Assembly: GCA_944342015.1 (NCBI GenBank)
Contig: CALVMC010000002.1
Location: forward strand, 124,001-188,000
Length of the DNA: 64,000 nucleotides
Source: an uncultured Clostridia bacterium
Lineage (GTDB): Bacteria; Bacillota; Clostridia; Christensenellales; CALVMC01
Direction of reading: 5' to 3'
In this document: in pieces, positions 1 to 64,000 of the stretch
How positions within the stretch are numbered: position 1 is the first letter of the stretch
How the letters are laid out: every line of letters begins with the position of its first letter
Notes under the pieces: generated by a model
Databases searched by the model: none
What the model was told of the DNA's origin: nothing
What the model saw: the letters and a program-made list of their open reading frames with translations, nothing else
Translations under genes and position numbers: made by a program

Positions 1-3000
1 TGCGCTTATAGTTGCGGTAAATTTATCCATAAACCCTGCGCCTTGACCGTAACTACTACCTTCTTCACCCACAAGAATTTCAACGGCATTATAGTAAGAA
101 ACATAACTTTTAACGGTTGTAGTAATCGTTCCGTTTGTTATGGTCTTATTCTCTCCTGCTGGTCCAGCTATACCGTTGAAATCATATATACCACCAACTA
201 AATTTTTTGTATATTCAACTCCGTATTTTCCAGATTCACCCGTAGTTGTATCAACGCCGATAAAATAACTCTTCGTATAAGGAACATTATTTACCTGGTC
301 TTTTGCAATAAAGTCCTCGTAAATTACCGCGCAGTTTTTAGTTACAACATTTATCGGAAATAAGGCGTTTCTGTGAGCAGTCGCCAATGTAAATAAAGAG
401 ATATACTCAGAAACGCTGTTTAAATACGCCCACTCTTTACTTCTTTTATTTTCCGACGAATAATCGAGTCCGCTTAAATACTCCGCAACGGTATCTATGG
501 AATTGAATGCATTAAGACTTGTAAATATAACTGAAATATCTTGAAAAGAAGTGCCATCATTTTTTGAACCATTAACTCTTCCACTGAACCCGCCTATATA
601 AACGCCTAAATCGGAATTTCTCAGTTCGATTGTATTCATATCGAACTTTCCGTCGCCATATAAAGTAGGACTCTCTATATCAGATTCGACATAAGCCGCG
701 CCGTCGAATTTTTTAACGAATTTATTGACTGCTACGGAAATTCTATTATAAGTACCGCCCTCTATTTTACCTATAAACCCGCCTAAATACATGAGCATGC
801 TGTAAGCGCTGTAACCGTAAATTGTTCCTGCATTTTCAGAGCTGCAATCGGAAATGTTTGTGCGGTAACTTTTTCCTGCAAACCCGCCCGCACCGCTTCG
901 AACATTTGCAGCATACGCTATAACGGAAGCCTCGCCTACTTTATCCACACTGTGCTGAGAGGATACGAAAGGATTGGAGCTTGCTATATAACTGTTTGAA
1001 GAAGATATAACCTTTATATTTTGAATAGTGGCAGAATCAGTAGTATGTTCCTCTAAACCTACAGCCCCCGCAAAGGCACCCGCAAAAACTTCCTTAAAGA
1101 CGCCGTCTGCACCTTGCGCCACTATATAAGCGTTATTTACTATCTTCAAATTTGTAACGGTCGCCTTGTTTGTTATAGCGCCGAAAACGCCTGCGTAGTA
1201 CTGCTCATATATAACCGAGCCTTGATTTAAGGTTATGGTATGATTATTTCCGTTAAATACAGAGCCAAAACTAACGCTTGCGCTGCCGAGGGGTAAAAGC
1301 CTGCTTTCAAAGGTTATATCCGCCATGAGATTTATTTCAATTCCTTCTATATAACCTGCTCCCATAGAGTAATCGTATGCTACCCTGTTAAAGTCGGCTG
1401 CCGAATAAATTTCATCCTTGAAAAACTCGATTAAAATCATTTTTCTGCCGCCGCTGAAACTATTAGAAGGTATTGAACTTCCTAAGGTAAAATCCAGAGC
1501 GGAAAGGTTATTGCCATCAAACCGTGCCGAAAAAAGGGAACTGTTTTGAGAATATAAGTTAGCAGTCGTTGTAATCGATTTTTGCTTGTTTAAATTATAA
1601 GTTTCCTCTAAACTGAGCCAAACATACTCTGCCGTGTACACACCGTAATTGCCGCTGTCGTCACGGTATAAATTTTCGGGATTTTTAATCGATAAAATAA
1701 GGTCGCTGCCGCCTGCTATAACTTCCGCAAAGCCGCCGCCTGCAATAAAAACCTTTTTACAGTAATTTAAATCATGGGTATCCAAAAGCCCCGTTACGGG
1801 CGCTAAAACTAAAATATTGGAAAGTTTTTCAGTAATATCTAGTATTTCGGTCATAGAAACATAGCCAATTATAGCTCCAGCATAATTTTTATTGTAAGTT
1901 TCTACCCAAATATTTTCACCATTCGTCGAATTATTTTTATTCGTTGAATAATTCTGAACAACCGAAGACGATATGGCGTTTGAAAAAATTACAGCATTGT
2001 TTGAAAATGTAATATTTGAATTACTTTCATCAATATCACCTGCAAAACCGCCCGTGTACTGATCTGCATAAACACTTGAGGAAGTTGTGCTGACAGCGCT
2101 GCCGTTTAACGAGAGTACCGAATTTGCTATATTGCCGTTAACATACCCTGCAAAACCGCCTGCATAAAACTTATTTTCTTTTGAATCTTCGTCATAAATC
2201 TGATAGGCAAAATTTAAAATCGAAGAGGTTGCTATAACATAAACTTTATCCACCGCAGAATCGAGCCTTGCAAAGCCGAAAGAGTTATATGTATTTGTAG
2301 TATCCCCCGGATTTGTAGTTCTCGGCGACGCCATATAACCGCAACCGTTAAGATTGAATACAATATTACTACTGTTCCCGCTTAGAGCGCCTACGGTACC
2401 CATATAAAAGCTTCCTGCACTCTTTGTAGTAAAGGTATTTGTTAAACTTGAAGAAGTTGCGTTTACCGTTATATCGGTTAATGCCCCCTGCGCTTGAGCA
2501 ATAAAAGTACCCAAATAAATATTCATAAGGTCGTCGTTAACGGGCTGCTCGCTTGTACTTGTTAACGTTATACTTAACTCTTCGGCATTAAAAATTACAT
2601 TGTTTAATTGAGAAGAACCTGTTATTCGAGCTATAAAACCGCCCATTGCCGTAGTATGTGTGGCGGTGAAATCTGCATTGTCGAGTTCTGAAAGCAAATT
2701 TAAATTTTTAACCGTTGCAGTTATATTTTGAAATGCAACATTATTTGCATACCCGAAAACCGCCCCGAAATAGTTTTCGACATCGCTCTTGTCATCCTGG
2801 TTATACTTAATAGTACTTCCGTTACCGTTTATTACAATATTTAGATTTTTTACGGTGGCATAACTAATCTTTGCAAATATAAGTCCGAAAGCATTGCCGT
2901 ATGCGGAAGCACTAACTCCAAACTCGGTAGCCGAACCGGTATAATTGACTGTTATGGTATGACCTCTGCCGTCGAAAGTAACTTGGTTACTTGAATCCTT

Positions 3001-3465
3001 GCCCGATAAATATAAGAAATGCCCGTGTTTTGGACTGATTGTTATATCATTAGTGAGATAAAAGTAGGAACTATTATAATCACCGTAAGTCGTATTATTA
3101 TCTGCATCATTATCGAATATTGTATTACTTAGTCTGCTTAAATCAGAAGCCGTAATTTCGGTTCCGCTTTGAAGCTCTCCGCTAACCGTTGCGCCGCCCG
3201 TTACGTTTCTTCCGTTGAAAGTCTCTTCGGAAAGGACGTTGCCGTAAGAAGTTTCGTAAGAGATATTGCCGTCATAACTTTGATCTGCCGCAAACTCATA
3301 GTCGAGTTTATTGCTGCCGTATGTGATATCGCTCTTTTCGGAAGATAAAGAAATAATACTTTGGGTATTAAGACCGCTGAAAATACAGGAAAAAACTATT
3401 GCCGCAATCAGCAACAATACGATAAATCTGACCGATTTTAAACTGACAAATTTTCTTTTAGTCAT
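1..3465 (-). CDS. GLUG-repeat secreted surface protein (3' part cut off by window edge)
   Basis: The frame is open from an ATG at 3465 to the left edge, 1,155 codons with no stop, so the C-terminus is missing. The ATG sits 4-5 nt after GGGGGAG, a strong ribosome site. Residues 1-31 are a signal peptide: basic MTKRKF start, then a hydrophobic stretch ending VFSC, which could be an imperfect lipobox at Cys27. The mature part is rich in Ser, Asn, Thr and Gly and carries about ten GLUG-type motifs such as YAGGFAGYVNG, YTGGFAGDIDE, GAGGFAGKSY and YIGGFSGRVNG. FDGRGHTITV and FNGNNHTITL blocks, typical of GLUG adhesins, precede two series. GLUG repeats are known from cell-surface and adhesin proteins. 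Adhesion or surface coating is inferred. It has its own promoter and lies downstream of the giant lipoprotein gene on the same strand. Confidence 0.8.
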   Translation of the reverse strand, partial: MTKRKFVSLKSVRFIVLLLIAAIVFSCIFSGLNTQSIISLSSEKSDITYGSNKLDYEFAADQSYDGNISYETSYGNVLSEETFNGRNVTGGATVSGELQSGTEITASDLSRLSNTIFDNDADNNTTYGDYNSSYFYLTNDITISPKHGHFLYLSGKDSSNQVTFDGRGHTITVNYTGSATEFGVSASAYGNAFGLIFAKISYATVKNLNIVINGNGSTIKYNQDDKSDVENYFGAVFGYANNVAFQNITATVKNLNLLSELDNADFTATHTTAMGGFIARITGSSQLNNVIFNAEELSITLTSTSEQPVNDDLMNIYLGTFIAQAQGALTDITVNATSSSLTNTFTTKSAGSFYMGTVGALSGNSSNIVFNLNGCGYMASPRTTNPGDTTNTYNSFGFARLDSAVDKVYVIATSSILNFAYQIYDEDSKENKFYAGGFAGYVNGNIANSVLSLNGSAVSTTSSSVYADQYTGGFAGDIDESNSNITFSNNAVIFSNAISSSVVQNYSTNKNNSTNGENIWVETYNKNYAGAIIGYVSMTEILDITEKLSNILVLAPVTGLLDTHDLNYCKKVFIAGGGFAEVIAGGSDLILSIKNPENLYRDDSGNYGVYTAEYVWLSLEETYNLNKQKSITTTANLYSQNSSLFSARFDGNNLSALDFTLGSSIPSNSFSGGRKMILIEFFKDEIYSAADFNRVAYDYSMGAGYIEGIEINLMADITFESRLLPLGSASVSFGSVFNGNNHTITLNQGSVIYEQYYAGVFGAITNKATVTNLKIVNNAYIVAQGADGVFKEVFAGAFAGAVGLEEHTTDSATIQNIKVISSSNSYIASSNPFVSSQHSVDKVGEASVIAYAANVRSGAGGFAGKSYRTNISDCSSENAGTIYGYSAYSMLMYLGGFIGKIEGGTYNRISVAVNKFVKKFDGAAYVESDIESPTLYGDGKFDMNTIELRNSDLGVYIGGFSGRVNGSKNDGTSFQDISVIFTSLNAFNSIDTVAEYLSGLDYSSENKRSKEWAYLNSVSEYISLFTLATAHRNALFPINVVTKNCAVIYEDFIAKDQVNNVPYTKSYFIGVDTTTGESGKYGVEYTKNLVGGIYDFNGIAGPAGENKTITNGTITTTVKSYVSYYNAVEILVGEEGSSYGQGAGFMDKFTATISA

Positions 3466-3485
3466 TCTCTCCCCCGAATAAAACC

Positions 3486-3514
3486 ATTATATCATATTTA
3501 TTATATATAGGCAA
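3486..3514 (-). promoter_or_regulatory. sigma-A-type promoter of the GLUG-protein gene
   Basis: On the minus strand TTGCCT is followed by exactly 17 nt and a perfect TATAAT, about 20 nt before the start codon. It indicates that the GLUG gene can be transcribed separately from the giant gene upstream. I see no clear intrinsic terminator between the two genes. Confidence 0.7.
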
Positions 3515-3603
3515 TATATATATTTATTGTTTTTTCCGTTTTTTCCCTTTAAAAATTCCTTTCGATAACTTAAACAATTAATTTACCGATATAATTTTTT
3601 TTA

Positions 3604-6600
3604 TTATGCTTCGATATTAACTGTTAAAAGCTCGCTCGTTTCGTAAATATCGTATGTCTGAGCATTTTCCAATTTAATGCCGAGTTTAAGTTTGTATTTC
3701 TGTCCGCTGACGGGAACTGATACGCTCTGTCCTGCCTCGTTTATAAAACCGAGTACGTTGAGATAAATATTCTGCGTTATTTTATCTGCCCCGTCGCCTA
3801 TGCTAAACTCGCAAAATACGGAAAAGTCGGAATAATTTTTAACGGTAATTTCCGTAACTTTTTCTCCGTTCGAGCCTACAACCGAACTGAAATTAAGTAT
3901 TGAAATGGTAACGGTAAGGACTACCTTCTTTCCGCCCCTGTCAAGGGTAAGGGTAAGTTCTGTTGAATTTTGACCGTTTTTATAAGCGTTTTTAACGGTC
4001 TCTTCTACCGTTTTACCGCTTTCCTTACTCTCGAATACTGCGTTGAAAGAATAGTTTTTACCGTCTATTTGCAGTATAAAGAAGGTCGGAAGCTCTATAT
4101 TATAGGGATTTACCGCAAGGCTGTTTAAAGGCGAATTTTCGTACATGAAGTCGCTGTCAGTTAAACTGTCGATTATATAAACCGTTACCGTTACCTGCTG
4201 ATATCCCCCGAAATCGTCCCCGCAAAGCACGTTAAAGTAGGCAACCTCATAACCTCTATCGCCTATAACGGTTTCTCCCAAAGTTCTGTAATTAACAGAC
4301 GAATATTCCCATTTGATATTGAGGTTTTTACCCGTGCCGTCCGTAAACATAACGCTGAGAGTATCTGCAAGTTCATTGGTTTTCTGTTCGTATACGACAG
4401 GACTTGTCGAGGCGATTATCTTGGTATCTGCAATTACTGTAATTTCAAATTCCTGACTTAAAATTGCGTTGCCTAATACAAGAGTTGCCGTAAACTCGCC
4501 GCCTTCGTAAAGAGCTGTTTCAACGCCGTTCTTTTTGAAATTCCTTATTGCCATATAAGGAATCGTACCTACCGTTCCGTTTCTGAATTTAACTGCATAG
4601 CTTGTAAAGGTTGCGCCCTCGTAAGGACTTATATTGATTTCGCTTGCGATTAAGCTTTCGACGACTTTATTTAACAAGGTTACATTTGCATTTGTTATAG
4701 CCGTATAGGTTTTTCCGTTTGCCGAATAGGAAAGATTAACTTCTACCGCCACCGTCAAATCGGAACTTGCTGTTTTTAAAGTATTTATATTATCTTTAAT
4801 AACATTTTCGGCGTCTTTTGCAAAGAAGGCTTCGAATGTATATGTTTTTCCGCCCGCAACGATATCGATAAAGGACGGGAAGGATTTAAGATTATACATA
4901 TCGAGAGTATAACTTAAAGCATTTGCTCCGTTTTCAAAAAGTTTGGTCGTATCTATTTCGGTATAAGTGAATTCCTTTTCAAAGCCGTTGAAATTGCCTT
5001 TGATTTTCCCTTCCGAAATTTCTCCCCAGACAGGCCTTACTCTTTCTTGCCGTCCCGAAAACTCTGCAATAACCTCTTGCGGCAATTCGTCAAAGGAAGT
5101 AAATGAAGTAATTTCCTCGCCCGAAAGTGTGTAAATTTTACCGAGCAGACTTGCCCCCACCGAAATCTTGTAGTATACATACTGAGTTAGCGAGCCGACT
5201 TTAAACTCTAATCTTACGGTAAATGTTCCGCCCTCTTCCGTTATCGCTTTTTCCGTAAACTGACCTTCATTTACCGTGCCGTAAGCAACCGCTGCCGGAA
5301 TAAAGCTATGTGTAGTGCCGTCATTGAATGATGCGACATAAACGTTAGGCATACCGCTCACAAAATCCGAATAACTTTCATAAACGACGGTGTTTTCGAA
5401 GAGATTTGTATTTCTGTCGTTTTCGGTAAACAGCGCACTCACCGTTCTGTCAACCGTGCGGACGGGAACATTCAATCTCTGATATCCGCCCTTTTCGTTT
5501 CCGAATACCGCATAGATATTGCTGTAAGTTTTAGTAGCAACGCTTACATTCAACTCGATAGGAACGAGATTGTTTCCTTCGAGTGCATACCAGCTTGCGT
5601 TGAAAGTTCTCTGCGTTCCGTCTGTAAAGTATACCGTAATTTCGTTCGGGAATACTATATTTTCAAACGGGTCGAACACAAGCTCTTCGTATTCGCAATT
5701 TGCCGCAACTCTGTCGTATACGGTTACCTTTATAGATTTAGTCTGATATCCGTAAACGATATTTCCCACTTTAAGAGTTGCCGTAAACTCTCCGCCTTCG
5801 TATCCGTTAATGTAGTTCGAAGTAATATCGCTTATATCCCAGACAGGCGTTACGGTCATTTTTTCCGTGCCGTTTACGGTAATTTCCAAGGACGAGGGAT
5901 AATTATCGATATTTCTGGGATCAGACTCGTACGGGTCTATAACTATGTTATTTACATTGCCAAAGTCGGTAATTACCGCAGGGTCTATAATTATTCTTGC
6001 AACCGCACTCTGATAGCCGCCTGTTTCGTTTCCTGCCGAAAGTCCTATTTCGAATGTTCCGCCGAGATAAAGTTCCTTTCCTGCAAGGCTGTTTTTGAGT
6101 GCGGAAGTGTTCCATGAACTTACCGTAAGCACTCTCGAAGAGCCGTCTTTGAATATTACGCTGACCTTTTCGGGATAACTCGACGCACTGAACGCAGAGC
6201 GTGCGGAATCAAATACATTGAAGCTGTCCGTTAAGGTAATTACTTCTTCTATTATCTTGCTCTTAATAAGTATCGGCAGATTTACGCTCTGTATATTCCC
6301 TGCTCTGTCCTTGATTTCGGCAACCGCATAGGTTATACCGCCTGCATAGCCGTAGCTTATAGTATTAAGGTTCCAGCTTTCAACCGTCCATTCTTTTGTC
6401 GTATTATCCGCAAAGCCCAATATAACGGTATCGGTATAAAGTTCTTGATTTCTCGGATTGTTTGTATCGTCGTACGGGTCGAAGCCGTCTTTAAACAATT
6501 CGCTTGCACCTAACATGGAAACAGAAGTTGCGATTCTGTTTTTAAATGTTACGGGATAATCTATTTCCTGCTTGACTCCGTTTTTACCTGTTATTATAAG

Positions 6601-9600
6601 TTTTGCAAAGTATATGCCGCCTTGCGCAGCGTCGGAAAGGGAAGTTACGTCCCAAACTATATCCTCGTTTGCAATCTCGATAGTATAATCGCCTGAGTTT
6701 ACCGTTATATCTCTGCCGTTAAGCTGCCAGATATCAGACTCTTCGAATCCCATATAATTTTCGTCGAATACATCGAATACGATATCCCCGACTCCGTCAA
6801 CCTTATCGTGAGTTATAAGGGCATTTTCAACTATTACGGTAAAGCTGTCTTTTACATATCCTAAGCTGTCGTCTCCGAGCCTTACGCTTATAACATATTC
6901 GCCGCCCGTAAAGCTGTCGTTTACATTGCTTAAATTGAACTGTACCGCCATTTTATACTGTTTATCGCTTCCCTTGAACTTAACAGCCGCATACATAGGA
7001 TAGTTGTTTATATCGACTGCCGAGTATCCCGTCATAAAGGGATTAAATGTAAGGGTACTGTCCTCAATATCGTATAGTCCGCTTTCGGGATTAAGGTATT
7101 TTATTTCGCTGATTTCGGCAGGAAGTATGGTTACCGGTATATTTTCGACAAGATAATATCCCATATCGCCATTACCCATACGGGCGCTTACATAGTATGT
7201 TCCGCCGCTTAAGGTTCTCTTTACGTTTGCGGTATTGTACCATCTCTGAACCTTGAATGTAGTAAGTCCGCTGTCGGTAAAGTACCCTTGAACGGTATCC
7301 GGGAATACTATGTTTTCAAATACGTCAAAGACAAGCTGTCCGTCTGCAATTCTTAAAATTTGTCTTTCGTTGACCGCTCTTATCGGTACTTTGACCGAAA
7401 TACTTCTGAACATACCGTCTGAGAATGTGTATATAGCATATCTGTCATAAGAACTGTTTTCATCATCGCCGTACTCATAACCTTTACCGTCGGGGCCCAT
7501 ATCCCACTTGGAAGTATGTGTGGAATACTCGCCGTATTTAACGAGTTTAGAGCCTACAATTTGACCATTGTTAATTAAGTTAATTTTAACGGTAACCTCT
7601 GTCGGCAGTTTATCCCCTACCGTATAGGTTAAAGGTAAAGTCAAGCCTTCCGCTGTTAAATAAGGTACATCGTTATTTTCCTGATTTGCAACTTGAATTG
7701 CGTTTGTAACCCTTAATGTCGCATATTTATAAACTGCGCCCCTGACATAACCTAAAAGCAAATAGACGGCATCGGCTTTTGTAGTATCGATTTCGCCGTG
7801 CAATACCCAGCTTACGGTAACTTCGCTTGCAAAAGCGCCTTTCCCCCCTGCTGCAAACTTATAACCTGCGTTTGTATTTATTCTATGGAACCCGTAATTT
7901 GCAGTCAAATCTTCTAAACAGTCGTACTTGCCGCTGTTGTCGGTATCGAGATCGAGATAGCTGTTTGCTATAATCTCTTTTGTTTTTATAATATTGGCTT
8001 CGGTTAATTTTTGTATAGCCTTACTACTATCTTCGGGAAGTGAACCGTAATATTTCCCTGCTTCAACAGCATCATTTCCTGTTTTATTGATAAATGTAGT
8101 CGACGGCATAAAGTCTATCGGGTCCACGTTAATGTAAAGATTAAAGTCGTTAGCTTCCATTGTAAAGCCCGCATAATTTGGATCTGTACTATAATTTAAA
8201 TGACCGTCAGAACTTGCATTGTGATCGAATACAATATTAATCCCTTTAAGTCCCCCTGCATAAAGGTAAAGCTGAACATAAAATGCGCTGTTTGAAGTGT
8301 AGTAATACGGTAGCGGCAAAAAGGAGTTAACCAAAAGTCTTGCAGTATTACCGGTTATGAATGTCATATGACCTGTCATACTACCCATTCCGCCCATATC
8401 CAAAATAAAACGGATAACGTCGTTTGCAAAGTCGTGTGAGTAGGGGTCGTTAGTTGAAAGCATATTGTGAATTGAGCCGATAAGCTCACAAACAAGTGCG
8501 CAATTAAGCTTTAACTGAACAACCGATTCCAAAGAATTGCCGTCTATTATTTTAGTTGTAAGCGTGTTGTCTAAATAAGCGTCTGACTCCGTTGAAATTG
8601 TTAAATCCTTGCCGTTTACCTTTGCCACTATTTTGCTGTCCGAGTAATAGGTAATGCCGTCAACATAATCGGTGCTTTCTGGCAGGTTAAACTCTCCGCT
8701 TACAGTCTCCCCTTCGAAGCCGTCATACACTCCGCTGAGTCCAAGCCCGTCGATAATACCGCTCTTAATTGCCTGAGTAAACTTGTTGACCGTTGCGGTA
8801 AGTCCCGTCTGGATTTCCGAAAGTCCGCTGAGTAAATTATTTAGCGAAAGGGCAGGCAGAACTAAAAATTTATTTATTATACTATGAAGGAAAGTATCAC
8901 TAAACATCCATCCCAGCACTCCAAGAATTATTCCAACAGGTCCTAAGATATTAATAGTTATAAACCCAATTCTTAAACCCAAAACAAAACCTATTCTTAT
9001 GCTATCCATATATATTTGCGATAAGCTTTTGCCGATAAGAACATGGACATCTTCAATAGTTAAATATGTAGCTGCGCTCAGATTGTTCGCCACATGTATA
9101 TGTAATAGGTGTTTCGAGTCTGCGCCTCCCACTTTATTCATATCGTAAATGAAGATTAGCGGATTATCTCTTTTTTTGTTGGGACCGTAAGATCTGTTAG
9201 CAACACGTGAGCCGAAGTATATCGTTGCCAAAAATCCTGTGTATTTATTACCGTCGTATTCGATATCTTTGTTACTGCTTCCGTAAATGCCGTCGATAAA
9301 GCCCTGTATCAGACTGTAAACATCGAGATAGTACTCGTCGCCCATCTGATATCCTGCAACTATTCCGCCGAATTTATTCAGTCCTTCTGTTACGATATTT
9401 ACATATGTTCCTGTCTTGGTTTCACCTTTCGGGAAATTGAATATATTCTGAACAGTGCTGCCGTTTGTCGCAACCGCAAGGTGTTCTATATTTAAAGAGA
9501 ACCTGCTTATCTGAGCTTCCGTGCCGGTATTTGCCGAAAGATTTAATGCTAAATAAATACCCAAATTATCGTCCTGTACTCCGTTTTCTTTTAAGTTAGC

Positions 9601-12600
9601 GGTAAATGTTTCCGTTACATCGCTGCCGTTTGCAGCTATTTCTATAAGAATAAAATCATCTATTTCCGATTTTGTGATTTTTTGACCGACTACTTCATCT
9701 CCTTCCTTTATAGCCTCGGAACTTTCAAATCCTCTTAAATCAATTTCTAATCCTAAAAGATACATAAGCTCGGCAATTAAAGTTGAGTTAATCTTTATGC
9801 TGTAATGTTCTTCATTTATTCTGTTATATACTTCATCTGAAAACTCTATTATAAAAGCTGCGCCGCTCTCTCCTGAAAGAAGCTGTCTTACCGAAGGCGT
9901 GTTGGTAACTTCAGTTATTTCTTCTTCGTCGGCACTGTCGCTATCCGTATCGGGCGCAATACCTTCCTCTCCTACAAGCATATCGACAATATCCATAACG
10001 AGTTTACCCGTTATCATATCGGAAATTAAGGAAGTAGCCTCGTTGAGATAACCTTTAATCGTTTCGAGAATGGATACTATCGGAAGACTTATTACTTTAA
10101 ACTCGAAATCAGCATGCCCATGTTTTCCGGCAGATAGAAACTGTGTAAAGAGTATACCGAGCCTTACATAAAGTGTATTCGGGTCGAGTCCGTTTTCTTT
10201 TAGCGATTGAGTTGAGGAATCGTAAGACTTGCCGCCCGAATAATACAAGCCTAAAACCACATCGCTAGTAGGAGTTGCGATGTTTTTGCTTATTATCTCA
10301 TCGTTATCTATTAATTCGATAACCATACTGCTGTTACTTAAATCTGCAAAATCAAGGTCTATATCGATATATAGCGATAAATCGAGCTTATCGTTTCCGA
10401 CAAAATTAATGTTAAATGTATCGGTTAAATAACTTTTGAAAGCACCTAAAAGCATTTCCACAACGGCGCCGAGCGGCCCTTCGAGAAGAGACTGTTCGTA
10501 TAAATCGCCGCCGAGATTGATTTCCGTGCTGAATTTAATGCGTGTTAAATCGCTTAATAAACTGTAATCGTTAATATTTATTCCGTTACTTATAAATATA
10601 GTGCTTCCGCCTGCGCTGTAATAATCTTTTGCAAGTTCGAGCGACTCTATATCGAGATTGTAGGTAAGTTTTTTGTTTGTCGAAAACTCTTTTACAATCT
10701 GCGGTTTTTCCGCTGTGCCTTTGTTTGTATATTTAAAATATCCGTAATCGATAACAAGTCCCATATTGAACGCAGGTTTATCGAAACTTCCATGTATACA
10801 ATCGGAACTGCTATTTGAACATCTGCCAAGTTCAAGACAGGTGCGCGAAGTACAGCCGCAGGAAGGCATATAGTAATTGTATCCATCTATCGAAACCTTT
10901 CTTATATCGCAGGTCGAAGTTGAATCAGATGAAATTACAGCGTCTATTCCATAATATAAATCCAAACTCAATGTATCGAAAAGGGAATATAAAAGCGTAA
11001 TGTCGAGCGAGTCTTTAAAGTGAGTTGTATTCGAGCCGTTGAGTTGTCCTGCAAGTTTTGAAAGTGCGGGCAGCGCTTGTTGATAAGCGTTGTTTAATGT
11101 GTCGTAAAGTCCCATCGCTTCGAATACGAATTGCAAGAACTTACCGCCGACAGACACATTCATTCCGTTTTTAATTCCCATATAATTAGTGCCGCCTATT
11201 TTAATGGTCAGTCCTTTTTCTCCCGTAAGGCGGGATGAGACTATTACCCTGTCGTTTAAATCCACGCTCTCGCTGTCGTCCGTAATTTCTTCGATGTTGC
11301 CTGCGGAAGCAAGCAGTCCGCTCAAATCTATATTAAGCGAATTTACATATTCTACGATATTTTCGAAAATATCATAGTCTGTAATTTTATACTTTCCGAT
11401 ATTGAAAGTATTTATTTCGAGAACAGTGGTTGCAGTGCTTGCCTGGAAGCCGAATAACAGAATAGTTTGTGAAGTATCCTTTTTAACGACGGATAACAGT
11501 ATTTCCGTTCTCCTGTCTTCTCTGTCTCTTCCGCCGAAGAGATAATCTGCAATATAAAAGTCTATTTCTGCGTTGACTGCAAATTCTTTACTGAAATTAC
11601 TCGAAGTGAAATCTATATAGGAATTCGAAACATTGTAAAGAACAAGTTTCAGTAAATCTTGTATCCATATTTTCTCATTATTATCCCCTTGACTTGCGTT
11701 CAAATTACTTGAAATAGTACCTTTGAATACGATATGCAAATCTTCATAACTTATCCAATGGTCTGTAAATGTATGCTTCCCGTATGTATCCGTATAGCCG
11801 TTTTCCGTCCAGTAATCTTTTATTCCGTAATACTGTCCTTCTTTCGTTTGATAGGTTGTTGAATTTTGATATAATAAATGGTTGATTGGATAATAGACTT
11901 TATTATCCCACTGATTTCGATCAGCCTCGCTGAACTCTATTTGCTTTAAATTAAAGTCGGCGCTTATTACTATACCTTCAATATAAGTTGATAAAGACAG
12001 AAGCGGCTCTTGTGTTGAGTTGAGATTGTTTCCTTCAAGTAATATATCAATTTTCGGATAACTAACTCTTATATATCCGATATCGTCAAAACCTAAAAGC
12101 TTCATAAGATTCATGAGGAAGTTTGCCTCATTCCCGTCTTCGTCCGTATAATTATCTCTTAAAGACACGTTTAATACCGTATTTTCACCCGTTGTAATTT
12201 CTACTCTTAACAATAGACCTTTTATAATGTCGGCAAGTTTTTCAAAGGTATCCTTATCGTCCGGCTGAATTTGTACCATATGTCCGCTGCTTTGTTTGAA
12301 GTTTGCCGATTCCGTATTAAGCATATTTAAAAGGCTCTTCATATAAGTTGAAATATTACTCTCAACATCGAAAGGAATATAGAACTTTTCAATTCCGAAA
12401 GCCGTCAAATCAACAAATATATTTCCTTCGGTAAAGTATAATCTCATCGGGTTCAAATCCCAAAGATTGAGTACCAATAAAAGTTCGCTCTGATTGAGGG
12501 CAAAGGGATATATCCTTCCCGAAAGCGATAAAATAAGGTTCTGATTAAAGTTTTGCGCAACGACAAGTTCGATTAAATTGTCGAGATTTGCGCTGCCTGA

Positions 12601-15600
12601 AATTTCGGGGAACAGTCCTCTTAATATATTGAATATGTCAACCGGTAAGTCTTGTACGGTATTTCCTTGAATACCTAAATCAAAACTCATATCGAAATCG
12701 AATACAATATTCTCGTCGTTGAGTTCTTTGTAATTTTCCTCGTTTTGAGGTATGAACTGTGCGTCGTTATTTTCCGAAGTCGGGCTGAATCTGAACCCGA
12801 GCGAAGAACCGTTGAATAAATAATACTGAGACTGTTCTACGTTTTCTCCGTCTATAACTGCGCTTCCCTTTTGAGTTAGATTTTCATAACTTAAAATTAC
12901 AGAACTTCCGGTGCCGCTATTTGATATTGTATAATTCCTGAAAGAGTTGTAAACGTCTTTCTGTTCCTGACTGAACCCGCTCCATGTCAGATAATCGTTT
13001 TTAACATTTTCATAATTATAAAGATTGATACCGAGGTTCAAATCAACTTCGTCTATTATAATTTTACTTAAACCGTTTAATTCAAGACCGTCTTCGAGGA
13101 CATCGAAAATCTTAGATAAGAACTGACTGTCGAGTTTAAGATTAAAGCCGCCCTGATCTATTTTAAACTCTTCTATTATCGATAAGAGCAATCCGAGATT
13201 TTCAATAATAAAGCTTGTCGTAGAAGTAACTGTTGAAACATTTTCCGTAACCGAACTTGCCATATTGTATCTGTTTGCTCTGTAAAGATTGATTCCCAAG
13301 GACGAAAGTATAGAATACAAATCAAGTTTAATGTTTTGAAGTCCTCCAAAAAGCCCTGAAAGGACGGGAATTGCCTCATCTCCTAAGCTTATGTAAATTA
13401 CGCCGTCGTTGAGATAGACTTCTAAATATTTCACAGTGCTGCCGCTCTTTTCTTTTAATAAACTGAGGTTGAGCTGTATATCGGAAAGTGAGAACTCTGA
13501 CGCAAAAAGCGTTTTGACTCTTGCAAGAACTTCCATAGTATAGGTTCCCGAAAGGTCGTCTCCGCCGATATTGATAAGCGCTGCACTTAAATTTTTAATT
13601 GCCTGCAATAAAACATGGTCATTGCCATCGATATCCGCTAAAATGTTTTTAAGATCGAATACGATATCTTTTACATCGATTGTGACTTCCGACTTATTGT
13701 AAACGCTTATACCGTCAAGACTCAATATATCTCCGTACAATTCTTTTTCTTCATCGGTCATAAAGTTTTCCTGACCTGTTATCGAACCAGTCGAGCCGAA
13801 GAAACCGTTATTTATCGTAATATCTACGGTATTTATTGCAAATCCGAAATCGAGTTTGGGATATTCCGTCATCCCCGAAGGTTTACTGTTTCCGATTATT
13901 CCCCCGATTGAAATCCACTCGTCAGCGCCGGAAGTGAAATCCACGTTAAGATTGAAACTTCCGAGATACCGGTCAATCTTATCCAATTTATCTTCCGTAA
14001 GATAAGATTCATTGAACAGTTCATGTAAATCGAATATGCTTTCATCGATTATACTGAGCAGCTTATCGACAGTTGATATGGAAAGGCTGTTTTCGCTTAT
14101 TTCGATATTTTTAATAAGTTTAACGATTTTTATAAATTCGTTTTCCTGTTTGAATTCAACATTTCCGTCTGCGGTGTATTCTACATAATCGTTACCGTAA
14201 AAGGCAGAGAGCAGATTTATTTTAAGCTTCGGAGAATCTGTTCCGTAAAGCGGATTATTTCCCTGTATAAGGTCGGTATAAACATAGGCAATACCTTGCT
14301 CTATATAGACTCTTGCAATATATAGATTATATCCTTCGGGAAGTTTACAGTAAATTTCAACAAGCAGTTCGGAATTTTTAAGCATTGCATAAAGTCCCGA
14401 TTCGATATAAGCAAGCACATCGATATCGCCGTAAATGTTAAGTACAAATTCTTCATAATCGGAACTTATTCCCGTAATTGTTCCGAGCGTAAGATTTATT
14501 TCTTCACCGTTCGGAATTGCTCCGTATCCGTTTAAAATTTTAGAAAGAACGCCGTCAATCATATCCGAAAGATCGATTGTTCCCTGTTCAGAGTTCATTT
14601 TAAATGTAGTTTCAAGGGCGATACCGACTTTGCCGTCGAAAATTTCAAATCCCGATTTATCGAAGCTGTCGTAAATAGATACTTCGCTAGTCGAAACTTC
14701 TATATTATTAAGGTCTAAGGAAAGTTTGCCTCCTTCTTTATCGAAATTGGCATTTGAAATATTGTTGGTTTTTCTGACCGAAAGACTCAACGAAGCCGTT
14801 AAGTTATTGTAGAACGAACTTCCGACAGTTTTATCGTAAGCAAGGTTAAGTTCCATTCCGTAAATAAGTGTATAAACATAATGGAGCAGTCTACCGAACT
14901 TGTTAAGTTTAGAAGTATCGATATTTCCCTGTGCGTCCTTTTCGACGGTGCCGACATTCATATTGAGTCCGCTTGCCGAAAGCAGAGCATACTTAATGAT
15001 ATCACCGCTTATAGAAAGTCCCACACTGTTTTGAATTATCGTAATATTATTCAATCCGTTGATAAGATTTGCGATTAATTTATTGTCGATTTTAAGTTCG
15101 CCTTCTTCATTGAAGAAACTTTCGCTTTCGTTATTTTCGCCTGCGCCCGAAGTTCCCTCCTCGCTTTCGAACATGGAAGAAAGTCCTGTAAGGTTAATAT
15201 TTTGTATTTTTATCTTATCGCTTCTTATTGCGTTAACGGTATTATTCGGAAGTTCGATATAAATTTCTCCGAGTTCGAGATTTATATATACAAACAACAC
15301 AAGATTGCTCGAACCTGTACCGTTTTTGAATACTTCTACTTTCAGTTCTGCGTTTTTGAGAATCTGTTCGATATTAAGACCTTTTATTGCGGCGCTTAAA
15401 TTTATAGTATAAACCTGGTCGGATTCGAATACATTAAATATCAAACTCGAAGTAGTAGTATAATCTTCTTCATCGAGTAGAATTCTGAAAAGTTCTTGAA
15501 GGGCAAGAGTTGCTCCTGTCGATTCGTTGCCTGTTATGACTATTTGAGTATCGAAGTAGAGATAGTTATCGGTATTGAAAGGTTTATAATCGCTAAGGCT

Positions 15601-18600
15601 ATAGAACTGTCCTTCGATAATATGACCGTTGGAGTTGAATTTTGACAGTTTAATCTCACTTCTTGAAAACTGTACGGCAAGGTTGTTAACGCTTGCGCCT
15701 ATTTCAATTATTTCGGTTTCGCCTGATGCAATACCTAAATTCAACGAAGCACTTAAATCTCTGTACCCGTCCGCCTTTCTGTCGAGACTTAAAATTATAT
15801 CGCCGTTAACGGTAGGAATCGAAGTGTTGAATACCTTTTTGTAAATGAGTTTAACTTCTTTTCCGGAACTGTCTTTATATTCATAGGTGTAAGCATATCC
15901 TACGATTTTTTCGTCCGCTCCCGAACCTGTTTTTATGTAAATTCCGTCTAAATATTCTTTACTTGTATCGAGACTGCCGTCGGTTAAATAAACTTCTTTA
16001 CCGGTTCCGTTAATGAGACTCATTTCATACAGCTTAATACCGAGATTTTCGTAAAGCATAGTTCCGAAAAGGTCTAAACCTTGAAGGAGAATATCTCCTT
16101 TGAAAGCAACGCCGATAAGATTATTCAAATCGCTGTCATTTCCGTTACCTTTAAGATAAATCTGCGAAAGCAAAGCAAGAACGGCAGTTAAATCGAATTT
16201 TTTATCTGCAACTATAAGATTACCTTTATCGTCTTTAATAATACCGTCTTCTTTTTCTTCTGTCGATTCGGTTTCCGATGCACTGTCTGAATTGCTATCC
16301 GACTCTTCGGCCGAAGACTCCAAGCTTACATTAATGAGATTTTCTATTTTAACGTTAACGATATTAAGCATCGGCACATCTGCATAAAGCACCGCATCTT
16401 TGATATAAACTCTTAAAAGCAAGGTTTCCGTGTTGATACCTGCGTCTTCCGAAATTCTGTAAAGTTCGACAAGAGCTTCTATGTCGTCAATGGAAATTCC
16501 TTGTTTAAGTAAATTTCTGAGATTAAGATTTGCCGTTAAATCCAATCTTAAAGCGTCGGAAAAATTCTGATAACCTGTTCCCTTTATTCCTAAAATCAGT
16601 TTAACCGTATCGCTTATAGCGTCGTTTCCGCTGACTCCGAGTATTCCGTTAAGTAGTGCGCCTAACCCGTATTCCCCGCCGATATAATTTAAATCGAGAT
16701 TAACGGAAGCTGAAAGACTTATATCGTCAAAGTAATTTATAGGATAATACCAGCCGTCGTTTCTGAGGTATGCCGCATTGACTTTTGTTTCTCCGATACC
16801 TATGTACATAAAGTAATTTTCGGAAACTGCGCCGCCGTTTACCATGTGGTATGTAATACATTTATCTTTAAGACTTAGTTTGACTTCGGAAGAGTCAACT
16901 CCTGCAATTTGACCGAGATTAAGATCGAAATCGAAATGTTCTTTCATAACCTTACTTAACTCGGAAACGAAAGAGGAAGCAAGTTTAACGGACATACTGA
17001 ATTTATTATCCGAACCTACATCGATATATGCGCCTGCGATAAGTGAAATAATATCGGCAATGAGTTGATTTTTTTCGGCTTCTGTTTCTTCTTCGGTTTT
17101 TTCGTCTTCTGTTTTATTCTCCTCTGTATTTTCATTATCATTTGAAGAGCCGCTTGAAGAAAGCATTGAATTCAAATCGAGTCCCGTATAATAGAATTTA
17201 AGATAATCGTTAGAGTTTGGCAGTTTGAACCACGGAATATCGACATAAACGGTACCTGCGCCGGAAGCGTCGAAGAAAGCTTGCAGGAAAGATTCTTCCA
17301 TACCGTCGTAATTGACGAGGATATCGAGTTTCAACTGTAAATTATTGAAATTGAAAATATCCGCAATACCCTTTCCTCCTTCGAACATACTCATAAGGTC
17401 GGGAGTCGGAATAAGAGCGGTAATTCTTATAACAAGTTCTCCTTCGAAGGATTCGTCGATAAGCAAAGAAAATTCGCCTAAAATATTTTTTATTTCAGGG
17501 GGTGCCGAATTAGGATTGATTTTAGCTTCGAGATTGAACTCGATATTTTTTATATCTGAAAGAGCGTTGTAATTATTATAGTCGAATGTTTCCTTAATAT
17601 TTAATTTTCCTGCGCCGATTGAATAGTTGTTAAAGGATAAATTAAGACCGATACCGAAAACAGAAGCATTGTTTTCCTGAACCGATAATCCTAAATCCAT
17701 TGAAATATCTTTATCGAAAAGGTTTACCGACATAGAAGCCTCGGTATTTATATCGATTGCACTATTGTTACCCGTACCGGTAGTCACGATAGAATCGCCT
17801 TTTATAAATCCTATACCGAGCATATCGAGTAAAAGCGAAACAAGATTGGAAGCGACATAAATTGAAAGTTCTGTACTCTTTATATTCAAAGAGCTGAGCA
17901 TTGCGACAATGTTCTCGATATTTTTTTCAATGAAATTTTCTTCTTCGTTATTTTCGCCGCTCTCGGAAGCCGAACCCGATTCGCCGCCGGTTTCGGTATC
18001 GCTGCTTTCGTCGGAAGAATTATTCGAGAAGAGATTGAGCAAGTCTCCCACATTATCGATTTTGAATTTGATATTCGAAAGAACGGGAGCGTTGATATAA
18101 ATTTCTCCGTCGATATAACTATAAAACAGAACAAGCAAGACTTCCGAAGAACCTGTATTGAGTTTACTTATAAGTTCCAAATAAACTTCGATATCCGAGA
18201 TAGCTTTCGTTATCATATTGTAAGAGAAGTTTGCTTTTATATTTAAAGTAATTGTTTCGTTAACATTGTTAAGAACATTTATGAATATATTACTGAGTGC
18301 ATCTATTATAACATCGGGAATGTATGAAATTTCGTCATCGGCAGAAGTGGTAGGCTTTTTATTTAAAATATCGCCTAATGTAAATTTACCGTTTTGGCTG
18401 TCATCGACATTTTTATCAATCAATAAATTAAGTTCGACAGTTGCCTGCGCATTAATGGTTATTATGCCGTTAATATCGACTAATTCGAAATTATCGGTTT
18501 GCGGTTTAACTACGGAATTTAAAGTATTAAGAACGATGTCGTCAAAATACAGTTCCAAATAAGTGTTTTCGAATACGACTTTATTACCGTTTTCGTCTAC

Positions 18601-21600
18601 TCCTGTCGGAATAAGAATAAAGTTAAACAAATAATCGTTATCGGTTCCGCTTGAATTTTGTTGTCCGCCTGTCGAAGCGCCCGACTCAGAATCCGAATTT
18701 CCTGTCTCGGAACCCGAACTATCGGTTCCGGAATTCGAACTACCGGAAATTATATCTATATTTATTCCTATCGCTTGAAGCAATTTCGATATGAATGCCT
18801 GAGAGAGAGTAGCGGTAAATTCCATACCGCTTATGGCAAGGAGTAAAGACAAAGCGCTGAGATTAAGAGAGTTATTTTGCGTATTGTTTTTATCCGAATC
18901 GGACGGATTTTCGGTACTATCCTGAGACCCCGATTGACCGTTGTTTTGCGAATCGGCTTGCGTTTCAGTCTGTGACGCTTGATTATCCCCTTCGGCTGTT
19001 CCGTCGGTATTTTCTTCATCGGAAGTATTGTCGGCAAAGAAAAGCATATTGACAAGTTCGGACGCAGAAAGTTTGATTTTAACTTTCGGTAATCCGAATT
19101 TTTCGTTCAAATCGAGATAGAAGGTATTTCCGAAATAATAGAGTTTGACAATATCCTCGACGCTGCTTGCTCCGCCTTCGCTGTAAGTGTAACTTAAAGC
19201 AAGATAGAGTTCTCCGCCTTCGAGAAGGTTTTGAATGAGTGCTTTGTTGTATTCTCTTCTTTCCTCGTCGCTATCGCCTTTGGGTGTATTAAGCAAGAAT
19301 CCCGGAATGGTCGAAACATTTAATTTCATCTGGAAATCGATATTGAAGTCGCCCTGATAATTCTGAGCGAAGTCAAGCCCTATCGACTGATTGTTTTCGA
19401 AAACCTTTTCAAGAACATCTTTAATATTTATACCCGAAATAACTATATCGTTGTTTTGAGATTGTTCGTCGGTTGAAATTTTCAAACCGCCCGAAAATCC
19501 TGCGTAAACCGAACTTAAACGGGTAAATCCCTGTTTATCGAAAACAATACGGGAAGCGCCTATATTAACGGTATCGAAAGCCAATCCTCCGAAAGCCAGC
19601 GACATTGAAATATCTTTGCCGTTTCCGCCGGTAACTATCGTACCGTCTTTCGGCGTCAAAGTAAGATCGAGAGCGATAGAACTGAATCTTGTTCCGCCGG
19701 GTTCGAAATTAATACTTGCTTCACAGAGAGCGTCGGGAAGACTGTATTTTAAATCCAATCCGAACAAACTGAATGCGGAATCGATTAAAGTTGTAACGGT
19801 TGTAACAACCAGACTTTCGGAAGAAATATTAATGTTTGCAATAAGATTGATAAGGTCTGCGATATTTAATTCATTATTATTTGCTTCCTCGGTTTCGGTA
19901 ACCGTGGGATTTTCTTTATTAAACATATCTAAAACGAGATTTTTAAGACTCTGTTTAATATCGGTAGCGTCATAATAGGATTTAAGATTAAGAACAGGCA
20001 AGTTTATGTAAACTCTGTTCGAATTGCCTTCGTAATACAAATCCAGAATTATTTTATTTTCTCCCGGCTGAGCATTTTCGTTTATTACTTCGAGACGGAA
20101 AATAGAATTGAGAATTGTATCTACGAGAATTTCTTTTGTTATACCCGTATCGGAAATCTTATAACTGTCGATAAGTTTCTGAACAAGTTCCTGCGTTAAA
20201 ATTTCACCGTAGAGATTAATTTTAATATCCCAATCGACGCTTTGTGCAAAAGAAACATCGATACCCATTCCCCAAATAAGTTCGCCTAGCACATCTTTGA
20301 GTCCTACTAAGACATCTTCGGGAATATCGAATGAGAAATCCACTGATGCGCCGAGATAAAGAGCTTTTACATCGGCAAGATTTATGTACTCGGAGGCATT
20401 GAATTTTGTTTCGTAATTTGAAGCTTTTAAAGTAAGTCCGTCAGTAAAGTTCAAATATAGATAAGTTGAATCTTTTTCGCCTGTTACCGTTGAATTTTCT
20501 TCGGACATCTTTTCTCCGAGATTTATTTCAAGAATGAATTTATCGAATTTTTCCCCGTTAAAGTTGAATCCGATATTTGCAAAGCCTAACGACGAGAACA
20601 AACCGTTTGTTTCGGAATCGAGATTAACGAAATCGTTTAAATTATCGTCAAGGAAAAATTTGATAAGGGAATTAAGAAGAACGCTGTTCAATCCGATTGC
20701 GATATAATCGTATGAGATCGAAGAAGAACCGACCTTCATACTGTTAAGAACGGATAAATCCAATCTGCCCGAAAGCTGATCAATAAATTCGTCGAAGTTA
20801 AAGGAAGAGCCTTGATTTTCCGACGAAGAGTCGTTCTCCTGACCTTCTTGATTTTCTTCCTCGCTGTTTCCGAAAATGAGATCGTTTAAAGAGGAACTTA
20901 AAAACTTACCTATCGTAAGACCTTCTATCATAATCGGAGGAATATCGACAAGACCCGATAAATCCAGAGCGGTAAGACCGTTTATGCCGTTATAATAAAT
21001 ACTTAAAACAAGAGAGTTTGTATCGGTGCCTTTTTTTGAAAGGGACAGGAAAAGTTCGAGATTATCGAGATTTGCAAGATTTAGGTTTACTTCGAGATCG
21101 AGTATATATACCCCCGAAAGTCTTCCCGTAAGAGTGGTATTTATATTATCTTGCGTATCCAATAAATTTTTGAGAATTCCGCTGAAATTGATTATATTTG
21201 AATTTATACCGAAATCAATTTCGCCGGAAGTCGCAATATAAATATTAGCGTCAAGAGCGCCTTTGTAATCGCTGAGAACTCCGAAAACAGAGGTATCGAG
21301 AACCTTATTTGCCGAAAGACCGAGTCCCGTGATATACAAACCGAGTTTAAGACCTGTTGAAGTATTATCTGAATTAAGGAATTCCACTTCGGCGCCTAGT
21401 TCGTCGAACAGAGTAAACAATTCACCGTTTTCATTTACAATATTAACGGAAGCGTTTGTTTTATTCACGCCGTCGTAAGGTTCTGTTCCGATATCGAAAG
21501 CGTCCAAAAGTTCGGCTAATAAAGTAGACACAAAGTTAACATCGATACCCGTAGCTTTAAGATTGATATTGTAAATAGTATCGAGTATCGACTGCAACAT

Positions 21601-24600
21601 ATTGTCTTCTTCGGTTTCGGAAGTCTGTTGATTTAAAAGATCGATATTTTTATTGATATTCTGAACTTCGGAAGCGACTTCTTCTTCTTTTATTCCGAGA
21701 GCCGAAAGCAATATTTTGTATAAATCGAGACTGTCGTCGGTATATTTAAGTTTAACATCGAAATCGGGAGCATAAACATAAACCGTGGTACCCGTGAGGT
21801 AAATTGCGGCAAGCAAATCGGTATTTCTGTCGACTTTTTCGCCTTCTCCGACAGCCATATACACTTTAAGAACAAGGCTTAAAGAAGTAAATATCTTTTT
21901 GGCAAGAGCCTCATATTCCTGATTTTCCTGATCGTTTCTTGAAGAATTCGACAGCAGATTGAAAAATCTGGTAAAGTCTTCAACGCTCAGATTTACTCCT
22001 ACCGAAAGATCGAGATCCAATCCCAAAGCGAATTTAGTATCGGATTGCAAATCGGAATTAAAGAACAAATCGAAAAGGTCTTTATCATTAGCGATATTGA
22101 TATCAAGAATCTTCTGAATAAGAGGACCGAACGAATACTCTTTCAAAGCTTGGGGAGTATTAAAGTTCATATCCAAAGACAGAGAAGCGGAAATATTTTT
22201 AACATCGGCGATACTTACCCATTTTTTAACGGTTTCGGCTCCGTTGCTGTCGGTTGCGGTAGTAAGTTCTTTCATTCCCTTGATATCATAAGCCTTGTTA
22301 TTGACAGCAAGGTTTCCGATATTCAAATCGATATAGGTGGTATCGGTGAAATTGATTTTAAGACCTATACCGAGATTAGATACATTGACTATTTCGTCGA
22401 TAGAAGTTATGGAATCGGATTGAGTAGTGTCCGTACCGATAGTGATCTGAACATTTTTAAAATCAGGTACAGTAAGCTCAACTCCGAGTGTTTTGAGCAT
22501 ATTGGTAATAACTCCTGCGGAAACGGAAAGGATAAGTCCTTGGGAGTTAAGAATGACATCCAATTCGGCAGAGATGGAGCCGAGACCTGATGAAGAAGAA
22601 GTTCCGCCCGAGGAAGATCCGCCGGAAGGCTGAATAATATCGTTAACTATTTCGTCAAGACCGAGACCGGGGATTATAACGTTACCGAGTCCGAAAGAAC
22701 TTAAATCGAGCCACAGTTCGTCGTCGAGAGAAGTATAGTAAATAATGGCGAATTGTTTTTTTGTGCCGCCCGAAAGATTTATAAAAATAGGAATAAGAAG
22801 TTCGATACCCGCTTGTCTGATATTTTGACCGAACTCGTTAGTCATGTCTCTGAACGAAATATTTGCTATAATCGAAAGTTCCACAGAAGAAGTAAAGGCA
22901 TTACCTACTGTGATATTAGGCATATCGTACCCGAGACTTGAAAGAAGCTGTTCAAGAATAAGGGTAAGATTTACATCGCTGGTAAGGTGAACGTCGAGAG
23001 AGCCGAACATTGAAAGTCCCAAGTTAAGGTCATAGAACACGCTGTAATCGGAAAGGTTGCCCATTTTATTGGAAACAAGTACATCGAAATCGTCAGCGGT
23101 ATTAATCGGCAAAGTAAGATTTGAAAGGACTATATCGTAATTAATGCTTTCGGTTGTATTGTCATCGTTGTTTTTAACGAAATCTATTTCTGCGGAAATA
23201 GATTCGAGAATATTTCCGTCGGTACCCGTGTTGCTGAAATTGATTGAAACATTGCCATCTGACTCCATACCGTTCATTGTAAACATTGAATTAGAGTAGC
23301 CTAACACAAAGTTGAAAAGATATTCAAGCAAATTATTTCCGAACGATATACCTAACCTTGCAGATTCTATATCGATAGAGGTCAATGCGCCGAATATTGC
23401 GTCGAAGGCTCTTAAATCGAAAGAAGAACTGCTTGAAGTATCGTCGTTTGAAGCGTCGCTTTCTGCGGAACCGTTTTCGCCTTCAACGGTATCGGAATCG
23501 CCGCTGTCTGCGAACATATCGGAAATGATATCGTTTATATTGAATGCGTCGGAAATTTTAAGTTTAACGCCTACCATATCTATATAAAGATATATATCGT
23601 TGCCGTTATAGTAAACCGAAGCGATATTGGTGATAATGGTACTGTCTCCGCTGTCGTTAATGAGTTTGAAATCAATATAAGCTTCGATACCTAAAAGGGA
23701 CTCTTGAATAAAGGCACCGAAATCGAGATTTTCTCCGTTCAGAATTTTTCTGACCAAATCGCCGAGGTCGAAATAAGTAAGGTCGAATTTAGCTATCAAA
23801 TCAGCCTGAGCTTGAAGTTTATAACTAGTTTTACCGTCTTCAACCGTTCCGCCGATTTTAACGGCAATAGCGCTTATAAGGTTAGCGACGCTTGCAAGAG
23901 TTGAGTTATTGGCAAGGACGGAAAGATCGAATGCTGCGTCATACCCGTCGGTAGATATAATTCCGACAGACAAATCGGCTTTTACCCTAATGTCCTGAAC
24001 ATCCCCTAATTCGACGGCGTTGCTGACGAGATTGCTTGCCATACTGTCGGAGCCGAATTTCTGACTGAATTCGTTGTAGATAGAAAAGCTTATACTGTTG
24101 AATTCGGCAGAAATGCCGCCTTTTCTGACGCCGTTATCGGAATAGAAAATATCGAGATTGATTCTGAAATCTTCTTTTGTATTGCCGTCTTCGGTAATTT
24201 CATAATATCCCCATGAAATTTCTGCGCCGTTGACTACATTGCCAAGGTACTGCATATTGAGCATATTGAAAAGATTATTCAAAACACCGCTTGCAATTGA
24301 AATTGCGATAATTTGTTTAGTCTCTGCGGATAATTGAACGATACCTGACAAATCGGAACCCGAATCGGATTCGGAACCGGTTTCAGACTCACCGTTCAAA
24401 TTGACGACGGAAGAGATATTTTTAATTGAATTGACATTAGAAGCGGTTCCGTTTTCTGTTTGCTGTCCGTCGGGATTAAGCAAATCACTCAATAAATCTT
24501 TTACTATATCGGTAAGAATGGACGCAAGTCCGGAATCTTCTATTTTCAGAATATTTCCGAGTCCTATTGAAGTCAAATCGATATAAATGTTATCGGAAAT

Positions 24601-27600
24601 ACTGTCGTAATATAAAGCGGTAATAAGCTTTAAAGTTTTATTTCCCGCACTCTCATTTAAAATATATAAATCCAAATATAATTCAAGTAACAAATATTTA
24701 TTTTCGCTGTTGATAATATCGTTAAGACTTATATTTGCTTTTAAGTTTGCTATCAGCCTTGTATCGAGATTCAGGTTCAGTTCCGGGAAAACGCTGACGC
24801 CGAGCATGGCTTTTAAAACTTCACTGAAAGCAATACCGTTATCCGAAGCATAATCGAAAGCGATTTCAGCCGTTGCCTCTACCGTGAAAGCCGCTTCATT
24901 ATAAGTTTTAAATTGAGTTTTATCGTCGAAAACTTCGGGATACCCTAAAACACGGTAATTACTCAAATTCGGCAAATTATTTACCCCGTTAAATGCTTTG
25001 AGATTACCGCCGAGGGAGATAACCACGCTTGAAGCCGCATCGGAAAGAGTTATATCTATACTGATAGCCTGAGTGTCGGCTTTAAATAAATTTTTAAGAT
25101 TGAGATTCAAATCGACAGATAAATCGGGTTCGCCTTCGGTAGCATTGGAAGTCAATGTTGTGCCGAGCAGAGCGGCTGCAAGAGAGAAAAGACCGTACTT
25201 CAAGGAAATATCTATAACTGAAAGATTTTCAGTCAAGTTAACCGATTTTAACATTTGTCCGATAATAGAGAGTAAATCCAGATCTTTAACGGAAGAAGAG
25301 CCGTTATTCTGTTCGCCGCCGTTTGTTCCGTCCGATTGGGAATTCAATTTTACTTTATCGTAAGACGCAGTCTGCGTATTCTGCTCCGAAGAATCGTCGG
25401 AAGAGAAGATACTTACCATCATGCCGTCGATTAAATCTTTAAGACCTATACCTTGAAGTTTTAATTTCGAAGGAGTATTTCCCGCACCTACAATTACAGG
25501 TTCGAGATTCATATAGATATACATACTGTCGTCGGTATAACTGTATAAAGCCGAAAGAACAGTTTTTGGAACGGAACCTGTGAGTTTGTTATCATATCCG
25601 TCCAAAGATATAATCAAATCGAGATATGTTAACTCGCCGTTAACTATGATACTGCTGATATCGGTAATTAAAGTTACATTTAAAGTAAACGATAATGCCG
25701 TGTTGATAAAATCGATACTTGTACTTTCGAGCAGACTTTCTATAAGAATGTTAGCCTGTTCGTCGGTAATCAGCGAAGCTATGCTTTGCGATAAGCCGGC
25801 AAGATTAAGGCTGAAAGTATTATTTGAATTATCTATTTCGAAGTCGAGAGAAACACCGACGGAAATCATCGAAGTTCTATTTTCTCCTACCACAATAAAG
25901 TTGTCTTCGGAAGGAGTCTGGATGCCGTCTCCCAAAGAAATAGCCAGATCGTAGAGAACGAGTCCCACAACAAACCCTTTGCTTTCGGAAGTAGCGTCTA
26001 CTCTGTGCAAGTCACCGAATTCGGTATCGCCGTCAACGACAATGTCATAAACGGATACGTCAATCTGACCTACCAAATCGGCAATAAAGTCAAAATCCTG
26101 AACTTCCGGCATAAACAAAGCTATTAATGAAATCAAAGCATTTGTAGAAACCTGCAATTTTATTTCATTAAGACTTACCGAAAAGAGAATAAAACTCGTT
26201 ATAGCGGTTTGAGTGTTTGAAGAACCCGAAGTATCGGATTGAGAGCCGCCGTCCGTGGTAATGTTTTCGGAATTCAAATTTGTATTTACATTAGAAACAT
26301 TCTGAGAATCAGCGCTTTCTTCGGTTTCATCGAAGCCGAGGAATTTAAGAATGTATTCTTCGAGAGGGAAATTCTCGTATTTTATTCCCGAAGAAGAGCC
26401 GCTTTCCGTTCCGAAAATCAAATCGGAAGTTACATACAAATCATAAGCGTCCTGATAAACATTATAATCAAGAGTAACGCCTGCAACATATGTAGTTATA
26501 GTACTGTCCATTGTATAGATATCGAGAGAAAGCTCTATACCGTGAAGAGCAGCAATAAGTACCTTGAAGAACTGTTTTGTAGCCTCTTCGTAGCCTTCGG
26601 CGTTTGAATCCATGGCAAGATATTTTGCCATTTCGTCGATTAAAGTATCGAGATTGGAAAGAATGTTTCCGACATTTATTGAAGCCCTTATGTCTATTCT
26701 TATAAGAGAATTGATTTCGGTGTTGGTGAATGTAAAATCACTTCCCAAATCGGGAAGAATACCGTTAAGGGCACCGTTAAAACCGTTTTTAAAAGCGGCA
26801 ATATCGAGTACTATGGAAGTATAAAGATTCAAATATTCTTCCATGCTTTCGGTATAGTCCTCAATATTGGGAACCGATAAATTAATTTCGGAAACATCGA
26901 AGCCTATATTGAGTTTATTGATTTGGGCAGTTAAAATATATCCTAATATTCCGAGTTTGAGCTGCGCTTCCAAGGTACCGTCGCCGAGAGCAACGGAAAG
27001 ATATGTATTGCTTGCGTCGATAGCGGGAAGAGAAAGATTCAACCCTAAGTATCTCATGAAGTTAGTCAATACCGAAGAAGCAAGAGAAGCTTTAATATTC
27101 AACTGATTGTCGAAACTTAAATCGACGCTTTGCAAAGCGGAATTTGCCGCAATTAAAATGGTATTGACCAAATCGGGGTCGAATCCGCTGCCGCCGCCGA
27201 GAGTGAAGTCTAAAATATGTTCGCCGCCGAAGAACCCTTCTTTGAACATTTCGTCTGCAATTTCAAGATAGCTGCTTATATCGATTTTAATTTTACCCAA
27301 ACCGAAATAACCGCTTTCTATGTAAAGCACACCGTCAATAATATATAAATCGAATTGAATATTTTTGGTTGTAGTGCTATTACTCTTTACATTGTTTATA
27401 CCGAGATAAAATTTTAAAGAAGTCAAATCGTTTAAATCGACAGCAAGCTTCAATGCTATTGTAAGCATCATACTGAAATCTTCTTCCGAACCTACGGAAG
27501 CGCTGTTTGTATCGGCGAGTTTTTGGAAAATCTGAGCCATTTGCAGATACTGTCTTTCCGAAAGATTTTTATCGAAAACGGTAAGCAAATAGTTCGAAAG

Positions 27601-30600
27601 ACTTTCGAAAAGTTCATTAAGCTGCGTAAAGCCTTTTTTCCCTTCGAACCCTATAAGAAGTTCGGTATCGAGAGTTATCTCATCGAGAGAACTGTAATCG
27701 ACGGTAATTTTATTGTTGTTGAAATCGTAATTTATGTCGGCAAGAGTATTATATTCCTCATCGACGAGATTTGAAAGAATACCCATACTTTCGCCGAAAT
27801 CGACTCTTATATTATAAAGTGACAAGAATACCGACAGCGGATTTTTAATATCGTCTTCAAAGACGATTCCCGTTTGGAAATTCACCGCAAGGTCGTTAAG
27901 TCCGTCCTCGTAATCCCAACCTGTAACGGACAAAGTAGTATCGTCGAGCTGAGGAAGTTCGATATTCAATCCCAAAGCCTTCAATGCAGCATTGAGACTT
28001 AAAGAAGCCACTGTAAGCGAAAAACTGTTCTTTTCCCAAACTATTACTCCGCCGCTGAAAAGAGCGGAAACGAGTTTCATAAAATCGACATATTCCTGTT
28101 TGTCTTCTTCGTTCTCGGAAGGCTCCGACGAAGAACTCTGATCTTCCGAAGAACCTGAGAAAGAAGAAAGCAAATTGCCTAAAATTTCATCGATATTCGC
28201 CTTTACTTTTAATTTTCCGATACCAAGCGCAGAGGCGTCAAGATACACATAGTTGTCTTTTATGTAGATAGCCAAAGTCTGAACATTGGTCTGACTTTCT
28301 CCCACAAAGTATTTTATTTCTATACCCCCTCTTACATTGGAAAGAAGATTGGAGAAATCGAGATTATTTATATCGAGATTGATATCGGCAAGTAAATCGA
28401 AGATAATTATGAAATTGGAATCGGCTTCTGCGATATTTATGTCGAAATCCAAAGCCATATCGCCAAGTAATCCGCCTAAAAGATTATTGAGCATCTGCGT
28501 CAGATTTTTTGTTGTCGGATTATCGATACCCATTTTGAGTTCGGCGCCTATATGAACCGATTGAGCGGAAATTTTACCGGAAAGAACATCTCCCAGATTG
28601 CCCAATGAGGAAATATTGCTATAATAATTTATCAAATAAGAGAGTACTATATCCTTTCTGAATAATCTGTCCGCCTCGCCGGTAAGAGCCGGATTATTAA
28701 ACCTTGCAATATCCTGTGCAGAATAATTGTTATTGAGCCAATTCGTAAAAGCCGAATCGGTATTGAATGAATTCATAAAATCGGAGCCGTAAGCGAAAGC
28801 AATACCCCATTTTCCGTCGAGATTGAAATTTAAACTCAGTTTATCGTTTTCGGAATTTTCGATAAGATTTACGCCGAGATCAAGATAGAAACCGCTGTTT
28901 TGGAGACTTTCGTCTTCTTCGAGTTTATTTATACCGAGTTTTAACTGAACGGACTTGAAAAGGTCTCCGTAAGACAAACCTTTAATAACGCTGGGCAAGG
29001 TGACGAAATTTCCGAAAAGAGCGATAAGATCCTGCATATCGGAAGCGGAAATATCCAAAGTAATACAAGCTTCGTTCCACCAATCGATAAGTTGTTTACC
29101 GTCGAGAATATTGTGAATGAGTGAAGCGAGATTGATTTTCCCCGATCCTTCCACCATAGTATCCGAAGTGTTTTCGGCATAGGAAAAATCATAAACCGAA
29201 GTTTTTTCCGCTTTTTCATATTCAATTATAGAAACATTGGAACTATCGCCCTTTAACATGGCAAGAAGAAAATCGTAAATATTGTTTAATGTTCCCGTTA
29301 AATCGAAACCTTCTATTTTTACTTTGGGAAAACCGAGTCCCGAACAATCGAGAACCAAATCCTTACTTTCCCCGAGATAATACAGCGATACAATTGGGTT
29401 CGAATAAGAATAATCGGTAACTTCGGCAATTTTGAGAGAAATGAAGTTTCCGTCGTTATCTTTAAGGTCAAGATCCGCAATCAACTGAAATCTGAGACCG
29501 TAGGTATCGCTGTCAAGTTTAATTTCGAGATCGCCCATACCGCTAAGTCCCGCAAGTTTAAGAATGGCAGGGCTTAAAAGGGAATTCAATGTAACCGTTC
29601 TCACGGTATTTCCGCCGACGTTATAAGTATTGACTACGTCGAGTTCACCTTCGAGCTGGAAATTAAATAAGCCGTAGGTGGTAAAATTAACGAACTCCGG
29701 AAAAACTATATTCAGTCTCGTATCGTTTTTTGAAGCATTGACAGTCTGCCCTTCTTCCACACCCGTGAATTTAATATTTGAAATGGAAAGATAATTAAGG
29801 AAAACATCGAGACTTATATTGAGTCCGTCTCTGTGTTGAGTTTCCCCGTCGAATTTATCTTCCAAGGTAAAACTGTTTTCCGAAGCGACAACGCTGCAAA
29901 CAGCCGACTGGAACATACCCGAGCTTAAAACCACATCGAAATTAACTTCGATTTTAGGAATGGTCACAGCCATATCGGAAGTGGAATAACCGAATAAATC
30001 TTCTATGACCGCATTAATATCGAAAGTTGTAAACAAAGTATCGAGTTTAAGACTGCTTGTTATTGTAGGAATAAGACCGATAACAAGGTTAACAACGGTT
30101 TTAACGTTTATTCCAAAGCCGAAACTTTCTACTACACCGTTCTGTTCGTAATAAACATTGGAAGAGCTTGCAAGACCGATAAGCATGGCAAGAAGTCCCG
30201 GAATATCCGAACCGAGCATGCTTTGCAGCAGTCCTTCGGCTAAATTCAAAGCCTCGCTGACAAGCTCGATAAGTTTATTTATATCGAGACCTTCGAGTTT
30301 TATTTTTCTGTTATCTGCGCCTAAATCGAGATATAAATCCTCGTTGAAATAATAAAAGCCCAATTCGGGAGAACGGACGGAATTATTGACTAAATCGGGA
30401 TTGTTCACGACATCCTCTATTGTATAAGAAGACAGCTCGTCTCCCGAGAAGAATTCCACGAGAACTTCGTTTTCCTCGTTTCTTACGCCGATATTTGCCG
30501 CAAGTCTGATTAAAGTATGATTCCTGTTTAAAATAACTTCGTTACCGTTTTCGGTACGTTTATTGTATTTGTCCCAAACTAAAAATATTTCAAAACTGAA

Positions 30601-30810
30601 TGTATCTGATTGTTCGTAAGAAAGAGCTTCGACAAGTTTATTGAAGTTGGTTGTCCCGTCGAAGTAATCGGAATCGGAAGGAGGATTCAAAGAAGGGTCG
30701 TCTTCCGGGTTGATAGGATTAACCGGATTGCACGCAACGAAAAATACGCAGAGAAAAACAGCGATAAGCAAAACTATTAAAATTTTGTTAAGCGTTTTAA
30801 ATTTATGCAT
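3604..30810 (-). CDS. giant repeat-built surface lipoprotein, 9,068 aa
   Basis: One uninterrupted frame of 27.2 kb. I place the start at the ATG at 30810 because GGGGGAATT lies directly before it; the frame is open 8 codons further upstream but that extension has no ribosome site. Residues 1-27 are a lipoprotein signal (basic n-region, long hydrophobic core, FVAC with Cys27), so the protein should be lipid-anchored outside the cell membrane. About 22 diverged units of roughly 320 aa follow (residues ~30-7200). Each ends in a signature like YYxxxxxYLDLSxxGLGxxKI, followed by a helix and usually a Ser/Glu/Asp-rich linker. Next come a hydrophobic segment (~7270-7300), an EF-hand-like loop (~7620), and about 12 Ig-like repeats of ~95 aa (~7810-9068). 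There is no LPXTG motif or other C-terminal anchor. I do not recognise the large repeat. Adhesin, stalk or surface-layer roles are guesses. Neighbours: GLUG protein downstream, small lipoprotein upstream. Confidence 0.9.
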   Translation of the reverse strand: MHKFKTLNKILIVLLIAVFLCVFFVACNPVNPINPEDDPSLNPPSDSDYFDGTTNFNKLVEALSYEQSDTFSFEIFLVWDKYNKRTENGNEVILNRNHTLIRLAANIGVRNEENEVLVEFFSGDELSSYTIEDVVNNPDLVNNSVRSPELGFYYFNEDLYLDLGADNRKIKLEGLDINKLIELVSEALNLAEGLLQSMLGSDIPGLLAMLIGLASSSNVYYEQNGVVESFGFGINVKTVVNLVIGLIPTITSSLKLDTLFTTFDINAVIEDLFGYSTSDMAVTIPKIEVNFDVVLSSGMFQSAVCSVVASENSFTLEDKFDGETQHRDGLNISLDVFLNYLSISNIKFTGVEEGQTVNASKNDTRLNIVFPEFVNFTTYGLFNFQLEGELDVVNTYNVGGNTVRTVTLNSLLSPAILKLAGLSGMGDLEIKLDSDTYGLRFQLIADLDLKDNDGNFISLKIAEVTDYSYSNPIVSLYYLGESKDLVLDCSGLGFPKVKIEGFDLTGTLNNIYDFLLAMLKGDSSNVSIIEYEKAEKTSVYDFSYAENTSDTMVEGSGKINLASLIHNILDGKQLIDWWNEACITLDISASDMQDLIALFGNFVTLPSVIKGLSYGDLFKSVQLKLGINKLEEDESLQNSGFYLDLGVNLIENSENDKLSLNFNLDGKWGIAFAYGSDFMNSFNTDSAFTNWLNNNYSAQDIARFNNPALTGEADRLFRKDIVLSYLINYYSNISSLGNLGDVLSGKISAQSVHIGAELKMGIDNPTTKNLTQMLNNLLGGLLGDMALDFDINIAEADSNFIIIFDLLADINLDINNLDFSNLLSNVRGGIEIKYFVGESQTNVQTLAIYIKDNYVYLDASALGIGKLKVKANIDEILGNLLSSFSGSSEDQSSSSEPSENEEDKQEYVDFMKLVSALFSGGVIVWEKNSFSLTVASLSLNAALKALGLNIELPQLDDTTLSVTGWDYEDGLNDLAVNFQTGIVFEDDIKNPLSVFLSLYNIRVDFGESMGILSNLVDEEYNTLADINYDFNNNKITVDYSSLDEITLDTELLIGFEGKKGFTQLNELFESLSNYLLTVFDKNLSERQYLQMAQIFQKLADTNSASVGSEEDFSMMLTIALKLAVDLNDLTSLKFYLGINNVKSNSTTTKNIQFDLYIIDGVLYIESGYFGLGKIKIDISSYLEIADEMFKEGFFGGEHILDFTLGGGSGFDPDLVNTILIAANSALQSVDLSFDNQLNIKASLASSVLTNFMRYLGLNLSLPAIDASNTYLSVALGDGTLEAQLKLGILGYILTAQINKLNIGFDVSEINLSVPNIEDYTESMEEYLNLYTSIVLDIAAFKNGFNGALNGILPDLGSDFTFTNTEINSLIRIDIRASINVGNILSNLDTLIDEMAKYLAMDSNAEGYEEATKQFFKVLIAALHGIELSLDIYTMDSTITTYVAGVTLDYNVYQDAYDLYVTSDLIFGTESGSSSGIKYENFPLEEYILKFLGFDETEESADSQNVSNVNTNLNSENITTDGGSQSDTSGSSNTQTAITSFILFSVSLNEIKLQVSTNALISLIALFMPEVQDFDFIADLVGQIDVSVYDIVVDGDTEFGDLHRVDATSESKGFVVGLVLYDLAISLGDGIQTPSEDNFIVVGENRTSMISVGVSLDFEIDNSNNTFSLNLAGLSQSIASLITDEQANILIESLLESTSIDFINTALSFTLNVTLITDISSIIVNGELTYLDLIISLDGYDNKLTGSVPKTVLSALYSYTDDSMYIYMNLEPVIVGAGNTPSKLKLQGIGLKDLIDGMMVSIFSSDDSSEQNTQTASYDKVKLNSQSDGTNGGEQNNGSSSVKDLDLLSIIGQMLKSVNLTENLSVIDISLKYGLFSLAAALLGTTLTSNATEGEPDLSVDLNLNLKNLFKADTQAISIDITLSDAASSVVISLGGNLKAFNGVNNLPNLSNYRVLGYPEVFDDKTQFKTYNEAAFTVEATAEIAFDYASDNGIAFSEVLKAMLGVSVFPELNLNLDTRLIANLKANISLNDIINSENKYLLLELYLDLYILNESAGNKTLKLITALYYDSISDNIYIDLTSIGLGNILKIEDSGLASILTDIVKDLLSDLLNPDGQQTENGTASNVNSIKNISSVVNLNGESETGSESDSGSDLSGIVQLSAETKQIIAISIASGVLNNLFNMLNMQYLGNVVNGAEISWGYYEITEDGNTKEDFRINLDIFYSDNGVRKGGISAEFNSISFSIYNEFSQKFGSDSMASNLVSNAVELGDVQDIRVKADLSVGIISTDGYDAAFDLSVLANNSTLASVANLISAIAVKIGGTVEDGKTSYKLQAQADLIAKFDLTYFDLGDLVRKILNGENLDFGAFIQESLLGIEAYIDFKLINDSGDSTIITNIASVYYNGNDIYLYIDMVGVKLKISDAFNINDIISDMFADSGDSDTVEGENGSAESDASNDDTSSSSSFDLRAFDAIFGALTSIDIESARLGISFGNNLLEYLFNFVLGYSNSMFTMNGMESDGNVSINFSNTGTDGNILESISAEIDFVKNNDDNTTESINYDIVLSNLTLPINTADDFDVLVSNKMGNLSDYSVFYDLNLGLSMFGSLDVHLTSDVNLTLILEQLLSSLGYDMPNITVGNAFTSSVELSIIANISFRDMTNEFGQNIRQAGIELLIPIFINLSGGTKKQFAIIYYTSLDDELWLDLSSFGLGNVIIPGLGLDEIVNDIIQPSGGSSSGGTSSSSGLGSISAELDVILNSQGLILSVSAGVITNMLKTLGVELTVPDFKNVQITIGTDTTQSDSITSIDEIVNVSNLGIGLKINFTDTTYIDLNIGNLAVNNKAYDIKGMKELTTATDSNGAETVKKWVSIADVKNISASLSLDMNFNTPQALKEYSFGPLIQKILDINIANDKDLFDLFFNSDLQSDTKFALGLDLDLSVGVNLSVEDFTRFFNLLSNSSRNDQENQEYEALAKKIFTSLSLVLKVYMAVGEGEKVDRNTDLLAAIYLTGTTVYVYAPDFDVKLKYTDDSLDLYKILLSALGIKEEEVASEVQNINKNIDLLNQQTSETEEDNMLQSILDTIYNINLKATGIDVNFVSTLLAELLDAFDIGTEPYDGVNKTNASVNIVNENGELFTLFDELGAEVEFLNSDNTSTGLKLGLYITGLGLSANKVLDTSVFGVLSDYKGALDANIYIATSGEIDFGINSNIINFSGILKNLLDTQDNINTTLTGRLSGVYILDLEVNLNLANLDNLELFLSLSKKGTDTNSLVLSIYYNGINGLTALDLSGLVDIPPIMIEGLTIGKFLSSSLNDLIFGNSEEENQEGQENDSSSENQGSSFNFDEFIDQLSGRLDLSVLNSMKVGSSSISYDYIAIGLNSVLLNSLIKFFLDDNLNDFVNLDSETNGLFSSLGFANIGFNFNGEKFDKFILEINLGEKMSEENSTVTGEKDSTYLYLNFTDGLTLKASNYETKFNASEYINLADVKALYLGASVDFSFDIPEDVLVGLKDVLGELIWGMGIDVSFAQSVDWDIKINLYGEILTQELVQKLIDSYKISDTGITKEILVDTILNSIFRLEVINENAQPGENKIILDLYYEGNSNRVYINLPVLNLKSYYDATDIKQSLKNLVLDMFNKENPTVTETEEANNNELNIADLINLIANINISSESLVVTTVTTLIDSAFSLFGLDLKYSLPDALCEASINFEPGGTRFSSIALDLTLTPKDGTIVTGGNGKDISMSLAFGGLAFDTVNIGASRIVFDKQGFTRLSSVYAGFSGGLKISTDEQSQNNDIVISGINIKDVLEKVFENNQSIGLDFAQNYQGDFNIDFQMKLNVSTIPGFLLNTPKGDSDEERREYNKALIQNLLEGGELYLALSYTYSEGGASSVEDIVKLYYFGNTFYLDLNEKFGLPKVKIKLSASELVNMLFFADNTSDEENTDGTAEGDNQASQTETQADSQNNGQSGSQDSTENPSDSDKNNTQNNSLNLSALSLLLAISGMEFTATLSQAFISKLLQAIGINIDIISGSSNSGTDSSGSETGNSDSESGASTGGQQNSSGTDNDYLFNFILIPTGVDENGNKVVFENTYLELYFDDIVLNTLNSVVKPQTDNFELVDINGIITINAQATVELNLLIDKNVDDSQNGKFTLGDILNKKPTTSADDEISYIPDVIIDALSNIFINVLNNVNETITLNIKANFSYNMITKAISDIEVYLELISKLNTGSSEVLLVLFYSYIDGEIYINAPVLSNIKFKIDNVGDLLNLFSNNSSDESSDTETGGESGSASESGENNEEENFIEKNIENIVAMLSSLNIKSTELSIYVASNLVSLLLDMLGIGFIKGDSIVTTGTGNNSAIDINTEASMSVNLFDKDISMDLGLSVQENNASVFGIGLNLSFNNYSIGAGKLNIKETFDYNNYNALSDIKNIEFNLEAKINPNSAPPEIKNILGEFSLLIDESFEGELVIRITALIPTPDLMSMFEGGKGIADIFNFNNLQLKLDILVNYDGMEESFLQAFFDASGAGTVYVDIPWFKLPNSNDYLKFYYTGLDLNSMLSSSGSSNDNENTEENKTEDEKTEEETEAEKNQLIADIISLIAGAYIDVGSDNKFSMSVKLASSFVSELSKVMKEHFDFDLNLGQIAGVDSSEVKLSLKDKCITYHMVNGGAVSENYFMYIGIGETKVNAAYLRNDGWYYPINYFDDISLSASVNLDLNYIGGEYGLGALLNGILGVSGNDAISDTVKLILGIKGTGYQNFSDALRLDLTANLNLRNLLKQGISIDDIEALVELYRISEDAGINTETLLLRVYIKDAVLYADVPMLNIVNVKIENLINVSLESSAEESDSNSDSASETESTEEKEDGIIKDDKGNLIVADKKFDLTAVLALLSQIYLKGNGNDSDLNNLIGVAFKGDILLQGLDLFGTMLYENLGIKLYEMSLINGTGKEVYLTDGSLDTSKEYLDGIYIKTGSGADEKIVGYAYTYEYKDSSGKEVKLIYKKVFNTSIPTVNGDIILSLDRKADGYRDLSASLNLGIASGETEIIEIGASVNNLAVQFSRSEIKLSKFNSNGHIIEGQFYSLSDYKPFNTDNYLYFDTQIVITGNESTGATLALQELFRILLDEEDYTTTSSLIFNVFESDQVYTINLSAAIKGLNIEQILKNAELKVEVFKNGTGSSNLVLFVYINLELGEIYIELPNNTVNAIRSDKIKIQNINLTGLSSMFESEEGTSGAGENNESESFFNEEGELKIDNKLIANLINGLNNITIIQNSVGLSISGDIIKYALLSASGLNMNVGTVEKDAQGNIDTSKLNKFGRLLHYVYTLIYGMELNLAYDKTVGSSFYNNLTASLSLSVRKTNNISNANFDKEGGKLSLDLNNIEVSTSEVSIYDSFDKSGFEIFDGKVGIALETTFKMNSEQGTIDLSDMIDGVLSKILNGYGAIPNGEEINLTLGTITGISSDYEEFVLNIYGDIDVLAYIESGLYAMLKNSELLVEIYCKLPEGYNLYIARVYIEQGIAYVYTDLIQGNNPLYGTDSPKLKINLLSAFYGNDYVEYTADGNVEFKQENEFIKIVKLIKNIEISENSLSISTVDKLLSIIDESIFDLHELFNESYLTEDKLDKIDRYLGSFNLNVDFTSGADEWISIGGIIGNSKPSGMTEYPKLDFGFAINTVDITINNGFFGSTGSITGQENFMTDEEKELYGDILSLDGISVYNKSEVTIDVKDIVFDLKNILADIDGNDHVLLQAIKNLSAALINIGGDDLSGTYTMEVLARVKTLFASEFSLSDIQLNLSLLKEKSGSTVKYLEVYLNDGVIYISLGDEAIPVLSGLFGGLQNIKLDLYSILSSLGINLYRANRYNMASSVTENVSTVTSTTSFIIENLGLLLSIIEEFKIDQGGFNLKLDSQFLSKIFDVLEDGLELNGLSKIIIDEVDLNLGINLYNYENVKNDYLTWSGFSQEQKDVYNSFRNYTISNSGTGSSVILSYENLTQKGSAVIDGENVEQSQYYLFNGSSLGFRFSPTSENNDAQFIPQNEENYKELNDENIVFDFDMSFDLGIQGNTVQDLPVDIFNILRGLFPEISGSANLDNLIELVVAQNFNQNLILSLSGRIYPFALNQSELLLVLNLWDLNPMRLYFTEGNIFVDLTAFGIEKFYIPFDVESNISTYMKSLLNMLNTESANFKQSSGHMVQIQPDDKDTFEKLADIIKGLLLRVEITTGENTVLNVSLRDNYTDEDGNEANFLMNLMKLLGFDDIGYIRVSYPKIDILLEGNNLNSTQEPLLSLSTYIEGIVISADFNLKQIEFSEADRNQWDNKVYYPINHLLYQNSTTYQTKEGQYYGIKDYWTENGYTDTYGKHTFTDHWISYEDLHIVFKGTISSNLNASQGDNNEKIWIQDLLKLVLYNVSNSYIDFTSSNFSKEFAVNAEIDFYIADYLFGGRDREDRRTEILLSVVKKDTSQTILLFGFQASTATTVLEINTFNIGKYKITDYDIFENIVEYVNSLNIDLSGLLASAGNIEEITDDSESVDLNDRVIVSSRLTGEKGLTIKIGGTNYMGIKNGMNVSVGGKFLQFVFEAMGLYDTLNNAYQQALPALSKLAGQLNGSNTTHFKDSLDITLLYSLFDTLSLDLYYGIDAVISSDSTSTCDIRKVSIDGYNYYMPSCGCTSRTCLELGRCSNSSSDCIHGSFDKPAFNMGLVIDYGYFKYTNKGTAEKPQIVKEFSTNKKLTYNLDIESLELAKDYYSAGGSTIFISNGININDYSLLSDLTRIKFSTEINLGGDLYEQSLLEGPLGAVVEMLLGAFKSYLTDTFNINFVGNDKLDLSLYIDIDLDFADLSNSSMVIELIDNDEIISKNIATPTSDVVLGLYYSGGKSYDSSTQSLKENGLDPNTLYVRLGILFTQFLSAGKHGHADFEFKVISLPIVSILETIKGYLNEATSLISDMITGKLVMDIVDMLVGEEGIAPDTDSDSADEEEITEVTNTPSVRQLLSGESGAAFIIEFSDEVYNRINEEHYSIKINSTLIAELMYLLGLEIDLRGFESSEAIKEGDEVVGQKITKSEIDDFILIEIAANGSDVTETFTANLKENGVQDDNLGIYLALNLSANTGTEAQISRFSLNIEHLAVATNGSTVQNIFNFPKGETKTGTYVNIVTEGLNKFGGIVAGYQMGDEYYLDVYSLIQGFIDGIYGSSNKDIEYDGNKYTGFLATIYFGSRVANRSYGPNKKRDNPLIFIYDMNKVGGADSKHLLHIHVANNLSAATYLTIEDVHVLIGKSLSQIYMDSIRIGFVLGLRIGFITINILGPVGIILGVLGWMFSDTFLHSIINKFLVLPALSLNNLLSGLSEIQTGLTATVNKFTQAIKSGIIDGLGLSGVYDGFEGETVSGEFNLPESTDYVDGITYYSDSKIVAKVNGKDLTISTESDAYLDNTLTTKIIDGNSLESVVQLKLNCALVCELIGSIHNMLSTNDPYSHDFANDVIRFILDMGGMGSMTGHMTFITGNTARLLVNSFLPLPYYYTSNSAFYVQLYLYAGGLKGINIVFDHNASSDGHLNYSTDPNYAGFTMEANDFNLYINVDPIDFMPSTTFINKTGNDAVEAGKYYGSLPEDSSKAIQKLTEANIIKTKEIIANSYLDLDTDNSGKYDCLEDLTANYGFHRINTNAGYKFAAGGKGAFASEVTVSWVLHGEIDTTKADAVYLLLGYVRGAVYKYATLRVTNAIQVANQENNDVPYLTAEGLTLPLTYTVGDKLPTEVTVKINLINNGQIVGSKLVKYGEYSTHTSKWDMGPDGKGYEYGDDENSSYDRYAIYTFSDGMFRSISVKVPIRAVNERQILRIADGQLVFDVFENIVFPDTVQGYFTDSGLTTFKVQRWYNTANVKRTLSGGTYYVSARMGNGDMGYYLVENIPVTILPAEISEIKYLNPESGLYDIEDSTLTFNPFMTGYSAVDINNYPMYAAVKFKGSDKQYKMAVQFNLSNVNDSFTGGEYVISVRLGDDSLGYVKDSFTVIVENALITHDKVDGVGDIVFDVFDENYMGFEESDIWQLNGRDITVNSGDYTIEIANEDIVWDVTSLSDAAQGGIYFAKLIITGKNGVKQEIDYPVTFKNRIATSVSMLGASELFKDGFDPYDDTNNPRNQELYTDTVILGFADNTTKEWTVESWNLNTISYGYAGGITYAVAEIKDRAGNIQSVNLPILIKSKIIEEVITLTDSFNVFDSARSAFSASSYPEKVSVIFKDGSSRVLTVSSWNTSALKNSLAGKELYLGGTFEIGLSAGNETGGYQSAVARIIIDPAVITDFGNVNNIVIDPYESDPRNIDNYPSSLEITVNGTEKMTVTPVWDISDITSNYINGYEGGEFTATLKVGNIVYGYQTKSIKVTVYDRVAANCEYEELVFDPFENIVFPNEITVYFTDGTQRTFNASWYALEGNNLVPIELNVSVATKTYSNIYAVFGNEKGGYQRLNVPVRTVDRTVSALFTENDRNTNLFENTVVYESYSDFVSGMPNVYVASFNDGTTHSFIPAAVAYGTVNEGQFTEKAITEEGGTFTVRLEFKVGSLTQYVYYKISVGASLLGKIYTLSGEEITSFTSFDELPQEVIAEFSGRQERVRPVWGEISEGKIKGNFNGFEKEFTYTEIDTTKLFENGANALSYTLDMYNLKSFPSFIDIVAGGKTYTFEAFFAKDAENVIKDNINTLKTASSDLTVAVEVNLSYSANGKTYTAITNANVTLLNKVVESLIASEINISPYEGATFTSYAVKFRNGTVGTIPYMAIRNFKKNGVETALYEGGEFTATLVLGNAILSQEFEITVIADTKIIASTSPVVYEQKTNELADTLSVMFTDGTGKNLNIKWEYSSVNYRTLGETVIGDRGYEVAYFNVLCGDDFGGYQQVTVTVYIIDSLTDSDFMYENSPLNSLAVNPYNIELPTFFILQIDGKNYSFNAVFESKESGKTVEETVKNAYKNGQNSTELTLTLDRGGKKVVLTVTISILNFSSVVGSNGEKVTEITVKNYSDFSVFCEFSIGDGADKITQNIYLNVLGFINEAGQSVSVPVSGQKYKLKLGIKLENAQTYDIYETSELLTVNIEA
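3700..7390 (-). repeat. array of ~12 Ig-like repeats at the giant protein's C-terminus
   Basis: Protein-level repeat of about 95 residues. The pattern is roughly FDPFENIxFPxxVxVxFxDG, then a Trp-containing strand (xxWDTSxI), GGxYTAxxxxG, GYQ, and a closing xVPVxVxDRxI. Examples lie at about 7320 (FENIVFPDTVQGYFTDSG), 5690 (FDPFENIVFPNEITVYFTDG) and 4600 (INISPYEGATFTSYAVKF). The all-beta pattern suggests bacterial Ig-like domains forming a rod. The copies are diverged at DNA level, so this is an old duplication. Confidence 0.7.
9100..30730 (-). repeat. array of ~22 unrecognised ~320-aa repeats in the giant protein
   Basis: Successive unit ends carry the same signature: YYFNEDLYLDLG near 30340, YYLGESKDLVLDCSGLG near 29370, YIKDNYVYLDASALGIG near 28250, YIIDGVLYIESGYFGLG near 27320, YYTSLDDELWLDLSSFGLG near 22720, YYNGINGLTALDLSG near 20970, YYFGNTFYLDLNEKFGLP near 19110 and so on down to about 9200. 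After each come a short amphipathic helix, an acidic Ser-rich linker, and a new unit opening with a SLSxxLLxxLLxxLGxxL helix and beta strands. Spacing is 900-1,100 bp. Copies are diverged in DNA, so these are ancient tandem duplications. I know no family name for the unit. Confidence 0.7.
10795..10915 (-). other. six-cysteine insert within one giant-protein repeat
   Basis: Residues ~6630-6672 contain six Cys in about 40 residues, including SCGCTSRTCLELGRCSNSS, in a protein with otherwise very few Cys. The spacing suggests a disulfide-bonded knot or a metal site. No other repeat copy carries it. Confidence 0.6.
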
Positions 30811-30852
30811 AATTCCCCCGTATTTAAAGCGCAATGCTTAAAATACATATAT

Positions 30853-30881
30853 ATTATATTACTGAGTGGCAATCAAGTCAA
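30853..30881 (-). promoter_or_regulatory. sigma-A-type promoter of the giant lipoprotein gene
   Basis: Minus strand TTGACT, exactly 17 nt, then TATAAT, about 43 nt before the chosen ATG. With the GGGGGAATT ribosome site it gives a short plain leader. This is near-consensus, so the 27-kb gene is probably well transcribed unless repressed. Confidence 0.75.
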
Positions 30882-31072
30882 CCCCTTAAAATCGATTTAA
30901 ACGAAAAAATTTTTAATAAAAGGCTTTTTAGCGAAAATCATGGTAAAAAAAGGCAAAATAATATAAAAATTTTGCAATGCAACACCTTATTCAATTTGCA
31001 CATTTAAATTTTTCAGTAACTTATTATTGTATTTTTGTCGAAAAAACACCCAATATCTTTTGAAAAATTTTT

Positions 31073-31125
31073 GCATAAATTATGCATAAAAATAAAAAAT
31101 TAAATTATATTTTGCATATTTATGC
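31073..31125. promoter_or_regulatory. two GCAT-type palindromes, possible operator pair
   Basis: GCATAAATTATGC (31073-31085) and GCATATTTATGC (31114-31125) are both inverted repeats. Their centres are about 40.5 bp apart, close to four helical turns. They lie roughly 190 bp upstream of the giant-gene promoter. A dimeric regulator binding on one DNA face is possible, but AT-rich DNA also produces such palindromes by chance. Confidence 0.35.
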
Positions 31126-31171
31126 ATATTTTCATATGTTCAAATGTCGCAAAATACCCTGAGACTTCCCT

Positions 31172-31374
31172 TTTTAAACCACGAAAAAACCGCTGTTTTA
31201 CGCTTTATTTAAGCCCGGAAAACCGTTGTTTTTGCCATTGTTTAAGCCGAAAAAATCGCTGTTTTTGCGCTATTTTTAAGCCCCGAAGACTGTTTTTTTG
31301 TATTGTTTAAGTCCAAAAAAATCTCTGTTTTTGCGCTATTTTTAAACCATGAAAACAATTGTTTTAAACTTTCT
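31172..31374. repeat. degenerate tandem repeat, ~34 bp x 6
   Basis: Six copies of a unit like TTTAAGCCCGAAAAA followed by CCGCTGTTTTTGCGCTA start at about 31172, 31208, 31241, 31275, 31306 and 31341. The copies differ by many substitutions and small indels. There are no spacers, so it is not a CRISPR array. A short open frame across it has no ribosome site and is a by-product of the repeat. Confidence 0.7.
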
Positions 31375-31699
31375 TTCAATAAAAAAATTATTAAAATTTC
31401 TGCATTTATGATTGAAATTCTGCGTCAAAACAACATGATTTTTAAGCGTAAAATTAAATAAAATACAAAAAAATTTAAAAATCTACGATCAAAGTAACTG
31501 AAAAATTTTTCGGACAGCAAAAACAAAATTTTACTTAAAAACTACGCTAAATTCCCGAATTAAATAAATGCAAAATACAGTAAAATAACCTGCTATTCTT
31601 ATGTCGGAAAATCAGCGAGAGTATAAATTCTCATTTTTCCGTTCAAAAACAAATTACTGATTTATGCATGAAAAGGCGTTAAAAATTTTAACTTTAATT

Positions 31700-32482
31700 T
31701 CAGCTGAAAATTATCGATGAGAAAAATGTCTGAATTAATACTTTTGTGGAAGCGCTGCCCTCTTCGATACTGTAATCTTCATCGTCGAGAGCGTCGGAAA
31801 TATCGTTTTGATTGCCGTTTTCTTCATTGAAAACCAAATTTATATCGGCAAGTATGAATGACGCTACTTCGTTATCTTCCGTCTTTGAAATTTTAATTGT
31901 CTCGCCTTTTATTTCATAATTTCCCACAGGTATAATTTCATATTCTTCGCTGTATTTAACTTTTTCGCTGTAAATATTACCGTTAGAAAAAAGCACTCTT
32001 GTATCAAAAAGCGAAGGAATTGAATAAATACCTTCTATATTCCCTTTGGAATTGAAAGTTTTTGCCCCTAAAATATCTTCCGAGCGGAAAATATAATCTT
32101 TGTAAATATAATAACTGTCTTCAACCGTAAGATTATCGGATAAATTTTTAGCGTCATTTTCCGAATAACCTTTTGCGATATACATTTGTCTGAACATTTC
32201 CTTATATGCCGCAAGGTCACTTTCATTGAAAACCGTATTTATTTTATTGAATGAAGAATTAATCTCATAAGTACCGTAAAATGTCTGATCTAAATATTTA
32301 AGACTATAACCGTTGGAGTTATCGAATTTTACATTAAGACCCGAAGCAAGAAATTTTTGCTGAGTCGAAGAATAGGAATATTCATAATAATTTCTGTTAT
32401 ATTTAATGAGATTGCACCCTGTAAGAAGGAATATACATGCAACCGTAATCAAAGAAACTAAAATTATCGATATTTTTTTCAT
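31700..32482 (-). CDS. small lipoprotein of unknown function, 260 aa
   Basis: Starts at ATG 32482 after AAGGAT, about 18 nt below a promoter. Residues 1-23 form a clear lipoprotein signal with lipobox LTGC (Cys23), so it should be lipid-anchored on the outer face of the membrane. The rest is soluble, Tyr/Asn/Ser-rich and mostly beta-like (YSLKYLDQTFYGTYEIN, VGNYEIKGETIKISK), a pattern common in small lipoproteins that report or buffer envelope state. The tail is acidic, then ends hydrophobically (FFSSIIFS), which is unusual. I do not recognise the family. It lies upstream of the giant lipoprotein gene on the same strand but about 0.9 kb away with a separate promoter, so the two are probably not co-transcribed. 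Confidence 0.75.
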   Translation of the reverse strand: MKKISIILVSLITVACIFLLTGCNLIKYNRNYYEYSYSSTQQKFLASGLNVKFDNSNGYSLKYLDQTFYGTYEINSSFNKINTVFNESDLAAYKEMFRQMYIAKGYSENDAKNLSDNLTVEDSYYIYKDYIFRSEDILGAKTFNSKGNIEGIYSIPSLFDTRVLFSNGNIYSEKVKYSEEYEIIPVGNYEIKGETIKISKTEDNEVASFILADINLVFNEENGNQNDISDALDDEDYSIEEGSASTKVLIQTFFSSIIFS

Positions 32483-32499
32483 AATTAATCCTTATAACA

Positions 32500-32528
32500 A
32501 GTTTATATTAATTTAACTTTAATGTCAA
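32500..32528 (-). promoter_or_regulatory. promoter of the small lipoprotein gene
   Basis: Minus-strand TTGACA at 32523-32528 with TAAACT 17 nt downstream (32500-32505), overlapping TATAAA at 15-nt spacing. It lies back to back with the degV promoter: the two -35 boxes are about 26 bp apart, pointing away from each other. Confidence 0.6.
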
Positions 32529-32554
32529 CCCTTACATCTATTAAAGTATTTTTT

Positions 32555-32583
32555 TTGACATTTATATAAATATAGTTTATAAT
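32555..32583 (+). promoter_or_regulatory. perfect-consensus promoter of the degV pair
   Basis: TTGACA, exactly 17 nt, then TATAAT. The leader is about 70 nt and carries a small hairpin (GGACA/TGTCC arms, 32632-32647) just before the AAGGAG ribosome site of the first degV gene. Confidence 0.85.
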
Positions 32584-32658
32584 AGTATAAACATTGCATT
32601 GCTTAAATAAACATTTAATATATTACCCAGGACAAACTTATGTCCGCAAGGAGAACTT

Positions 32659-33537
32659 ATGTCATATTATATTACAGCCGACAACGGCGTGGATTTCCCA
32701 AGAGAATTATTGAAAAATGTTGAAAATATTGCCTTTGAACCCTTACCCGTTTCATTTAACGGAACAGAGTTCGACGGCAAAACCAACACGATAACATTCG
32801 AAGAATTTTACAAAAGAGTGGCAAATAAAGAATACCCCAAAACAAGTATGGTAAATATTGAAAACGCTACTAATTTTTTAGAAAACATCCTTAAACAAGG
32901 TTACGATATATTACACATATCGCTTTCGTCTACCCTTAGCGGCACTCATAACAGTTTTGAATATGCAGGGAAAATTCTTCAAAAGAAATATCCGGAAAGA
33001 AAGATTTTCGTATTGGATTCCGTTTGCGGAGGCCCCGGTCAAAGCATAGTTTTCTATAATGCCGTAAAGATGAGAGATAACGGGGTTCCTATCGAAAAGG
33101 TTTACTCTGCGATGGCAGAGCTTAAAGATAAAGTATGTATAGGTATTTCCATAGACGACCTTTTTTATCTCAGCAAAGGCGGCAGAATTACCAAGGAACA
33201 AGCAATTTTAGGCTCTATAATAAAGCTTAAACCTATACTTTATTTTGATACAAACGGTAAACTTCAACATCTTTGCAAAGTTATAACTAAGAAAAAGGCC
33301 ATGCAACGCCTTGCAGAGATTTATCTTGAAAATAAAGATTTTTCGGAAGGGAAAAACGAACTTTTCATATCTCACAGCGACGCATACGATGACGCAGAAT
33401 ATCTTGCCGCCCTTATAAGGTCGGAATCTCCCGAAACGAAAATTTATATTGATTATCTCGGAACCACAACGGGAGCGTTTGCAGGTATAGGAACAGTTAC
33501 TATTGCATTTGTGAGCAAAAGAAAAAATTTACAATAA
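32659..33537 (+). CDS. DegV family fatty-acid-binding protein (first of a pair), 292 aa
   Basis: DegV proteins bind a fatty acid between two alpha/beta domains. In Bacillota the FakB members hand exogenous fatty acids to the FakA kinase for phospholipid synthesis. The start ATG follows AAGGAG. Visible family features are the N-terminal ITADNGVDFP strand with its Asp, the TSMVN loop (Thr-Ser that touches the lipid head group), SLSSTLSGTHNSF and the C-terminal-domain motif KGGRITKEQA. Length is normal for the family (about 280-300). It is co-transcribed with the next gene, 16 bp downstream, under a perfect sigma-A promoter. PlsY, which uses acyl phosphate, is encoded 5 kb away. Which fatty acid it binds cannot be told from sequence, and no fakA is visible here. 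Confidence 0.85.
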   Translation: MSYYITADNGVDFPRELLKNVENIAFEPLPVSFNGTEFDGKTNTITFEEFYKRVANKEYPKTSMVNIENATNFLENILKQGYDILHISLSSTLSGTHNSFEYAGKILQKKYPERKIFVLDSVCGGPGQSIVFYNAVKMRDNGVPIEKVYSAMAELKDKVCIGISIDDLFYLSKGGRITKEQAILGSIIKLKPILYFDTNGKLQHLCKVITKKKAMQRLAEIYLENKDFSEGKNELFISHSDAYDDAEYLAALIRSESPETKIYIDYLGTTTGAFAGIGTVTIAFVSKRKNLQ

Positions 33538-33553
33538 ATTCTAAGGAGTATAT

Positions 33554-34438
33554 ATGATATACATCACCACCGACACTTCTTTCGATATGCCAAAAGATGT
33601 TTTTCAAAGTCTTAAAAATGTTGCCGTCCAAAAGATAATCGTAAGGCTCGAAGATAAAGATTACGAAGATTTGGATTCGGCTTATATGTTCAAAAAACTT
33701 CGTGAAGGAAAAGTTGTCACAACAAGCGCAATAAACGAATACAACGCATTTGAGTTTTTCGATAATATTGCAAAAGAAGGACACGATATAATACATCTAC
33801 CCTTATCTGCCGGACTCAGCGGAACCTCTGACAATAACATAAGAGCCATGGAAAGAATCAAAGAAAAATATCCGAATGGCAAGTTTTATTCCTTTAATTC
33901 CAATTGTGCAAGCAGCGGGCTTGGAATGCTTGTATATTTTATGGCTAAAAAGCGTGACGAAGGCGCTACATTCGAAGAACTTATAGAGTATCTTATTTAT
34001 CTTAAAGACCATATCAGCCATTATGTTATAGTGGACGACCTTATGTTTCTTATGAGAGGCGGACGGGTAAGCAAAGCGCAGGCAATAGCAGGTACCCTTT
34101 TGCAGCTTAAACCGTTAGTTTACCTTAACGAAGACTCGGGTAAACTTCTTGTATACAAGAAAGTTCCGGGCAGAAAAAAATCCATAATAGAAACCGTTAA
34201 CAAAATGGAAGAAAAGATGATTAATGATACCGAACAGACGGTATTTATAGCACACGGAGACTGTCTTGCCGACGCAGAATTTATGGCGGAACAAGTTAAA
34301 AACCGATTTAACATACCTGCGGAAAATATTCATATAGATTATTTCGGGCCCGTAGTAGGCTGTCACACCGGCCCGGGAACGCTGGTTCTTATCTACCTTT
34401 GCAAAGACAGGCACGAAGCCGTAACCACTAACGACTAA
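33554..34438 (+). CDS. DegV family fatty-acid-binding protein (second of a pair), 294 aa
   Basis: A paralogue of the preceding gene, presumably from tandem duplication. It begins at ATG 33554 after AAGGAG. It shares ITTDTSFDMP at the N-terminus, the TTSAIN head-group loop, PLSAGLSGTSDNN, and RGGRVSKAQA before a KPLVYLNED strand. Paired FakB paralogues with different fatty-acid preferences (saturated versus unsaturated) are known in Bacillota. The two copies here differ in the lipid-facing loops, so a split of substrates is plausible but not shown. The protein is cytoplasmic with no signal peptide. A hairpin followed by a T-run ends the unit 30 bp downstream. Confidence 0.85.
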   Translation: MIYITTDTSFDMPKDVFQSLKNVAVQKIIVRLEDKDYEDLDSAYMFKKLREGKVVTTSAINEYNAFEFFDNIAKEGHDIIHLPLSAGLSGTSDNNIRAMERIKEKYPNGKFYSFNSNCASSGLGMLVYFMAKKRDEGATFEELIEYLIYLKDHISHYVIVDDLMFLMRGGRVSKAQAIAGTLLQLKPLVYLNEDSGKLLVYKKVPGRKKSIIETVNKMEEKMINDTEQTVFIAHGDCLADAEFMAEQVKNRFNIPAENIHIDYFGPVVGCHTGPGTLVLIYLCKDRHEAVTTND

Positions 34439-34469
34439 ATAAAATTTAAATTAAATAATACCGATAATA

Positions 34470-34496
34470 AAAAAGGACAATCAGTCCTTTTTTTTA
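34470..34496 (+). terminator. intrinsic terminator of the degV pair
   Basis: AAAAAGGAC, loop AATCA, GTCCTTTTT, continuing into a run of T's. The GC core is only 4 bp but the A/T arms extend it. Confidence 0.75.
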
Positions 34497-34710
34497 CAGA
34501 CAATCATTGTATTGTCGTTTAATATAACAATTTTACACTGTTCTGTTTATTTTATAGAAAATTGTTTAATTGACCGCTCGATACGACTGAGTTTTATTTT
34601 ATACACCTGAAATTATATTTTTGTCTGCTTATTGCAACAGATCGCAAAACTGTCCGGTTTTCAGGAAAAATTATATTTTATTAAGTTTAAACATATGAAC
34701 ATATATAAAT

Positions 34711-34799
34711 ATATCGAATTAAACGGTAAAAACCCCCTAAAATTCAATCTTTCCCCTTTAAACTCGAATATGTTAAATATCGAATTAAACGGTAAAAAC
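34711..34799. repeat. 23-bp direct repeat at the 3' end of the chromate transporter gene
   Basis: ATATCGAATTAAACGGTAAA plus AAC occurs perfectly at 34711-34733 and 34777-34799. The right copy overlaps the stop and last codons of the minus-strand chrA half; the left copy is in the spacer. This suggests a short local duplication or slippage, or two binding sites 66 bp apart. No transposase is near. Confidence 0.75.
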
Positions 34800-35375
34800 T
34801 CCAAGATAATCTGTAAGGCTGTATAACCCGAGACCTAAAAAGGCGGAAAACACAATTAACAGAATAGGATTTATCTTTTTAAATCTTGTAACAATAAAAA
34901 GCCATACCACCATAAAAATTCCCACCCAATCCACAGATTGAATATTAACAAAATCGCTGACTTTTTCAATATTGAAGATATTATTTAAAAGGATATTTAC
35001 GGCAGCCAAAGTTATAAGCCCTACTACAACGGGCTTGACAGCCGTCATCGCATTTTTAAAGAAAATATTGTTGTTTATGTTTCGGAAAATATAGTAAACG
35101 GCAAGTATAATAAAAAACGACGGAAGAACAACTCCTGATGTCGCAACTACGGCGCCCAAAAACCCTGCCGTCTCTATACCTACATAAGTGGCGATATTTA
35201 TGGCAAAAGGACCTGGTGTAGCTTCGGAGACTGCAATCATATTATAAACAGATTCCAAATCGAGCCAGCCGTTACTTTGAACTGCCTGATTAATCATAGG
35301 TATCATAGCATAGCCGCCGCCGAAAGTGAATAATCCGATTTTGAAAAATTCCCAGAATAATTGAAGATAAATCAT
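34785..35375 (-). CDS. chromate transporter family protein, C-terminal-type half, 196 aa
   Basis: A short-chain CHR-family membrane protein. Two such half-size proteins usually act as a heteromeric equivalent of the full-length ChrA, proposed to export chromate; in gut anaerobes the true substrate is unclear. Family motifs are FFKIGLFTFGGGYAMIPMI at the N-terminus and SEATPGPFAINIATYVG, followed by several hydrophobic helices. Its ATG overlaps the stop of the partner gene by 4 bp (ATGA), which implies translational coupling. The last codons lie inside one copy of a 23-bp direct repeat, so the very C-terminus (GVFTV) may be a recent change. Confidence 0.85.
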   Translation of the reverse strand: MIYLQLFWEFFKIGLFTFGGGYAMIPMINQAVQSNGWLDLESVYNMIAVSEATPGPFAINIATYVGIETAGFLGAVVATSGVVLPSFFIILAVYYIFRNINNNIFFKNAMTAVKPVVVGLITLAAVNILLNNIFNIEKVSDFVNIQSVDWVGIFMVVWLFIVTRFKKINPILLIVFSAFLGLGLYSLTDYLGVFTV

Positions 35376-35968
35376 TTTTTTCTCCTTCGGATATCAACAT
35401 ACGCTCTGCTTACGAAAGTATAAATTAAAGAAAGAACAATAAAGTACAAAAGAACATAAATAGCCTCAACTTCAAAAACAAATGAGGCAATTAAGGTCAG
35501 TATGAGTATTGCAACGGTCATATAAGACTTTTTCATATTTTTAAAGAAAGACACAACTGCATTAAGAAGCAATACCGAAACTCCCGCTCTGAGTCCTCTG
35601 AAAAAGAAGTTAACATACTTATTATCGTTAAAAGAAAATATAAAAAGGGAAAGAATACATATTACTGCAAAAGCAGGTAAAACCAATCCGAAAGTTGCAA
35701 AAAATGCTCCCCAAAATCCCGCCGTTTTAGCTCCCACAAAAGTTGCCGCATTAACGGAAATAGGACCGGGAGTGCTTTCGGCGATTGCAATAATATCCAT
35801 CATTTCATCGGAAGTTAGCCACTTGTTTTTCTCGACAGTCTCTTTTTCGATAAATGAAATCATAGCATAACCGCCACCGAAAGTGAACAGTCCTATTTTA
35901 AAAAAAGACCAGAAAAGTTTGAGATAATCTCTGAATTTTTCCTTAATATTTTTTTTAACTTTTTTCAT
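35372..35968 (-). CDS. chromate transporter family protein, N-terminal-type half, 198 aa
   Basis: Partner of the gene above. It has FFKIGLFTFGGGYAMISFI and AESTPGPISVNAATFVG, with about six hydrophobic segments. I choose ATG 35968, which gives MKKVKKNIKEKF and then the conserved part. A GTG at 35992 in the same frame would start inside the tRNA terminator hairpin and is unlikely. No good ribosome site precedes ATG 35968. No promoter is visible between the tRNA terminator and this gene, so the pair may depend on read-through from the tRNA promoter. Confidence 0.8.
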   Translation of the reverse strand: MKKVKKNIKEKFRDYLKLFWSFFKIGLFTFGGGYAMISFIEKETVEKNKWLTSDEMMDIIAIAESTPGPISVNAATFVGAKTAGFWGAFFATFGLVLPAFAVICILSLFIFSFNDNKYVNFFFRGLRAGVSVLLLNAVVSFFKNMKKSYMTVAILILTLIASFVFEVEAIYVLLYFIVLSLIYTFVSRAYVDIRRRKK

Positions 35969-35977
35969 ATACAAATT

Positions 35978-36004
35978 AAATAAAAAGCACACCTTACGGT
36001 GCGC
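35978..36004 (-). terminator. intrinsic terminator of the tRNA-Gln unit
   Basis: On the minus strand GCGCACC, loop GTAA, GGTGTGC and then TTTTTATTT, starting 7 nt after the tRNA's CCA end. The stem has 7 pairs including one G-T. Confidence 0.85.
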
Positions 36005-36010
36005 TTTTAA

Positions 36011-36084
36011 TGGCAGGAGTAGTAAGAATCGAACTTACACCATAGGAGTCAGAGGCCTATGTGCTACCACTACACCATACTCCA
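36011..36084 (-). tRNA. tRNA-Gln (CTG anticodon)
   Basis: A 74-nt cloverleaf with encoded CCA. The acceptor stem TGGAGTA pairs with TACTCC, leaving U1 opposite U72; a weak first pair plus discriminator G73 is typical of bacterial tRNA-Gln. The anticodon loop is CTCTGAC, giving CTG, with the conserved T33. The T arm is GTAAGTTCGATTCTTAC. The pair closing the anticodon loop is C-T, a mismatch worth noting. It is a single-gene unit with its own promoter and terminator. Confidence 0.9.
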
Positions 36085-36095
36085 ACAACAGTGAT

Positions 36096-36124
36096 ATTAT
36101 ACATTGTTTAAATTAAAAACGCAA
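36096..36124 (-). promoter_or_regulatory. promoter of tRNA-Gln
   Basis: Minus-strand TTGCGT, exactly 17 nt, TATAAT, ending 12 nt before the first tRNA base. Confidence 0.75.
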
Positions 36125-36129
36125 ATAAA

Positions 36130-36930
36130 TTAAGCCTTATTTTTATTTTGCTTTACTGTTTTTATTATTATTTTAATTATAAACAAAACCAAAATAACTA
36201 TTACAATAATTAAAAACCAGAATAAGATAGCGTCGATATAATCCTTAAAGCAAATAGAAAGCAAAGTCATTATACCGCCCGCAACAAGATTACCGCCTGC
36301 AACCGCAAGAAGGGATTTGAAAAATCCCAATCCTAAAAATACCGCAACAGCCGAACCCGTCCAGACGCCGGTCAAAGGAAGGGGAACGGCTACGAACAAA
36401 AGCACGCCCCAAAATTTGAACCGCTCTGCTTTTTTTAAAGCTTCGGAAGATACTACGGGGTTATTTTCAGACTTTAAATTTGCGGGAAGATTTTCGGTAT
36501 TTTTTACTTCTGTCTGAACAGCGGAATTTAAATGAGCCGAGCCTTCGCACAAAATTTCGTCTTTCGTGGAAGTTTTTATAAGTTCCTCGTTATTTTCATT
36601 ATTTTCGGAATTGATTTTTTTGCTGTGCTTTTCTATAATTTTATTGGCTTTATCCTGAAATACGCCCTCAACTGCCATTGCAAAAGATCTGAAAAACTTC
36701 CATTTTTTCATCAGATTAAGTATCGGCGCAAGTAAAAGCAGAAGAAAAGGAACGACAATAACAGAGCCTGCAAAAGAGATAAGAAAAGCAAATATCGGTT
36801 CCATTCCGAGCTTAAATGCGACTAAAATAGAACCTCTGAGTTCGATAATCGGCAATATAGCTATAAGAAAAACTGTCAAATAATCGTTATTTAAAGTATT
36901 TCTGAAAAATTCTACAATAGCGTCAGTCAT
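36130..36930 (-). CDS. small multidrug export family membrane protein (COG2426 type), 266 aa
   Basis: The N-terminal PIIELRGSILVAF (residues 27-39) and the PLPLTGVWTGSAVAVFLG block (183-200) are hallmarks of the family annotated as putative small multidrug exporters. About five hydrophobic segments place it in the membrane. The start ATG 36930 follows GAGGG. Residues ~103-170, between the second and third membrane blocks, form a charged Asn/Glu/Lys-rich insert that makes the protein longer than usual (members are typically about 150-180 aa); it is probably a flexible cytoplasmic loop. The family's transport role is weakly supported experimentally, so the function stays tentative. The gene is divergent from the ttcA-like gene across a 224-bp spacer. 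Confidence 0.75.
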   Translation of the reverse strand: MTDAIVEFFRNTLNNDYLTVFLIAILPIIELRGSILVAFKLGMEPIFAFLISFAGSVIVVPFLLLLLAPILNLMKKWKFFRSFAMAVEGVFQDKANKIIEKHSKKINSENNENNEELIKTSTKDEILCEGSAHLNSAVQTEVKNTENLPANLKSENNPVVSSEALKKAERFKFWGVLLFVAVPLPLTGVWTGSAVAVFLGLGFFKSLLAVAGGNLVAGGIMTLLSICFKDYIDAILFWFLIIVIVILVLFIIKIIIKTVKQNKNKA

Positions 36931-36960
36931 TTTACCCTCTTTAAGGATTTGATAAAATTC

Positions 36961-37039
36961 AATTCCGATATGTTTAATTAAAAACTTTAACTTAAAGCAA
37001 TCGGCAATTTATATTCATATAAGTTTTTATATCGGAATT
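36961..37039. repeat. 11-bp inverted repeat between divergent genes
   Basis: AATTCCGATAT (36961-36971) and ATATCGGAATT (37029-37039) are perfect complements 57 bp apart, in the spacer between the divergent export-protein and ttcA-like genes. They could be a pair of operator half-sites or a looping element. Related CCCGATAT sequence recurs at 37084. Confidence 0.5.
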
Positions 37040-37119
37040 TTAAGCTCTTTAAACTGTAAAATTTTTTTGACATAAAACGAAATCCCGATATAGCAATTAA
37101 TTTGATTATATATAAATGC

Positions 37120-37148
37120 TTGATTTAAGTCAATAAAATGTATACAAT
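37120..37148 (+). promoter_or_regulatory. promoter of the ttcA-like gene, probably giving a leaderless mRNA
   Basis: TTGATT, exactly 17 nt, TACAAT, with the ATG only 6 nt after the -10 box. Transcription would start at or next to the ATG. A second, weaker box set (TTGACA at 37067-37072, TATAGC 16 nt later) could give a longer leader. Confidence 0.6.
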
Positions 37149-37154
37149 AATTTT

Positions 37155-37889
37155 ATGCGCAAGTTTTTAAGTTTATTAAGAAAAGCAGTTCAGGATTTTG
37201 ATATGATACAAAATTCCGACACAATAGCCGTAGGTGTATCGGGAGGAAAAGACAGCACCGCCCTGCTTGCCGTACTTAACGCATACCGTAAATTTTCCGA
37301 AGAAAAATTTGATTTAATTGCAATACATATCGATATGAATTTCAAAGAAGGAACCGATAAGAGCGCTTTAATCGACTATTGTAATAAAATAGAAGTTCCT
37401 TTATACATAGAAAAAACCGATATTGCCGAAATATTGTTTGATTACAGAAAAGAGTCGAACCCGTGCAGCCTTTGCTCCAAAATGAGAAGAGGAGCACTCA
37501 ACGGCGCCGCAATCAGAGAAGGCGCAAACAAACTTGCCCTTGCCCATCACAGTGACGATTTACTTTGCACAATGCTTTTAAGTTTCATATTCGAAGGACG
37601 GCTTTCCACCTTTTCGCCGGTAAGCTTTATGGACAGAAGTAAAATTACACTCATAAGACCGTTTATATATGTAGAAGAAAAGAATATCGAACCGCTTATT
37701 AAAAAATATTCTTTACCGACATTCAAAAATCCTTGTCCTGAGGATAAAAATACCAAAAGAGAATATATGAACGATCTAATCAAAAAAATAACAAAAGATA
37801 TTCCATTTGCAAAAGACAGAATGAAGTCGGCTTTATTTCATCCTGAAAGAAATAATTTATGGAATCTTCCAAAAAACACAAAAAAATAA
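37155..37889 (+). CDS. TtcA-type tRNA 2-thiocytidine synthetase (PP-loop), 244 aa
   Basis: An adenylating PP-loop enzyme of the TtcA family, which thiolates C32 of certain tRNAs. The PP-loop is SGGKDS at residues 29-34. The three cysteines expected to hold the Fe-S cluster are C104 and C107 (PCSLC) and C194 (NPCPED). The N-terminus (LLRKAVQDFDMIQNSD) matches the family start, so ATG 37155 is right even though no Shine-Dalgarno site precedes it. The C-terminal extension seen in proteobacterial TtcA is absent, as is usual in Bacillota. Other TtcA/TtuA-like enzymes share this core, so the exact modified base is inferred. Confidence 0.8.
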   Translation: MRKFLSLLRKAVQDFDMIQNSDTIAVGVSGGKDSTALLAVLNAYRKFSEEKFDLIAIHIDMNFKEGTDKSALIDYCNKIEVPLYIEKTDIAEILFDYRKESNPCSLCSKMRRGALNGAAIREGANKLALAHHSDDLLCTMLLSFIFEGRLSTFSPVSFMDRSKITLIRPFIYVEEKNIEPLIKKYSLPTFKNPCPEDKNTKREYMNDLIKKITKDIPFAKDRMKSALFHPERNNLWNLPKNTKK

Positions 37890-38162
37890 AACCTATATCG
37901 AATAGAAGCCATAATTTTTTAAATTTAATATATGAACATAAAAACATATATTAAAAAATACATCCTATTTACCCTTTTTTATATCGAAAAGCGAACATAT
38001 TTTAATAAAATTTATTAATCGTTGAAAATAATGGTTTATAATTGGATATTGCGCTAATATTTTAATCTTGCATATTCGGAATAATAGATATTCAACATCC
38101 TACTGTCTTCCCTTTTTTAAATTTAATTGCATCGGTCTGCTTTACAAATAAATTTATGCAAG

Positions 38163-38777
38163 TTAATGCAGTTTCCTTTTTTTTAGCATAAATAAATTAT
38201 CGGTGCTGTTTTTCGACGCCTTTATATTTGGTATATGTCTTATAATCACCAAAATAAAATTCAAAATTAAGGAAATCAATGCTAAAATTTCAGGAAAACA
38301 AAAAACCGATTCAACTACCGTAAATACGGTAACGCAAATAACCGTTCCCAATGCTCCGTGCTCAAAAAGAAGCAGATAAATAATAAGAAGGATAAGGCAA
38401 GATAATGCAAGAATATAATTAACCGTAAACATTGCTCCGAATGTAACCGCAATACCTTTACCTCCCTTAAATTTTTGAAACATTGGGAAAATATGCCCTA
38501 TATTGCAAAATAACATTCCGTAAAAGGCCCCGCCCGCACCTAGTGTAAAAAGTCCGATTAAAGCGCATACGGCACCTTTTAAGGCGTCGCAAATAAAAGT
38601 GAGAGAGCCCGCTTTGAATCCGCAGCATCTGAATGTGTTTAATGTACCGGGGTTTTTACTGCCCTCTTTGTTAATATTCACTCCGCAAAATCTCGAAAAA
38701 AACACTGCAAAATCATAGCTTCCCAACACATAAGATATAAAAGCGAATATTATATACCACCATAAATAATTCAACAT
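38163..38777 (-). CDS. plsY: glycerol-3-phosphate acyltransferase PlsY, 204 aa
   Basis: Membrane enzyme that transfers an acyl group from acyl-phosphate to glycerol-3-phosphate, the first committed step of phospholipid synthesis in most Bacillota. Family motifs are present in order: GSKNPGTLNTFR (39-50), DALKG (64-68), GHIFP (94-98) and KFKGGKGIA (102-110). About five hydrophobic helices and a normal length agree. The start ATG 38777 follows AAAGG about 9 nt upstream. It is divergent from spoIIID. With the DegV pair nearby, fatty-acid uptake and phospholipid entry functions sit within 6 kb, but as separate transcription units. The usual neighbour Der (EngA) is not here. Confidence 0.9.
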   Translation of the reverse strand: MLNYLWWYIIFAFISYVLGSYDFAVFFSRFCGVNINKEGSKNPGTLNTFRCCGFKAGSLTFICDALKGAVCALIGLFTLGAGGAFYGMLFCNIGHIFPMFQKFKGGKGIAVTFGAMFTVNYILALSCLILLIIYLLLFEHGALGTVICVTVFTVVESVFCFPEILALISLILNFILVIIRHIPNIKASKNSTDNLFMLKKRKLH

Positions 38778-38842
38778 TATAAACTACCTTTTTCAAATTA
38801 TTTTAATAAAAATTTTATTACTGTTTCACAATGCGGTTTTTG

Positions 38843-38871
38843 TCATATTATTGACTTTTCAGGAATATTTT
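38843..38871 (+). promoter_or_regulatory. possible sigma-E-type promoter of spoIIID
   Basis: TCATATT (matches the sigma-E -35 pattern KMATATT), 14 nt, then AATATTTT as a poor -10. It is placed so that transcription would begin about 15 nt before the TTG start. spoIIID is sigma-E dependent in Bacillus. No good sigma-A promoter fits here. The match is weak. Confidence 0.3.
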
Positions 38872-38892
38872 ATAACTACGGGAGGGGTAGTT

Positions 38893-39171
38893 TTGCAGAG
38901 CAGTATAATTGAAAGAGTCATTTCGGTAAGTGACTATATAATAGAAAACGGAGCAACAGTAAGACAAACGGCAAAAGTTTTCGGAGTATCTAAAAGTACT
39001 GTACATAACGATATTATAAAAAGACTTATTAAAATAGATAAAGAAAGATATGTAAAAGTCAAAAAAATTCTCGATTACAATTTTTCCATAAGACATTTAA
39101 GAGGCGGCGAAAGTACTAAAAACAGATATCTTCATAATAAAAAAATACAAAGTAAGACTCATAACCAATAA
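38893..39171 (+). CDS. spoIIID: sporulation transcription regulator SpoIIID, 92 aa
   Basis: Small DNA-binding regulator of the mother cell in endospore formation. A helix-turn-helix lies at residues 22-44 (VRQTAKVFGVSKSTVHNDI), followed by the family's signature ILDYNFSIRHLRGGESTK. The length equals Bacillus SpoIIID (93 aa). I choose the TTG at 38893: GGGAGGGG ends 5 nt before it, and the product then starts MQSSIIERVI, matching the family N-terminus; earlier in-frame codons lie within or before the ribosome site. It is divergent from plsY and convergent with the coiled-coil operon, sharing a two-way terminator with it. Its presence argues that the organism sporulates or descends from spore formers. 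Confidence 0.92.
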   Translation: MQSSIIERVISVSDYIIENGATVRQTAKVFGVSKSTVHNDIIKRLIKIDKERYVKVKKILDYNFSIRHLRGGESTKNRYLHNKKIQSKTHNQ

Positions 39172-39200
39172 TTTGAACGGATAAAAATTATTAAAGTAAA

Positions 39201-39224
39201 AACAGCGACTTTTAAGTCGCTGTT
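39201..39224. terminator. bidirectional terminator between spoIIID and the coiled-coil gene
   Basis: AACAGCGACTT, TT, AAGTCGCTGTT: an 11-bp perfect stem with A/T flanks on both sides, placed between two converging genes. Confidence 0.85.
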
Positions 39225-39245
39225 TAAATTTAAATACCTAGATTA

Positions 39246-42200
39246 TTATTTAAGAACCACGGCTTTACCGCCTGCAATCATTATAAGTTTAGCTGCTTGT
39301 TCGGTAAATTCGTTTGCAATAATTGTAAGCTCTTTATTCAAAGGTTTATCTGATACAGTAACCCTTACCCTCTGAATTTTATCTTTATTTAACAGACCTT
39401 TTTCTTTCATTGCGTCGATATCGGCAACCTCGCCGTCATTGAAATTATCGGCAATCTGAGAAACGGTAAGTTCAACAACCGGTGCGTTTTTATATTTGAT
39501 ATTATCGGCGCTGCTTTTTACGAGAATTAAGGCTTCTGCGCTCTCGTCGTCAAGCTTTGGTATATCGGTAATGTAAGCAGGTTTTTTAATTACCTTTTTA
39601 AGCTTTGCAAGAGCCGTTTCGTAAGGCGAAACTCCGTAAACCAACTGCGAGAAGTTAAGCGGACTGAAATTCGATTTAGGTTTGATAGAGAAATTTTTCA
39701 TAACCATATCGACAAGTTCCATAGCATATTTGACTCCCCTGTTGGAAGCGACTCTTAAAAGCGTAGGTGTTTGCTCATACATTTTAAGTGCAGACATATC
39801 CTTAACGAAGTATTTAGGATCAACTATCGCAGGATTGATATTGAAATAAAGTTTAAGAGTTTTATTTCTCAGCGAAAGTTTAATCAAAGGCAATCTGTTA
39901 TAAGTGAAGGTATCGAACTTATAAGAGAACCTGTCGTTAACTCCTATAAAACTCAAAATATAATTTTTTATTTTGGTAAAGTTATCCTGAGTTACCTTGT
40001 CGGCTTCTTTAAGCCTTACAAGCAGTTTAGGCGCCCTTTTACCGCTTGAAGAAACTTCTTCTTCATCGTCCTCTTCATCGAAAATATCGTCGTCAAAAGC
40101 GGCGGCTGCTTCGTTACCGTACTCGATAGCATTATCTATATTGATAATGTTATTCGAATGGTTTTTAAAGGCAGGAGTAAACTCTTTTTCGATATTGAAG
40201 GCTTCGCTGTCAATATTTTTATCGCCGTCGTTTGTACTGTCTTTAATATCTTTATTATTAATATCAGATAATTTCAAACTGTCAGAACTCGATTTACCGT
40301 TCTTTAACTTGGAAGATTTTTCTTTTTTGGAAGGACTTTGTTTCGTCAATCCTAATATATGACTTTCAGGACTGCTTTCAAATTCGCTTACATCGATATA
40401 ATCGCCTTCATCTTCGGCATTATCCGCAAAACCTAAGGAAGCGGCTTTTTTATAATTTTTCTGAATAGCGTTGAACTGTCTTTCGATTTCGTTTTTCTTT
40501 GCGTCAAGCATTCTGCGTTTGCTGTATGAAATATAATCTTTTACGATTTTTTCTCTGAGTCTGATGCTTTCGATTTTGTTTCTGAGCTGATTGAGTTTGT
40601 CGAGCAACTCGAACTCTTTGATTTTCTTGACATCGCCGAGTTTTATATCGGAATTTTCCAGTCTGTACTGTTCGATAACGGAATTAATATAAGCTTCCAA
40701 ATCGTTAGATGCGTCAATCATATGAAGATTCTTTTTAGACTTGGTTTTCTTTTTAGGTCTTGCATTGTATTCTAGCAGTTTCTGCAAGTTTTCTTCGTTG
40801 TTTTCAAGTAAATACTGAATTTCGATTTCGGCACCGCTTCTGAGTTCTTTTGCTTTGAGTTCGGCTTTTTCCCTGAGTTTTTTAGCCTCTCTTTCAGCCT
40901 TATCGAGAATTTGCAAAGCTTGTTTTTCCATAGCGAGTTTAACATCCTGGGCTTTGCTACCCGCATCGGAACGCAGTTCAAAGGCCTCTTTTTCGGCTTC
41001 GAGTTTTAAAAGATTGGCTTCTTTTTCAGCATTGTTTTTGATCTGTTCGGCTTCTATTTCGGTTTTAAGTCTGATTTTGTCGGCTTCGAGTCCTGCTTTG
41101 GAAATAATAGATTCAGCCCTTTCTTCCGAAACTTTAAGAACGCCGTATGCTTGCTTTTCGATACTCTTTTTAATGGCTTCCGCTTCTTTTGCGCTGAGAG
41201 TCTGTAATTTTTCAGCCTCCTGTTTTCCGCTGCGCATAATTTCGTCACGACTGTTAACTGCGTCACGGATTTCCTCACGAAGCTGTTTTTCTATTTCAGC
41301 CTGTTTTGCAAGTTTTTCCTTTAACTGTTCGATTTCTTTGTTTAACTGACTTTTTTTAGCTTCGCTTTCAATCTGAGCCGAAAGCCTGATTTTTTCGACT
41401 TCGAGAAGAGCCTGTTCTTTGGTTTTGATAGCATCGAGTTCAGCCTGTCTTTTAAGTGCAAGAATTTCTTCTTCCGCCTTGGCTTTTGCTTCGATAGCTT
41501 CTCTTTCTAACTGTTGTTTTTTCAAAATAGCCTGTTTATTAATATCGTTAATCATGGATTGAAGTTTTATTTCTGAATCCTGAATAACTTTATCGGCATT
41601 TTTTTCTGCAATTTCTATAAGAGAATCGCCTTTTTTGTTTGCCTCGTTTTTGATTTCATCGGCAATTTTTCTTGCTTCGTCTAAAATTCTGGCGGCTTCT
41701 TTTTCTGCATTCGCTCTCTTTTCGTTGATAAGACGGGTTTTTTCAATGCGTTCTTCTTCGGCATTTTTAATATATTCTTCTCTTGAATCGAGAACGATTC
41801 TGTGTTTTTCTGCTTCGGCATTTGCAACATCGATTATGCGCTTAGCGTCTTCTTCGGCTTTAAGGCGCAGTTTTTCTTTTTCTTCCTCGGCATTTTCGAG
41901 TATCATCTGAGCTTCCGCCTCGGCTCTTTGAAGTATTTTTAAGGATTCGAGTTCGGCTTCCATTTTTGCTTCTTCTCTGCCGCCTTCTACCCTGCTGTTG
42001 ATCTCCTGCGCTCTTTTTTGCGCTTTCTGAATTATTTCACCCGCTTTGTTTTGAGAACTTGCAATAAGAGCGGAAACAGCTTCTTCGTTTTCTTTACGAA
42101 TCCTATCGGCTTCGTTGACAGCGTCTTCGAGTACTTTATTAAGTTTTGCCCTTAATTCTTCCTCGCTTGTACCGTCAAGAGAATCGGATAATCTTTTTGC

Positions 42201-45200
42201 CTCCTCTTCGGTTTCTCTTTCCACACTATTTAATAATTCTTCGGCCTTTTTCTTTGCGTCGGCGATAATGTTTTCGGCTTCCTGCTCGGCTTTTTCGAGA
42301 ATCTTCGACTTTTCTTCTTCGGCGTCCTCTTTAATGTGTTTAGCCGTAATTTCGGCTTCGTCTTTAATTCTCTTGCTGTCTGATTCGAGTACCGTTTCTT
42401 TCTTTTCGATTTCTTCGTCTGCGGCGGCGATAAGTTCGGAAGCTTTGTTTTCAGCCTTATCGCTGAGTTCGGAAGCTACCTTTTCGTATTCTTGTTTTAT
42501 TCTTTCGATATCAGCGTCTCTGCGCTCTTTGATTTCACGGGCAGCCAAATCTGCCTTTTTATTGATTTCGTCGACTAACTTATCGGTTCTGATTCTGATT
42601 GCCGCAATTTTTTCAGAAGTAAATATATCTGAATTTTTATTCAGAAGTTCGATTTCATAATCGCCCTTATCGATAATTTTCTGAGCTTCTTCTTCGGCTT
42701 TTGCTCTGATTTTATCGACTTCTAATTTAGCGCGCTCTCGTAAAGCCTCAGTTTGTTTTGCACCTTCGTGGAGTAAGGCTTCTGCACTTTTTTCGGCTTC
42801 GTCAATAATATTTTTTGCAGAATTTTCCGATTCGTTCAGCTTATTATCGGCATTGATTTCAGCGTCGGACAAAAGCAAATCCGCTTCGTGTTTGGATTTA
42901 TCATAGTATTCCTTAGCCTGACTTTCATATTGGGATTTAATTTTTTCGACTTCCTGTTCGGCTTGGGAAATAATTTCTTTTGCTTTCAATTCCGCTTTGG
43001 ATTTGATGTCTGCAACATTATTTTCAAGAGCTTTCTGATTTAATATCTGAGACTTATAATCGTTAAGTTCTTTATCAGAGTTTTCTTTAATATTTCTGAT
43101 TAAAACGGAAGCTTCGTTTCTAATTCTTGCAGCTTCTTTTTCTGCGTTTAATTTAATTGCGGAAGCCTGTTCTGCGATTTTTTCTTTAATATCCTTAACA
43201 ATAATATCGGCATCGAAGATATCGTCTTCCAAAGCAAGCGCACCGAGTTTATCCATTTCTTTATAAGAATTATTTTTTAAAGAAATGGCGTTTTTAAGTC
43301 TGTCGATTCTTCTGTCAGCTTTCTGTTTAATGTTCTTTGCGACAGTTTCGGCGCGCTCTCTTATTCTCTGTGCCTCTCTTCTTGCGTCTTCGTTGACGTC
43401 TCTTATTTTCTGTTCATAACGGGATTTAACGTCGACGATTTCTTTTTCGGTTTGAAGTTTGATAATTTCAGCCTGTTTTTCTGCTTCTTTTACAAGCTCT
43501 TCCGATTGTTTTTCGGCATCGGGCGAAGAACCTTTAAGAATTCTTTTTTCTGCGCCGGATTTAACTTCGGCAATACTGTTTTGAGCACTGCTTCTTATAT
43601 CGTTTTGCTTTAAGAGAGCTTCTTCTTTGAGTTTTTCGATATCTCTTTCGAGTTCTTCGTTGATTTCTATTTCTTTTTTGCGTGCGTGTTCGATAAGCGA
43701 TTGGGCTTCTCTTTCGGCGTCTTTATGGATAGCGAAAAGTTCCTTGCTTATGGAATTTACATTTTCGACGCTCTTTCTTCTTATATTGATTACTTTCTCT
43801 GCTTCTTCCTTAACAATCTGGGCGGCTTTTTCTGCTTGAACCTTGAATCTTTCTATTTCTTTTTCTGCATTTTCACGAAGTTGTTTTATTCTGTCTTCGA
43901 GTTCAACCGTATAAGATTCCATTTGACTTCCGGCATCATCGTAAATTCTTTGAGAACTAATTTCAGCCTCGGATTTTATTTCGGCGATGTCGGAATCGCT
44001 GTCGAAAGATTTTTTCCTTATTTCGAGAAGATTTCTGTATGCGTCTTTTTTAACTTTTTCGGTTTTATAAGCGCAATCTCTTCTGAGTCTGTCGATTTCT
44101 TCTTTCTCTTCCCTTTCGAGGGACTCTATTTTTTCTTTTGCGTTTTCTAATATTTTGTTAGCTTTTTCTTCCGCTTCGTCCAAAATTTCATCGGCTTCCT
44201 GTTCGGCTTTTTCTCTCATTTCGATTAAATCGTTATAATCGATTTTCTGTACGGAAGAATATTTGCTCTTGAGGTCTTCTATTTCTTTTGCGTACTGTTT
44301 TTTCATGAGCTGAATTTCTTTTTCAGCTGCGGCTTTGACTATCTGAGCTTCTTTCTCTGCGGCTGCGCTTAAAATTTCGCTTTCTCTGCTTGCGTCGATT
44401 AACAAAGCACGGGCTTCGTTTTCAGCGTCGTTCTGAATATCGTAAATTTCCTTTTCGGTTTTTTGTCTGAATTTTCTTTCGATTTCCGAAGAAAGTTCAT
44501 TTACATCCTTATTGAAAGGAAGGGCTAAATTATATTCTTCCGAACCGCCTTTTGAAACATCTATACCCGCACGGGCGGAAAGTATGTCGGCAAATTTTTG
44601 GTTCTGCTCTCTGATTTCGGTGCGGATTCTGTTTTCGAGCAAACCTATTCTGTCGTTGACTTCTTTTTGAATTTTCTGTTCGATTTCTAACGGAGAAGCA
44701 GAATAATCAGAACTTTTTGCCGGTAAAAATCTCATATTTTCCATGACATAAAGTTTGTTTTCAAGGGTACTCATTTTATTGAGCATTTCCATTTTGTCTC
44801 TGGTAATGCGATTTTCCTGGTCGATTCTGTCTCTGAAACTAAGCTCGGTTCCGATTTTTTCTATTGCGCTATCGATACTTCTGAATTTTTCCATAATGGC
44901 ATTATCGAAAGTATTGACGGGAAGCTGACCTGCACGCATTTGTTCAAGACGGCTTAATCTGTTATTAAGTTCTTCGTATACTGCATTGTATTTATTTTTA
45001 GAAAGGTTTTTAGAGTAACCGCCTTCAAGGGCATTAAGTCTGCCTGCAAGGTCGTTGAACATGGAAAGGTCGTCCGAAGTTGCGCCGTAACCGCCGTCGA
45101 GTCTGTTAATGCGCCTTACCATATCGTCAAGAAGTCTACCGTTTTTATTTGAAAGTTCTGCGATTTCACGCTCGGCGTTACTCTTTTCCGCCCGCATTTC

Positions 45201-47564
45201 TTCAAGAACGGTTTCAATATCTTTTAATTTATTATTGAGAATAACCATATCTCTGTCGGACTTATCGGTAAAATCGAGCATATCGTCTTTGGGCGGTTTT
45301 CCGGTAAGACTGCTTTCGATTTTTTCTATTCTTCTGGTCATTTCTCTGATAAGACCCGACTTTTCGTCCATTCTGTCGTTTCTTAAAGTTTCCTGTTTGG
45401 CTTTTTCCAAAAGACCTTTTGTTTCTTCTATCTGATTAAGTCTGACTTCGATACTTGCGATACTTTCACTGTTCAGCATTTGTTCATTTAAGACTTCGTC
45501 GAAAGCGTTATCGCTAACATTTTCTATATTACGCTGAGCAGCTTCTATATTATTGAGACGCTGTTCGATATCGTCAAAAAGGACATTCAATTTAAGCAGA
45601 TTATCTTCCTGCTGTACTTTTAATTCGTTATAAGCGGTATCGTTGATAGCACCCCCGCCGAACGACATACTGTTTTGTGCAATCATAAGGTCGTTCTGGA
45701 AATTTTCTATTGTAGCAATCCATTCTTCGAGTTGGGCGACTTTGTTTTGGAGTTCGAAGTTAGAAGCGCCGGGACCGTCCATACGGCGGAATTTATCTGA
45801 AACATCGTATTCGAGATTTCTGTAATTTGAAACCAAACCGTCAAGTTCGGATTTAAGGTTATTGATTCTGCTTTCTATGGGCGTAATATAGTTGTCGAAA
45901 AGGTACTTTTCGCTTTCGGAAAGTTCCCTTCTCAGAGTTTCGCTGGAAATTCTGTCATTGTTGTAAGGATTTAAAAAGTTATTGAATCCGTACATATTAG
46001 ACATAGAATCAATAGGTCTTGGAGTCTCGTACATATTCGGAGCATAGTAATTAGGTCTGGGATTGGCGGTAGAATATGTCGGTCTGTCTGAAACCTGAGA
46101 ATAATAGTTTTGCGGTGCCGAATAAGGCTGCTGTGCAAATTGATTTTGAAAAGCCTGAGGAGATTGCTGATATTGAGAAGGTTGCTGGAAAGGAGGCTGT
46201 TCAAAAGGAGTTTGCATCTGAGGAGCCTGTTGAGGTTGTTGATAAAATTCCTGCGGTTGATTTACAGGTTGCTGTTGATAAACTTGCTGCGGTTGATTTA
46301 CAGGTTGAGACTGCTCGAAATTATTTTGCTGATATTGAAGAGGAGCTTGGGGTTGTTGATAAACGGTCTGCTGAGGTTGAGGAGCGGACTGAGCATAAAC
46401 GGTATTATCCTGAGCCTGTTGCGGATTATTAACAGAAGCAGCAGGTTGTTCAATAGGCTTTTCGGGTTCGGGAGCAGCGTAGATATTTGAATTTTGCTCG
46501 GAACTCTGTTCCTCTTTAATTTCGTTTTTGTCGTAATAATCCTTAACGCTTTCGCCTGCGTGTTCGGTGAGTTTGTCAAAAGAATCTGCATTCGTATCGT
46601 CGGAAAAATGGAAAAATCCTGCTTCGTCGCTAACAACAGGCAAAGTTTCGTTGCCGGTATATTGATAATCTTTTTTTCTTTTCTTTTTAGCCTTTTTCTG
46701 TTTTTTCTTACCGACAATAGGCATACCGTTCATTTCGGCAATAATCTCGTCTTTTTTCTTTTCCCATTTCTTCCAAAGAAGGTATCCGTAAATTTCTTTA
46801 TCTTCGGGAGCGACCGCCTGATAAATCTGAGTTTTGATTTCGGAATTAAGATAATAACCTACATTCTTCTTAACGCACTTTTTATCGAAAAGAGAAATTT
46901 CGCCTACCAAAACCTTTTTGATAAGTTTTTTAACGGAAAAGTAACTGCTGATATTGTAAAGCATTAAAAGCAGTAAAATAACAGGAGGAACAATTAATAA
47001 AGCAGAGGCGATATAAATATTATCGTACAGTTCGAGATAGGAAATAATGTATGGGGATATAGTTCCTATATCGCCAAGGACATAATCGCTTTCGATAAGA
47101 ACCTCATCGGTTGAATCTGTCGATATAGAGTACCAAACATTGATATTATCACGGTATATTTCTTCTATTATACCGACGAAAACTTCGGAAGTAGCATTTT
47201 CATAATTTTCGTTAGCGATATCGCTTCCTTCCGAAGGAGTGGGTATATAAGTATAATAAGCGATAACATCTCCGACAATGTAAGCTGCGGGATCGACCGT
47301 TATATTTACTGCTAATTTATCGCCGTAATTATAGTTTGCGACTTTTGCCGTATTGTCGTTAGCCTTGACTTCCACATAATAATAATTAAGAAAAGCGCCG
47401 TCAACATTCATGAATTCACGGACTATTATATTATATGAGCCGAAAAACATTAAAGCTAATACAAAAGGTAAAAGCAAAATAAACAGAAAGTTTACAATTC
47501 TTCTTTTCGTTATGAGTGAAATTTTTTTAGACGCTTTTTTTACATCGCTTAAAATATCAGGCAT
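39246..47564 (-). CDS. giant membrane-anchored coiled-coil protein with S26-like and uL15-like domains, 2,772 aa
   Basis: The start is ATG 47564, 7 nt after GGGGGAG. Order: a basic cytoplasmic start; TM1 (~23-46); an external domain (~58-168) with VGDVIAY, FVGIIEEI, WYSISTDSTDEV and VLGDIG, resembling the signal peptidase (S26) fold without its Ser or His; TM2 (~184-205); a Lys-rich segment; a Gln/Pro-rich stretch (~355-510); about 1,900 residues of Glu/Lys/Ala-rich coiled coil, much in 11-residue repeats; an acidic linker; a globular domain (2527-2630, FDTFTYNRLPLIKL and LRNKTLKLYFNI) that I have seen in other Clostridia proteins without a name; and a last 80 residues like the uL15 C-terminal half. 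A two-pass topology puts the coil in the cytoplasm. It is second in an operon with a smaller relative. Function unknown: a scaffold tethering something, perhaps ribosomes, to the membrane is a guess. Confidence 0.88.
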   Translation of the reverse strand: MPDILSDVKKASKKISLITKRRIVNFLFILLLPFVLALMFFGSYNIIVREFMNVDGAFLNYYYVEVKANDNTAKVANYNYGDKLAVNITVDPAAYIVGDVIAYYTYIPTPSEGSDIANENYENATSEVFVGIIEEIYRDNINVWYSISTDSTDEVLIESDYVLGDIGTISPYIISYLELYDNIYIASALLIVPPVILLLLMLYNISSYFSVKKLIKKVLVGEISLFDKKCVKKNVGYYLNSEIKTQIYQAVAPEDKEIYGYLLWKKWEKKKDEIIAEMNGMPIVGKKKQKKAKKKRKKDYQYTGNETLPVVSDEAGFFHFSDDTNADSFDKLTEHAGESVKDYYDKNEIKEEQSSEQNSNIYAAPEPEKPIEQPAASVNNPQQAQDNTVYAQSAPQPQQTVYQQPQAPLQYQQNNFEQSQPVNQPQQVYQQQPVNQPQEFYQQPQQAPQMQTPFEQPPFQQPSQYQQSPQAFQNQFAQQPYSAPQNYYSQVSDRPTYSTANPRPNYYAPNMYETPRPIDSMSNMYGFNNFLNPYNNDRISSETLRRELSESEKYLFDNYITPIESRINNLKSELDGLVSNYRNLEYDVSDKFRRMDGPGASNFELQNKVAQLEEWIATIENFQNDLMIAQNSMSFGGGAINDTAYNELKVQQEDNLLKLNVLFDDIEQRLNNIEAAQRNIENVSDNAFDEVLNEQMLNSESIASIEVRLNQIEETKGLLEKAKQETLRNDRMDEKSGLIREMTRRIEKIESSLTGKPPKDDMLDFTDKSDRDMVILNNKLKDIETVLEEMRAEKSNAEREIAELSNKNGRLLDDMVRRINRLDGGYGATSDDLSMFNDLAGRLNALEGGYSKNLSKNKYNAVYEELNNRLSRLEQMRAGQLPVNTFDNAIMEKFRSIDSAIEKIGTELSFRDRIDQENRITRDKMEMLNKMSTLENKLYVMENMRFLPAKSSDYSASPLEIEQKIQKEVNDRIGLLENRIRTEIREQNQKFADILSARAGIDVSKGGSEEYNLALPFNKDVNELSSEIERKFRQKTEKEIYDIQNDAENEARALLIDASRESEILSAAAEKEAQIVKAAAEKEIQLMKKQYAKEIEDLKSKYSSVQKIDYNDLIEMREKAEQEADEILDEAEEKANKILENAKEKIESLEREEKEEIDRLRRDCAYKTEKVKKDAYRNLLEIRKKSFDSDSDIAEIKSEAEISSQRIYDDAGSQMESYTVELEDRIKQLRENAEKEIERFKVQAEKAAQIVKEEAEKVINIRRKSVENVNSISKELFAIHKDAEREAQSLIEHARKKEIEINEELERDIEKLKEEALLKQNDIRSSAQNSIAEVKSGAEKRILKGSSPDAEKQSEELVKEAEKQAEIIKLQTEKEIVDVKSRYEQKIRDVNEDARREAQRIRERAETVAKNIKQKADRRIDRLKNAISLKNNSYKEMDKLGALALEDDIFDADIIVKDIKEKIAEQASAIKLNAEKEAARIRNEASVLIRNIKENSDKELNDYKSQILNQKALENNVADIKSKAELKAKEIISQAEQEVEKIKSQYESQAKEYYDKSKHEADLLLSDAEINADNKLNESENSAKNIIDEAEKSAEALLHEGAKQTEALRERAKLEVDKIRAKAEEEAQKIIDKGDYEIELLNKNSDIFTSEKIAAIRIRTDKLVDEINKKADLAAREIKERRDADIERIKQEYEKVASELSDKAENKASELIAAADEEIEKKETVLESDSKRIKDEAEITAKHIKEDAEEEKSKILEKAEQEAENIIADAKKKAEELLNSVERETEEEAKRLSDSLDGTSEEELRAKLNKVLEDAVNEADRIRKENEEAVSALIASSQNKAGEIIQKAQKRAQEINSRVEGGREEAKMEAELESLKILQRAEAEAQMILENAEEEKEKLRLKAEEDAKRIIDVANAEAEKHRIVLDSREEYIKNAEEERIEKTRLINEKRANAEKEAARILDEARKIADEIKNEANKKGDSLIEIAEKNADKVIQDSEIKLQSMINDINKQAILKKQQLEREAIEAKAKAEEEILALKRQAELDAIKTKEQALLEVEKIRLSAQIESEAKKSQLNKEIEQLKEKLAKQAEIEKQLREEIRDAVNSRDEIMRSGKQEAEKLQTLSAKEAEAIKKSIEKQAYGVLKVSEERAESIISKAGLEADKIRLKTEIEAEQIKNNAEKEANLLKLEAEKEAFELRSDAGSKAQDVKLAMEKQALQILDKAEREAKKLREKAELKAKELRSGAEIEIQYLLENNEENLQKLLEYNARPKKKTKSKKNLHMIDASNDLEAYINSVIEQYRLENSDIKLGDVKKIKEFELLDKLNQLRNKIESIRLREKIVKDYISYSKRRMLDAKKNEIERQFNAIQKNYKKAASLGFADNAEDEGDYIDVSEFESSPESHILGLTKQSPSKKEKSSKLKNGKSSSDSLKLSDINNKDIKDSTNDGDKNIDSEAFNIEKEFTPAFKNHSNNIINIDNAIEYGNEAAAAFDDDIFDEEDDEEEVSSSGKRAPKLLVRLKEADKVTQDNFTKIKNYILSFIGVNDRFSYKFDTFTYNRLPLIKLSLRNKTLKLYFNINPAIVDPKYFVKDMSALKMYEQTPTLLRVASNRGVKYAMELVDMVMKNFSIKPKSNFSPLNFSQLVYGVSPYETALAKLKKVIKKPAYITDIPKLDDESAEALILVKSSADNIKYKNAPVVELTVSQIADNFNDGEVADIDAMKEKGLLNKDKIQRVRVTVSDKPLNKELTIIANEFTEQAAKLIMIAGGKAVVLK
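39249..39488 (-). other. uL15-like C-terminal domain
   Basis: Residues 2693-2772. VVELTVSQIADNFNDGEV corresponds to the VVNLxxLxRFxDGxEV strand of ribosomal protein L15. AMKEKGLLNKDKIQRVRV corresponds to LLxExGLIxKLxxGVKI. KELTIIANEFTEQAAKLI then AGGKAVVL corresponds to KLTVKAxxFSxSAKxxI then AAGGxxEVI. Order and spacing agree throughout. No ribosomal protein gene is nearby. Confidence 0.75.
39675..39986 (-). other. globular domain of a recurrent but unnamed Clostridia type
   Basis: Residues ~2527-2630: KIKNYILSFIGVNDRFSYKF, FDTFTYNRLPLIKLSLRNK, TLKLYFNINP, then ASNRGVKYAMELVDMVM. From memory, similar segments (KxELLSYKxVxSRxS, then ARFxxRGKTLCLYLAL, then DRRxKYAxxLI) occur in other large Clostridia proteins. 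I know no function. Confidence 0.5.
40800..41030 (-). repeat. seven exact-length 11-residue (hendecad) repeats
   Basis: Consecutive 11-mers: AEKEANLLKLE, AEKEAFELRSD, AGSKAQDVKLA, MEKQALQILDK, AEREAKKLREK, AELKAKELRSG, AEIEIQYLLEN. This is the best-phased sample of a pattern that runs through much of 40.7-45.9 kb. Hendecads form right-handed or nearly straight coiled coils, as in the ATP synthase b subunit. Confidence 0.85.
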
Positions 47565-47594
47565 TACTATACTCCCCCGCAACCGCTAAAAGCC

Positions 47595-49682
47595 CTAACT
47601 GTTTTTTTTCTCGGACTTTTTCTTGGAATTTCCAGGGATAAAAGGTCCGGAAGTCTTTAAGACAGAAGATGCAGATGTTTTTTCGTTTTTGTTATTAGTA
47701 TCTGCATTTTTTTTGTTTTCCTTATTATTTCTTTCTTCTTTTACTATTTTATCGATACGAGAAGAAAAGTTTGCGCTACTATCCGATTTTGAAACTATAT
47801 TTGTATGTTTAATATCGTAGTTAGAATTTACGGCATTTGCTCTGTCGATATAGCTTTTAGTATAAAGCATATTGGAAGCCTTACTGGTTGTATTTGCATT
47901 AACAGTGGGCTTATAAGTGCCGTTTTCGATAGCTGCTGCTTTTTTCTTTGCTTCTCTTTTCTGCGCCCTTTTGTAGGCTATTTCGGTTTTAGAAGGGCTG
48001 TTTTTAATTTTATCCGAAACGGTAGGATTAAAGACGAGATTTGATTTTGCGCCGACAATACCGGAAGAACCGGAAGTCGGAATTCTTTTCTCGATATGAG
48101 TATTGTCGAAACTTACGGCGCTTTTGACAATAGGACCTGCATTGGTTAAATTGGATCTGTTTACCGTAGGTCTTTCTTGTTTTCCTGTTTGTTCTTTTAA
48201 TTTTTTCTCTTTGTCTATGAGAGCGGATACAAACTTTTTATATTTTTCGTCCTTTTTGTTTTTACCTTTTTTGTTATTAAGATATTTAGCGCCGTAAACG
48301 CTTAAATTTCTGTATTCCTTTTCGGAAAGAGCGTTTTGTTCATTCAGTTTTGCTTTTTCCAAATAAGCCGATAATTCGTCTTGCTGATTTTTTGCAACAG
48401 TTTCTCTGACTTCACGGATAATTCTTTCTTCTTCTTCAAAATCCTTACCGTAAAGGATTTCCTTTGCGCTTTCCTGATTTCTGCGAACGGTATCGTTGTA
48501 TCCGCTTCTGCCTAAATCTTCTCTTACCTCGTTTATGATTTTTTCTTCTTGCTCTAAATCTTTACCGTAAAGAATTTCCTTTGCATTTTCTCTGTTTCTT
48601 TTAACTTTTTCGTAAAGTTCTCTGTTGATTTTTTCGTTGCTTAATCTTGCGTTCATGGGAGCAACGGTTTTCTGTTTGTTTTCAATGTTACCCGATTCGA
48701 GAAGTTTTACCGAATTCTTTTTCTTTGAAGAATTATCGGGTTTAGTTAAAGTTACCTGTTTGTTGCCGTAACCGTAAGGAACGAGATTTTTCTGATTATC
48801 GGTATCTCTTACATGTCTTTTATTTGCATTTACATACTCATTATTATGATTTCTATCGTAAACTTCCCCGGCGGTATCCAATTCTATCTCTTCGTAAAGT
48901 TCCTCATTATTCTTTTTAGGTTTATATTTATTTTCATGTTTTACCTTTTCGGGTTGAGCGCTGTTAGCCGCTGCATTTCTCACGGGATAAGAAGCGCTTG
49001 CATAATCGTTTCTTCTTGCCGAATAGAAAGAAGCAGGATAGCCTTTCATTCTTGCTGCATATTTTACCTTTTTTGAGTTCTTTTCTTTTGTTAAAAGGAA
49101 TATTAAAATGTTAGCGATAATCAGAATAAGAAAAGGAATGGAAATAGAAAGACCGATGTAAGCGGGAGAATTGATATTGAGAATATTCTGAGCAGTAACG
49201 GACGAAGCGGAGATGCAAGCGCCTAAAACGCTTTTATCTTCAACGAAAACGGTAACGCCGCTGTCGTCGTCGGTCTGTAAGTAATAATTTATAGTTCTGT
49301 CTATACTGTTTCTTTCGATAGCGATAACCTTTCCTATAAAAACTCTGTTTTCGTTAGAAACATCGAAATAACTATTGTTTGCGTAAAAAACAGTGTAAGC
49401 AATCACATCGCCTACAATAATCGATTTATCGACATCGACGGCTATTTTTTCGTCGTTACGGAAACCTGAAGCATTGAAAGTAAAATTCGTACTTCCGGCA
49501 CTTGTAGCGGTAATAGCCGAAGTATTACCGAAAGAAGGCACATTGGAATTAAGGCTTGTACTGATAAGAACCACAAGAGCGATGGCGAAAAAAACCAAGG
49601 TTATCGGTACGATAATCGCATTGGTAATAAGATAATATAAAGTGCGTTTACTTCCACGCTGTTTTTCCGAAGCCAAATCCAT
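47595..49682 (-). CDS. membrane protein with S26-like external domain and long basic cytoplasmic tail, 695 aa
   Basis: Starts at ATG 49682 after AAAGGGAAG. TM1 spans ~18-41 and TM2 ~174-197. Between them lies an external domain with VGDVIAY (90-96), FIGKVIAI (115-122), YYLQTDDDSGV (133-143) and VLG (152-154), in the same order as in the 2,772-aa partner and in SipW-type signal peptidases, but with no catalytic SGSM serine or HR histidine. The ~500-residue cytoplasmic tail is Lys/Asn/Glu-rich and mostly disordered. It holds a duplicated motif, ENAKEILYGKDLEQEEKII and ESAKEILYGKDFEEEERII. The partner gene begins 30 bp downstream, so they form an operon. The shared external domains suggest the two proteins pair across their outer faces. 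Function unknown. Confidence 0.8.
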   Translation of the reverse strand: MDLASEKQRGSKRTLYYLITNAIIVPITLVFFAIALVVLISTSLNSNVPSFGNTSAITATSAGSTNFTFNASGFRNDEKIAVDVDKSIIVGDVIAYTVFYANNSYFDVSNENRVFIGKVIAIERNSIDRTINYYLQTDDDSGVTVFVEDKSVLGACISASSVTAQNILNINSPAYIGLSISIPFLILIIANILIFLLTKEKNSKKVKYAARMKGYPASFYSARRNDYASASYPVRNAAANSAQPEKVKHENKYKPKKNNEELYEEIELDTAGEVYDRNHNNEYVNANKRHVRDTDNQKNLVPYGYGNKQVTLTKPDNSSKKKNSVKLLESGNIENKQKTVAPMNARLSNEKINRELYEKVKRNRENAKEILYGKDLEQEEKIINEVREDLGRSGYNDTVRRNQESAKEILYGKDFEEEERIIREVRETVAKNQQDELSAYLEKAKLNEQNALSEKEYRNLSVYGAKYLNNKKGKNKKDEKYKKFVSALIDKEKKLKEQTGKQERPTVNRSNLTNAGPIVKSAVSFDNTHIEKRIPTSGSSGIVGAKSNLVFNPTVSDKIKNSPSKTEIAYKRAQKREAKKKAAAIENGTYKPTVNANTTSKASNMLYTKSYIDRANAVNSNYDIKHTNIVSKSDSSANFSSRIDKIVKEERNNKENKKNADTNNKNEKTSASSVLKTSGPFIPGNSKKKSEKKNS

Positions 49683-49731
49683 AACTTCCCTTTAAAAACA
49701 CTATTCCTATTTTATATAAATATATATTATT

Positions 49732-49760
49732 AGTATGTAATATTTATTTATTAATGTCAA
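49732..49760 (-). promoter_or_regulatory. probable promoter of the coiled-coil operon
   Basis: A perfect minus-strand TTGACA (49755-49760), 17 nt, then CATACT. The -10 is weak for sigma-A. CATACTAAT also resembles sporulation sigma -10 boxes, so the controlling sigma factor is open. Confidence 0.45.
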
Positions 49761-49921
49761 CGGGTTTTAGTGATTTTTTTGTAAATTTCTGCCTTTTTTA
49801 ACCTTTTTTTCTTAATTTATCGCAAAATTTATTAAGTTGATAATACAGTATATTGATAAAACGAAAAAAGAAAGAAAGAAAAAATAAGAAAAATAAGAAG
49901 AAAATGTCGAAAATAGGATTT

Positions 49922-49958
49922 TAAAAAATAAAAAAATCCGCAGTATAAACTGCGGATT
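49922..49958 (-). terminator. intrinsic terminator of the M23 operon
   Basis: Minus strand AATCCGCAGT, loop TTAT, ACTGCGGATT, then a T-rich run (TTTTTATTTTTT). A 10-bp perfect stem starting about 35 bp after the stop codon. Confidence 0.9.
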
Positions 49959-49992
49959 GAAGCACAATAACAAGGCGATTATTATTTAACAA

Positions 49993-50667
49993 TTATTTTT
50001 CCTGCGCTACAAGATATTCGGCGGGATTTACGAGTTGTCCGTTTACTCTGACTTCGAAATGCAAGTGCGCCGCATCGAGATGTTCGTTGTCATAGCTAGT
50101 TGAAATAACGCCAATTTGCTGTCCTTGTTCAACGGTATCGCCAACCGCTACTTTAAGGTCGCTTCCCAAAGAGCTGTAAACGCAGGTTATTCCGTTATCG
50201 CTTTTGATAGTTACAGTATAACCGTCGCTGTGCAATCTGTCGGAAATACTTTCCACAACCCCTGAAAGCACACTTACCACGGCTGCGTTCTCTTCGCCTG
50301 CAATGTCAATACCGGTATGAACTGCGTAATGACCTAATTCGGCAGAATAAACAGGTTCGGTAAGAGAAAATTCCCTGAATATTTCATAGTTTCCCGATAC
50401 CGGAAAAATGAAATCCTCTTCTTCGTCAATCGTGGGCTTATCATCGACATCGGGCAAGATTTCACCCGGTTTTTCGTCTACGACATTGTTATCGCCGGGC
50501 TCTTCCGTTACAGGAGTGTTTGTCGTTCCGCTCTGATTAGCGTTTGCAAGAACTACAGCAACAGTTATTACGGTTGCAATAATAACGATACAAACACCGG
50601 TTAAAATGTAATACAAATTTCGCTTAAAGAAAGCAGAAATTGCTTTTGTGTTAATTTTCTTTTCCAT
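49993..50667 (-). CDS. M23-family (LytM) membrane protein, SpoIIQ-like, 224 aa
   Basis: Starts at ATG 50667 after GGAGGT. One N-terminal membrane helix (~18-42) is followed by a Pro/Glu/Asp-rich linker (~45-86) and a LytM domain. The zinc ligands are all present: H117 and D121 in HTGID, and the HLH of residues 201-203 (HLHFEV). So, unlike Bacillus SpoIIQ, it could be an active peptidoglycan endopeptidase; clostridial SpoIIQ keeps these residues. Size, single helix and a YwmB-like gene upstream fit SpoIIQ, which forms the forespore side of the channel with SpoIIIAH. Other single-pass M23 proteins look alike, so the assignment is tentative. It is co-transcribed with the preceding gene (20-bp gap) and ends in a strong terminator. 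Confidence 0.75.
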   Translation of the reverse strand: MEKKINTKAISAFFKRNLYYILTGVCIVIIATVITVAVVLANANQSGTTNTPVTEEPGDNNVVDEKPGEILPDVDDKPTIDEEEDFIFPVSGNYEIFREFSLTEPVYSAELGHYAVHTGIDIAGEENAAVVSVLSGVVESISDRLHSDGYTVTIKSDNGITCVYSSLGSDLKVAVGDTVEQGQQIGVISTSYDNEHLDAAHLHFEVRVNGQLVNPAEYLVAQEK

Positions 50668-50687
50668 AAATACCTCCGTATTGTTTA

Positions 50688-51155
50688 TTAATAACCGCCT
50701 AAATTAATAGGACTTGCTAACATGATTACATTACTGCTGAAAGATAACTCAACATTTATTTTCTTTCCGTTTGTTTCGATATAATCGGAAAACAAAGGAC
50801 TGAAACCGTACTCGATATAAATTCCGTCTAAAGACTGCGTCGTGACTACTTTGATTTTTAATTTATCTCGTATATCCTCAAAAGCCTTCATATCGCCGTT
50901 TACGGTAATTCTCTCGCCTGCTATTTCTTTTGCCGAAGCTTTCAAAGTGTCGGCTTCAAAAAGAAGACTTCTTCCGACCTTATATGAGCCGTTATCGAAA
51001 ACTTCGAAATTTTCATTATCCGTAGCCAACGATTTACAATAAACTTCATATACTGCCCCGTCCGGAAGAAATTCTGTCGCAGACAAAAAATCTTTCGGCG
51101 AGTATGTACAGATTAAAATTATAATACCTGCTGCAATCAATAAAGCCTTTTTCAT
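50688..51155 (-). CDS. secreted or anchored small protein, possibly YwmB-like, 155 aa
   Basis: Starts at ATG 51155 after AAGGGTGG. Residues 1-17 are a short hydrophobic signal or anchor. The rest is alpha/beta. The closing segment INVELSFSSNVIMLASPINL then GGY resembles the end of YwmB-family proteins (xNxQVAxRYNxxxxxTxxxxGSPxI then xxY). It is shorter than typical YwmB (about 230 aa). In Bacillus, ywmB lies near murA and spoIID, in the same part of the sporulation and envelope gene set; here it precedes a SpoIIQ-like M23 gene. I regard the family call as weak. No promoter is visible directly upstream. The gene begins just after the symporter's terminator. Confidence 0.6.
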   Translation of the reverse strand: MKKALLIAAGIIILICTYSPKDFLSATEFLPDGAVYEVYCKSLATDNENFEVFDNGSYKVGRSLLFEADTLKASAKEIAGERITVNGDMKAFEDIRDKLKIKVVTTQSLDGIYIEYGFSPLFSDYIETNGKKINVELSFSSNVIMLASPINLGGY

Positions 51156-51166
51156 AATCCACCCTT

Positions 51167-51205
51167 AAATAAAAATTCCTTTACGCTTGATTTCGTAAAG
51201 GAATT
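51167..51205 (-). terminator. intrinsic terminator of the symporter operon
   Basis: Minus strand AATTCCTTTACG, 8-nt loop, CGTAAAGGAATT, then TTTATTT. A perfect 12-bp stem. It overlaps the leader region of the next gene. Confidence 0.9.
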
Positions 51206-51253
51206 GTTTACCAAAAAAATTATTTTATACTGCTTTTTTAAAAATTTATTTGT

Positions 51254-53167
51254 TTATCGTTTATCGTTTTTGTTTTTTGAAAATTTTAATTTGGTTTTTA
51301 TTTTACGGTATATTTCTTTCAAGTAATTATTTTTATTGGAAGATCCTTTATTTTCCGAACCTTTTGTCTTGTCTTGAAAATTATCTTCTATGTCTTTTGT
51401 ATCTTTATCCACTTCTGCATTTAAATCGTTTACATTTAAATCAAATTTCAAAGCATCTTCTTTTTCAGACAGATTTTTTTCGGTTACCTCTTTTTCTGTT
51501 TCGCTTTCGCTTGCCGGGCTGCCGTTATCGGACGGATTTTCCTTTTCTGTACTTTGAAATACGGCTGCATCTTCCGTGCTTTTTTGAGAGTTGTCTTTAA
51601 AATCGACTACTTCTGTGCCAATTGTATTTTGGGAGAAAAGATTATCTATAAATTCCTTATCCGGCTTTTTGGTAAATAAGCTTACTATCGGAACTATTAT
51701 CATGGAAAATGCCATAGTGATAACGCCGATTAGCGGAGAGCGAGCTACTCCGCCTTTTACAATTCCCTGAAAATCCGCAACGCCGTTTGCAGGCGAAACT
51801 GCGCCGAAAACAAATATAAGTATAAAAGTAAGTAAAAGTCCGCTTATCAAAGAAGCATAACAGGAAGCTTTTGTGACTTTTTTCGAATACAGTCCGTAAA
51901 CATAAGGACCGATAAAACAACCTGCAAGAGTACCCCAGCTAAGCGACATAAGAGTTACGATAGCGTCAATCTGGAACACGGCAAGAAGAACGGAAACAAG
52001 AATAAACAAAAGACAAAATCCCCTCATAATCCAATTGACTTTTTTATCGTCGGCGTCTTTTTTGATATAGCCCTTAAAAATATCGACGGAAACAGAAGAA
52101 GAAGCGCTTAAAGACAGCGACGACAGAGTCGACATGCTTGCAGAAAGAATAAGAACGACTATAAGTCCGAGCATAGCGGCGGGAAGAGCCTGTTCCAGCA
52201 TAAGCGGAACAATCATATCGTAGTTGCCCTGCGGAACTTCCGTCAGATAAAGTTTGCAAAGCGACCCTACTAAATAAGCGCCGCCGCCGATAATCAGACA
52301 GAAAAGAGAGGAAACCCATGTTGCCTTTTTGATTGCGCCGTCATCTTTAACTGCATAAAATTTATGAACGGACTGAGGAAGCCCCCACATGCCGAATGAA
52401 GTGAGAAGCGTAAGTACAATGACATTAAGAAGGGGCGAATCCAAACCGCCCTCCGATGAAGGCGCAAATCCCAGCGAATATTCGTTTACAAGTCTCGACA
52501 GACCTTCGCCCCAATTGACCGCTTCGTTATTAAGGCAAAAAATTACCATAAGAAATACCCCGACCAACATAATAATACCTTGAATAAAATCGGAAAGAGC
52601 GGTTGCAAAATATCCCCCGAAGAAAAGGTATAGCGCAGTCAAAGAAGCCATAATTATAACGCACCAGATAAACGGAATATTGAATACCGATTCGAAAAGG
52701 TAGGCAAGCCCCTGATAAACCGAAGCGGAATAAGGAATAAGAAAAACAAATATTATAATTGCTGAAAATAGTTTAAGATGTTTACTCTGATATCTTTTTT
52801 CGAAAAATTCGGGCATGGTTTTTGCGCCGAGAAAATGAGTGATGTTTCTTGTTCTTTTTGCAAGAACCTTCCAAGCGATGAATGCGCCTATAAGAGCATT
52901 TCCCAAAGCGATATACAGAACGGAAAGTCCCATATTCCAGCCGAATTTACCCGCATACCCGATAAAGACTACCGAGCTGAAATAAGTTGTGCCGTAAGCG
53001 AAAGCGGACATAACGCCGCCAAGGCCACGCCCTGCAAGAAAGAAATCGTTAAGAGTTTTGCTTTTTTTGCGAGTATAAAAAGCGACTGCAATCATCATAA
53101 GAATGTATACCGAAAGGACGGTATACTGTATAGCGTAATTTACTGCGTTACCCGTTAAAAAGAACAT
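51254..53167 (-). CDS. sodium:solute symporter (SSS family), 637 aa
   Basis: Starts at ATG 53167 after AAGGAG. The first ~520 residues hold about 13 hydrophobic helices with SSS-family features: KTLNDFFLAGRGLGGV near the N-terminus, AYGTTYFSSVVFIGY, YFATALSDFIQG, and the Ser-rich LSASMSTLSSLSLSAS helix that forms the second sodium site. Substrates of this family include proline, pantothenate, sugars and carboxylates; the sequence does not tell which. The last ~115 residues are an added cytoplasmic tail rich in Asp, Glu, Lys, Ser and Asn, with no domain I recognise and longer than usual. It follows the dehydrogenase-like gene by 47 bp, so they are probably one operon, and the substrate may relate to that protein. 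Confidence 0.85.
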   Translation of the reverse strand: MFFLTGNAVNYAIQYTVLSVYILMMIAVAFYTRKKSKTLNDFFLAGRGLGGVMSAFAYGTTYFSSVVFIGYAGKFGWNMGLSVLYIALGNALIGAFIAWKVLAKRTRNITHFLGAKTMPEFFEKRYQSKHLKLFSAIIIFVFLIPYSASVYQGLAYLFESVFNIPFIWCVIIMASLTALYLFFGGYFATALSDFIQGIIMLVGVFLMVIFCLNNEAVNWGEGLSRLVNEYSLGFAPSSEGGLDSPLLNVIVLTLLTSFGMWGLPQSVHKFYAVKDDGAIKKATWVSSLFCLIIGGGAYLVGSLCKLYLTEVPQGNYDMIVPLMLEQALPAAMLGLIVVLILSASMSTLSSLSLSASSSVSVDIFKGYIKKDADDKKVNWIMRGFCLLFILVSVLLAVFQIDAIVTLMSLSWGTLAGCFIGPYVYGLYSKKVTKASCYASLISGLLLTFILIFVFGAVSPANGVADFQGIVKGGVARSPLIGVITMAFSMIIVPIVSLFTKKPDKEFIDNLFSQNTIGTEVVDFKDNSQKSTEDAAVFQSTEKENPSDNGSPASESETEKEVTEKNLSEKEDALKFDLNVNDLNAEVDKDTKDIEDNFQDKTKGSENKGSSNKNNYLKEIYRKIKTKLKFSKNKNDKR

Positions 53168-53214
53168 AAAAGTCTCCTTGACGAAATAATAACACAGACT
53201 AAATTAATAATCAA

Positions 53215-54495
53215 TTAAATTGAACATATACCGAGCGATGCTTCGGTAAATCCGCCCGCCGTAAGATGTTTTATAAGAGGTGTTCCTTTAATCAAAGGAT
53301 AGGAAGCCGACATCAATGAATATATATCTTTTTGACCGATATAAGAATTGAGAAAGTAACCGCAGTCTGAAAAGAAGCGTCTGAAAATACTGCAAAGCAA
53401 ATCGAGCGAAGGCATATTATCGAGAATCTCCTTTAAATCGTTTCTGTACTCTTTTATTATATAAGCGTCTTTAAGATAGTCGGAATTTTTATCCAAAAGA
53501 AATCTGTTAAGGTAATATACATAATTGAGATTGCAGTTTTTTCTTAATATGTTAAGGGAATTAAGCTTATCGGACGGCAAAGTTATATCGGGAAAATTAT
53601 TCTTGAAATACAGTTTATAAAACGAAAGTATGGAAACGGCAGAAATAAAAGCATCCGTACCGCAGGCAAGTCTTCCCCTTGCTTTAAGGCTTATTAAAGT
53701 TGCAAGAATCTCTCCACCTTTAAGAGCGGTTTCTTCCGACAAAACCGACTCTTTAAGAGAGATATCCATTAAAGTTTCCATAACTGATTTAGAAGAAACA
53801 TGACCGCATTTATTACAATCGTTCAAAAAGCAATCGAGATCATACCTTATGCCGTCGGTAAGGAAGCCGCACAAAGGAGTTTTGGCAAGACGACTTTCGA
53901 AGTAGTTGTCAAAGAGGGTAAGATATCTTGAAAAGATTTCTCCGCATCCTGAGGCTATAAGTTTTTTAGGGGCACAAGAATAGATGTCCTCATCGAGAAC
54001 CAGACATTTCATTTCGGGAGATTTTTCGGTTTTGAGTATACCGCTTTCGATATAGTTGAAATGACTCAACGCATAAGCGGAAGTTGAAGGAGCGGTGGGG
54101 CAAAATATATAATTTGTGTTTTTTCTGAAATGCAAAGCAAGTTTAATGATATCGATAAGACTTCCGGAGCCTACGCCGATAACGAAACGAACCTCTTCGG
54201 GACACTGTAAAATTTTCTGTGCGTTCTCTTTATTTACGAGCGCATTTTCAGGATAGACAACGGATGTTATCTTATAATTTTTTTTGAGGTTGTTCTTTAT
54301 TTTTTCCGTAATATCCTTTGGTATATCCGAAGAGGTAACGAATGCAATATGCCCTGCCGCATAATAATTTTTAAGTACCGATAAAATGTTGAAAGCCGAA
54401 CCTTTTTTATTTACTATATTTTTCACTACGGGAATATGTTCTCTTTTGCATGAACATATAATTTTATTTCCGTCATAATTTTTCAAATCGAACAT
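53215..54495 (-). CDS. glycerol-1-phosphate dehydrogenase-like protein, probably catalytically impaired, 426 aa
   Basis: An AraM/EgsA-type member of the iron-dependent alcohol dehydrogenase fold. Recognisable parts are the NAD loop FVIGVGSGSLIDIIKLA (105-121), CPTAPSTSAYALSHF (132-146; family PTAPSMDGYAS) and APKKLIASGCGEIFSRY (175-191; family GFGDLLGK). The metal site is changed: the family Asp in GFGD is Glu186, the SRPASGAEH region reads GRLACGTDAFISAV (274-287) so the His is Asp281, and no later HG motif appears. Loss of both metal histidines suggests a dead or repurposed enzyme, or a different metal. The start ATG has only a weak ribosome site (CGGAA). It precedes a sodium:solute symporter and may sense or bind its substrate; that is inference. 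Confidence 0.7.
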   Translation of the reverse strand: MFDLKNYDGNKIICSCKREHIPVVKNIVNKKGSAFNILSVLKNYYAAGHIAFVTSSDIPKDITEKIKNNLKKNYKITSVVYPENALVNKENAQKILQCPEEVRFVIGVGSGSLIDIIKLALHFRKNTNYIFCPTAPSTSAYALSHFNYIESGILKTEKSPEMKCLVLDEDIYSCAPKKLIASGCGEIFSRYLTLFDNYFESRLAKTPLCGFLTDGIRYDLDCFLNDCNKCGHVSSKSVMETLMDISLKESVLSEETALKGGEILATLISLKARGRLACGTDAFISAVSILSFYKLYFKNNFPDITLPSDKLNSLNILRKNCNLNYVYYLNRFLLDKNSDYLKDAYIIKEYRNDLKEILDNMPSLDLLCSIFRRFFSDCGYFLNSYIGQKDIYSLMSASYPLIKGTPLIKHLTAGGFTEASLGICSI

Positions 54496-54712
54496 AAGTA
54501 ATTCCGAAAAAGATTTATTGTTTCTTAAAATATATCATTTAATAAACCTTATGCCCTAATTTATTTTAAATAAATTTGACCGATTATGTAGAAAAAAATT
54601 AATACCGAAAAACGAAGGGTTTATGTCAGTTTAACGAGTTTAATTTAAATTAATGTTTTATCGGTAAAATAATGATTAATGATTAAATATTAAAATATTT
54701 AAATAAATAGAG

Positions 54713-54759
54713 TTAAAAAAAATACCGTAAAACAACTTGTTCAAAAGCGTTTAGCGGTA
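54713..54759 (-). terminator. probable terminator of hisC
   Basis: Minus strand TACCG(C)TAAA pairs with TTTACGGTA with one bulged base, encloses a smaller AACAAG/TTGTT hairpin, then runs into TTTTTTTT. The rest of the 54496-54787 spacer is AT-rich and I see nothing else in it. Confidence 0.6.
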
Positions 54760-54787
54760 CTTTGCGCTTATATTCATTCAAATAATA

Positions 54788-55846
54788 TTAAAGAATATTT
54801 TTGAGTTCTTCAATAAATTTTTGCATCTGCTCCTTTGTCCCTACCGTTATTCTTATAAAATTATCTATCCTCGGAAGATTGAAGTACCTTACAAGAATTC
54901 CTTTGTCTTTAAGCTTTTTATAAAGATCGGAGGCCTTCTTGTTTTTGTGAGATGCGAAAATAAAATTAGTTTCGGAATCCGTTACATAAAACCCTAACTT
55001 TACAAGTTCCCTTTTCGACAGTTCCCTTACTTCGATTACATCATCGGTAACCTTTCGGTAATACTCTTTTGCACAGTATGCGGCGCAAGCTATTTTTTGA
55101 GTCAATGCATTTACCGTATAACTGTTAAAAGAATTTTTTATTCTGTTCAAAGCCTCTATTAAATTTTCGTTACCGACTGCAAAGCCGCAACGAATACCTG
55201 CAAGAGAATAACTTTTTGAAAATGTCTGAACTACCAGAATATTGTTATATTTTTTCACCAAAGGCAAAGCCGTTGTTTTTGCGAAAGCCGTATAAGCTTC
55301 GTCTATAACAAAGAGTTTATCGGGATTGTTTTTTACGATTTTTTCTATATTCGAAATTCCTGAATTCAATCCTGTCGGAGCATTAGGGTTAGCGATGATT
55401 GCACCTTTTTCGGAAAAATTCATATAATCGTTAATATCCATATCGAAGTTGTCTTTTAACGGAACTTCACGAAAATCTACATTGAAAAGTTTACAATAAA
55501 CCTTATAAAAACTGTAAGTAATATCCGCAAAAATCACTCCTTCCTTTCCCTTTCCGAAAAATGCCGGAAATATCATTGCAAGAACTTCGTCGCTGCCGTT
55601 CCCGACAAAAATGTTTTCTTTTTTCAATCCGTTGTCTTTTGCTATTAATTCGGAAAGTTCCGTGCAATTAAAGTCAGGATAAAGTCTTAATCTTTCGCAA
55701 TCAAAATCCGAAAGGATTTTATCGACTTCATTTGCAGGAGGATAAGGATTTTCGTTTGTGTTGAGTTTTATATATTTTTTGTCGTTGAGCTGCTCGCCTG
55801 CCGTATAAGGCGTAAGCCTTTTACAAAGTTCGGATAAAAAGTCCAT
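54788..55846 (-). CDS. hisC: histidinol-phosphate aminotransferase, 352 aa
   Basis: A PLP enzyme that transaminates imidazole-acetol phosphate with glutamate in histidine synthesis; relatives also act on aromatic amino acids. Motifs: LNTNENPYPP (28-37), GNGSDEVL (82-89), NPNAPTG (153-159), VIDEAYTAF (180-188), the PLP lysine K211 in TFSKSYSLAGIRCGFAVG, and IRITVG near the end. Length is normal. ATG 55846 follows GAGAGGT, and the gene has its own near-consensus promoter. No other his genes lie in the window, so a role in aromatic amino acid metabolism is an alternative. Confidence 0.88.
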   Translation of the reverse strand: MDFLSELCKRLTPYTAGEQLNDKKYIKLNTNENPYPPANEVDKILSDFDCERLRLYPDFNCTELSELIAKDNGLKKENIFVGNGSDEVLAMIFPAFFGKGKEGVIFADITYSFYKVYCKLFNVDFREVPLKDNFDMDINDYMNFSEKGAIIANPNAPTGLNSGISNIEKIVKNNPDKLFVIDEAYTAFAKTTALPLVKKYNNILVVQTFSKSYSLAGIRCGFAVGNENLIEALNRIKNSFNSYTVNALTQKIACAAYCAKEYYRKVTDDVIEVRELSKRELVKLGFYVTDSETNFIFASHKNKKASDLYKKLKDKGILVRYFNLPRIDNFIRITVGTKEQMQKFIEELKNIL

Positions 55847-55864
55847 AATAATTACCTCTCGATA

Positions 55865-55893
55865 ATTTTATCATTATTATTAAAATTAATCAA
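55865..55893 (-). promoter_or_regulatory. promoter of hisC
   Basis: Minus-strand TTGATT, exactly 17 nt, TAAAAT, 18 nt before the ATG. No T-box or other attenuator is visible in the short leader. Confidence 0.65.
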
Positions 55894-56004
55894 CGCTTTA
55901 AGCAATCGTAATACATTCCGTTAATTATCACGGAAAAGAATTATTCGTAATTGAGATAAATAAAATTTATTTCTGATATTTTATTAAAATTTAAACTTTA
56001 ATAC

Positions 56005-57465
56005 TTATGCTGAAAGTTTTTGATAATATTTTTTAAAGTTTTTCAACTGCTCGATATAGGAAATAAATTCATTTTGCGATAAAGATTTATATTTGAAATC
56101 TTCGCATAAATTATTTAAGTTTCCGATAAAGTTTTCTTTGTTGTCGGAGTATAAATTATAAAAGAAAAAGAAGGACGCAGAATACACCGATACCGAATAT
56201 GCAAGTTCCGCATTCTCTCCCGTAAAATAATAAATGTCTTCCAAAGGTTTTAAATCGCTTTCTTTTTCGGAATAATTTTCAAAGTATGCGATGTTGCTTT
56301 TAATTTCGTCTATAAAAATTTCCGATTTGTTTTTATCGTTATTTAAAAAATAATAGTAAACGGAAAACTCCGAAAGCCCTTCGTCAATCCACGGCGAAAA
56401 CTTTTGATTGCTCCCGATCAGATAATACCACCATTGATGAGCCGTTTCGTGAAGAGCAATTCTTTCTGCAACATATTCGTCGGTAAAAATTTCGGTTGAA
56501 AGCATTATCATTTCCGAGTATTCCATTCCGCCGGAAAACAAATAGGTTTGAGCGATATCGAACTTCTTCTTCTCTGTATTACAGAAAGCTTCGTCGAAAA
56601 ATTCGTATCCTTTTAACGCCGTCCGCAATACTGTTTCGCTGAACTTTTCATTTAAATAATAATAGTTAATAACCGTTCCCGAACTTGTTTCCCCGCTTAT
56701 TTTTTTATAATTCTGCGATGCCGAAAAAGCAAAATCCTTGATATCTTGACCTTTTATAAAAATGGTTTTTCTTTTACCGTTTATTGTTTCCCATTCCGCC
56801 GTTGCGCTGTGCGCAACGAGATAGTTTTGAGGCACATTAAGATAAACTTCATAATCGGCGTAATCGGTATCGAAAGGGTCGCCTGTTATATGATAATTTC
56901 CGTGGACAAAACCGTCGTCGTTTTCCTGACATACCGAAGGATAAAAATTACCGGCGTTAAAACAGTTATCGTAAAATCCCAATCTGTGAAAGGCGCAAGG
57001 AAATTGAACGGTAAAATCGATTTCCGCACTGAAAACTTCCCCGCTTTTAATTTTTTCTTGCGGATAAATTCTTAATACGCTGTCGAAATCCACAATCTCG
57101 TAAAATAAATTATTTCCTTTATTTTTTACCGAATTGATTTTTACAGAACCGTAACTTATTCCTTCGGGATAAATCAAATTTATATTCTGAAAACTTACAG
57201 GCTTATAAATGGAGTTTTGACTGAAAGCATTAGGATACAAGTCGAACTCTATATAGTTTTTCGACTTTTCGAATTTATTGACATAATCTACCCTCATTTC
57301 ACATTCGAGTAATTTATAATCGGTATTTAAATAGGCATTAATTTCATAAAAATGTTTTTGAGTATTTTCGCCGCTTGAATTTTCAATGTATTTGCAATTG
57401 CAAGCTGAAAGGGTTAAAGTAAAAAACAAAACGACAATAACAATCAAACTATATCTTTTTTTCAT
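56005..57465 (-). CDS. M1-family (gluzincin) metallopeptidase lipoprotein, 486 aa
   Basis: Starts at ATG 57465 after AAAGGTCGG. Lipobox LSAC with Cys22 anchors it outside the membrane. An N-terminal beta domain (~38-250) precedes the zinc domain. HETAHQWW (339-346) with Glu362 in WIDEGLSEF gives the M1 ligand pattern HExxH-x18-E. The substrate-binding GAMEN of aminopeptidases is replaced by GGMEY (312-316), and the usual C-terminal helical domain is reduced to about 110 residues, so it is shorter than classic aminopeptidase N. It probably trims peptides at the cell surface. Its neighbours (hisC, the sRNA, glmM) give no functional clue. Confidence 0.85.
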   Translation of the reverse strand: MKKRYSLIVIVVLFFTLTLSACNCKYIENSSGENTQKHFYEINAYLNTDYKLLECEMRVDYVNKFEKSKNYIEFDLYPNAFSQNSIYKPVSFQNINLIYPEGISYGSVKINSVKNKGNNLFYEIVDFDSVLRIYPQEKIKSGEVFSAEIDFTVQFPCAFHRLGFYDNCFNAGNFYPSVCQENDDGFVHGNYHITGDPFDTDYADYEVYLNVPQNYLVAHSATAEWETINGKRKTIFIKGQDIKDFAFSASQNYKKISGETSSGTVINYYYLNEKFSETVLRTALKGYEFFDEAFCNTEKKKFDIAQTYLFSGGMEYSEMIMLSTEIFTDEYVAERIALHETAHQWWYYLIGSNQKFSPWIDEGLSEFSVYYYFLNNDKNKSEIFIDEIKSNIAYFENYSEKESDLKPLEDIYYFTGENAELAYSVSVYSASFFFFYNLYSDNKENFIGNLNNLCEDFKYKSLSQNEFISYIEQLKNFKKYYQKLSA

Positions 57466-57699
57466 AACCGACCTTTATAAATTCTTTACAGATAAATTAT
57501 ATTAAAGGACGGCAAACTATATTTCCGATTAACTGTTTTTTTGAAAAATAAATTAAAATGACTTATGATAAAAATATTCAATTAAAGAGTTGATTTTCGA
57601 TAAATCGATAACTATGTTTTATTTAAATTGTTTTAAATCAATAATAATATTTTGATTAATTATTGTTTTAGTTTTAATTACATTAATAAAAATAGAAAT
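57466..57699. other. AT-rich spacer between the M1 gene and the small-RNA locus
   Basis: I see no gene. No promoter for the M1 gene matches consensus well; TATAAT occurs close to its start but lacks a -35 box at the right distance. Confidence 0.5.
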
Positions 57700-57825
57700 C
57701 GGTATAAAGCAAGACGGCTAAGACTTTCGCCTTAGCCGCCTTACTTCATTATATGATAAGGGGGAAATTATGAGCTTTTTAACGAGTCAAGGTGCGAACA
57801 TTTAATTCATTGTAACCTCAACTTC
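57700..57825 (-). ncRNA. predicted C-rich small regulatory RNA (~120 nt)
   Basis: It has a near-perfect promoter of its own and a strong 3' hairpin. Predicted layout 5' to 3': a stem GTTGAGGT with ACCTTGAC (8 pairs, two wobbles); an A/U-rich unpaired stretch holding AATTTCCCCCTTATC; then a 16-bp hairpin closed by a GAAA tetraloop and TTTATA. C-rich unpaired UUCCC motifs that block ribosome sites are known from Bacillota sRNAs such as RsaE/RoxS; this one is not a recognisable copy of those. Its C-rich stretch is complementary to GGGGGA-type ribosome sites in this window. It lies 50 nt after glmM on the same strand. Alternative: the opposite strand reads AAGGGGGAAATTATG and an 11-codon ORF (MSFLTSQGANI), a possible small peptide gene, but that strand has no comparable promoter or terminator. 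Confidence 0.55.
57709..57744 (-). terminator. 3' hairpin of the predicted small RNA
   Basis: Minus strand GTAAGGCGGCTAAGGC, GAAA, GTCTTAGCCGTCTTGC: 16 pairs with three wobbles and a GNRA tetraloop. The following tract TTTATA is U-poor for a terminator, the main weakness of the call. Confidence 0.65.
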
Positions 57826-57831
57826 GCTAAT

Positions 57832-57860
57832 ATCATAATACATTATATTTTTTTTGTCAA
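57832..57860 (-). promoter_or_regulatory. near-perfect promoter of the predicted small RNA
   Basis: Minus-strand TTGACA, exactly 17 nt, TATGAT, starting 50 nt past the glmM stop and reading away from it, where no protein gene follows. Confidence 0.75.
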
Positions 57861-57909
57861 ATAAAATTTACATTTTTTTTAATATTTTTTTAATTTTTTT
57901 TAAAATATT

Positions 57910-59226
57910 TTATGCTTTTATCGATTCATAAAGGTTTTTTATTAATTCTTCCCCTTCTTTTAGTATCTGAACCAATTTATCGTAATCCTGACCTTCCGCC
58001 ATAAGTCTTACGATGGGCTCGGTACCGCTGGGACGAAGAATAATTCTGAAACCCTGATTTTTGCATTCATCGACAAAGTTCAAAAGTTCTTCTTTTTGAC
58101 AAAGTTCCTCGCCTTTATCCTCGCAAGGAACGCTTATGCTGGCTTGCGGATACGGATAATAATCCAATCTGTCAGGATCGATTTTAAGTTCCAAAAGCGC
58201 CTGTACGAGCAAGGCTCCCGCAAGTATGCCGTCGCCGGTTTTTACCGTTCCGTCAAGAATGATATGCCCCGACTGTTCTGCGCCTAACGATAAACCGTTG
58301 TCTATCATTTCTTTTTGTATGTATTTATCGCCTACATTTGTCCTTACAAGGCTTATTCCGAATTCTGAAAGTTTGTCTTCGAGGGCGCTGTTGGTAAGAA
58401 CGGTTCCCACAACGGTGTCTTTATTGAGTTTGCCTTTAACTTTAAGATATAGTGCAAGAACATACATAATTGCGTCGCCGTCGATAATTCTTCCCTTGGG
58501 AGTTTTTGCAAGTACTCTGTCCCCGTCCCCGTCAAAAGCAAGAGCTATAAAATATTTTTTATCTACATCAAGGCTTTCGATATTGGTTGAACCGCAACCG
58601 ACATTGATTTTCGCTCCGTCGAACTTACCGTTTACTACATCTACGGCCTTTGCGCCTAATCCCCTAAATACTGCGGGAGCTGCAATACAAGTAGCTCCGC
58701 AAGCGGTATCGAGTAGAATTTTAATGCCTTTATATTTTTTTTCGATTTTGTTTTCTATTTTATCGAATATGTATGTTACATAAGAACTTGTTCCGTCAAT
58801 ACTTTTTACCGAACTCGACATCGGGGTAAATTTTTTAAATCCGTTTTCAAGATAGTATTCTATTTCCTCTTCTTCTTTTGCGCTTATTTTGATTCCCTTT
58901 TTAGAAAATATTTTAATTCCGTTGTATTCGGGCGGATTATGCGATGCGCTTATCATAATGCCGAAATCGGCTCGCTCGTAAACCGTATAATAAGCCACGG
59001 CAGGCGTGGGAATTATCCCTAAATCCAAAACTTCCACTCCGAAATCTTTAAGACCTTTTTCAAGCATTGCGGTGATTTTATCGCCGCCCGTTCTGCTGTC
59101 ACGTGCAATTATTACCCTTTTCACGCTGAAAGCGCTGCAAAGAGCTTTTGCAAGTCTTTCACTGAAAGAATCTTCCAAAAATTTTTCGGTCAACATTCTT
59201 ATTCCGTCTGTTCCAAAATATTTCAT
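57910..59226 (-). CDS. glmM: phosphoglucosamine mutase GlmM, 438 aa
   Basis: Converts glucosamine-6-phosphate to glucosamine-1-phosphate on the way to UDP-GlcNAc for peptidoglycan. It has the GTDGIR start (5-10), the phosphoserine loop ISASHNPPEYNGIK with Ser95, the magnesium site FDGDGDR, GAEQSGHII near residue 310 and the sugar-phosphate loop RPSGTEP near the C-terminus. Length is slightly short of the usual 445. The GAEQSGH and SASHNP forms favour GlmM over other phosphohexomutases. Its ATG overlaps the stop of the thioredoxin reductase gene by 4 bp, so the two are translationally coupled. The usual partner CdaA is absent. No terminator follows directly. Confidence 0.93.
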   Translation of the reverse strand: MKYFGTDGIRMLTEKFLEDSFSERLAKALCSAFSVKRVIIARDSRTGGDKITAMLEKGLKDFGVEVLDLGIIPTPAVAYYTVYERADFGIMISASHNPPEYNGIKIFSKKGIKISAKEEEEIEYYLENGFKKFTPMSSSVKSIDGTSSYVTYIFDKIENKIEKKYKGIKILLDTACGATCIAAPAVFRGLGAKAVDVVNGKFDGAKINVGCGSTNIESLDVDKKYFIALAFDGDGDRVLAKTPKGRIIDGDAIMYVLALYLKVKGKLNKDTVVGTVLTNSALEDKLSEFGISLVRTNVGDKYIQKEMIDNGLSLGAEQSGHIILDGTVKTGDGILAGALLVQALLELKIDPDRLDYYPYPQASISVPCEDKGEELCQKEELLNFVDECKNQGFRIILRPSGTEPIVRLMAEGQDYDKLVQILKEGEELIKNLYESIKA

Positions 59227-60143
59227 TTATTTATCTCCATTACAAATTTACCTGCATTTTCTCCTGCAAGGGCTCCGCCTGCCGCCGCCGTAACTATTTG
59301 TTTAAGAGTTCCGTCTGTAACATCGCCGGCTGCATAAACTCCTTTAACATTTGTCAATGCGTTTTTATCTACAATAATATAACCCGAATCATCGGTAATT
59401 ATTTCATTTTTAAAGACTTCCGAATTGGGAATATATCCTATCGCAACAAATATCCCGTCGCACGGCATCTCTTTTGAAACGCCGTTTACATCAAGTATTG
59501 CGGAGCGTAATTTCTCATCGCCTTTAAGTTCGACGATTTTCGTGCGATACATAATTTCAATACGGGAATTTTCCTGCGCTTTTTGTATCAGCACGGGAGT
59601 TGCTCTCAGTTTATCGCCCCTATAAACAATATACACCTTTTGCGAAAGAGAAGCAAGCACCAAAGCGTCGGTAAGAGCAGTGTTTCCACCCCCTGCAACG
59701 ATAACGGTTTTTTCTTTAAAGAAATTAGCGTCGCAAGTAGCGCAGTATGAAACTCCCCTTCCCGTAAACTCAGCCTCACCTTTAACATCGAGTTTTCTTG
59801 AAATAGCTCCCGTACATATTATAAAAGCCTTGCATTTTAAAAGAGAACCGTCTTTCAGAAATACGGCTTTTACATCGTCTTTTAAAGAAACTTTTTCAAT
59901 GCTGCCGTATACAAAAACAGTACCGAAACTTTCTGCCTGCTTTTGCATATCGTAAGTTATTTCAAAACCCGACGCATTTTCACGGGCGGGATAATTTTCG
60001 ACTTTCGGAGTAAGTGCCGCTTGACCGCCCACAGCCATACCTTCTATTACTGCGACTTTTGCTCCCATTCTCGAAGCGTATATCGCAGCGGAAAGTCCGG
60101 CAGGACCGCCGCCTGCAATTATTATATCGTAAAAGTTTTCCAT
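59223..60143 (-). CDS. trxB: thioredoxin reductase, 306 aa
   Basis: A flavoprotein that reduces thioredoxin with NADPH. FAD loop GGGPAGLSAAIYASR (11-25), redox pair CATC (C134, C137), NAD(P) loop GGGNTALTDALVLASL, and the closing FAD motif GVYAAGDVTDG. In the second dinucleotide site the segment after the loop reads VYIVYRGDKLRA, with one Arg where classic TrxB has HRRxxxRA, so a different reductant preference (as in ferredoxin- or NADH-linked relatives) is possible. The ATG lies 6 nt after a TATAAT box and no Shine-Dalgarno site is present, suggesting a leaderless mRNA. Overlaps glmM by 4 bp. Confidence 0.88.
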   Translation of the reverse strand: MENFYDIIIAGGGPAGLSAAIYASRMGAKVAVIEGMAVGGQAALTPKVENYPARENASGFEITYDMQKQAESFGTVFVYGSIEKVSLKDDVKAVFLKDGSLLKCKAFIICTGAISRKLDVKGEAEFTGRGVSYCATCDANFFKEKTVIVAGGGNTALTDALVLASLSQKVYIVYRGDKLRATPVLIQKAQENSRIEIMYRTKIVELKGDEKLRSAILDVNGVSKEMPCDGIFVAIGYIPNSEVFKNEIITDDSGYIIVDKNALTNVKGVYAAGDVTDGTLKQIVTAAAGGALAGENAGKFVMEINK

Positions 60144-60149
60144 AGAAAT

Positions 60150-60179
60150 ATTATAGCATCAATTTATTCGAATATACAA
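60150..60179 (-). promoter_or_regulatory. promoter of trxB-glmM, probably giving a leaderless mRNA
   Basis: Minus-strand TTGTAT, 18 nt, TATAAT, then ATTTCT and the ATG. The -10 to ATG distance (6 nt) equals that of the ttcA-like gene. Confidence 0.6.
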
Positions 60180-60229
60180 TTCATTTATAATAAAAACTAA
60201 AAATTATAAATCGGACATAAATAAAATAA

Positions 60230-60260
60230 ACTATAAAAAAGCAAGGCTTTGACCTTGCTT
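60230..60260 (-). terminator. intrinsic terminator after dnaJ
   Basis: Minus strand AAGCAAGG, loop TCAAAG, CCTTGCTT, then TTTTTT. It begins right after the dnaJ stop and separates the chaperone operon from trxB-glmM. Confidence 0.9.
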
Positions 60261-60264
60261 TAAT

Positions 60265-61395
60265 TTAATTTTTTTTGCTTTTCGGATAATTAGATGCGGA
60301 AGTTATATTTTCAAATTTTTCAAGAATATTCTTCTGTTCTCTGTTCAAGCCTTTCGGCGTTTCCACAATTATGGTAACATATAAATCGCCGTAGGTATCT
60401 TTTCTCAGAAGTTTAATACCTTTTCCTTTAAGTCTGAAAACCGTACCCGACTGAGTGGCTTCCGGAACGACATAAACAACCTTATCGGAAAGAGTCGGAG
60501 CTTCCACCTTGCACCCCAATGCTGCCTGAGAAAAGGTAATCGGAACTTCTACAAACAAATCGCCGCCCTTTCTTTTGAACTTGGGATGAGGTTTGACATC
60601 TAAAAGAATGATAAGATTTCCGTTAGCGCCGCCGTTTTTACCTGCGTTACCTTCGTTATAATAGGTCATTGACTGTCCGCTGTCAACGCCTGCGGGAACC
60701 GAAACTTTTACTATTCTTGATTTAACGATTTCCCCTCTTCCGCCGCAGGTTTTACAAGGATCTGTAATTATTTTACCCCTGCCGTGACACTCGTCGCAAA
60801 CGGTAGTATTGACAATCTGACCGAATATGGAATTCTGAACCGTTCTTTTTTCGCCCGTTCCGCCGCATTTTGGACAGGTTTTCATACCGCCTGCGTTTTT
60901 AGTACCCATACCTTTACAGTCTGAACACTTTTCCACTCTTTTTACGGTAATTTCCTTATCGCAACCGAAAGCGGCTTCTTTCAAATCGATACTGAGTTTA
61001 ATGGTAATATCGTCGCCGTCGATGCGGGCATTAGCCCTGTCCACATGAGAAGCCCTGCCTCCTGCAAACGAACTGAAAATATTATTAATAATATCTTCGA
61101 ATCCGCCTGCGGAAAATTCCGACCCGAATCCTGAAAATCCTCCTCCGCCTGCATGCTGGGGATTGTCTGTTCCGTATCTGTCATAATATGCTTTTTTCTG
61201 TGGATCGCTGAGAATACCATAAGCCACGTTAATTTCCTTAAACTTTGCTTCGGCCGCTGCCTTTTCGGAAGCGGGCGCCGAAGCATAAAGATCGGGATGA
61301 TATTTTTTAGCAAGTTTTCTGTATGCGGATTTTATGTCGGCGTCGCTTGCGTTTTTAGGTAATCCGAGTATCGCATATAAATCTTTTTCTGCCAT
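60265..61395 (-). CDS. dnaJ: chaperone DnaJ (Hsp40), 376 aa
   Basis: Co-chaperone that delivers unfolded proteins to DnaK and stimulates its ATPase. J domain at residues 1-72 with HPD at 33-35; Gly/Phe-rich region (GGGGFSGFGSEFSAGGF); zinc domain with the four repeats CSDCKGMG, CPKCGGTG, CDECHGRG and CKTCGGRG; then the C-terminal substrate-binding domains. All type-I DnaJ parts are intact and the length is typical. It lies 28 bp after dnaK. The ribosome site is weak, so coupling to dnaK translation is likely. It is the last gene of the operon and is followed by a strong terminator. Confidence 0.96.
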   Translation of the reverse strand: MAEKDLYAILGLPKNASDADIKSAYRKLAKKYHPDLYASAPASEKAAAEAKFKEINVAYGILSDPQKKAYYDRYGTDNPQHAGGGGFSGFGSEFSAGGFEDIINNIFSSFAGGRASHVDRANARIDGDDITIKLSIDLKEAAFGCDKEITVKRVEKCSDCKGMGTKNAGGMKTCPKCGGTGEKRTVQNSIFGQIVNTTVCDECHGRGKIITDPCKTCGGRGEIVKSRIVKVSVPAGVDSGQSMTYYNEGNAGKNGGANGNLIILLDVKPHPKFKRKGGDLFVEVPITFSQAALGCKVEAPTLSDKVVYVVPEATQSGTVFRLKGKGIKLLRKDTYGDLYVTIIVETPKGLNREQKNILEKFENITSASNYPKSKKN

Positions 61396-61423
61396 TTTTC
61401 AGGTTTCCTTAACCGATTTATTA

Positions 61424-64000
<2,577 letters not shown>

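Follow-up and report, generated by a model that had tools for sequence, protein, structure and literature searches.

A predicted giant surface lipoprotein built of ~285-residue repeats, conserved across several families of one bacterial order

As judged from sequence, a 27-kb gene in the draft genome of an uncultured Clostridia bacterium encodes a member of a conserved giant protein family that is spread across several families of one order and is not an assembly artefact. The comparisons support a real, conserved giant surface lipoprotein, and its function is best predicted, with about even confidence on our part, as that of a surface stalk tethered to the membrane and ending in an Ig-like tip at its distal end. 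The window, that is, the whole 64,000-nucleotide stretch of DNA analysed (G000:C2:124001-188000), comes from a draft genome of 1.44 Mb in 18 contigs, 85.6% complete, and this single gene makes up 1.9% of the assembly (27/1,441 kb).

The gene, its expression signals and its anchor

The giant lipoprotein gene (3604..30810 (-)) reads from an ATG at 30810 as a single frame of 9,068 aa (995 kDa, net charge about -691) with zero internal stops; a TTG at 30834 is also in frame, and 3604..30834 (-) is open over 9,076 codons. An unbroken orthologue of 9,109 aa, 94.1% identical over 9,057 aligned residues, was found in G001, a genome of the same genus. The putative promoter TTGACT-17-TATAAT (30853..30881 (-)) has 11 of 12 consensus bases, and although a promoter scan was not significant by itself (3 sites found vs a mean of 5.5 in shuffles), both hexamers are identical in G001 despite changes in the 17-bp spacer. 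The ribosome-binding site GGGGGA (30814..30819 (-)), 3 nt upstream of the ATG, is also identical there.

Residues 1-27 (30730..30810 (-)) form a signal peptide, with a hydropathy peak of 3.11, that ends in the lipobox FVAC at residues 24-27; after the hydrophobic core, ILIVLLIAVFLCVFFVAC fits a lipobox with Cys27, and the orthologues have lipobox-like starts. By its signal peptide and lipobox cysteine the giant protein qualifies as a bacterial lipoprotein, lipidation itself being predicted. A first-pass annotation of this DNA had read one intact frame, a consensus promoter, a strong ribosome site and a lipoprotein signal, and the four readings stand. The C-terminus, YETSELLTVNIEA, shows no LPXTG and no terminal hydropathy peak, which speaks against a wall-anchored adhesin. 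LpxC and Omp85 were both absent from the own genome, while they were found in 4/14 and 7/14 control genomes, respectively; this is consistent with a monoderm cell, and the absence is not firm because the genome is only 85.6% complete.

Giant frames are conserved within the order

The frame is under purifying selection, in line with the selection that had been claimed from its intactness: between the window and G001, dN/dS was 0.133 over 9,057 codons, with values of 0.04-0.24 in most 500-codon stretches. A frame broken in related genomes, named beforehand as a finding that would overturn the reading, was looked for and not encountered; G001 is intact, and each of the 13 other orthologues read has a single frame, the lengths ranging over 6,203-11,348 codons.

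Of 121 relatives searched with a profile built on 18 window units, 25 gave a match at E <= 0.001. A broader profile, made from 85 units of 14 genomes, found matches at E <= 1e-5 in 111 of the 396 genomes of the order (84 of the 329 good-quality ones; 29 of 142 genera). The matches fall in families f1, f3, f6, f13, f16 and f24, plus one borderline f8 genome. A sample of 291 genomes of the class, some of which also belong to the order, gave the own genome as the sole match at E <= 1e-6. Homologous open frames of at least 6,000 codons are present, among the matches listed, in at least 48 genomes of the order, and those listed span 6,203-11,674 codons (median 9,118); shorter forms occur in family f13 (about 2,749 codons) and in one f6 genome (2,409). 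The plan of lipobox, repeats and Ig-like units is shared by 14 of 15 proteins read, from five families, G006 being the one without an Ig unit; the same 15 proteins carry 12-22 repeat units by the A5 profile, and 14 of them have 3-19 Ig-like units. For the G077 orthologue, MRRLKVALLFVLMLCLVTGALVAC lies near the frame start; its length of 7,142 aa, counted from a downstream Met, is an underestimate, and the positions given for its repeats and Ig units are displaced.

An apparent match in G009 was rejected, as it reflected signal-peptide similarity only, in an unrelated 1,290-aa lipoprotein. As a separate observation, dS between the window and G001 declines along the gene, from about 0.5 close to its 5' end to about 0.09 close to its 3' end, suggesting an inter-lineage recombination tract.

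A proposed membrane-tethered stalk with an Ig-like tip

More specifically, we propose that a lipidated Cys27 would hold the protein in the membrane of a cell that probably has a single one (monoderm), that 23 repeats would form, as beads, a long stalk across the wall, and that this stalk would carry the Ig-like array outside, where the array may bind a surface or polymer. The partner giant described below, with its C-terminal membrane helix, probably acts at the same surface. At about 4-5 nm per bead and 3.5-4 nm per Ig domain, the whole would measure ~100-150 nm. The reach far outside the cell suggested by the first-pass annotation is plausible. The stalk reading is supported by the intact frame, the lipobox, the G001 orthologue, the dN/dS values and the giant frames in at least 48 genomes, by the plan shared in 14/15 proteins, the linker composition and Big_4 scores over the cut-off, and by the absence of LpxC and Omp85, the adjacent partner gene and the conserved promoter hexamers and ribosome site. 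Several observations, some of them taken up with the data below, count against it: the divergence and frozen order of the repeats, a hydrophobic junction that a simple stalk leaves unaccounted for, a predicted two-unit model that is poor for bead-to-bead geometry, and the incompleteness of the genome, which weakens the absence of LpxC and Omp85.

The ~285-residue repeat and its predicted fold

The repeat is a domain without a match in the Pfam, NCBIfam and PDB sequences searched. A Pfam scan of 150 units returned no consistent family (24 families, each hit by no more than two members; best E 0.0012), NCBIfam gave nothing for the repeat region at E <= 1, and PDB sequences gave zero matches up to E 10. 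Condensation, adenylation and ketosynthase domains had no Pfam or NCBIfam match in either half of the protein. The earlier description of the main part as unlike peptide synthetases or adhesins is sound for the synthetases, with no Pfam family over the cut-off and no NCBIfam match in that part; for adhesins it holds for the repeat domain, but the C-terminal Big_4 Ig-like array is typical of surface proteins.

The A5 alignment used for modelling comprised 150 of 270 non-redundant units; those of G001, being near-duplicates, did not enter the structure alignments. Given these 150 rows, of which the window supplied 9, AlphaFold2 predicted a unit of G084 as a curved sheet of 11 strands plus several helices (pLDDT 84.2, pTM 0.76). 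For two-unit models, overlapping pairs (A2) were misaligned and discarded, and non-overlapping pairs (A3) stayed in register; the resulting window model was poor (pLDDT 62.6, pTM 0.44), its confident parts lying mostly in the second half of the units. Averaged over the 150 units, the strands alternate between hydrophobic and polar residues to a degree that none of 2000 within-strand shuffles reached, and the alternation also holds for the 9 window units alone.

This predicted fold raises the alternative that each bead is a carrier of a hydrophobic, lipid-like ligand, bound by the hydrophobic inner face of a curved antiparallel sheet, and that the membrane-tethered array stores, scavenges or passes lipids, a reading that we regard as unlikely but deserving some weight. 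The modelled sheet of 11 strands plus helices and its alternating strand faces would suit such a role, and the unit shows middling similarity, among many other folds, to lipid-binding ones such as apoB-100, OSBP-related domains and SPLUNC1. The same alternation is expected, however, in any closed barrel or two-sheet sandwich; a lipid-binding half-barrel would show it, and a closed barrel around a packed core would show it just as well. Foldseek against the PDB and viral models found none at E <= 0.001, the best E values of 0.14 (PDB) and 0.014 (viral) not being significant, and SPLUNC1 reached E 0.3. The top VIA row was 3msw, a protein of unassigned function (Z 8.0, rmsd 4.8 over 128 residues), followed by apoB-100 (Z 7.7), many rows of outer-membrane barrels (Z about 7) and OSBP-related domains (Z about 5); the VIA notes give scores of this level as typical of models without a clear match. 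LolA/LppX, AsmA and VPS13 were not among the listed Foldseek or VIA rows, a negative that covers those rows only, and AsmA/VPS13-like families had zero Pfam matches in the 150 units, a search that remote homology could escape.

Bridge-like lipid transfer proteins and AsmA/TamB are long chains in which antiparallel beta units, hydrophobic on one face, recur (the repeating beta-groove). The window protein is likewise long and made of repeated beta units with one hydrophobic face; unlike them, its repeat has no Pfam match, its many units are parted by low-complexity linkers, which speak against a continuous conduit, and it has a lipid anchor rather than a transmembrane helix, with no outer membrane evident.

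Repeat units, linkers and unit order

By iterated profile, the array comprises 23 repeats of ~285 aa each, the first and last partial, over residues 101-7206 (9193..30510 (-)). Repeats 1-8 span residues 101-182, 232-511, 544-881, 887-1189, 1221-1491, 1518-1798, 1825-2105 and 2141-2435; repeats 9-16 span 2448-2726, 2731-3038, 3061-3310, 3323-3628, 3632-3924, 3959-4262, 4275-4552 and 4561-4826; and repeats 17-23 span 4837-5212, 5219-5533, 5540-5838, 5851-6157, 6207-6489, 6579-6923 and 6954-7206 (all (-)). The count depends on the profile (23 iterated, 21 window-only, 21 with A5). Mean column identity between repeats is ~20% (18 units), and self-BLAST of the giant protein detected zero repeats because the units are too diverged, whereas profiles did detect them. 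Together with 10 Ig-like units of ~86 aa, they make up the two classes of internal repeat that had been noticed at first pass. The linkers are mostly, though not in every case, acidic and of low complexity, with 62.8% S/E/D/N/G/T/Q vs 48.8% in the whole protein.

Unit order was examined by reciprocal best hits between units in 17 protein pairs. It is colinear within f16 (20, 21 and 20 pairs, tau 1.0), f3 (11, 9 and 12 pairs, tau 0.96, 1.0 and 1.0) and f24 (13 and 12 pairs, tau 1.0), where reciprocal-best units are mostly 25-45% identical. Between families, the order is partly kept for G000-G084 (9 pairs, tau 0.83, p 0.00085), G000-G016 (7 pairs, tau 0.71, p 0.03) and G000-G065 (5 pairs, tau 1.0, p 0.017); it was not significant for G000-G003, G000-G090, G016-G003, G016-G090 and G065-G095, and undetected for G000-G095, which gave 2 reciprocal best hits only. 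The array is therefore old and hardly reshuffled inside families. The frozen order may be passive, because diverged units recombine with difficulty; alone it is no proof of position-specific roles, and may reflect passive antiquity as well as such roles. In known surface proteins, stalks are often made of almost identical repeats whose number varies. Repeats of ~20% identity in an order frozen within families are unlike many of these, which counts against the stalk and fits also position-specific roles.

The long low-complexity linkers between many units could instead mark a precursor polyprotein, cut at the linkers into many separate secreted domains, and others have put forward that giant proteins may be processed (PMC13104272). 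A frozen unit order within families is what would be expected if the intact chain matters, and we consider the polyprotein improbable.

A Cys-rich motif, CGCTSRTCLELGRCSNSSSDC, at residues 6651-6671 (10798..10860 (-)), lies within repeat 22 of the iterated profile and outside any unit of the A5 profile. Beginning CGCx4CxxxGxC, it is present as a single copy in the window protein and a single copy in G001. The f16 orthologues of G016, G084 and G065 have 10-13 Cys-rich stretches each, mostly between repeats, and 135-204 Cys in all, and the remaining 10 orthologues have zero. One Cys-rich region had no Pfam match and weak PDB matches to cyclotides (E 0.06-0.8).

The Ig-like end and the hydrophobic junction

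The 10 Ig-like (Big_4-type) units occupy residues 7826-8882 (4165..7335 (-)). PF07532 Big_4 scored 32.6 bits against a cut-off of 22.1, in two stretches, when the C-terminal 1,268 aa were scanned alone, and 21.5 bits, just below the cut-off, in the scan of the whole C-terminal half. The likeness to bacterial Big_4 proteins thus lies in these C-terminal units, which differ from such proteins in being only ~1,060 of the 9,068 residues.

Between the two arrays lies a hydrophobic junction stretch at residues ~7274-7312 (8875..8991 (-)), the strongest hydropathy peak after the signal peptide. In G001, the junction (residues 7266-7317) consists of 52 uncharged residues with mean hydropathy 2.08, and the related stretch of the window is interrupted; weaker stretches occur in G071 and G090, whereas a long hydrophobic run free of charges was not detected at this place in the other 11 orthologues. 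Although this part of the protein changes quickly (dN/dS 0.56 at residues 7200-7349 and 0.35-0.61 over the zone 7000-8002, window vs G001), it is hydrophobic in both genomes. The first-pass annotation had taken the N-terminus as the sole anchor, a claim that goes beyond what the sequence shows, as the hydrophobic peak around residue 7281 may touch a membrane as well. It had been right on frame, anchor and selection, and had missed the family, the repeat fold, the junction and the partner gene.

Such a contact would make the protein a double-membrane tether, with the lipid anchor in the cell's own membrane and the junction inserted as a hairpin into another (of a neighbour, host or vesicle) or back into its own, in keeping with the uncharged stretch of G001 and its interrupted or weaker counterparts. 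To this we give very little credit, as the other 11 orthologues have no such stretch, the junction may be relaxed because the region evolves fast, and hydrophobic helices are also present inside the repeats. A wider scheme, in which a ~1-MDa lipid-anchored chain with ~23 hydrophobic-groove domains in fixed positions binds or relays hydrophobic ligands across a monoderm wall, may touch a second membrane through the junction hairpin and acts with the second giant, seems to us rather improbable. An assembly or gene-calling artefact, which the draft state of the genome might suggest, is refuted by independent intact orthologues and purifying selection, and we give it practically no credence.

Relation to known giant proteins

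Giant repeat-built surface proteins are a kind already known, and the closest that we found are Giant1-5 of Apilactobacillus kunkeei (PMC12863079): secreted proteins of 3,000-8,000 aa with imperfect repeats, whose genes follow one another in a 1.5-Mb genome and which are reported from two related-niche genera. They are described as having a Sec/SP1 signal and C-terminal DUF5776 domains; the repeats of Giant1-3 are mostly alpha-helical, Giant1-4 have N-terminal beta-solenoids, and Giant4 and Giant5 contain arrays of beta-sheet domains, which in Giant5 resemble beads on a string. The window protein resembles them in being giant, secreted, repeat-built and encoded by one of two consecutive genes, and Giant4 and Giant5 in its array of beta domains. 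It differs from what is described there (PMC12863079) in anchor, domains and distribution, with a lipobox, a different ~285-aa beta domain, a C-terminal Big_4 array and a family spread over several families of one order. DUF5776 had no Pfam match in the window protein, and on the N-terminal side, the place of the beta-solenoids, its repeat profile starts at residue 101.

Proteins of ~40,000 residues and more are described from uncultured Oscillospiraceae, these from animal guts, and Omnitrophota (PMC13104272); set side by side by description, they share with the window protein the giant ORFs of uncultured bacteria, and are about 4 times its size or more. No description of the window protein's family was found in the open-licence literature searched. 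New here are the repeat domain and lipid anchor, and that the protein is conserved in more than one family. Homologues of 7 to 11.7 thousand residues, built to one plan, occur in several families of the order, the main domain is unmatched in Pfam, NCBIfam and PDB sequences, the unit order is frozen within families and the protein is paired with a second giant; what giant surface proteins are for in uncultured Eubacteriales thus becomes directly testable on single expressed units.

A second giant gene and the neighbourhood

Directly downstream of the lipoprotein gene, on the same strand, starts a second giant gene (1..3465 (-)), 5,987 aa in all, which continues past the window. Its product has an N-terminal signal-like segment, GGFAG-type repeats and, at the C-terminus, a hydrophobic helix with KKRR behind it. 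Genes for secreted proteins that likewise end in a membrane helix also follow the giant gene in G065 (6,397-codon frame), G006 (4,344) and G212 (1,687), so that the pairing occurs in families f1, f16 and f6; the f3 and f24 loci read had no adjoining partner at a 400-codon cut-off. Five neighbour proteins at f6 and f13 loci gave no convincing match to the repeat profile. Near the short f6 form (L089 1276-3477 (-)) lie two single lipoproteins of ~340 aa, whose profile match is unconvincing and which could be single-bead relatives.

Elsewhere in the window, 39246-49682 (-) holds the genes of two adjoining proteins. One is a membrane protein of 2,778 aa that contains a very long coiled coil and whose C-terminus scores barely above the Pfam cut-off for Ribosomal_L27A; the other, of 695 aa, has a membrane-proximal part that resembles the first by eye.

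Follow-up and report, generated by a model that had tools for sequence, protein, structure and literature searches.

The window, the whole stretch of 64,000 nucleotides analysed here, holds an open reading frame (39246–47582, minus strand) that stays open for 2,778 codons, with Met7 (at 47564) as the likely start. All features of this protein given below lie on the minus strand.

A giant membrane protein and its neighbours

By hydropathy, a Lys/Arg-rich cytoplasmic N-terminus is followed by a first transmembrane (TM) helix (residues 29–47; 47442–47498), an extracytoplasmic domain (residues 48–188; 47019–47441), and a second TM helix (residues 189–207; 46962–47018) with a Lys-rich cytoplasmic segment behind it. 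The positive-inside rule would place the coil and the tail that follow in the cytoplasm, in agreement with the membrane-anchored, cytoplasmic placement given in the preliminary description. The upstream gene (47595–49682, minus strand; 695 residues), 13 bp away and also found in genome G001 of the same genus, follows the same TM-domain-TM-tail plan without the uL15-like module described below. The N-terminus of its product (orf695) is akin to the extracytoplasmic domain (29% identity, E 1e-6), and the adjoining genes thus have a TM-domain-TM N-terminus in common (46908–47582 in the giant protein). The GDVIAY...VFIGKVI pattern of this domain recalls SipW-type signal peptidases; a search of Pfam gave no SipW-type match.

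A Q/P/N-rich segment (residues 340–640; 45663–46565), probably disordered judging from its composition, precedes a long hendecad coiled coil (residues 1080–2290; 40713–44345), which has a hydrophobic periodicity of 3.64–3.68 and a proline-free run of 922 residues. A coil of ~1,900 residues had been described; the coil exists, but its clearly periodic part spans ~1,200 residues, the periodicity being weaker between residues 640 and 1080. From its length, the coil could reach up to roughly 180 nm if fully extended. An acidic region lies between the coil and a basic frataxin/CyaY-like domain that resembles YdhG, YjbR and DUF5655 proteins and that we call module A (residues 2515–2634; 39681–40040; HMM score 162 bits). 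Next comes a linker helix (residues ~2664–2700; 39483–39593) with a conserved [DE]-x-x-A motif (DDESAEAL), which accompanies the uL15-like module in the alignments of its relatives and appears in the AlphaFold2 model as helix 168–173. The uL15 C-terminal-domain-like module itself (residues ~2701–2778; 39249–39482), detected by Pfam PF00828, hhalign and VIA, closes the protein; the homology covers ~2701–2776, its last residue falling two codons before the protein end. The module therefore does not sit directly at the end of the coil, as had been supposed, and follows module A and the linker helix instead.

Elsewhere in the window, a 9,076-residue open reading frame (3604–30834, minus strand) has a lipoprotein-like N-terminus and gave no match in a Pfam search of its first 4,500 residues, and two adjoining genes (32659–34438, plus strand) are DegV-like by sequence recognition.

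The uL15 homology and the fold of module A

The tip of the window protein is a true homologue of the globular half of ribosomal uL15, and the reading that its last residues follow the C-terminal half of uL15 is borne out by profile and structure alike. PF00828 (Ribosomal_L27A) matches the whole protein with E 1.1e-4 (23 bits) and the last 178 residues with E 1.2e-6 (29.3 bits); the scores of the window module range over 23–31 bits, all above the curated Pfam cut-off of 21.5. TIGR01071 (rplO_bact) matches at 1.9e-6 (27–28 bits, far short of the 77.95 bits of its equivalog cut-off) and starts only at profile position 69, the linker and module A preceding the match. At the family level, hhalign of the module family (50 rows) against 31 genuine uL15 sequences gives P 99.4 and E 3.1e-21 over 72 columns, and a profile of 50 relatives finds uL15 chains in the PDB at E 1e-12. 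The AlphaFold2 model has block pLDDT values of 89–97 across the uL15-like module. VIA-align superimposes it on the uL15 chains of many ribosomes, at residues ~70–146, with Z 8.5–11.4 and 1.7–3.4 Å over 71–82 residues (best, 2.5 Å over 79 residues).

A separate, normal rplO is present as well: PF00828 finds exactly two places in the genome, the window frame and a 156-residue rplO on contig C6, which is flanked by rpsE and secY and has the basic N-terminal tail. The low Pfam score of the full-length protein (23 bits) might by itself have suggested a chance resemblance or an assembly chimera, and we regard either as extremely improbable. Chance is ruled out by the family-level profile, the fold and the tree (see below), and a chimera by the independent genome G001, which carries a counterpart 94.5% identical across the whole length of the window protein.

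Module A, predicted alone by AlphaFold2, reaches a pLDDT of 93.8. In the VIA listing, its YdhG (Z 8.6; 9t2w), DUF1801 (8.3; 2oc6), DUF419 (8.1; 2a1v) and YjbR (7.0; 2fki) rows stand above unrelated ones, and the listing also includes the DNA-binding domain of T4 MotA (7.4 and 7.0, the MotA–DNA complex at 7.0) and frataxins. In hhalign, module A matches one DUF5655 protein, which also has a separate N-terminal domain, with P 90; a mixed five-sequence DUF5655 set and YjbR gave no match, nor did Pfam and NCBIfam, and nothing significant was found among PDB sequences. The model supports a frataxin/YjbR-like fold, and module A has a predicted fold in common with YdhG/DUF1801, YjbR (MmcQ) and DUF5655 proteins, although its identity to the closest solved structures is only 6–12% and, unlike these proteins, it forms a tandem cytoplasmic tail domain ahead of the uL15-like module. 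It is strongly basic, with a median net charge of +10 (at least +5 in 99%).

Distribution and architecture of the family

The novelty had been seen in this one protein, yet a profile search of 396 genomes sampled from the order finds the uL15-like module in 79 or more of them when a minimum score of 71 bits is set; genuine rplO reaches 61 bits at best. A scan of named genomes yielded 80 loci, mostly in Clostridia (Borkfalkia, Fimimonas, Gallimonas, Limihabitans and Protoclostridium) and also in Anaeroplasmataceae, Erysipelotrichaceae and other Bacilli. A strict search of 299 genomes from across the phylum (1e-18) gave matches only in the genome of the window and in one 163-residue frame, which may be a genuine uL15; a wide spread across the phylum is not supported by this search. 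Two scans of viral contigs for a viral origin found no module. In a tree built on few columns, a single branch separates the 110 modules from the 31 genuine uL15 sequences with support of 100/99, so that the family appears monophyletic in these alignments, with a single origin. Genome G140 has 11 matches to the module profile (L193–L196 among them), several in proteins of ~1,700–2,500 residues, and these have the look of a surface-protein family that expanded recently.

The position of the module is constant: it lies 0–14 residues from the C-terminus in 80 of 80 loci, and module A precedes it within 120 residues in 70 of them. In the remaining loci module A was not detected or DUF1508 repeats take its place; in the surface protein L069:6606-8324, for example, two such repeats stand ahead of the uL15-like module. 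Small members (~380–540 residues) comprise an N-terminal TM helix, an acidic linker, module A, the linker helix and the uL15-like module. The acidic linker, flexible and found in most members, has a median charge of −12 in 80 residues. Giant members (2,323–5,398 residues) begin with an N-terminal hydrophobic segment, continue with a long, presumed extracellular part, and have TM helices ahead of the tail, with a detectable module A in most. Three members (L089:7058-8340, L114:7124-8318 and L129:7253-8318) have no TM helix by hydropathy, and their N-termini, such as MGLFGRLFGKK, suggest attachment by an amphipathic helix.

Some of the small genes are coupled in operons with surface proteins. 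Among 53 small TM-A-uL15 genes, 12 have their start −4 to +69 bp from the end of an upstream gene with a C-terminal TM helix, and two of these upstream genes have MBG or BspA-type LRR/DUF285 domains. None of the downstream neighbours of the 53 loci ends in a TM helix. At L057, L058, L056, L061, L059, L075, L077, L084, L099, L104 and L110, the TM-A-uL15 gene lies −4 to +12 bp from the end of a TM-ending surface-protein gene. As the A-uL15 unit is found in cis in the giants and as a small gene behind a surface-protein gene, it therefore also occurs as a separate, apparently co-translated subunit. In a search of the gene neighbourhoods for a conserved cytoplasmic partner, no family recurs across clades except these upstream surface-protein genes. 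Neighbours that we name by sequence recognition, rpsF-ssb-rpsR at two loci and a gene resembling the ribosome-assembly GTPase EngB at several Anaeroplasmataceae loci, each stay within a single clade; the A-uL15 gene follows the EngB-like gene at L060, L067, L079 and L081, and at L066 the EngB-like gene lies a few genes upstream.

Possible roles of the cytoplasmic tail

Ribosomal uL15 contacts rRNA largely via its N-terminal tail. In its fold and by homology, the module corresponds to the globular C-terminal domain (~70–146) of bacterial uL15 (PF00828/TIGR01071), and it contains this domain only, without the ~70-residue basic, Gly-rich N-terminal tail; it scores below the rplO equivalog cut-off and is fused to, or encoded beside, membrane and surface proteins. 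Across the 110 modules, six positions at which genuine uL15 mostly has Lys, Arg or His (2755, 2757, 2758, 2761, 2766 and 2773) have lost this character: 2755, 2757 and 2758 are largely acidic, with charge reversed, 2761 and 2766 are hydrophobic, and 2773 is mixed. Glu at 2765 has become an invariant Lys, and 2766, 2768 and 2769 have become Met, Val and Leu. K2765 is found in 100%, M2766 in 96% and L2769 in 89% of the modules, where genuine uL15 has Glu in 77%, Lys in 90% and Ala in 64%, respectively. The window copy is divergent, having K2765 and hydrophobic residues at 2766–2769, keeping K2773 and being without the ARG motif of the family. One of the roles first envisaged, attachment to 23S rRNA at the uL15 site, is disfavoured because the N-terminal tail is missing and six basic positions are changed; to judge from these residues and the missing tail, the module probably no longer grips ribosomal RNA.

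These changes also weigh on the idea that the tail is a ribosome tether, the uL15-like tip and the basic module A binding the 50S subunit, polysomes or a uL15 partner and so holding translation at the membrane. The homology to uL15 speaks for it, as do the charge of module A and its likeness to YjbR, a protein named as nucleic-acid binding, and to the MotA DNA-binding domain; the rpsF-ssb-rpsR and EngB-like neighbours are weak hints in the same direction, limited to single clades. With the tail absent, the basic positions reversed, and genuine rplO occupying the site, we consider a tether quite unlikely, and a membrane-anchored mimic of a ribosomal protein, which at the cell membrane, and in the window protein from the tip of the coil, would capture ribosomes, polysomes or a 50S-associated factor, is, if anything, slightly less credible. 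Somewhat better placed, though still unlikely, is an anchor to the nucleoid or to other nucleic acid, in which module A would bind DNA or RNA and tie surface proteins to the nucleoid while the uL15-like domain would do no more than stabilise or dimerise it. The YdhG, YjbR and MotA–DNA superpositions, the strong positive charge, and the hhalign match to the DUF5655 protein with its separate N-terminal domain are all consistent with such an anchor. However, Z values near or below 8 may reflect a shared arrangement only, frataxin-like folds serve many functions, and some tails do without module A, one carrying DUF1508 repeats instead. If, on the other hand, the module acted passively, as a C-terminal cap or for retention, keeping the tail from being exported or shielding it from proteolysis, with no specific partner, its constant place at the extreme C-terminus and the strongly acidic, flexible linker ahead of module A in most members would be accounted for. 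The module-specific conservation of the surface around K2765 and M2766 would then be unexpected, and a separate-gene form exists; we hold a passive cap to be very unlikely.

On balance, we find it somewhat probable that the domesticated uL15 fold is a cytoplasmic protein-docking module of membrane proteins, to which module A adds a polyanion contact. Of the roles first proposed, reusing the fold to bind another partner is indeed the best-fitting, and the residue patterns point this way because 110 modules fix a Lys-Met-hydrophobic surface and have lost the basic positions of uL15. The single clade, the constant C-terminal position, the giant and split forms and the charge of module A speak for docking as well, whereas the gene neighbourhoods, which show no conserved cytoplasmic partner, and the divergence of the window copy speak against it. 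The module goes back to one copying of the globular half of bacterial uL15, in the course of which the RNA-inserting N-terminal tail was lost, and in certain Firmicutes it now forms the cytoplasmic end of membrane-anchored proteins. Through the helix S-x-x-A-x-K-M-I-x-L, the invariant lysine and the hydrophobic residues gained in the module may be offered to a partner in the cytoplasm, or the module may bind itself; the basic frataxin/YjbR-like module A may bind a polyanion, for example nucleic acid or acidic lipid. The docking module and module A would jointly anchor or cluster a membrane or surface protein from inside; in the window protein, the long hendecad coil would keep the docking tip well away from the membrane.

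Among the papers searched, none deals with the module family, with DUF5655 or with a moonlighting role of uL15 in membrane proteins. Some public homologues may be automatically named 'uL15 family ribosomal protein', a phrase that none of these papers uses. What we describe is a familiar fold in a cellular setting new to it, with homologues already in public genomes. A further comparison is with the giant surface proteins of Firmicutes, whose MBG domains and List-Bact or BspA-type repeats are matched in the extracellular parts of several family members (Pfam matches to List-Bact repeats and MBG domains). Unlike such surface proteins, the module family is anchored by TM helices and has a folded cytoplasmic A-uL15 tail, and the window protein differs further in its extracytoplasmic domain of only ~140 residues.

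In sum, the family clearly shows a domain of a core ribosomal protein that, by a single event of duplication and relocation, became a cytoplasmic tail which is confined to certain lineages and carried by membrane and giant surface proteins. Module proteins risk annotation as ribosomal proteins, from which the residue signature given above separates them. Conserved tails joined to variable outside parts point to a common cytoplasmic partner, in abundant and mostly uncultured gut bacteria that include the wall-less Anaeroplasmataceae.

Follow-up and report, generated by a model that had tools for sequence, protein, structure and literature searches.

Apparent non-catalytic SipW-type signal peptidases encoded by a two-gene operon of an uncultured Clostridia bacterium, one of them with a giant cytoplasmic coiled coil

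SipW of Bacillus subtilis, a signal peptidase of the SipW/SEC11 type (S26B), keeps its catalytic residues and carries no giant tail. A role in solid-surface biofilms that is independent of peptidase activity has been attributed to a SipW-type protein (Terra 2012, as cited in PMC5817204), and SipA (LepA) of Streptococcus pyogenes, in which Asp48 replaces the catalytic Ser and Gly85 the Lys, does not cleave, is thought to bind a surface component and is essential for pilus assembly (PMC4049620). The first-pass annotation of the locus described here had held that a non-catalytic S26 fold serving as an external interaction module, with large cytoplasmic coils, would be a new architecture; in principle, a signal-peptidase fold without catalysis already has a precedent in SipA (PMC4049620). 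What the present locus appears to add is a SipW/SEC11-type signal peptidase that has lost catalysis and that strong purifying selection maintains as a pair of membrane scaffold proteins, and limited literature searches returned no described example of such a conversion.

The two genes are separated by 30 bp on the reverse strand of the window (the whole 64,000-nucleotide stretch that was analysed), with terminators on both sides of the pair (Table 1), and their sequence arrangement makes a single two-gene operon a well-supported reading. The start of the large gene is most likely ATG 47564, with GGGGGAG ahead of it, rather than TTG 47582. No pilin or sortase-like genes were seen among the ORFs around the pair in a by-eye reading of the ORF lists, and no TasA/camelysin-like substrate genes occur in these lists around the pair.

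Table 1. Coordinates of the genes, domains, motifs and putative signals of the operon within the window.
Feature	Position	Strand	Residues	Remarks
Terminator-like hairpin	49935..49958	-		3' of SpoIIQ-like gene; operon's upstream limit
Promoter-like site TTGACA-17-CATACT	49732..49760	-		Upstream of small gene; consensus match only
Small gene	47595..49682	-	695 aa	Putative dead SipW-like domain and low-complexity cytoplasmic tail
Small protein, first membrane helix	49557..49637	-	~16-42	Alignment with SipW homologues
Small protein, extracytoplasmic S26B-like domain	49167..49556	-	~43-172	
Small protein, SAGST at Ser-Met position	49488..49502	-		Ser64 may sit on Ser column; no Met
Small protein, VGDVIAY	49395..49415	-	90-96	
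Small protein, His position, Gly117 (FIGKV)	49326..49340	-		HMM alignment
Small protein, second membrane helix	49092..49166	-	~173-197	
Large gene	39246..47564	-	2,772 aa from ATG	2,778 aa from TTG 47582; putative dead SipW-like domain, hendecad coil and order-wide C-terminal module
Large protein, first membrane helix	47424..47495	-	~24-47	Hydrophobic; aligns with SipW-homologue TM1
Large protein, extracytoplasmic S26B-like domain	47025..47423	-	~48-180	
Large protein, Ser-Met position, Ala-Asn-Asp-Asn	47352..47363	-		Asp70 on Ser column
Large protein, VGDVIAY	47256..47276	-	97-103	Retained GDxI strand of S26B
Large protein, catalytic His position, Gly131 (FVGII)	47166..47180	-		Homologue alignment
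Large protein, second membrane helix	46935..47015	-	~184-210	
Large protein, post-TM2 cytoplasmic domain	46740..46952	-	~205-275	Also in extended SipW peptidases, still active, of family f28
Large protein, coiled-coil region	40575..45929	-	~546-2330	
Large protein, C-terminal module	39249..40049	-	~2506-2772	Domain of ~115 aa and uL15-like end
Large protein, uL15/L18e-like end	39258..39467	-		Pfam PF00828, 23.0 bits vs. gathering score 21.5
Terminator-like hairpin	39200..39225	-		3' of large gene; operon's downstream limit

Both proteins contain a similar domain of 110–130 aa between two membrane helices (27–30% identical between the large and the small protein), and the ORF translations bear out in each of them the common motif order initially noted there, namely VGDVIAY (97–103), FVGII (129–133), WYSISTD and VLG (162) in the large protein and VGDVIAY (90–96), FIGKV (115–119), YYLQTD and VLG (152) in the small one (ATG numbering). 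The spacing originally given for (Y/W)Y...TD, a gap of three residues, is correct for the large protein but not for the small one, which has two. An HMM of 37 active SipW (S26B) sequences of the same order scored the large protein at 62.4 bits and the small protein at 40.1 bits, compared with a best score of 20.2 bits in 9,000 local shuffles; with an earlier HMM from eight active sequences the small protein had been marginal (19 bits). The large ectodomain alone yielded 30.0 bits (16.3 at most in 8,000 shuffles). Application of an active-SipW profile devoid of window sequences to 396 genomes of the order recovered the large protein at E 3e-12 in the host genome (G000) and at E 2.5e-16 in its sister species (G001), where a search with the large domain also finds the small gene (E 3.5e-4), and the reciprocal search across the class, with a profile of the window genus only, led to two SipW genes adjoining camelysin/TasA-like genes. 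The active-SipW profile aligns with SEC11A/SEC11C at their Ser and His. Matches in two further genomes (G036 and G320) were rejected as homologues, being chance membrane-helix matches, and a dead-domain profile gave chance matches only against solved structures.

The initial statement that Ser and His are absent stands for His in both proteins and for Ser in the large one; in the small protein, Ser64 is ambiguous, because one HMM alignment puts it in the column of the nucleophile and a second alignment disagrees. The KG(D/S/T)xN block is deleted in the large protein and replaced by TDDDSG in the small one. In the other homologues Ser-Met is kept (39 of 39 rows), as is His in all rows covering that position, and among the aligned homologue rows the combination of ANDN and FVGII is confined to the f1 large protein. 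Judged by sequence, there is little doubt about identity alone, both outer domains being very probably dead S26B domains, and the SipW profile homology and the lost catalytic residues support the proposal of S26-related, non-catalytic ectodomains.

The likeness to SipW continues beyond the second membrane helix of the large protein, whose post-TM2 domain reached 32.7 bits in an HMM search (17.5 at most in ~10,000 shuffles). In the tree, the small and large proteins form one clade (support 98/98.6), which unites two long branches, each of them unfirmly placed when the other is omitted. Simple orthology between this pair and the active SipW genes that lie in tandem in G207 and G289 was not adopted, as the CxK-type post-TM2 domain is found in the first gene there and in the second gene here. 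The gene-neighbourhood check confirmed conservation of the pair, but only across two species of one genus (both available species). Comparison with the sister species gave dN/dS values of 0.052 (large) and 0.123 (small) for the whole genes, 0.032 and 0.076 for the respective ectodomains, and 0.013 and 0.023 for the post-TM2 domain and the C-terminal module of the large protein. Both domains are clearly under purifying selection; the low dN/dS combined with the loss of catalytic residues therefore points to pseudo-signal-peptidases and not to decaying genes. The same genome encodes a normal SipW with TasA-like neighbours elsewhere (C10), as well as a LepB-type peptidase, and cleavage therefore does not require the pair.

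A large cytoplasmic coil, as initially noted, is present in the large protein, where an 11-residue (hendecad) period is clear at residues ~1050–2330 (autocorrelation 0.34 at lag 11) and the NCBIfam Scy model gives a partial match, at 62.3 bits vs. a full-model cut-off of 1040. A 51-residue Scy/FilP repeat was rejected for this coil, its main period being 11. The PF00828 match is confined to the last 70 residues and is marginal, though above gathering; the large protein is not a ribosomal protein, and its uL15-like end belongs to an order-wide module, present on varied proteins in 180 of the 297 sampled genomes. Other families of the order match the last 265 residues with E values as low as 1e-32, and elsewhere the module comes after small repeats, coils of other kinds or membrane proteins with several spans; its junction with a SipW domain was not seen elsewhere among the order genomes surveyed, and no family name was found for the module with its uL15-like end. 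Fused to many different membrane proteins, the uL15-like end is not specific to this system.

As a whole, the locus is best explained by an operon that probably encodes two pseudo-signal-peptidases, the large one possibly anchoring a scaffold. Their ancestor would have been a SipW-type (S26B) peptidase with a cytoplasmic extension, a type still active in sister family f28; its catalytic residues would have been lost in the host lineage, and its gene would now be present as two paralogues. Each protein is predicted to span the membrane twice with the ex-peptidase domain outside, where, no longer cutting, this domain might bind a protein, a peptide or its counterpart in the partner, and the two paralogues may cooperate. 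The large protein would couple the outer contact to 1,300–1,800 residues of cytoplasmic coiled coil, and its C-terminal module would probably dock on a common cytoplasmic partner. An anchoring, non-cleaving role, by which an enzyme would have come to tether a cell scaffold from outside the membrane, is possible and is put forward, with some reserve, on grounds of architecture and analogy. More tentative, and rather doubtful, is a trans-envelope cytoskeletal linker in which two non-cutting SipW-derived receptors, probably jointly, would hold or read an external protein and connect it via the hendecad coil to the shared cytoplasmic docking module.

Dead domains acting between the two forespore membranes would make the pair a sporulation-specific envelope scaffold, which we consider unlikely. 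The organism probably sporulates (SpoIVA is intact in G000), a SpoIIQ-like gene lies immediately upstream of the operon, the extended SipW genes of relatives G387 and G307 are beside or near spoIVA, and the -10 element CATACT(A), read by eye, is loosely compatible with a sporulation sigma factor. However, the SpoIIQ-like gene and the pair have a terminator between them, spoIVA lies ~61 kb off in G000, the -35 element TTGACA is a perfect housekeeping match, and the spoIVA neighbourhoods number only two. Retention of a catalytic or regulatory peptidase function, through Ser64 and an outside base, or as a dominant-negative or substrate-handing subunit of active SipW, appears even less probable: the alignment that sets Ser64 on the Ser column and the active SipW with TasA-like genes elsewhere in the genome speak for it, whereas both paralogues have Gly for His and are devoid of the Ser-Met context and the KGxxN block, the pair is distant from the SipW/TasA-like locus, and the huge coil would be left unexplained.

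The likeness to SipW could also be one of layout only, a small beta domain flanked by two helices in both cases but with no common ancestry. Indeed, public families (Pfam, NCBIfam models) do not recognise either outer domain, TIGR02228 matching the large protein no better than E 1 to 1.7, and AlphaFold2 models of each domain, built from four sequences only, are poor (mean pLDDT 46 and 39). This reading is nevertheless strongly disfavoured, and its chances are slight, given 40–62 bits vs. at most 20 in shuffles, the reciprocal profile matches to SipW and the second common domain after TM2.

Overall, the pseudo-peptidase scaffold would carry the SipA (S26A) principle over to the S26B branch, combined with cytoskeletal anchoring, and it brings to light two undescribed parts that are wider in the order: the cytoplasmic domain that extended SipW peptidases carry behind TM2, and the C-terminal module (180/297 genomes). 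The pair resembles SipW/SEC11-type peptidases (S26B, TIGR02228) in two helices around a putative beta domain, in motif order and in profile homology, and the large protein has the post-TM2 domain in common with their extended members; it differs from them in the missing His of both proteins, the missing Ser of the large one, the lost KGxxN block, the absence of a substrate gene nearby and 500–2,500 extra cytoplasmic residues. Like SipA, the pair in the proposed reading would be signal-peptidase-derived and non-cutting, with Gly in place of the base and, in the large protein, Asp in place of Ser, but SipA is small, of the S26A type and encoded in a pilus locus, whereas the pair is S26B-derived, has a giant coil and has no pilus genes near it. 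The long coil and 11-residue period of the large protein recall the cytoskeletal proteins Scy/FilP; in contrast to these it is membrane-anchored, its Scy score is 62 bits vs. a cut-off of 1040, and probably only the coil type is common to them. The large protein resembles the carriers of the order-wide C-terminal module over its last 265 residues, while the carriers elsewhere differ in what precedes the module.

The small and large proteins share a layout: behind a short N-terminus, two membrane helices (the second being TM2) flank an outside domain of ~110–130 aa, and a cytoplasmic tail completes the chain. Their outside domains align over the whole length with 27–30% identity. The first-pass annotation had described the same order of motifs in both domains; the order is present, with slightly different spacing (WYSISTD vs. 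YYLQTD). Its proposal that the two membrane proteins are encoded in an operon is well supported by sequence, as the short intergenic gap, the hairpins at both ends and the promoter-like site (see table) together look like a two-gene operon. The start codon of the large gene is most likely an ATG preceded by GGGGGAG; a TTG in the same frame lies six codons further upstream. The large gene is followed by plsY. SpoIVA is intact elsewhere in the 1.4-Mb genome which, together with the SpoIIQ-like M23 and DUF1779 genes upstream of the pair, indicates that the bacterium is probably a spore former. The 9,076-aa product of a separate frame is probably a giant surface protein.

Features of the window discussed in the text
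Feature	Position	Strand	Remarks
Single open frame	3604-30834	-	9,076 aa; lipoprotein-type signal LLIAVFLCVFFVACNP at start
Terminator-like hairpin, strong	39225-39200	-	after large gene; from sequence
Large gene	39246-47564	-	2,772 aa; 30 bp downstream of small gene
C-terminal module of large protein	39249-40049	-	
Small gene	47595-49682	-	695 aa
Promoter-like TTGACA-17-CATACT	49760-49732	-	from sequence
Terminator-like hairpin	49958-49935	-	ends SpoIIQ-like gene, upstream of pair; from sequence
SpoIIQ-like M23 gene and DUF1779 gene	49993-51155	-	DUF1779 YwmB-type, below cut-off

A family search gave the outside domains no name from public families. When a profile of the four domains from the window and its sister species was searched against 396 genomes from the order, the matches outside the genus were SipW-type signal peptidases adjoining TasA/camelysin-like genes (two further matches, to membrane helices, were rejected as chance), and a class-wide search with the window-genus profile yielded two matches outside the genus, both SipW genes adjoining camelysin/TasA-like genes. 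Conversely, a profile of eight active SipW enzymes, built without any sequence from the window genus and searched across the same order, retrieved the large protein (E 2.5e-16 in the sister species, 3e-12 in the window's genome), while an HMM of 37 active enzymes gave 62.4 bits for the large and 40.1 for the small protein, with a maximum of 20.2 across 9,000 local shuffles. The catalytic columns are fixed by a match of the active profile to human SEC11A/SEC11C that falls on the Ser and His of these proteins. Based on these matches in both directions and on SEC11A/SEC11C, both outside domains are, as judged by sequence, S26B (SipW/SEC11-type) by descent. Structure predictions, with too few sequences as input, stayed at low confidence (pLDDT 46 and 39).

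Among 39 other homologue rows drawn from loci, including the active SipW encoded in the same genome as the pair, Ser-Met is present in all and His in every row covering the site. In both species the large protein reads Ala-Asn-Asp-Asn at the Ser-Met site (Asp70 in the Ser column), has Gly131 in the His column and is without the KGxxN block. In the small protein, the His column holds Gly117 and the Met is missing, and Ser64 of its SAGST is alignable with the nucleophile, making "dead" slightly less certain here; the claimed absence of Ser and His thus stands for the large protein and for the His of the small one. The genome also carries a normal SipW with TasA-like neighbours and a LepB-type peptidase, and cleavage therefore does not require the pair. 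This active SipW lies at locus L037 (87-4904, C10 of this genome), where its neighbours are three TasA/camelysin-like genes and one for a BspA/DUF285-type repeat protein.

The outside domains are clearly kept by selection and are not decaying. Comparison of the two species gives whole-gene dN/dS values of 0.052 for the large and 0.123 for the small gene. The respective outside domains have 0.032 (a rough value, dS being near saturation) and 0.076, the post-TM2 domain has 0.013 and the C-terminal module 0.023. The expected conservation of the pair extends to these two species and, among the genomes sampled in order- and class-wide searches, to those two only, in one genus. In a 41-sequence tree the domains of the small and large proteins group in a single clade (98/98.6), apart from the same genome's active SipW; long branches join in this clade, and with either left out the other takes no firm placement. 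Loss of catalysis followed by duplication is the simplest, though not proven, reading.

Extended SipW enzymes of a sister family, f28, carry a cytoplasmic domain behind the second helix (e.g., DPICVKHEIGFKMDNKSKYKVLAQANDEDKNEYISLLW), and the large protein has a domain of this type too (DKKCVKKNVGYYLNSEIKTQIYQAVAPEDKEIYGYLLW; 32.7 bits vs. <=17.5 in ~10,000 shuffles), which the small protein lacks. Several of the extended SipW peptidases of f28 (L019-L023, L069-L073) have this undescribed domain. Two relatives (G207, G289) have two extended SipW genes in tandem, adjoining a TasA-like gene and rpoB/rpoC, and at L071 and L073 (G307, G387) such genes lie directly upstream of or near spoIVA. Immediately downstream of the G387 gene are der and plsY, and beyond them spoIVA; plsY, near both this gene and the large gene, is a single common neighbour and only a hint.

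The large protein continues with a Gln/Pro-rich linker and a coil that spans up to ~1,780 residues and shows, between residues 1050 and 2330, a clear periodicity of 11 residues (lag-11 autocorrelation 0.34). Its last 265 residues comprise a domain of ~115 aa and a uL15-like end (PF00828, 23.0 bits vs. 21.5), the only part with a Pfam name. This C-terminal module is common and docking-like: 180 of 297 order genomes have it, attached to multi-span membrane proteins, to other coils and to repeat proteins, and the uL15-like end can no longer be taken as a sign of a separate system. Several copies per genome are often found (L078-L087).

Overall, the sequences show the descent of the domains, their loss of catalytic residues, the operon, the action of selection and the architecture. 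In the role we propose, the outside domains would act as non-cutting binders, of a ligand or of one another, and would anchor a cytoplasmic scaffold via the coil of the large protein, the end of which would dock on a partner common to other carriers of the module. Among known systems, the Scy scaffold model matches this coil partially, far below the model's cut-off. For Bacillus subtilis SipW, a role in solid-surface biofilms has been reported to be independent of peptidase activity (Terra 2012, as cited in PMC5817204). The closest working precedent for a non-cutting role comes from Streptococcus pyogenes, whose SipA carries Asp in place of Ser and Gly in place of Lys. This protein has no peptidase activity and is indispensable for polymerisation of the pilus (PMC4049620).

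Follow-up and report, generated by a model that had tools for sequence, protein, structure and literature searches.

A predicted C-rich small RNA of Clostridia with a conserved box complementary to translation start regions

We analyzed a 64,000-nt stretch of contig CALVMC010000002.1 from an uncultured Clostridia bacterium (the window), in which a predicted small RNA (sRNA) gene lies on the minus strand in the gene order dnaK-dnaJ-trxB-glmM-sRNA-M1-like lipoprotein. The sRNA gene is intergenic, with a promoter and an intrinsic terminator of its own and without a conserved open reading frame (ORF). Its features and its neighbors are listed below; f numbers designate families of the order and G numbers designate genomes, of which G001 is a close relative from the same genus.

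59223 to 60143, minus strand: trxB-like reductase gene, adjoining or near the sRNA also in f3, f16, f24, and MT835718
57910 to 59226, minus strand: glmM, the upstream neighbor, which also adjoins the sRNA in f3 and f14
57855 to 57860, minus strand: -35 hexamer, TTGACA
57832 to 57837, minus strand: -10 hexamer, TATGAT, after a spacer of 17
57704 to 57825, minus strand: predicted sRNA transcript of ~122 nt, with both ends inferred
57783 to 57826, minus strand: 5' stem-loop, common to the window and G001 and not a feature of the family
57751 to 57776, minus strand: conserved box, AGCUCAUAAUUUCCCCCUUAUCAUAU, one U shorter in this genus (f1) than in other families
57760 to 57764, minus strand: CCCCC core of the box, its anti-Shine-Dalgarno part, each C being kept in 62 to 63 of 63 relatives
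57707 to 57746, minus strand: intrinsic terminator hairpin with a GAAA loop, its tail weak in the window and a better U tail in G001
56005 to 57465, minus strand: M1-peptidase-like lipoprotein gene, the downstream neighbor, homologs of which flank the sRNA in f24

The near-consensus minus-strand promoter TTGACA-N17-TATGAT (57860 to 57832) scores 11/12, the top score in the 4 kb scanned, and confirms the observation of a first-pass annotation that a promoter reads here into about 120 nt. The 5' end of the transcript was placed 7 nt past the -10 hexamer, and the 3' end was placed past the terminator hairpin. The 137-nt stretch from 57690 to 57826 folds at -44.9 kcal/mol (z, -6.2; equaled by none of 200 shuffles), and the predicted fold has a stem at the 5' end and leaves AAUUUCCCCCUUAUC open; its GAAA-capped hairpin (16 to 21 bp) is followed by UUUAUA, a weak terminator tail in comparison with the better U tails of most relatives. 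All three of the elements described in that annotation, namely, the 5' stem, the open C-rich loop, and the GAAA-capped hairpin, are therefore present, but the 5' stem does not extend to the family, in which the leader varies.

A blastn search of 61 related genomes with a 171-nt query recovered an element with 93% identity over 161 nt in G001; for many genomes from other families of the order, its matches were confined to the surroundings of the C-rich loop. When 396 genomes of the order were scanned for the 24-nt box CUCAUMAUUUUCCCCCUUAUCAUA, with up to 3 mismatches allowed, 145 of them, from 51 of 142 genera, gave a match, as against 2 of 396 for a reversed-pattern control. Nearly all of these matches fall in families f3, f6, f9, f14, f16, f18, f24, f29, and f32, and among 391 genomes drawn from the class, matches of the sRNA type were confined to the order. 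Since Christensenellaceae bacterium Pcl387_bin85 and several metagenome-assembled genomes of gut Clostridia are among the named carriers, this order is probably Christensenellales; the carriers with a visible origin are uncultured gut Clostridia. Most carrier genomes have one sRNA copy. Extra copies, tandem or multiple, occur in G029, G281 (G281:C90), and G136 (G136:C15), and each of the G029 copies that we read has its own promoter and terminator. In G018 (G018:C144), a second box copy has diverged; it has a terminator and no clear promoter and is perhaps a decaying or differently controlled paralog. Elsewhere, a 3' untranslated region (UTR) in G000:C6 (~13239) carries AAAGCTCATAATCCCCCCCAAAT right after the stop codon, followed by a strong terminator hairpin, and a similar site occurs at G001:C5:83106; the G000:C6 site is possibly a second, 3'-UTR-derived sRNA of the same genus that shares the first half of the box.

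The relatives that we fetched have a common layout of promoter, variable leader, box (AGCTCATMATTTTCCCCCTTATCATA), and terminator hairpin with a U-rich tail, which we quantified in 65 nonredundant copies (63 relatives, the window, and G001). A promoter scoring at least 9/12 is found upstream of the box in 64 of the 65 copies but on the opposite side in only 5, and these promoters look housekeeping-type. Every copy has a terminator downstream of the box, whereas the antisense side gave 11 terminators and shuffling gave 13. Most box positions carry ~2 bits, a value somewhat inflated by selection at ≤3 mismatches although most copies have 0 or 1, and the flanks mostly carry <0.5 bits. The leader is 8 to 76 nt long and not conserved in sequence, and the 5' stem is therefore no defining part of the family. 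The box is mostly unpaired in the predicted folds (median, 0.77), with the CCCCC being more paired than not in 16 of 65, where the folded stretch may overrun the true end. Where the hairpin follows the box without a gap (20 copies), 99% of the positions in the terminator arms pair and 10 of 12 show compensatory change, with a mild bias from ends picked by folding; swapped arms gave 68% pairing, with a maximum of 79% in 500 trials. A covariation search in relatives, which had been suggested as a check, thus yields a covarying terminator next to an almost invariant box.

Beyond the neighbors listed above, those read from sequence include mnmG (f3) and spmB (f14), and the f24 homologs of the 56005-57465 gene are recovered with E values down to 5e-44 (profile E value, 8e-57). 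Because trxB, glmM, and the M1-like lipoprotein gene recur as neighbors across families, the gene contexts point to one ancestral, vertically inherited locus. We found the box in none of the viral contigs searched, and plasmid records gave weak partial matches only. The sole full match in a phage record is a complete sRNA copy in MT835718.1 ("Bacteriophage sp.," unverified, from human feces); this record, which includes trxB, YpeB, and Spo0A, resembles a chromosomal contig, and we rejected a phage origin. The RNA is hence not placed among those borne by phages or plasmids.

The complement of the box, TATGATAAGGGGGAAAATKATGAGCT, reads as a ribosome-binding site and a start codon at normal spacing. 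We sampled 464 kb of the bacterium's own genome (~400 kb of stretches plus the window), called 364 genes, and paired the box with their -30 to +15 regions. The mean was -10.3 kcal/mol, and 40 genes reached -16 kcal/mol or lower, as against means of -6.1 to -7.3 kcal/mol and 1 to 7 such genes for other gene regions and a single such gene when the start regions were read in antisense. Thirty boxes with shuffled flanks and an intact CCCCC gave a mean of -7.9 kcal/mol and 7.9 genes (maximum, 21); the weakening of start-region pairing upon this shuffling indicates that the flanks matter too. Replacing CCCCC with CCUCC would increase the number of paired starts to 58 genes. Hence, maximal anti-ribosome-site pairing is not the conserved property, and the conserved CCCCC, judged by these pairings, probably discriminates for GGGGG-type sites. 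The box accordingly has the traits of a seed: it is conserved, largely unpaired, and complementary to the start regions of mRNAs. The earlier proposal of a small RNA on the minus strand whose loop complements ribosome sites is supported, along with its caution that such a loop matches many starts. Near matches of the box outside the order included no sRNAs; about 10 sit exactly on real gene starts, in antisense orientation, including those of CodY, ClpP, LepB, IlvH, and RnfG (names read from the sequences). Whether or not G-U pairs were allowed, a search for full complements of the box recovered essentially only the sRNA itself, and a search of 30 genomes with AAGGGGGAAAATKATG mostly did the same. 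Escherichia coli rRNA, also considered as a partner, was rejected, its pairing being no better than that of shuffled boxes.

The start regions pointed out in the first-pass annotation are present as GGGGGAATTATG (giant lipoprotein), GGGGGAGAGAATG (GLUG protein), GGGGGAGTATAGTAATG (2,772-aa protein), and GGGAAGTTATG (47595-49682 operon), and three of these genes have a candidate site, as follows.

30796 to 30840, minus strand: candidate site at the giant lipoprotein start, TACGGGGGAATTATG (-17.6 kcal/mol), kept in G001
3448 to 3495, minus strand: candidate site at the GLUG protein start, TTCGGGGGAGAGAATG, kept in G001
49668 to 49712, minus strand: candidate site at the start of the 47595-49682 operon gene, AAAGGGAAGTTATG (-18.4 kcal/mol)

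The suggestion that one RNA represses the most expensive genes of the window fared unevenly: boxes with shuffled flanks did as well at the operon start in 0.6% of cases and at the GLUG start in 1.6%, but they did so in 6% at the giant lipoprotein start, which ranks about 24th among the 364 genes, and in 66% at the 2,772-aa gene start, where the box is no better than shuffled ones. The starts of the giant genes pair moderately, and target prediction in the 464-kb sample places spoIIIAG (-23.9 kcal/mol), ackA (-23.4 kcal/mol), and the phosphofructokinase gene (PFK; -23.0 kcal/mol) ahead of the giant genes of the window. These are followed by a SepF-like gene (-21.8 kcal/mol), an alpha-glucosidase gene (-21.1 kcal/mol), and two lipoprotein genes (-20 to -21 kcal/mol), all named from their sequences. 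The giant lipoprotein is itself the product of a single minus-strand gene (3604 to 30834) of ~9,070 codons (27 kb), whose GGGGGAATTATG start is conserved in G001. GGGGG-type starts are likewise kept in this close relative for the GLUG, 2,772-aa, and PFK genes; Cas9-like, ParC-like, and GlgD-like genes; and several lipoprotein genes. The Cas9-like gene has a GGGGGAAATATG start at both G000:C3:10873 and G001:C1:11511 and could pair with the sRNA. Signal peptides were predicted for 5 of 10 genes with GGGGG-type starts versus 60 of 354 others (P = 0.019), a hint of enrichment given the crude predictor and the small numbers.

We found no order-wide conserved target among hsp20, ackA, pta, and PFK in ~30 genomes. 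In other genomes, ackA averages -13.0 kcal/mol versus -9.5 kcal/mol for other genes and is strong in 3 of 20, G001 included; neither it nor pta nor PFK is conserved as a target across the order, PFK being essentially limited to the genus itself. The hsp20 starts of two sister species, G123 and G149, bear CIRCE-like repeats complementary to the box at 22 of 24 positions; hsp20 was rejected as a target, as this fit is absent from the other hsp20 starts examined. At contig ends of G195, a repeat that contains TCGGATAAGGGGGAACATTATGAG occurs roughly a dozen times, away from any ORF start, and an insertion sequence transposase was rejected as a target because these repeats are not at gene starts.

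The order-wide constancy of the box can be read in several ways. It might be a protein-binding site, through which the RNA titrates or is stabilized by an RNA-binding protein, with mRNA pairing being secondary. Such a site would suit the conservation of nearly all 24 positions, including A/U positions of little pairing energy, over a stretch longer than the usual sRNA seed, as well as the lack of a conserved mRNA target among those searched; we nevertheless regard it as quite unlikely, as it needs no match to start regions, yet the box matches them far better than do shuffled or reversed boxes. The same lack of a specific conserved target, together with a shift in pairing that affects start regions as a whole beyond a few genes, would be expected of a general translation brake that pairs weakly with most starts and broadly lowers initiation, for example, in dormancy or sporulation, without a regulon. 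We consider this reading unlikely, since the retention of CCCCC, although CCUCC matches more ribosome sites, speaks for discrimination. A related possibility, which we hold to be doubtful, is that the box is a dedicated anti-start-site sequence that spans the Shine-Dalgarno sequence, the spacer, and the start codon together and is invariant across the order for acting on initiation as such. The RNA would then brake initiation broadly, with CCCCC setting its preference for GGGGG-type sites, and would not be a regulator of a few mRNAs.

Two further readings dispense with a free minus-strand RNA. In the window, the M1-like lipoprotein gene lies downstream on the same strand, ~240 bp past the hairpin, as might be expected if the element were a cis-acting leader or attenuator; different families, however, have different downstream genes, which often lie on the opposite strand, and the terminators are complete, making this very improbable. 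A plus-strand small-peptide gene, the alternative that the first-pass annotation itself had put forward against the sRNA, could account for the ribosome site (GGGGGAAATTATG) and the 11-codon ORF (MSFLTSQGANI) of the window and G001. It is scarcely credible and fails in the relatives: across the 65 copies, the antisense ORF ranges from 2 to 48 codons with unrelated sequences, conservation ends right after the start codon, and the promoters and terminators are on the sRNA strand, in the opposite direction. A peptide on the sense strand was also rejected, as a start that reads through the box occurs in no more than 34 of 65 copies and as the box of the window is one base short, which alters the frame.

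The explanation that we favor, and consider likely, is a trans-acting base-pairing sRNA of an undescribed family, vertically inherited in one order of Clostridia, that blocks translation initiation. With its transcription delimited by a housekeeping-type promoter and an intrinsic terminator of its own, the sRNA would present its nearly invariant, mostly unpaired 24-nt box to the whole translation start region, with CCCCC lying opposite the Shine-Dalgarno sequence, UUU(U) opposite the A-rich spacer, CAU opposite the start codon, and UUAUCAUA opposite the bases upstream. It would thus pair with the starts of a set of mRNAs, favoring GGGGG-type over the usual GGAGG-type sites, and keep ribosomes off. 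The architecture, conservation, covarying terminator, synteny, and start-region specificity of the box can be read directly from the sequences, and we infer from them transcription, pairing in the cell, a repressive effect, and the choice of target genes. Since the box reads as a start-region complement, its function can be directly tested with reporter assays. Its near invariance across at least nine families probably signifies an important job, and its favoring of GGGGG sites relative to GGAGG sites suggests that the members of a regulon can be marked by the Shine-Dalgarno sequence that they use.

As to known systems, the family has counterparts among C-rich RNAs of other bacteria. The 6C RNA of Actinobacteria likewise has unpaired runs of C but presents them in hairpin loops, whereas the box of the present sRNA is a linear stretch before the terminator. 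No Rfam family, including the RsaE/RoxS covariance model and the LhrC model, matched in the window or 20 relatives, and a literature search found no small RNAs in Christensenellales; thus, the sRNA appears to represent an undescribed RNA family. RsaE/RoxS of Staphylococcus and Bacillus is likewise a Firmicute sRNA whose C-rich regions pair with Shine-Dalgarno sequences and block initiation, as where RoxS keeps ribosomes off by pairing with the ppnKB start region (PMC4409812). Its targets in central metabolism recall some of those predicted for the window sRNA. RoxS differs in having four C-rich regions with other flanks, in contrast to one CCCCC in a 24-nt box, so that the window sRNA lacks several C-rich regions in a conserved fold, and the family of the window is restricted to one order. 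LhrC of Listeria has a single-stranded C-rich stretch between two stem-loops that pairs with the Shine-Dalgarno sequence of a surface-protein mRNA, exerts the same kind of block on lapB, and is multicopy in one genome (PMC4132741), as is the present sRNA in G029 and G281; however, its UCCC sites number three, spread over two loops and a linker, and it depends on LisRK, unlike the present family, with one site and mostly a single copy. FsrA and CsfG of Bacillus are C-rich sRNAs with a predicted layout similar to that of RoxS (PMC8216469); they have no Rfam-level similarity to the window sRNA, and CsfG depends on sigma-F/G, whereas the promoters of the window family look housekeeping-type. Among the known C-rich sRNAs of Firmicutes, a conserved pairing region that covers both the ribosome site and the start codon seems unusually long. 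By analogy, the mode of action is most likely like that of RsaE/RoxS, FsrA, CsfG, and LhrC, to which the sRNA is unrelated in sequence; the kind of RNA is familiar, but the family appears to be new and to stand out by the length of its invariant pairing box.
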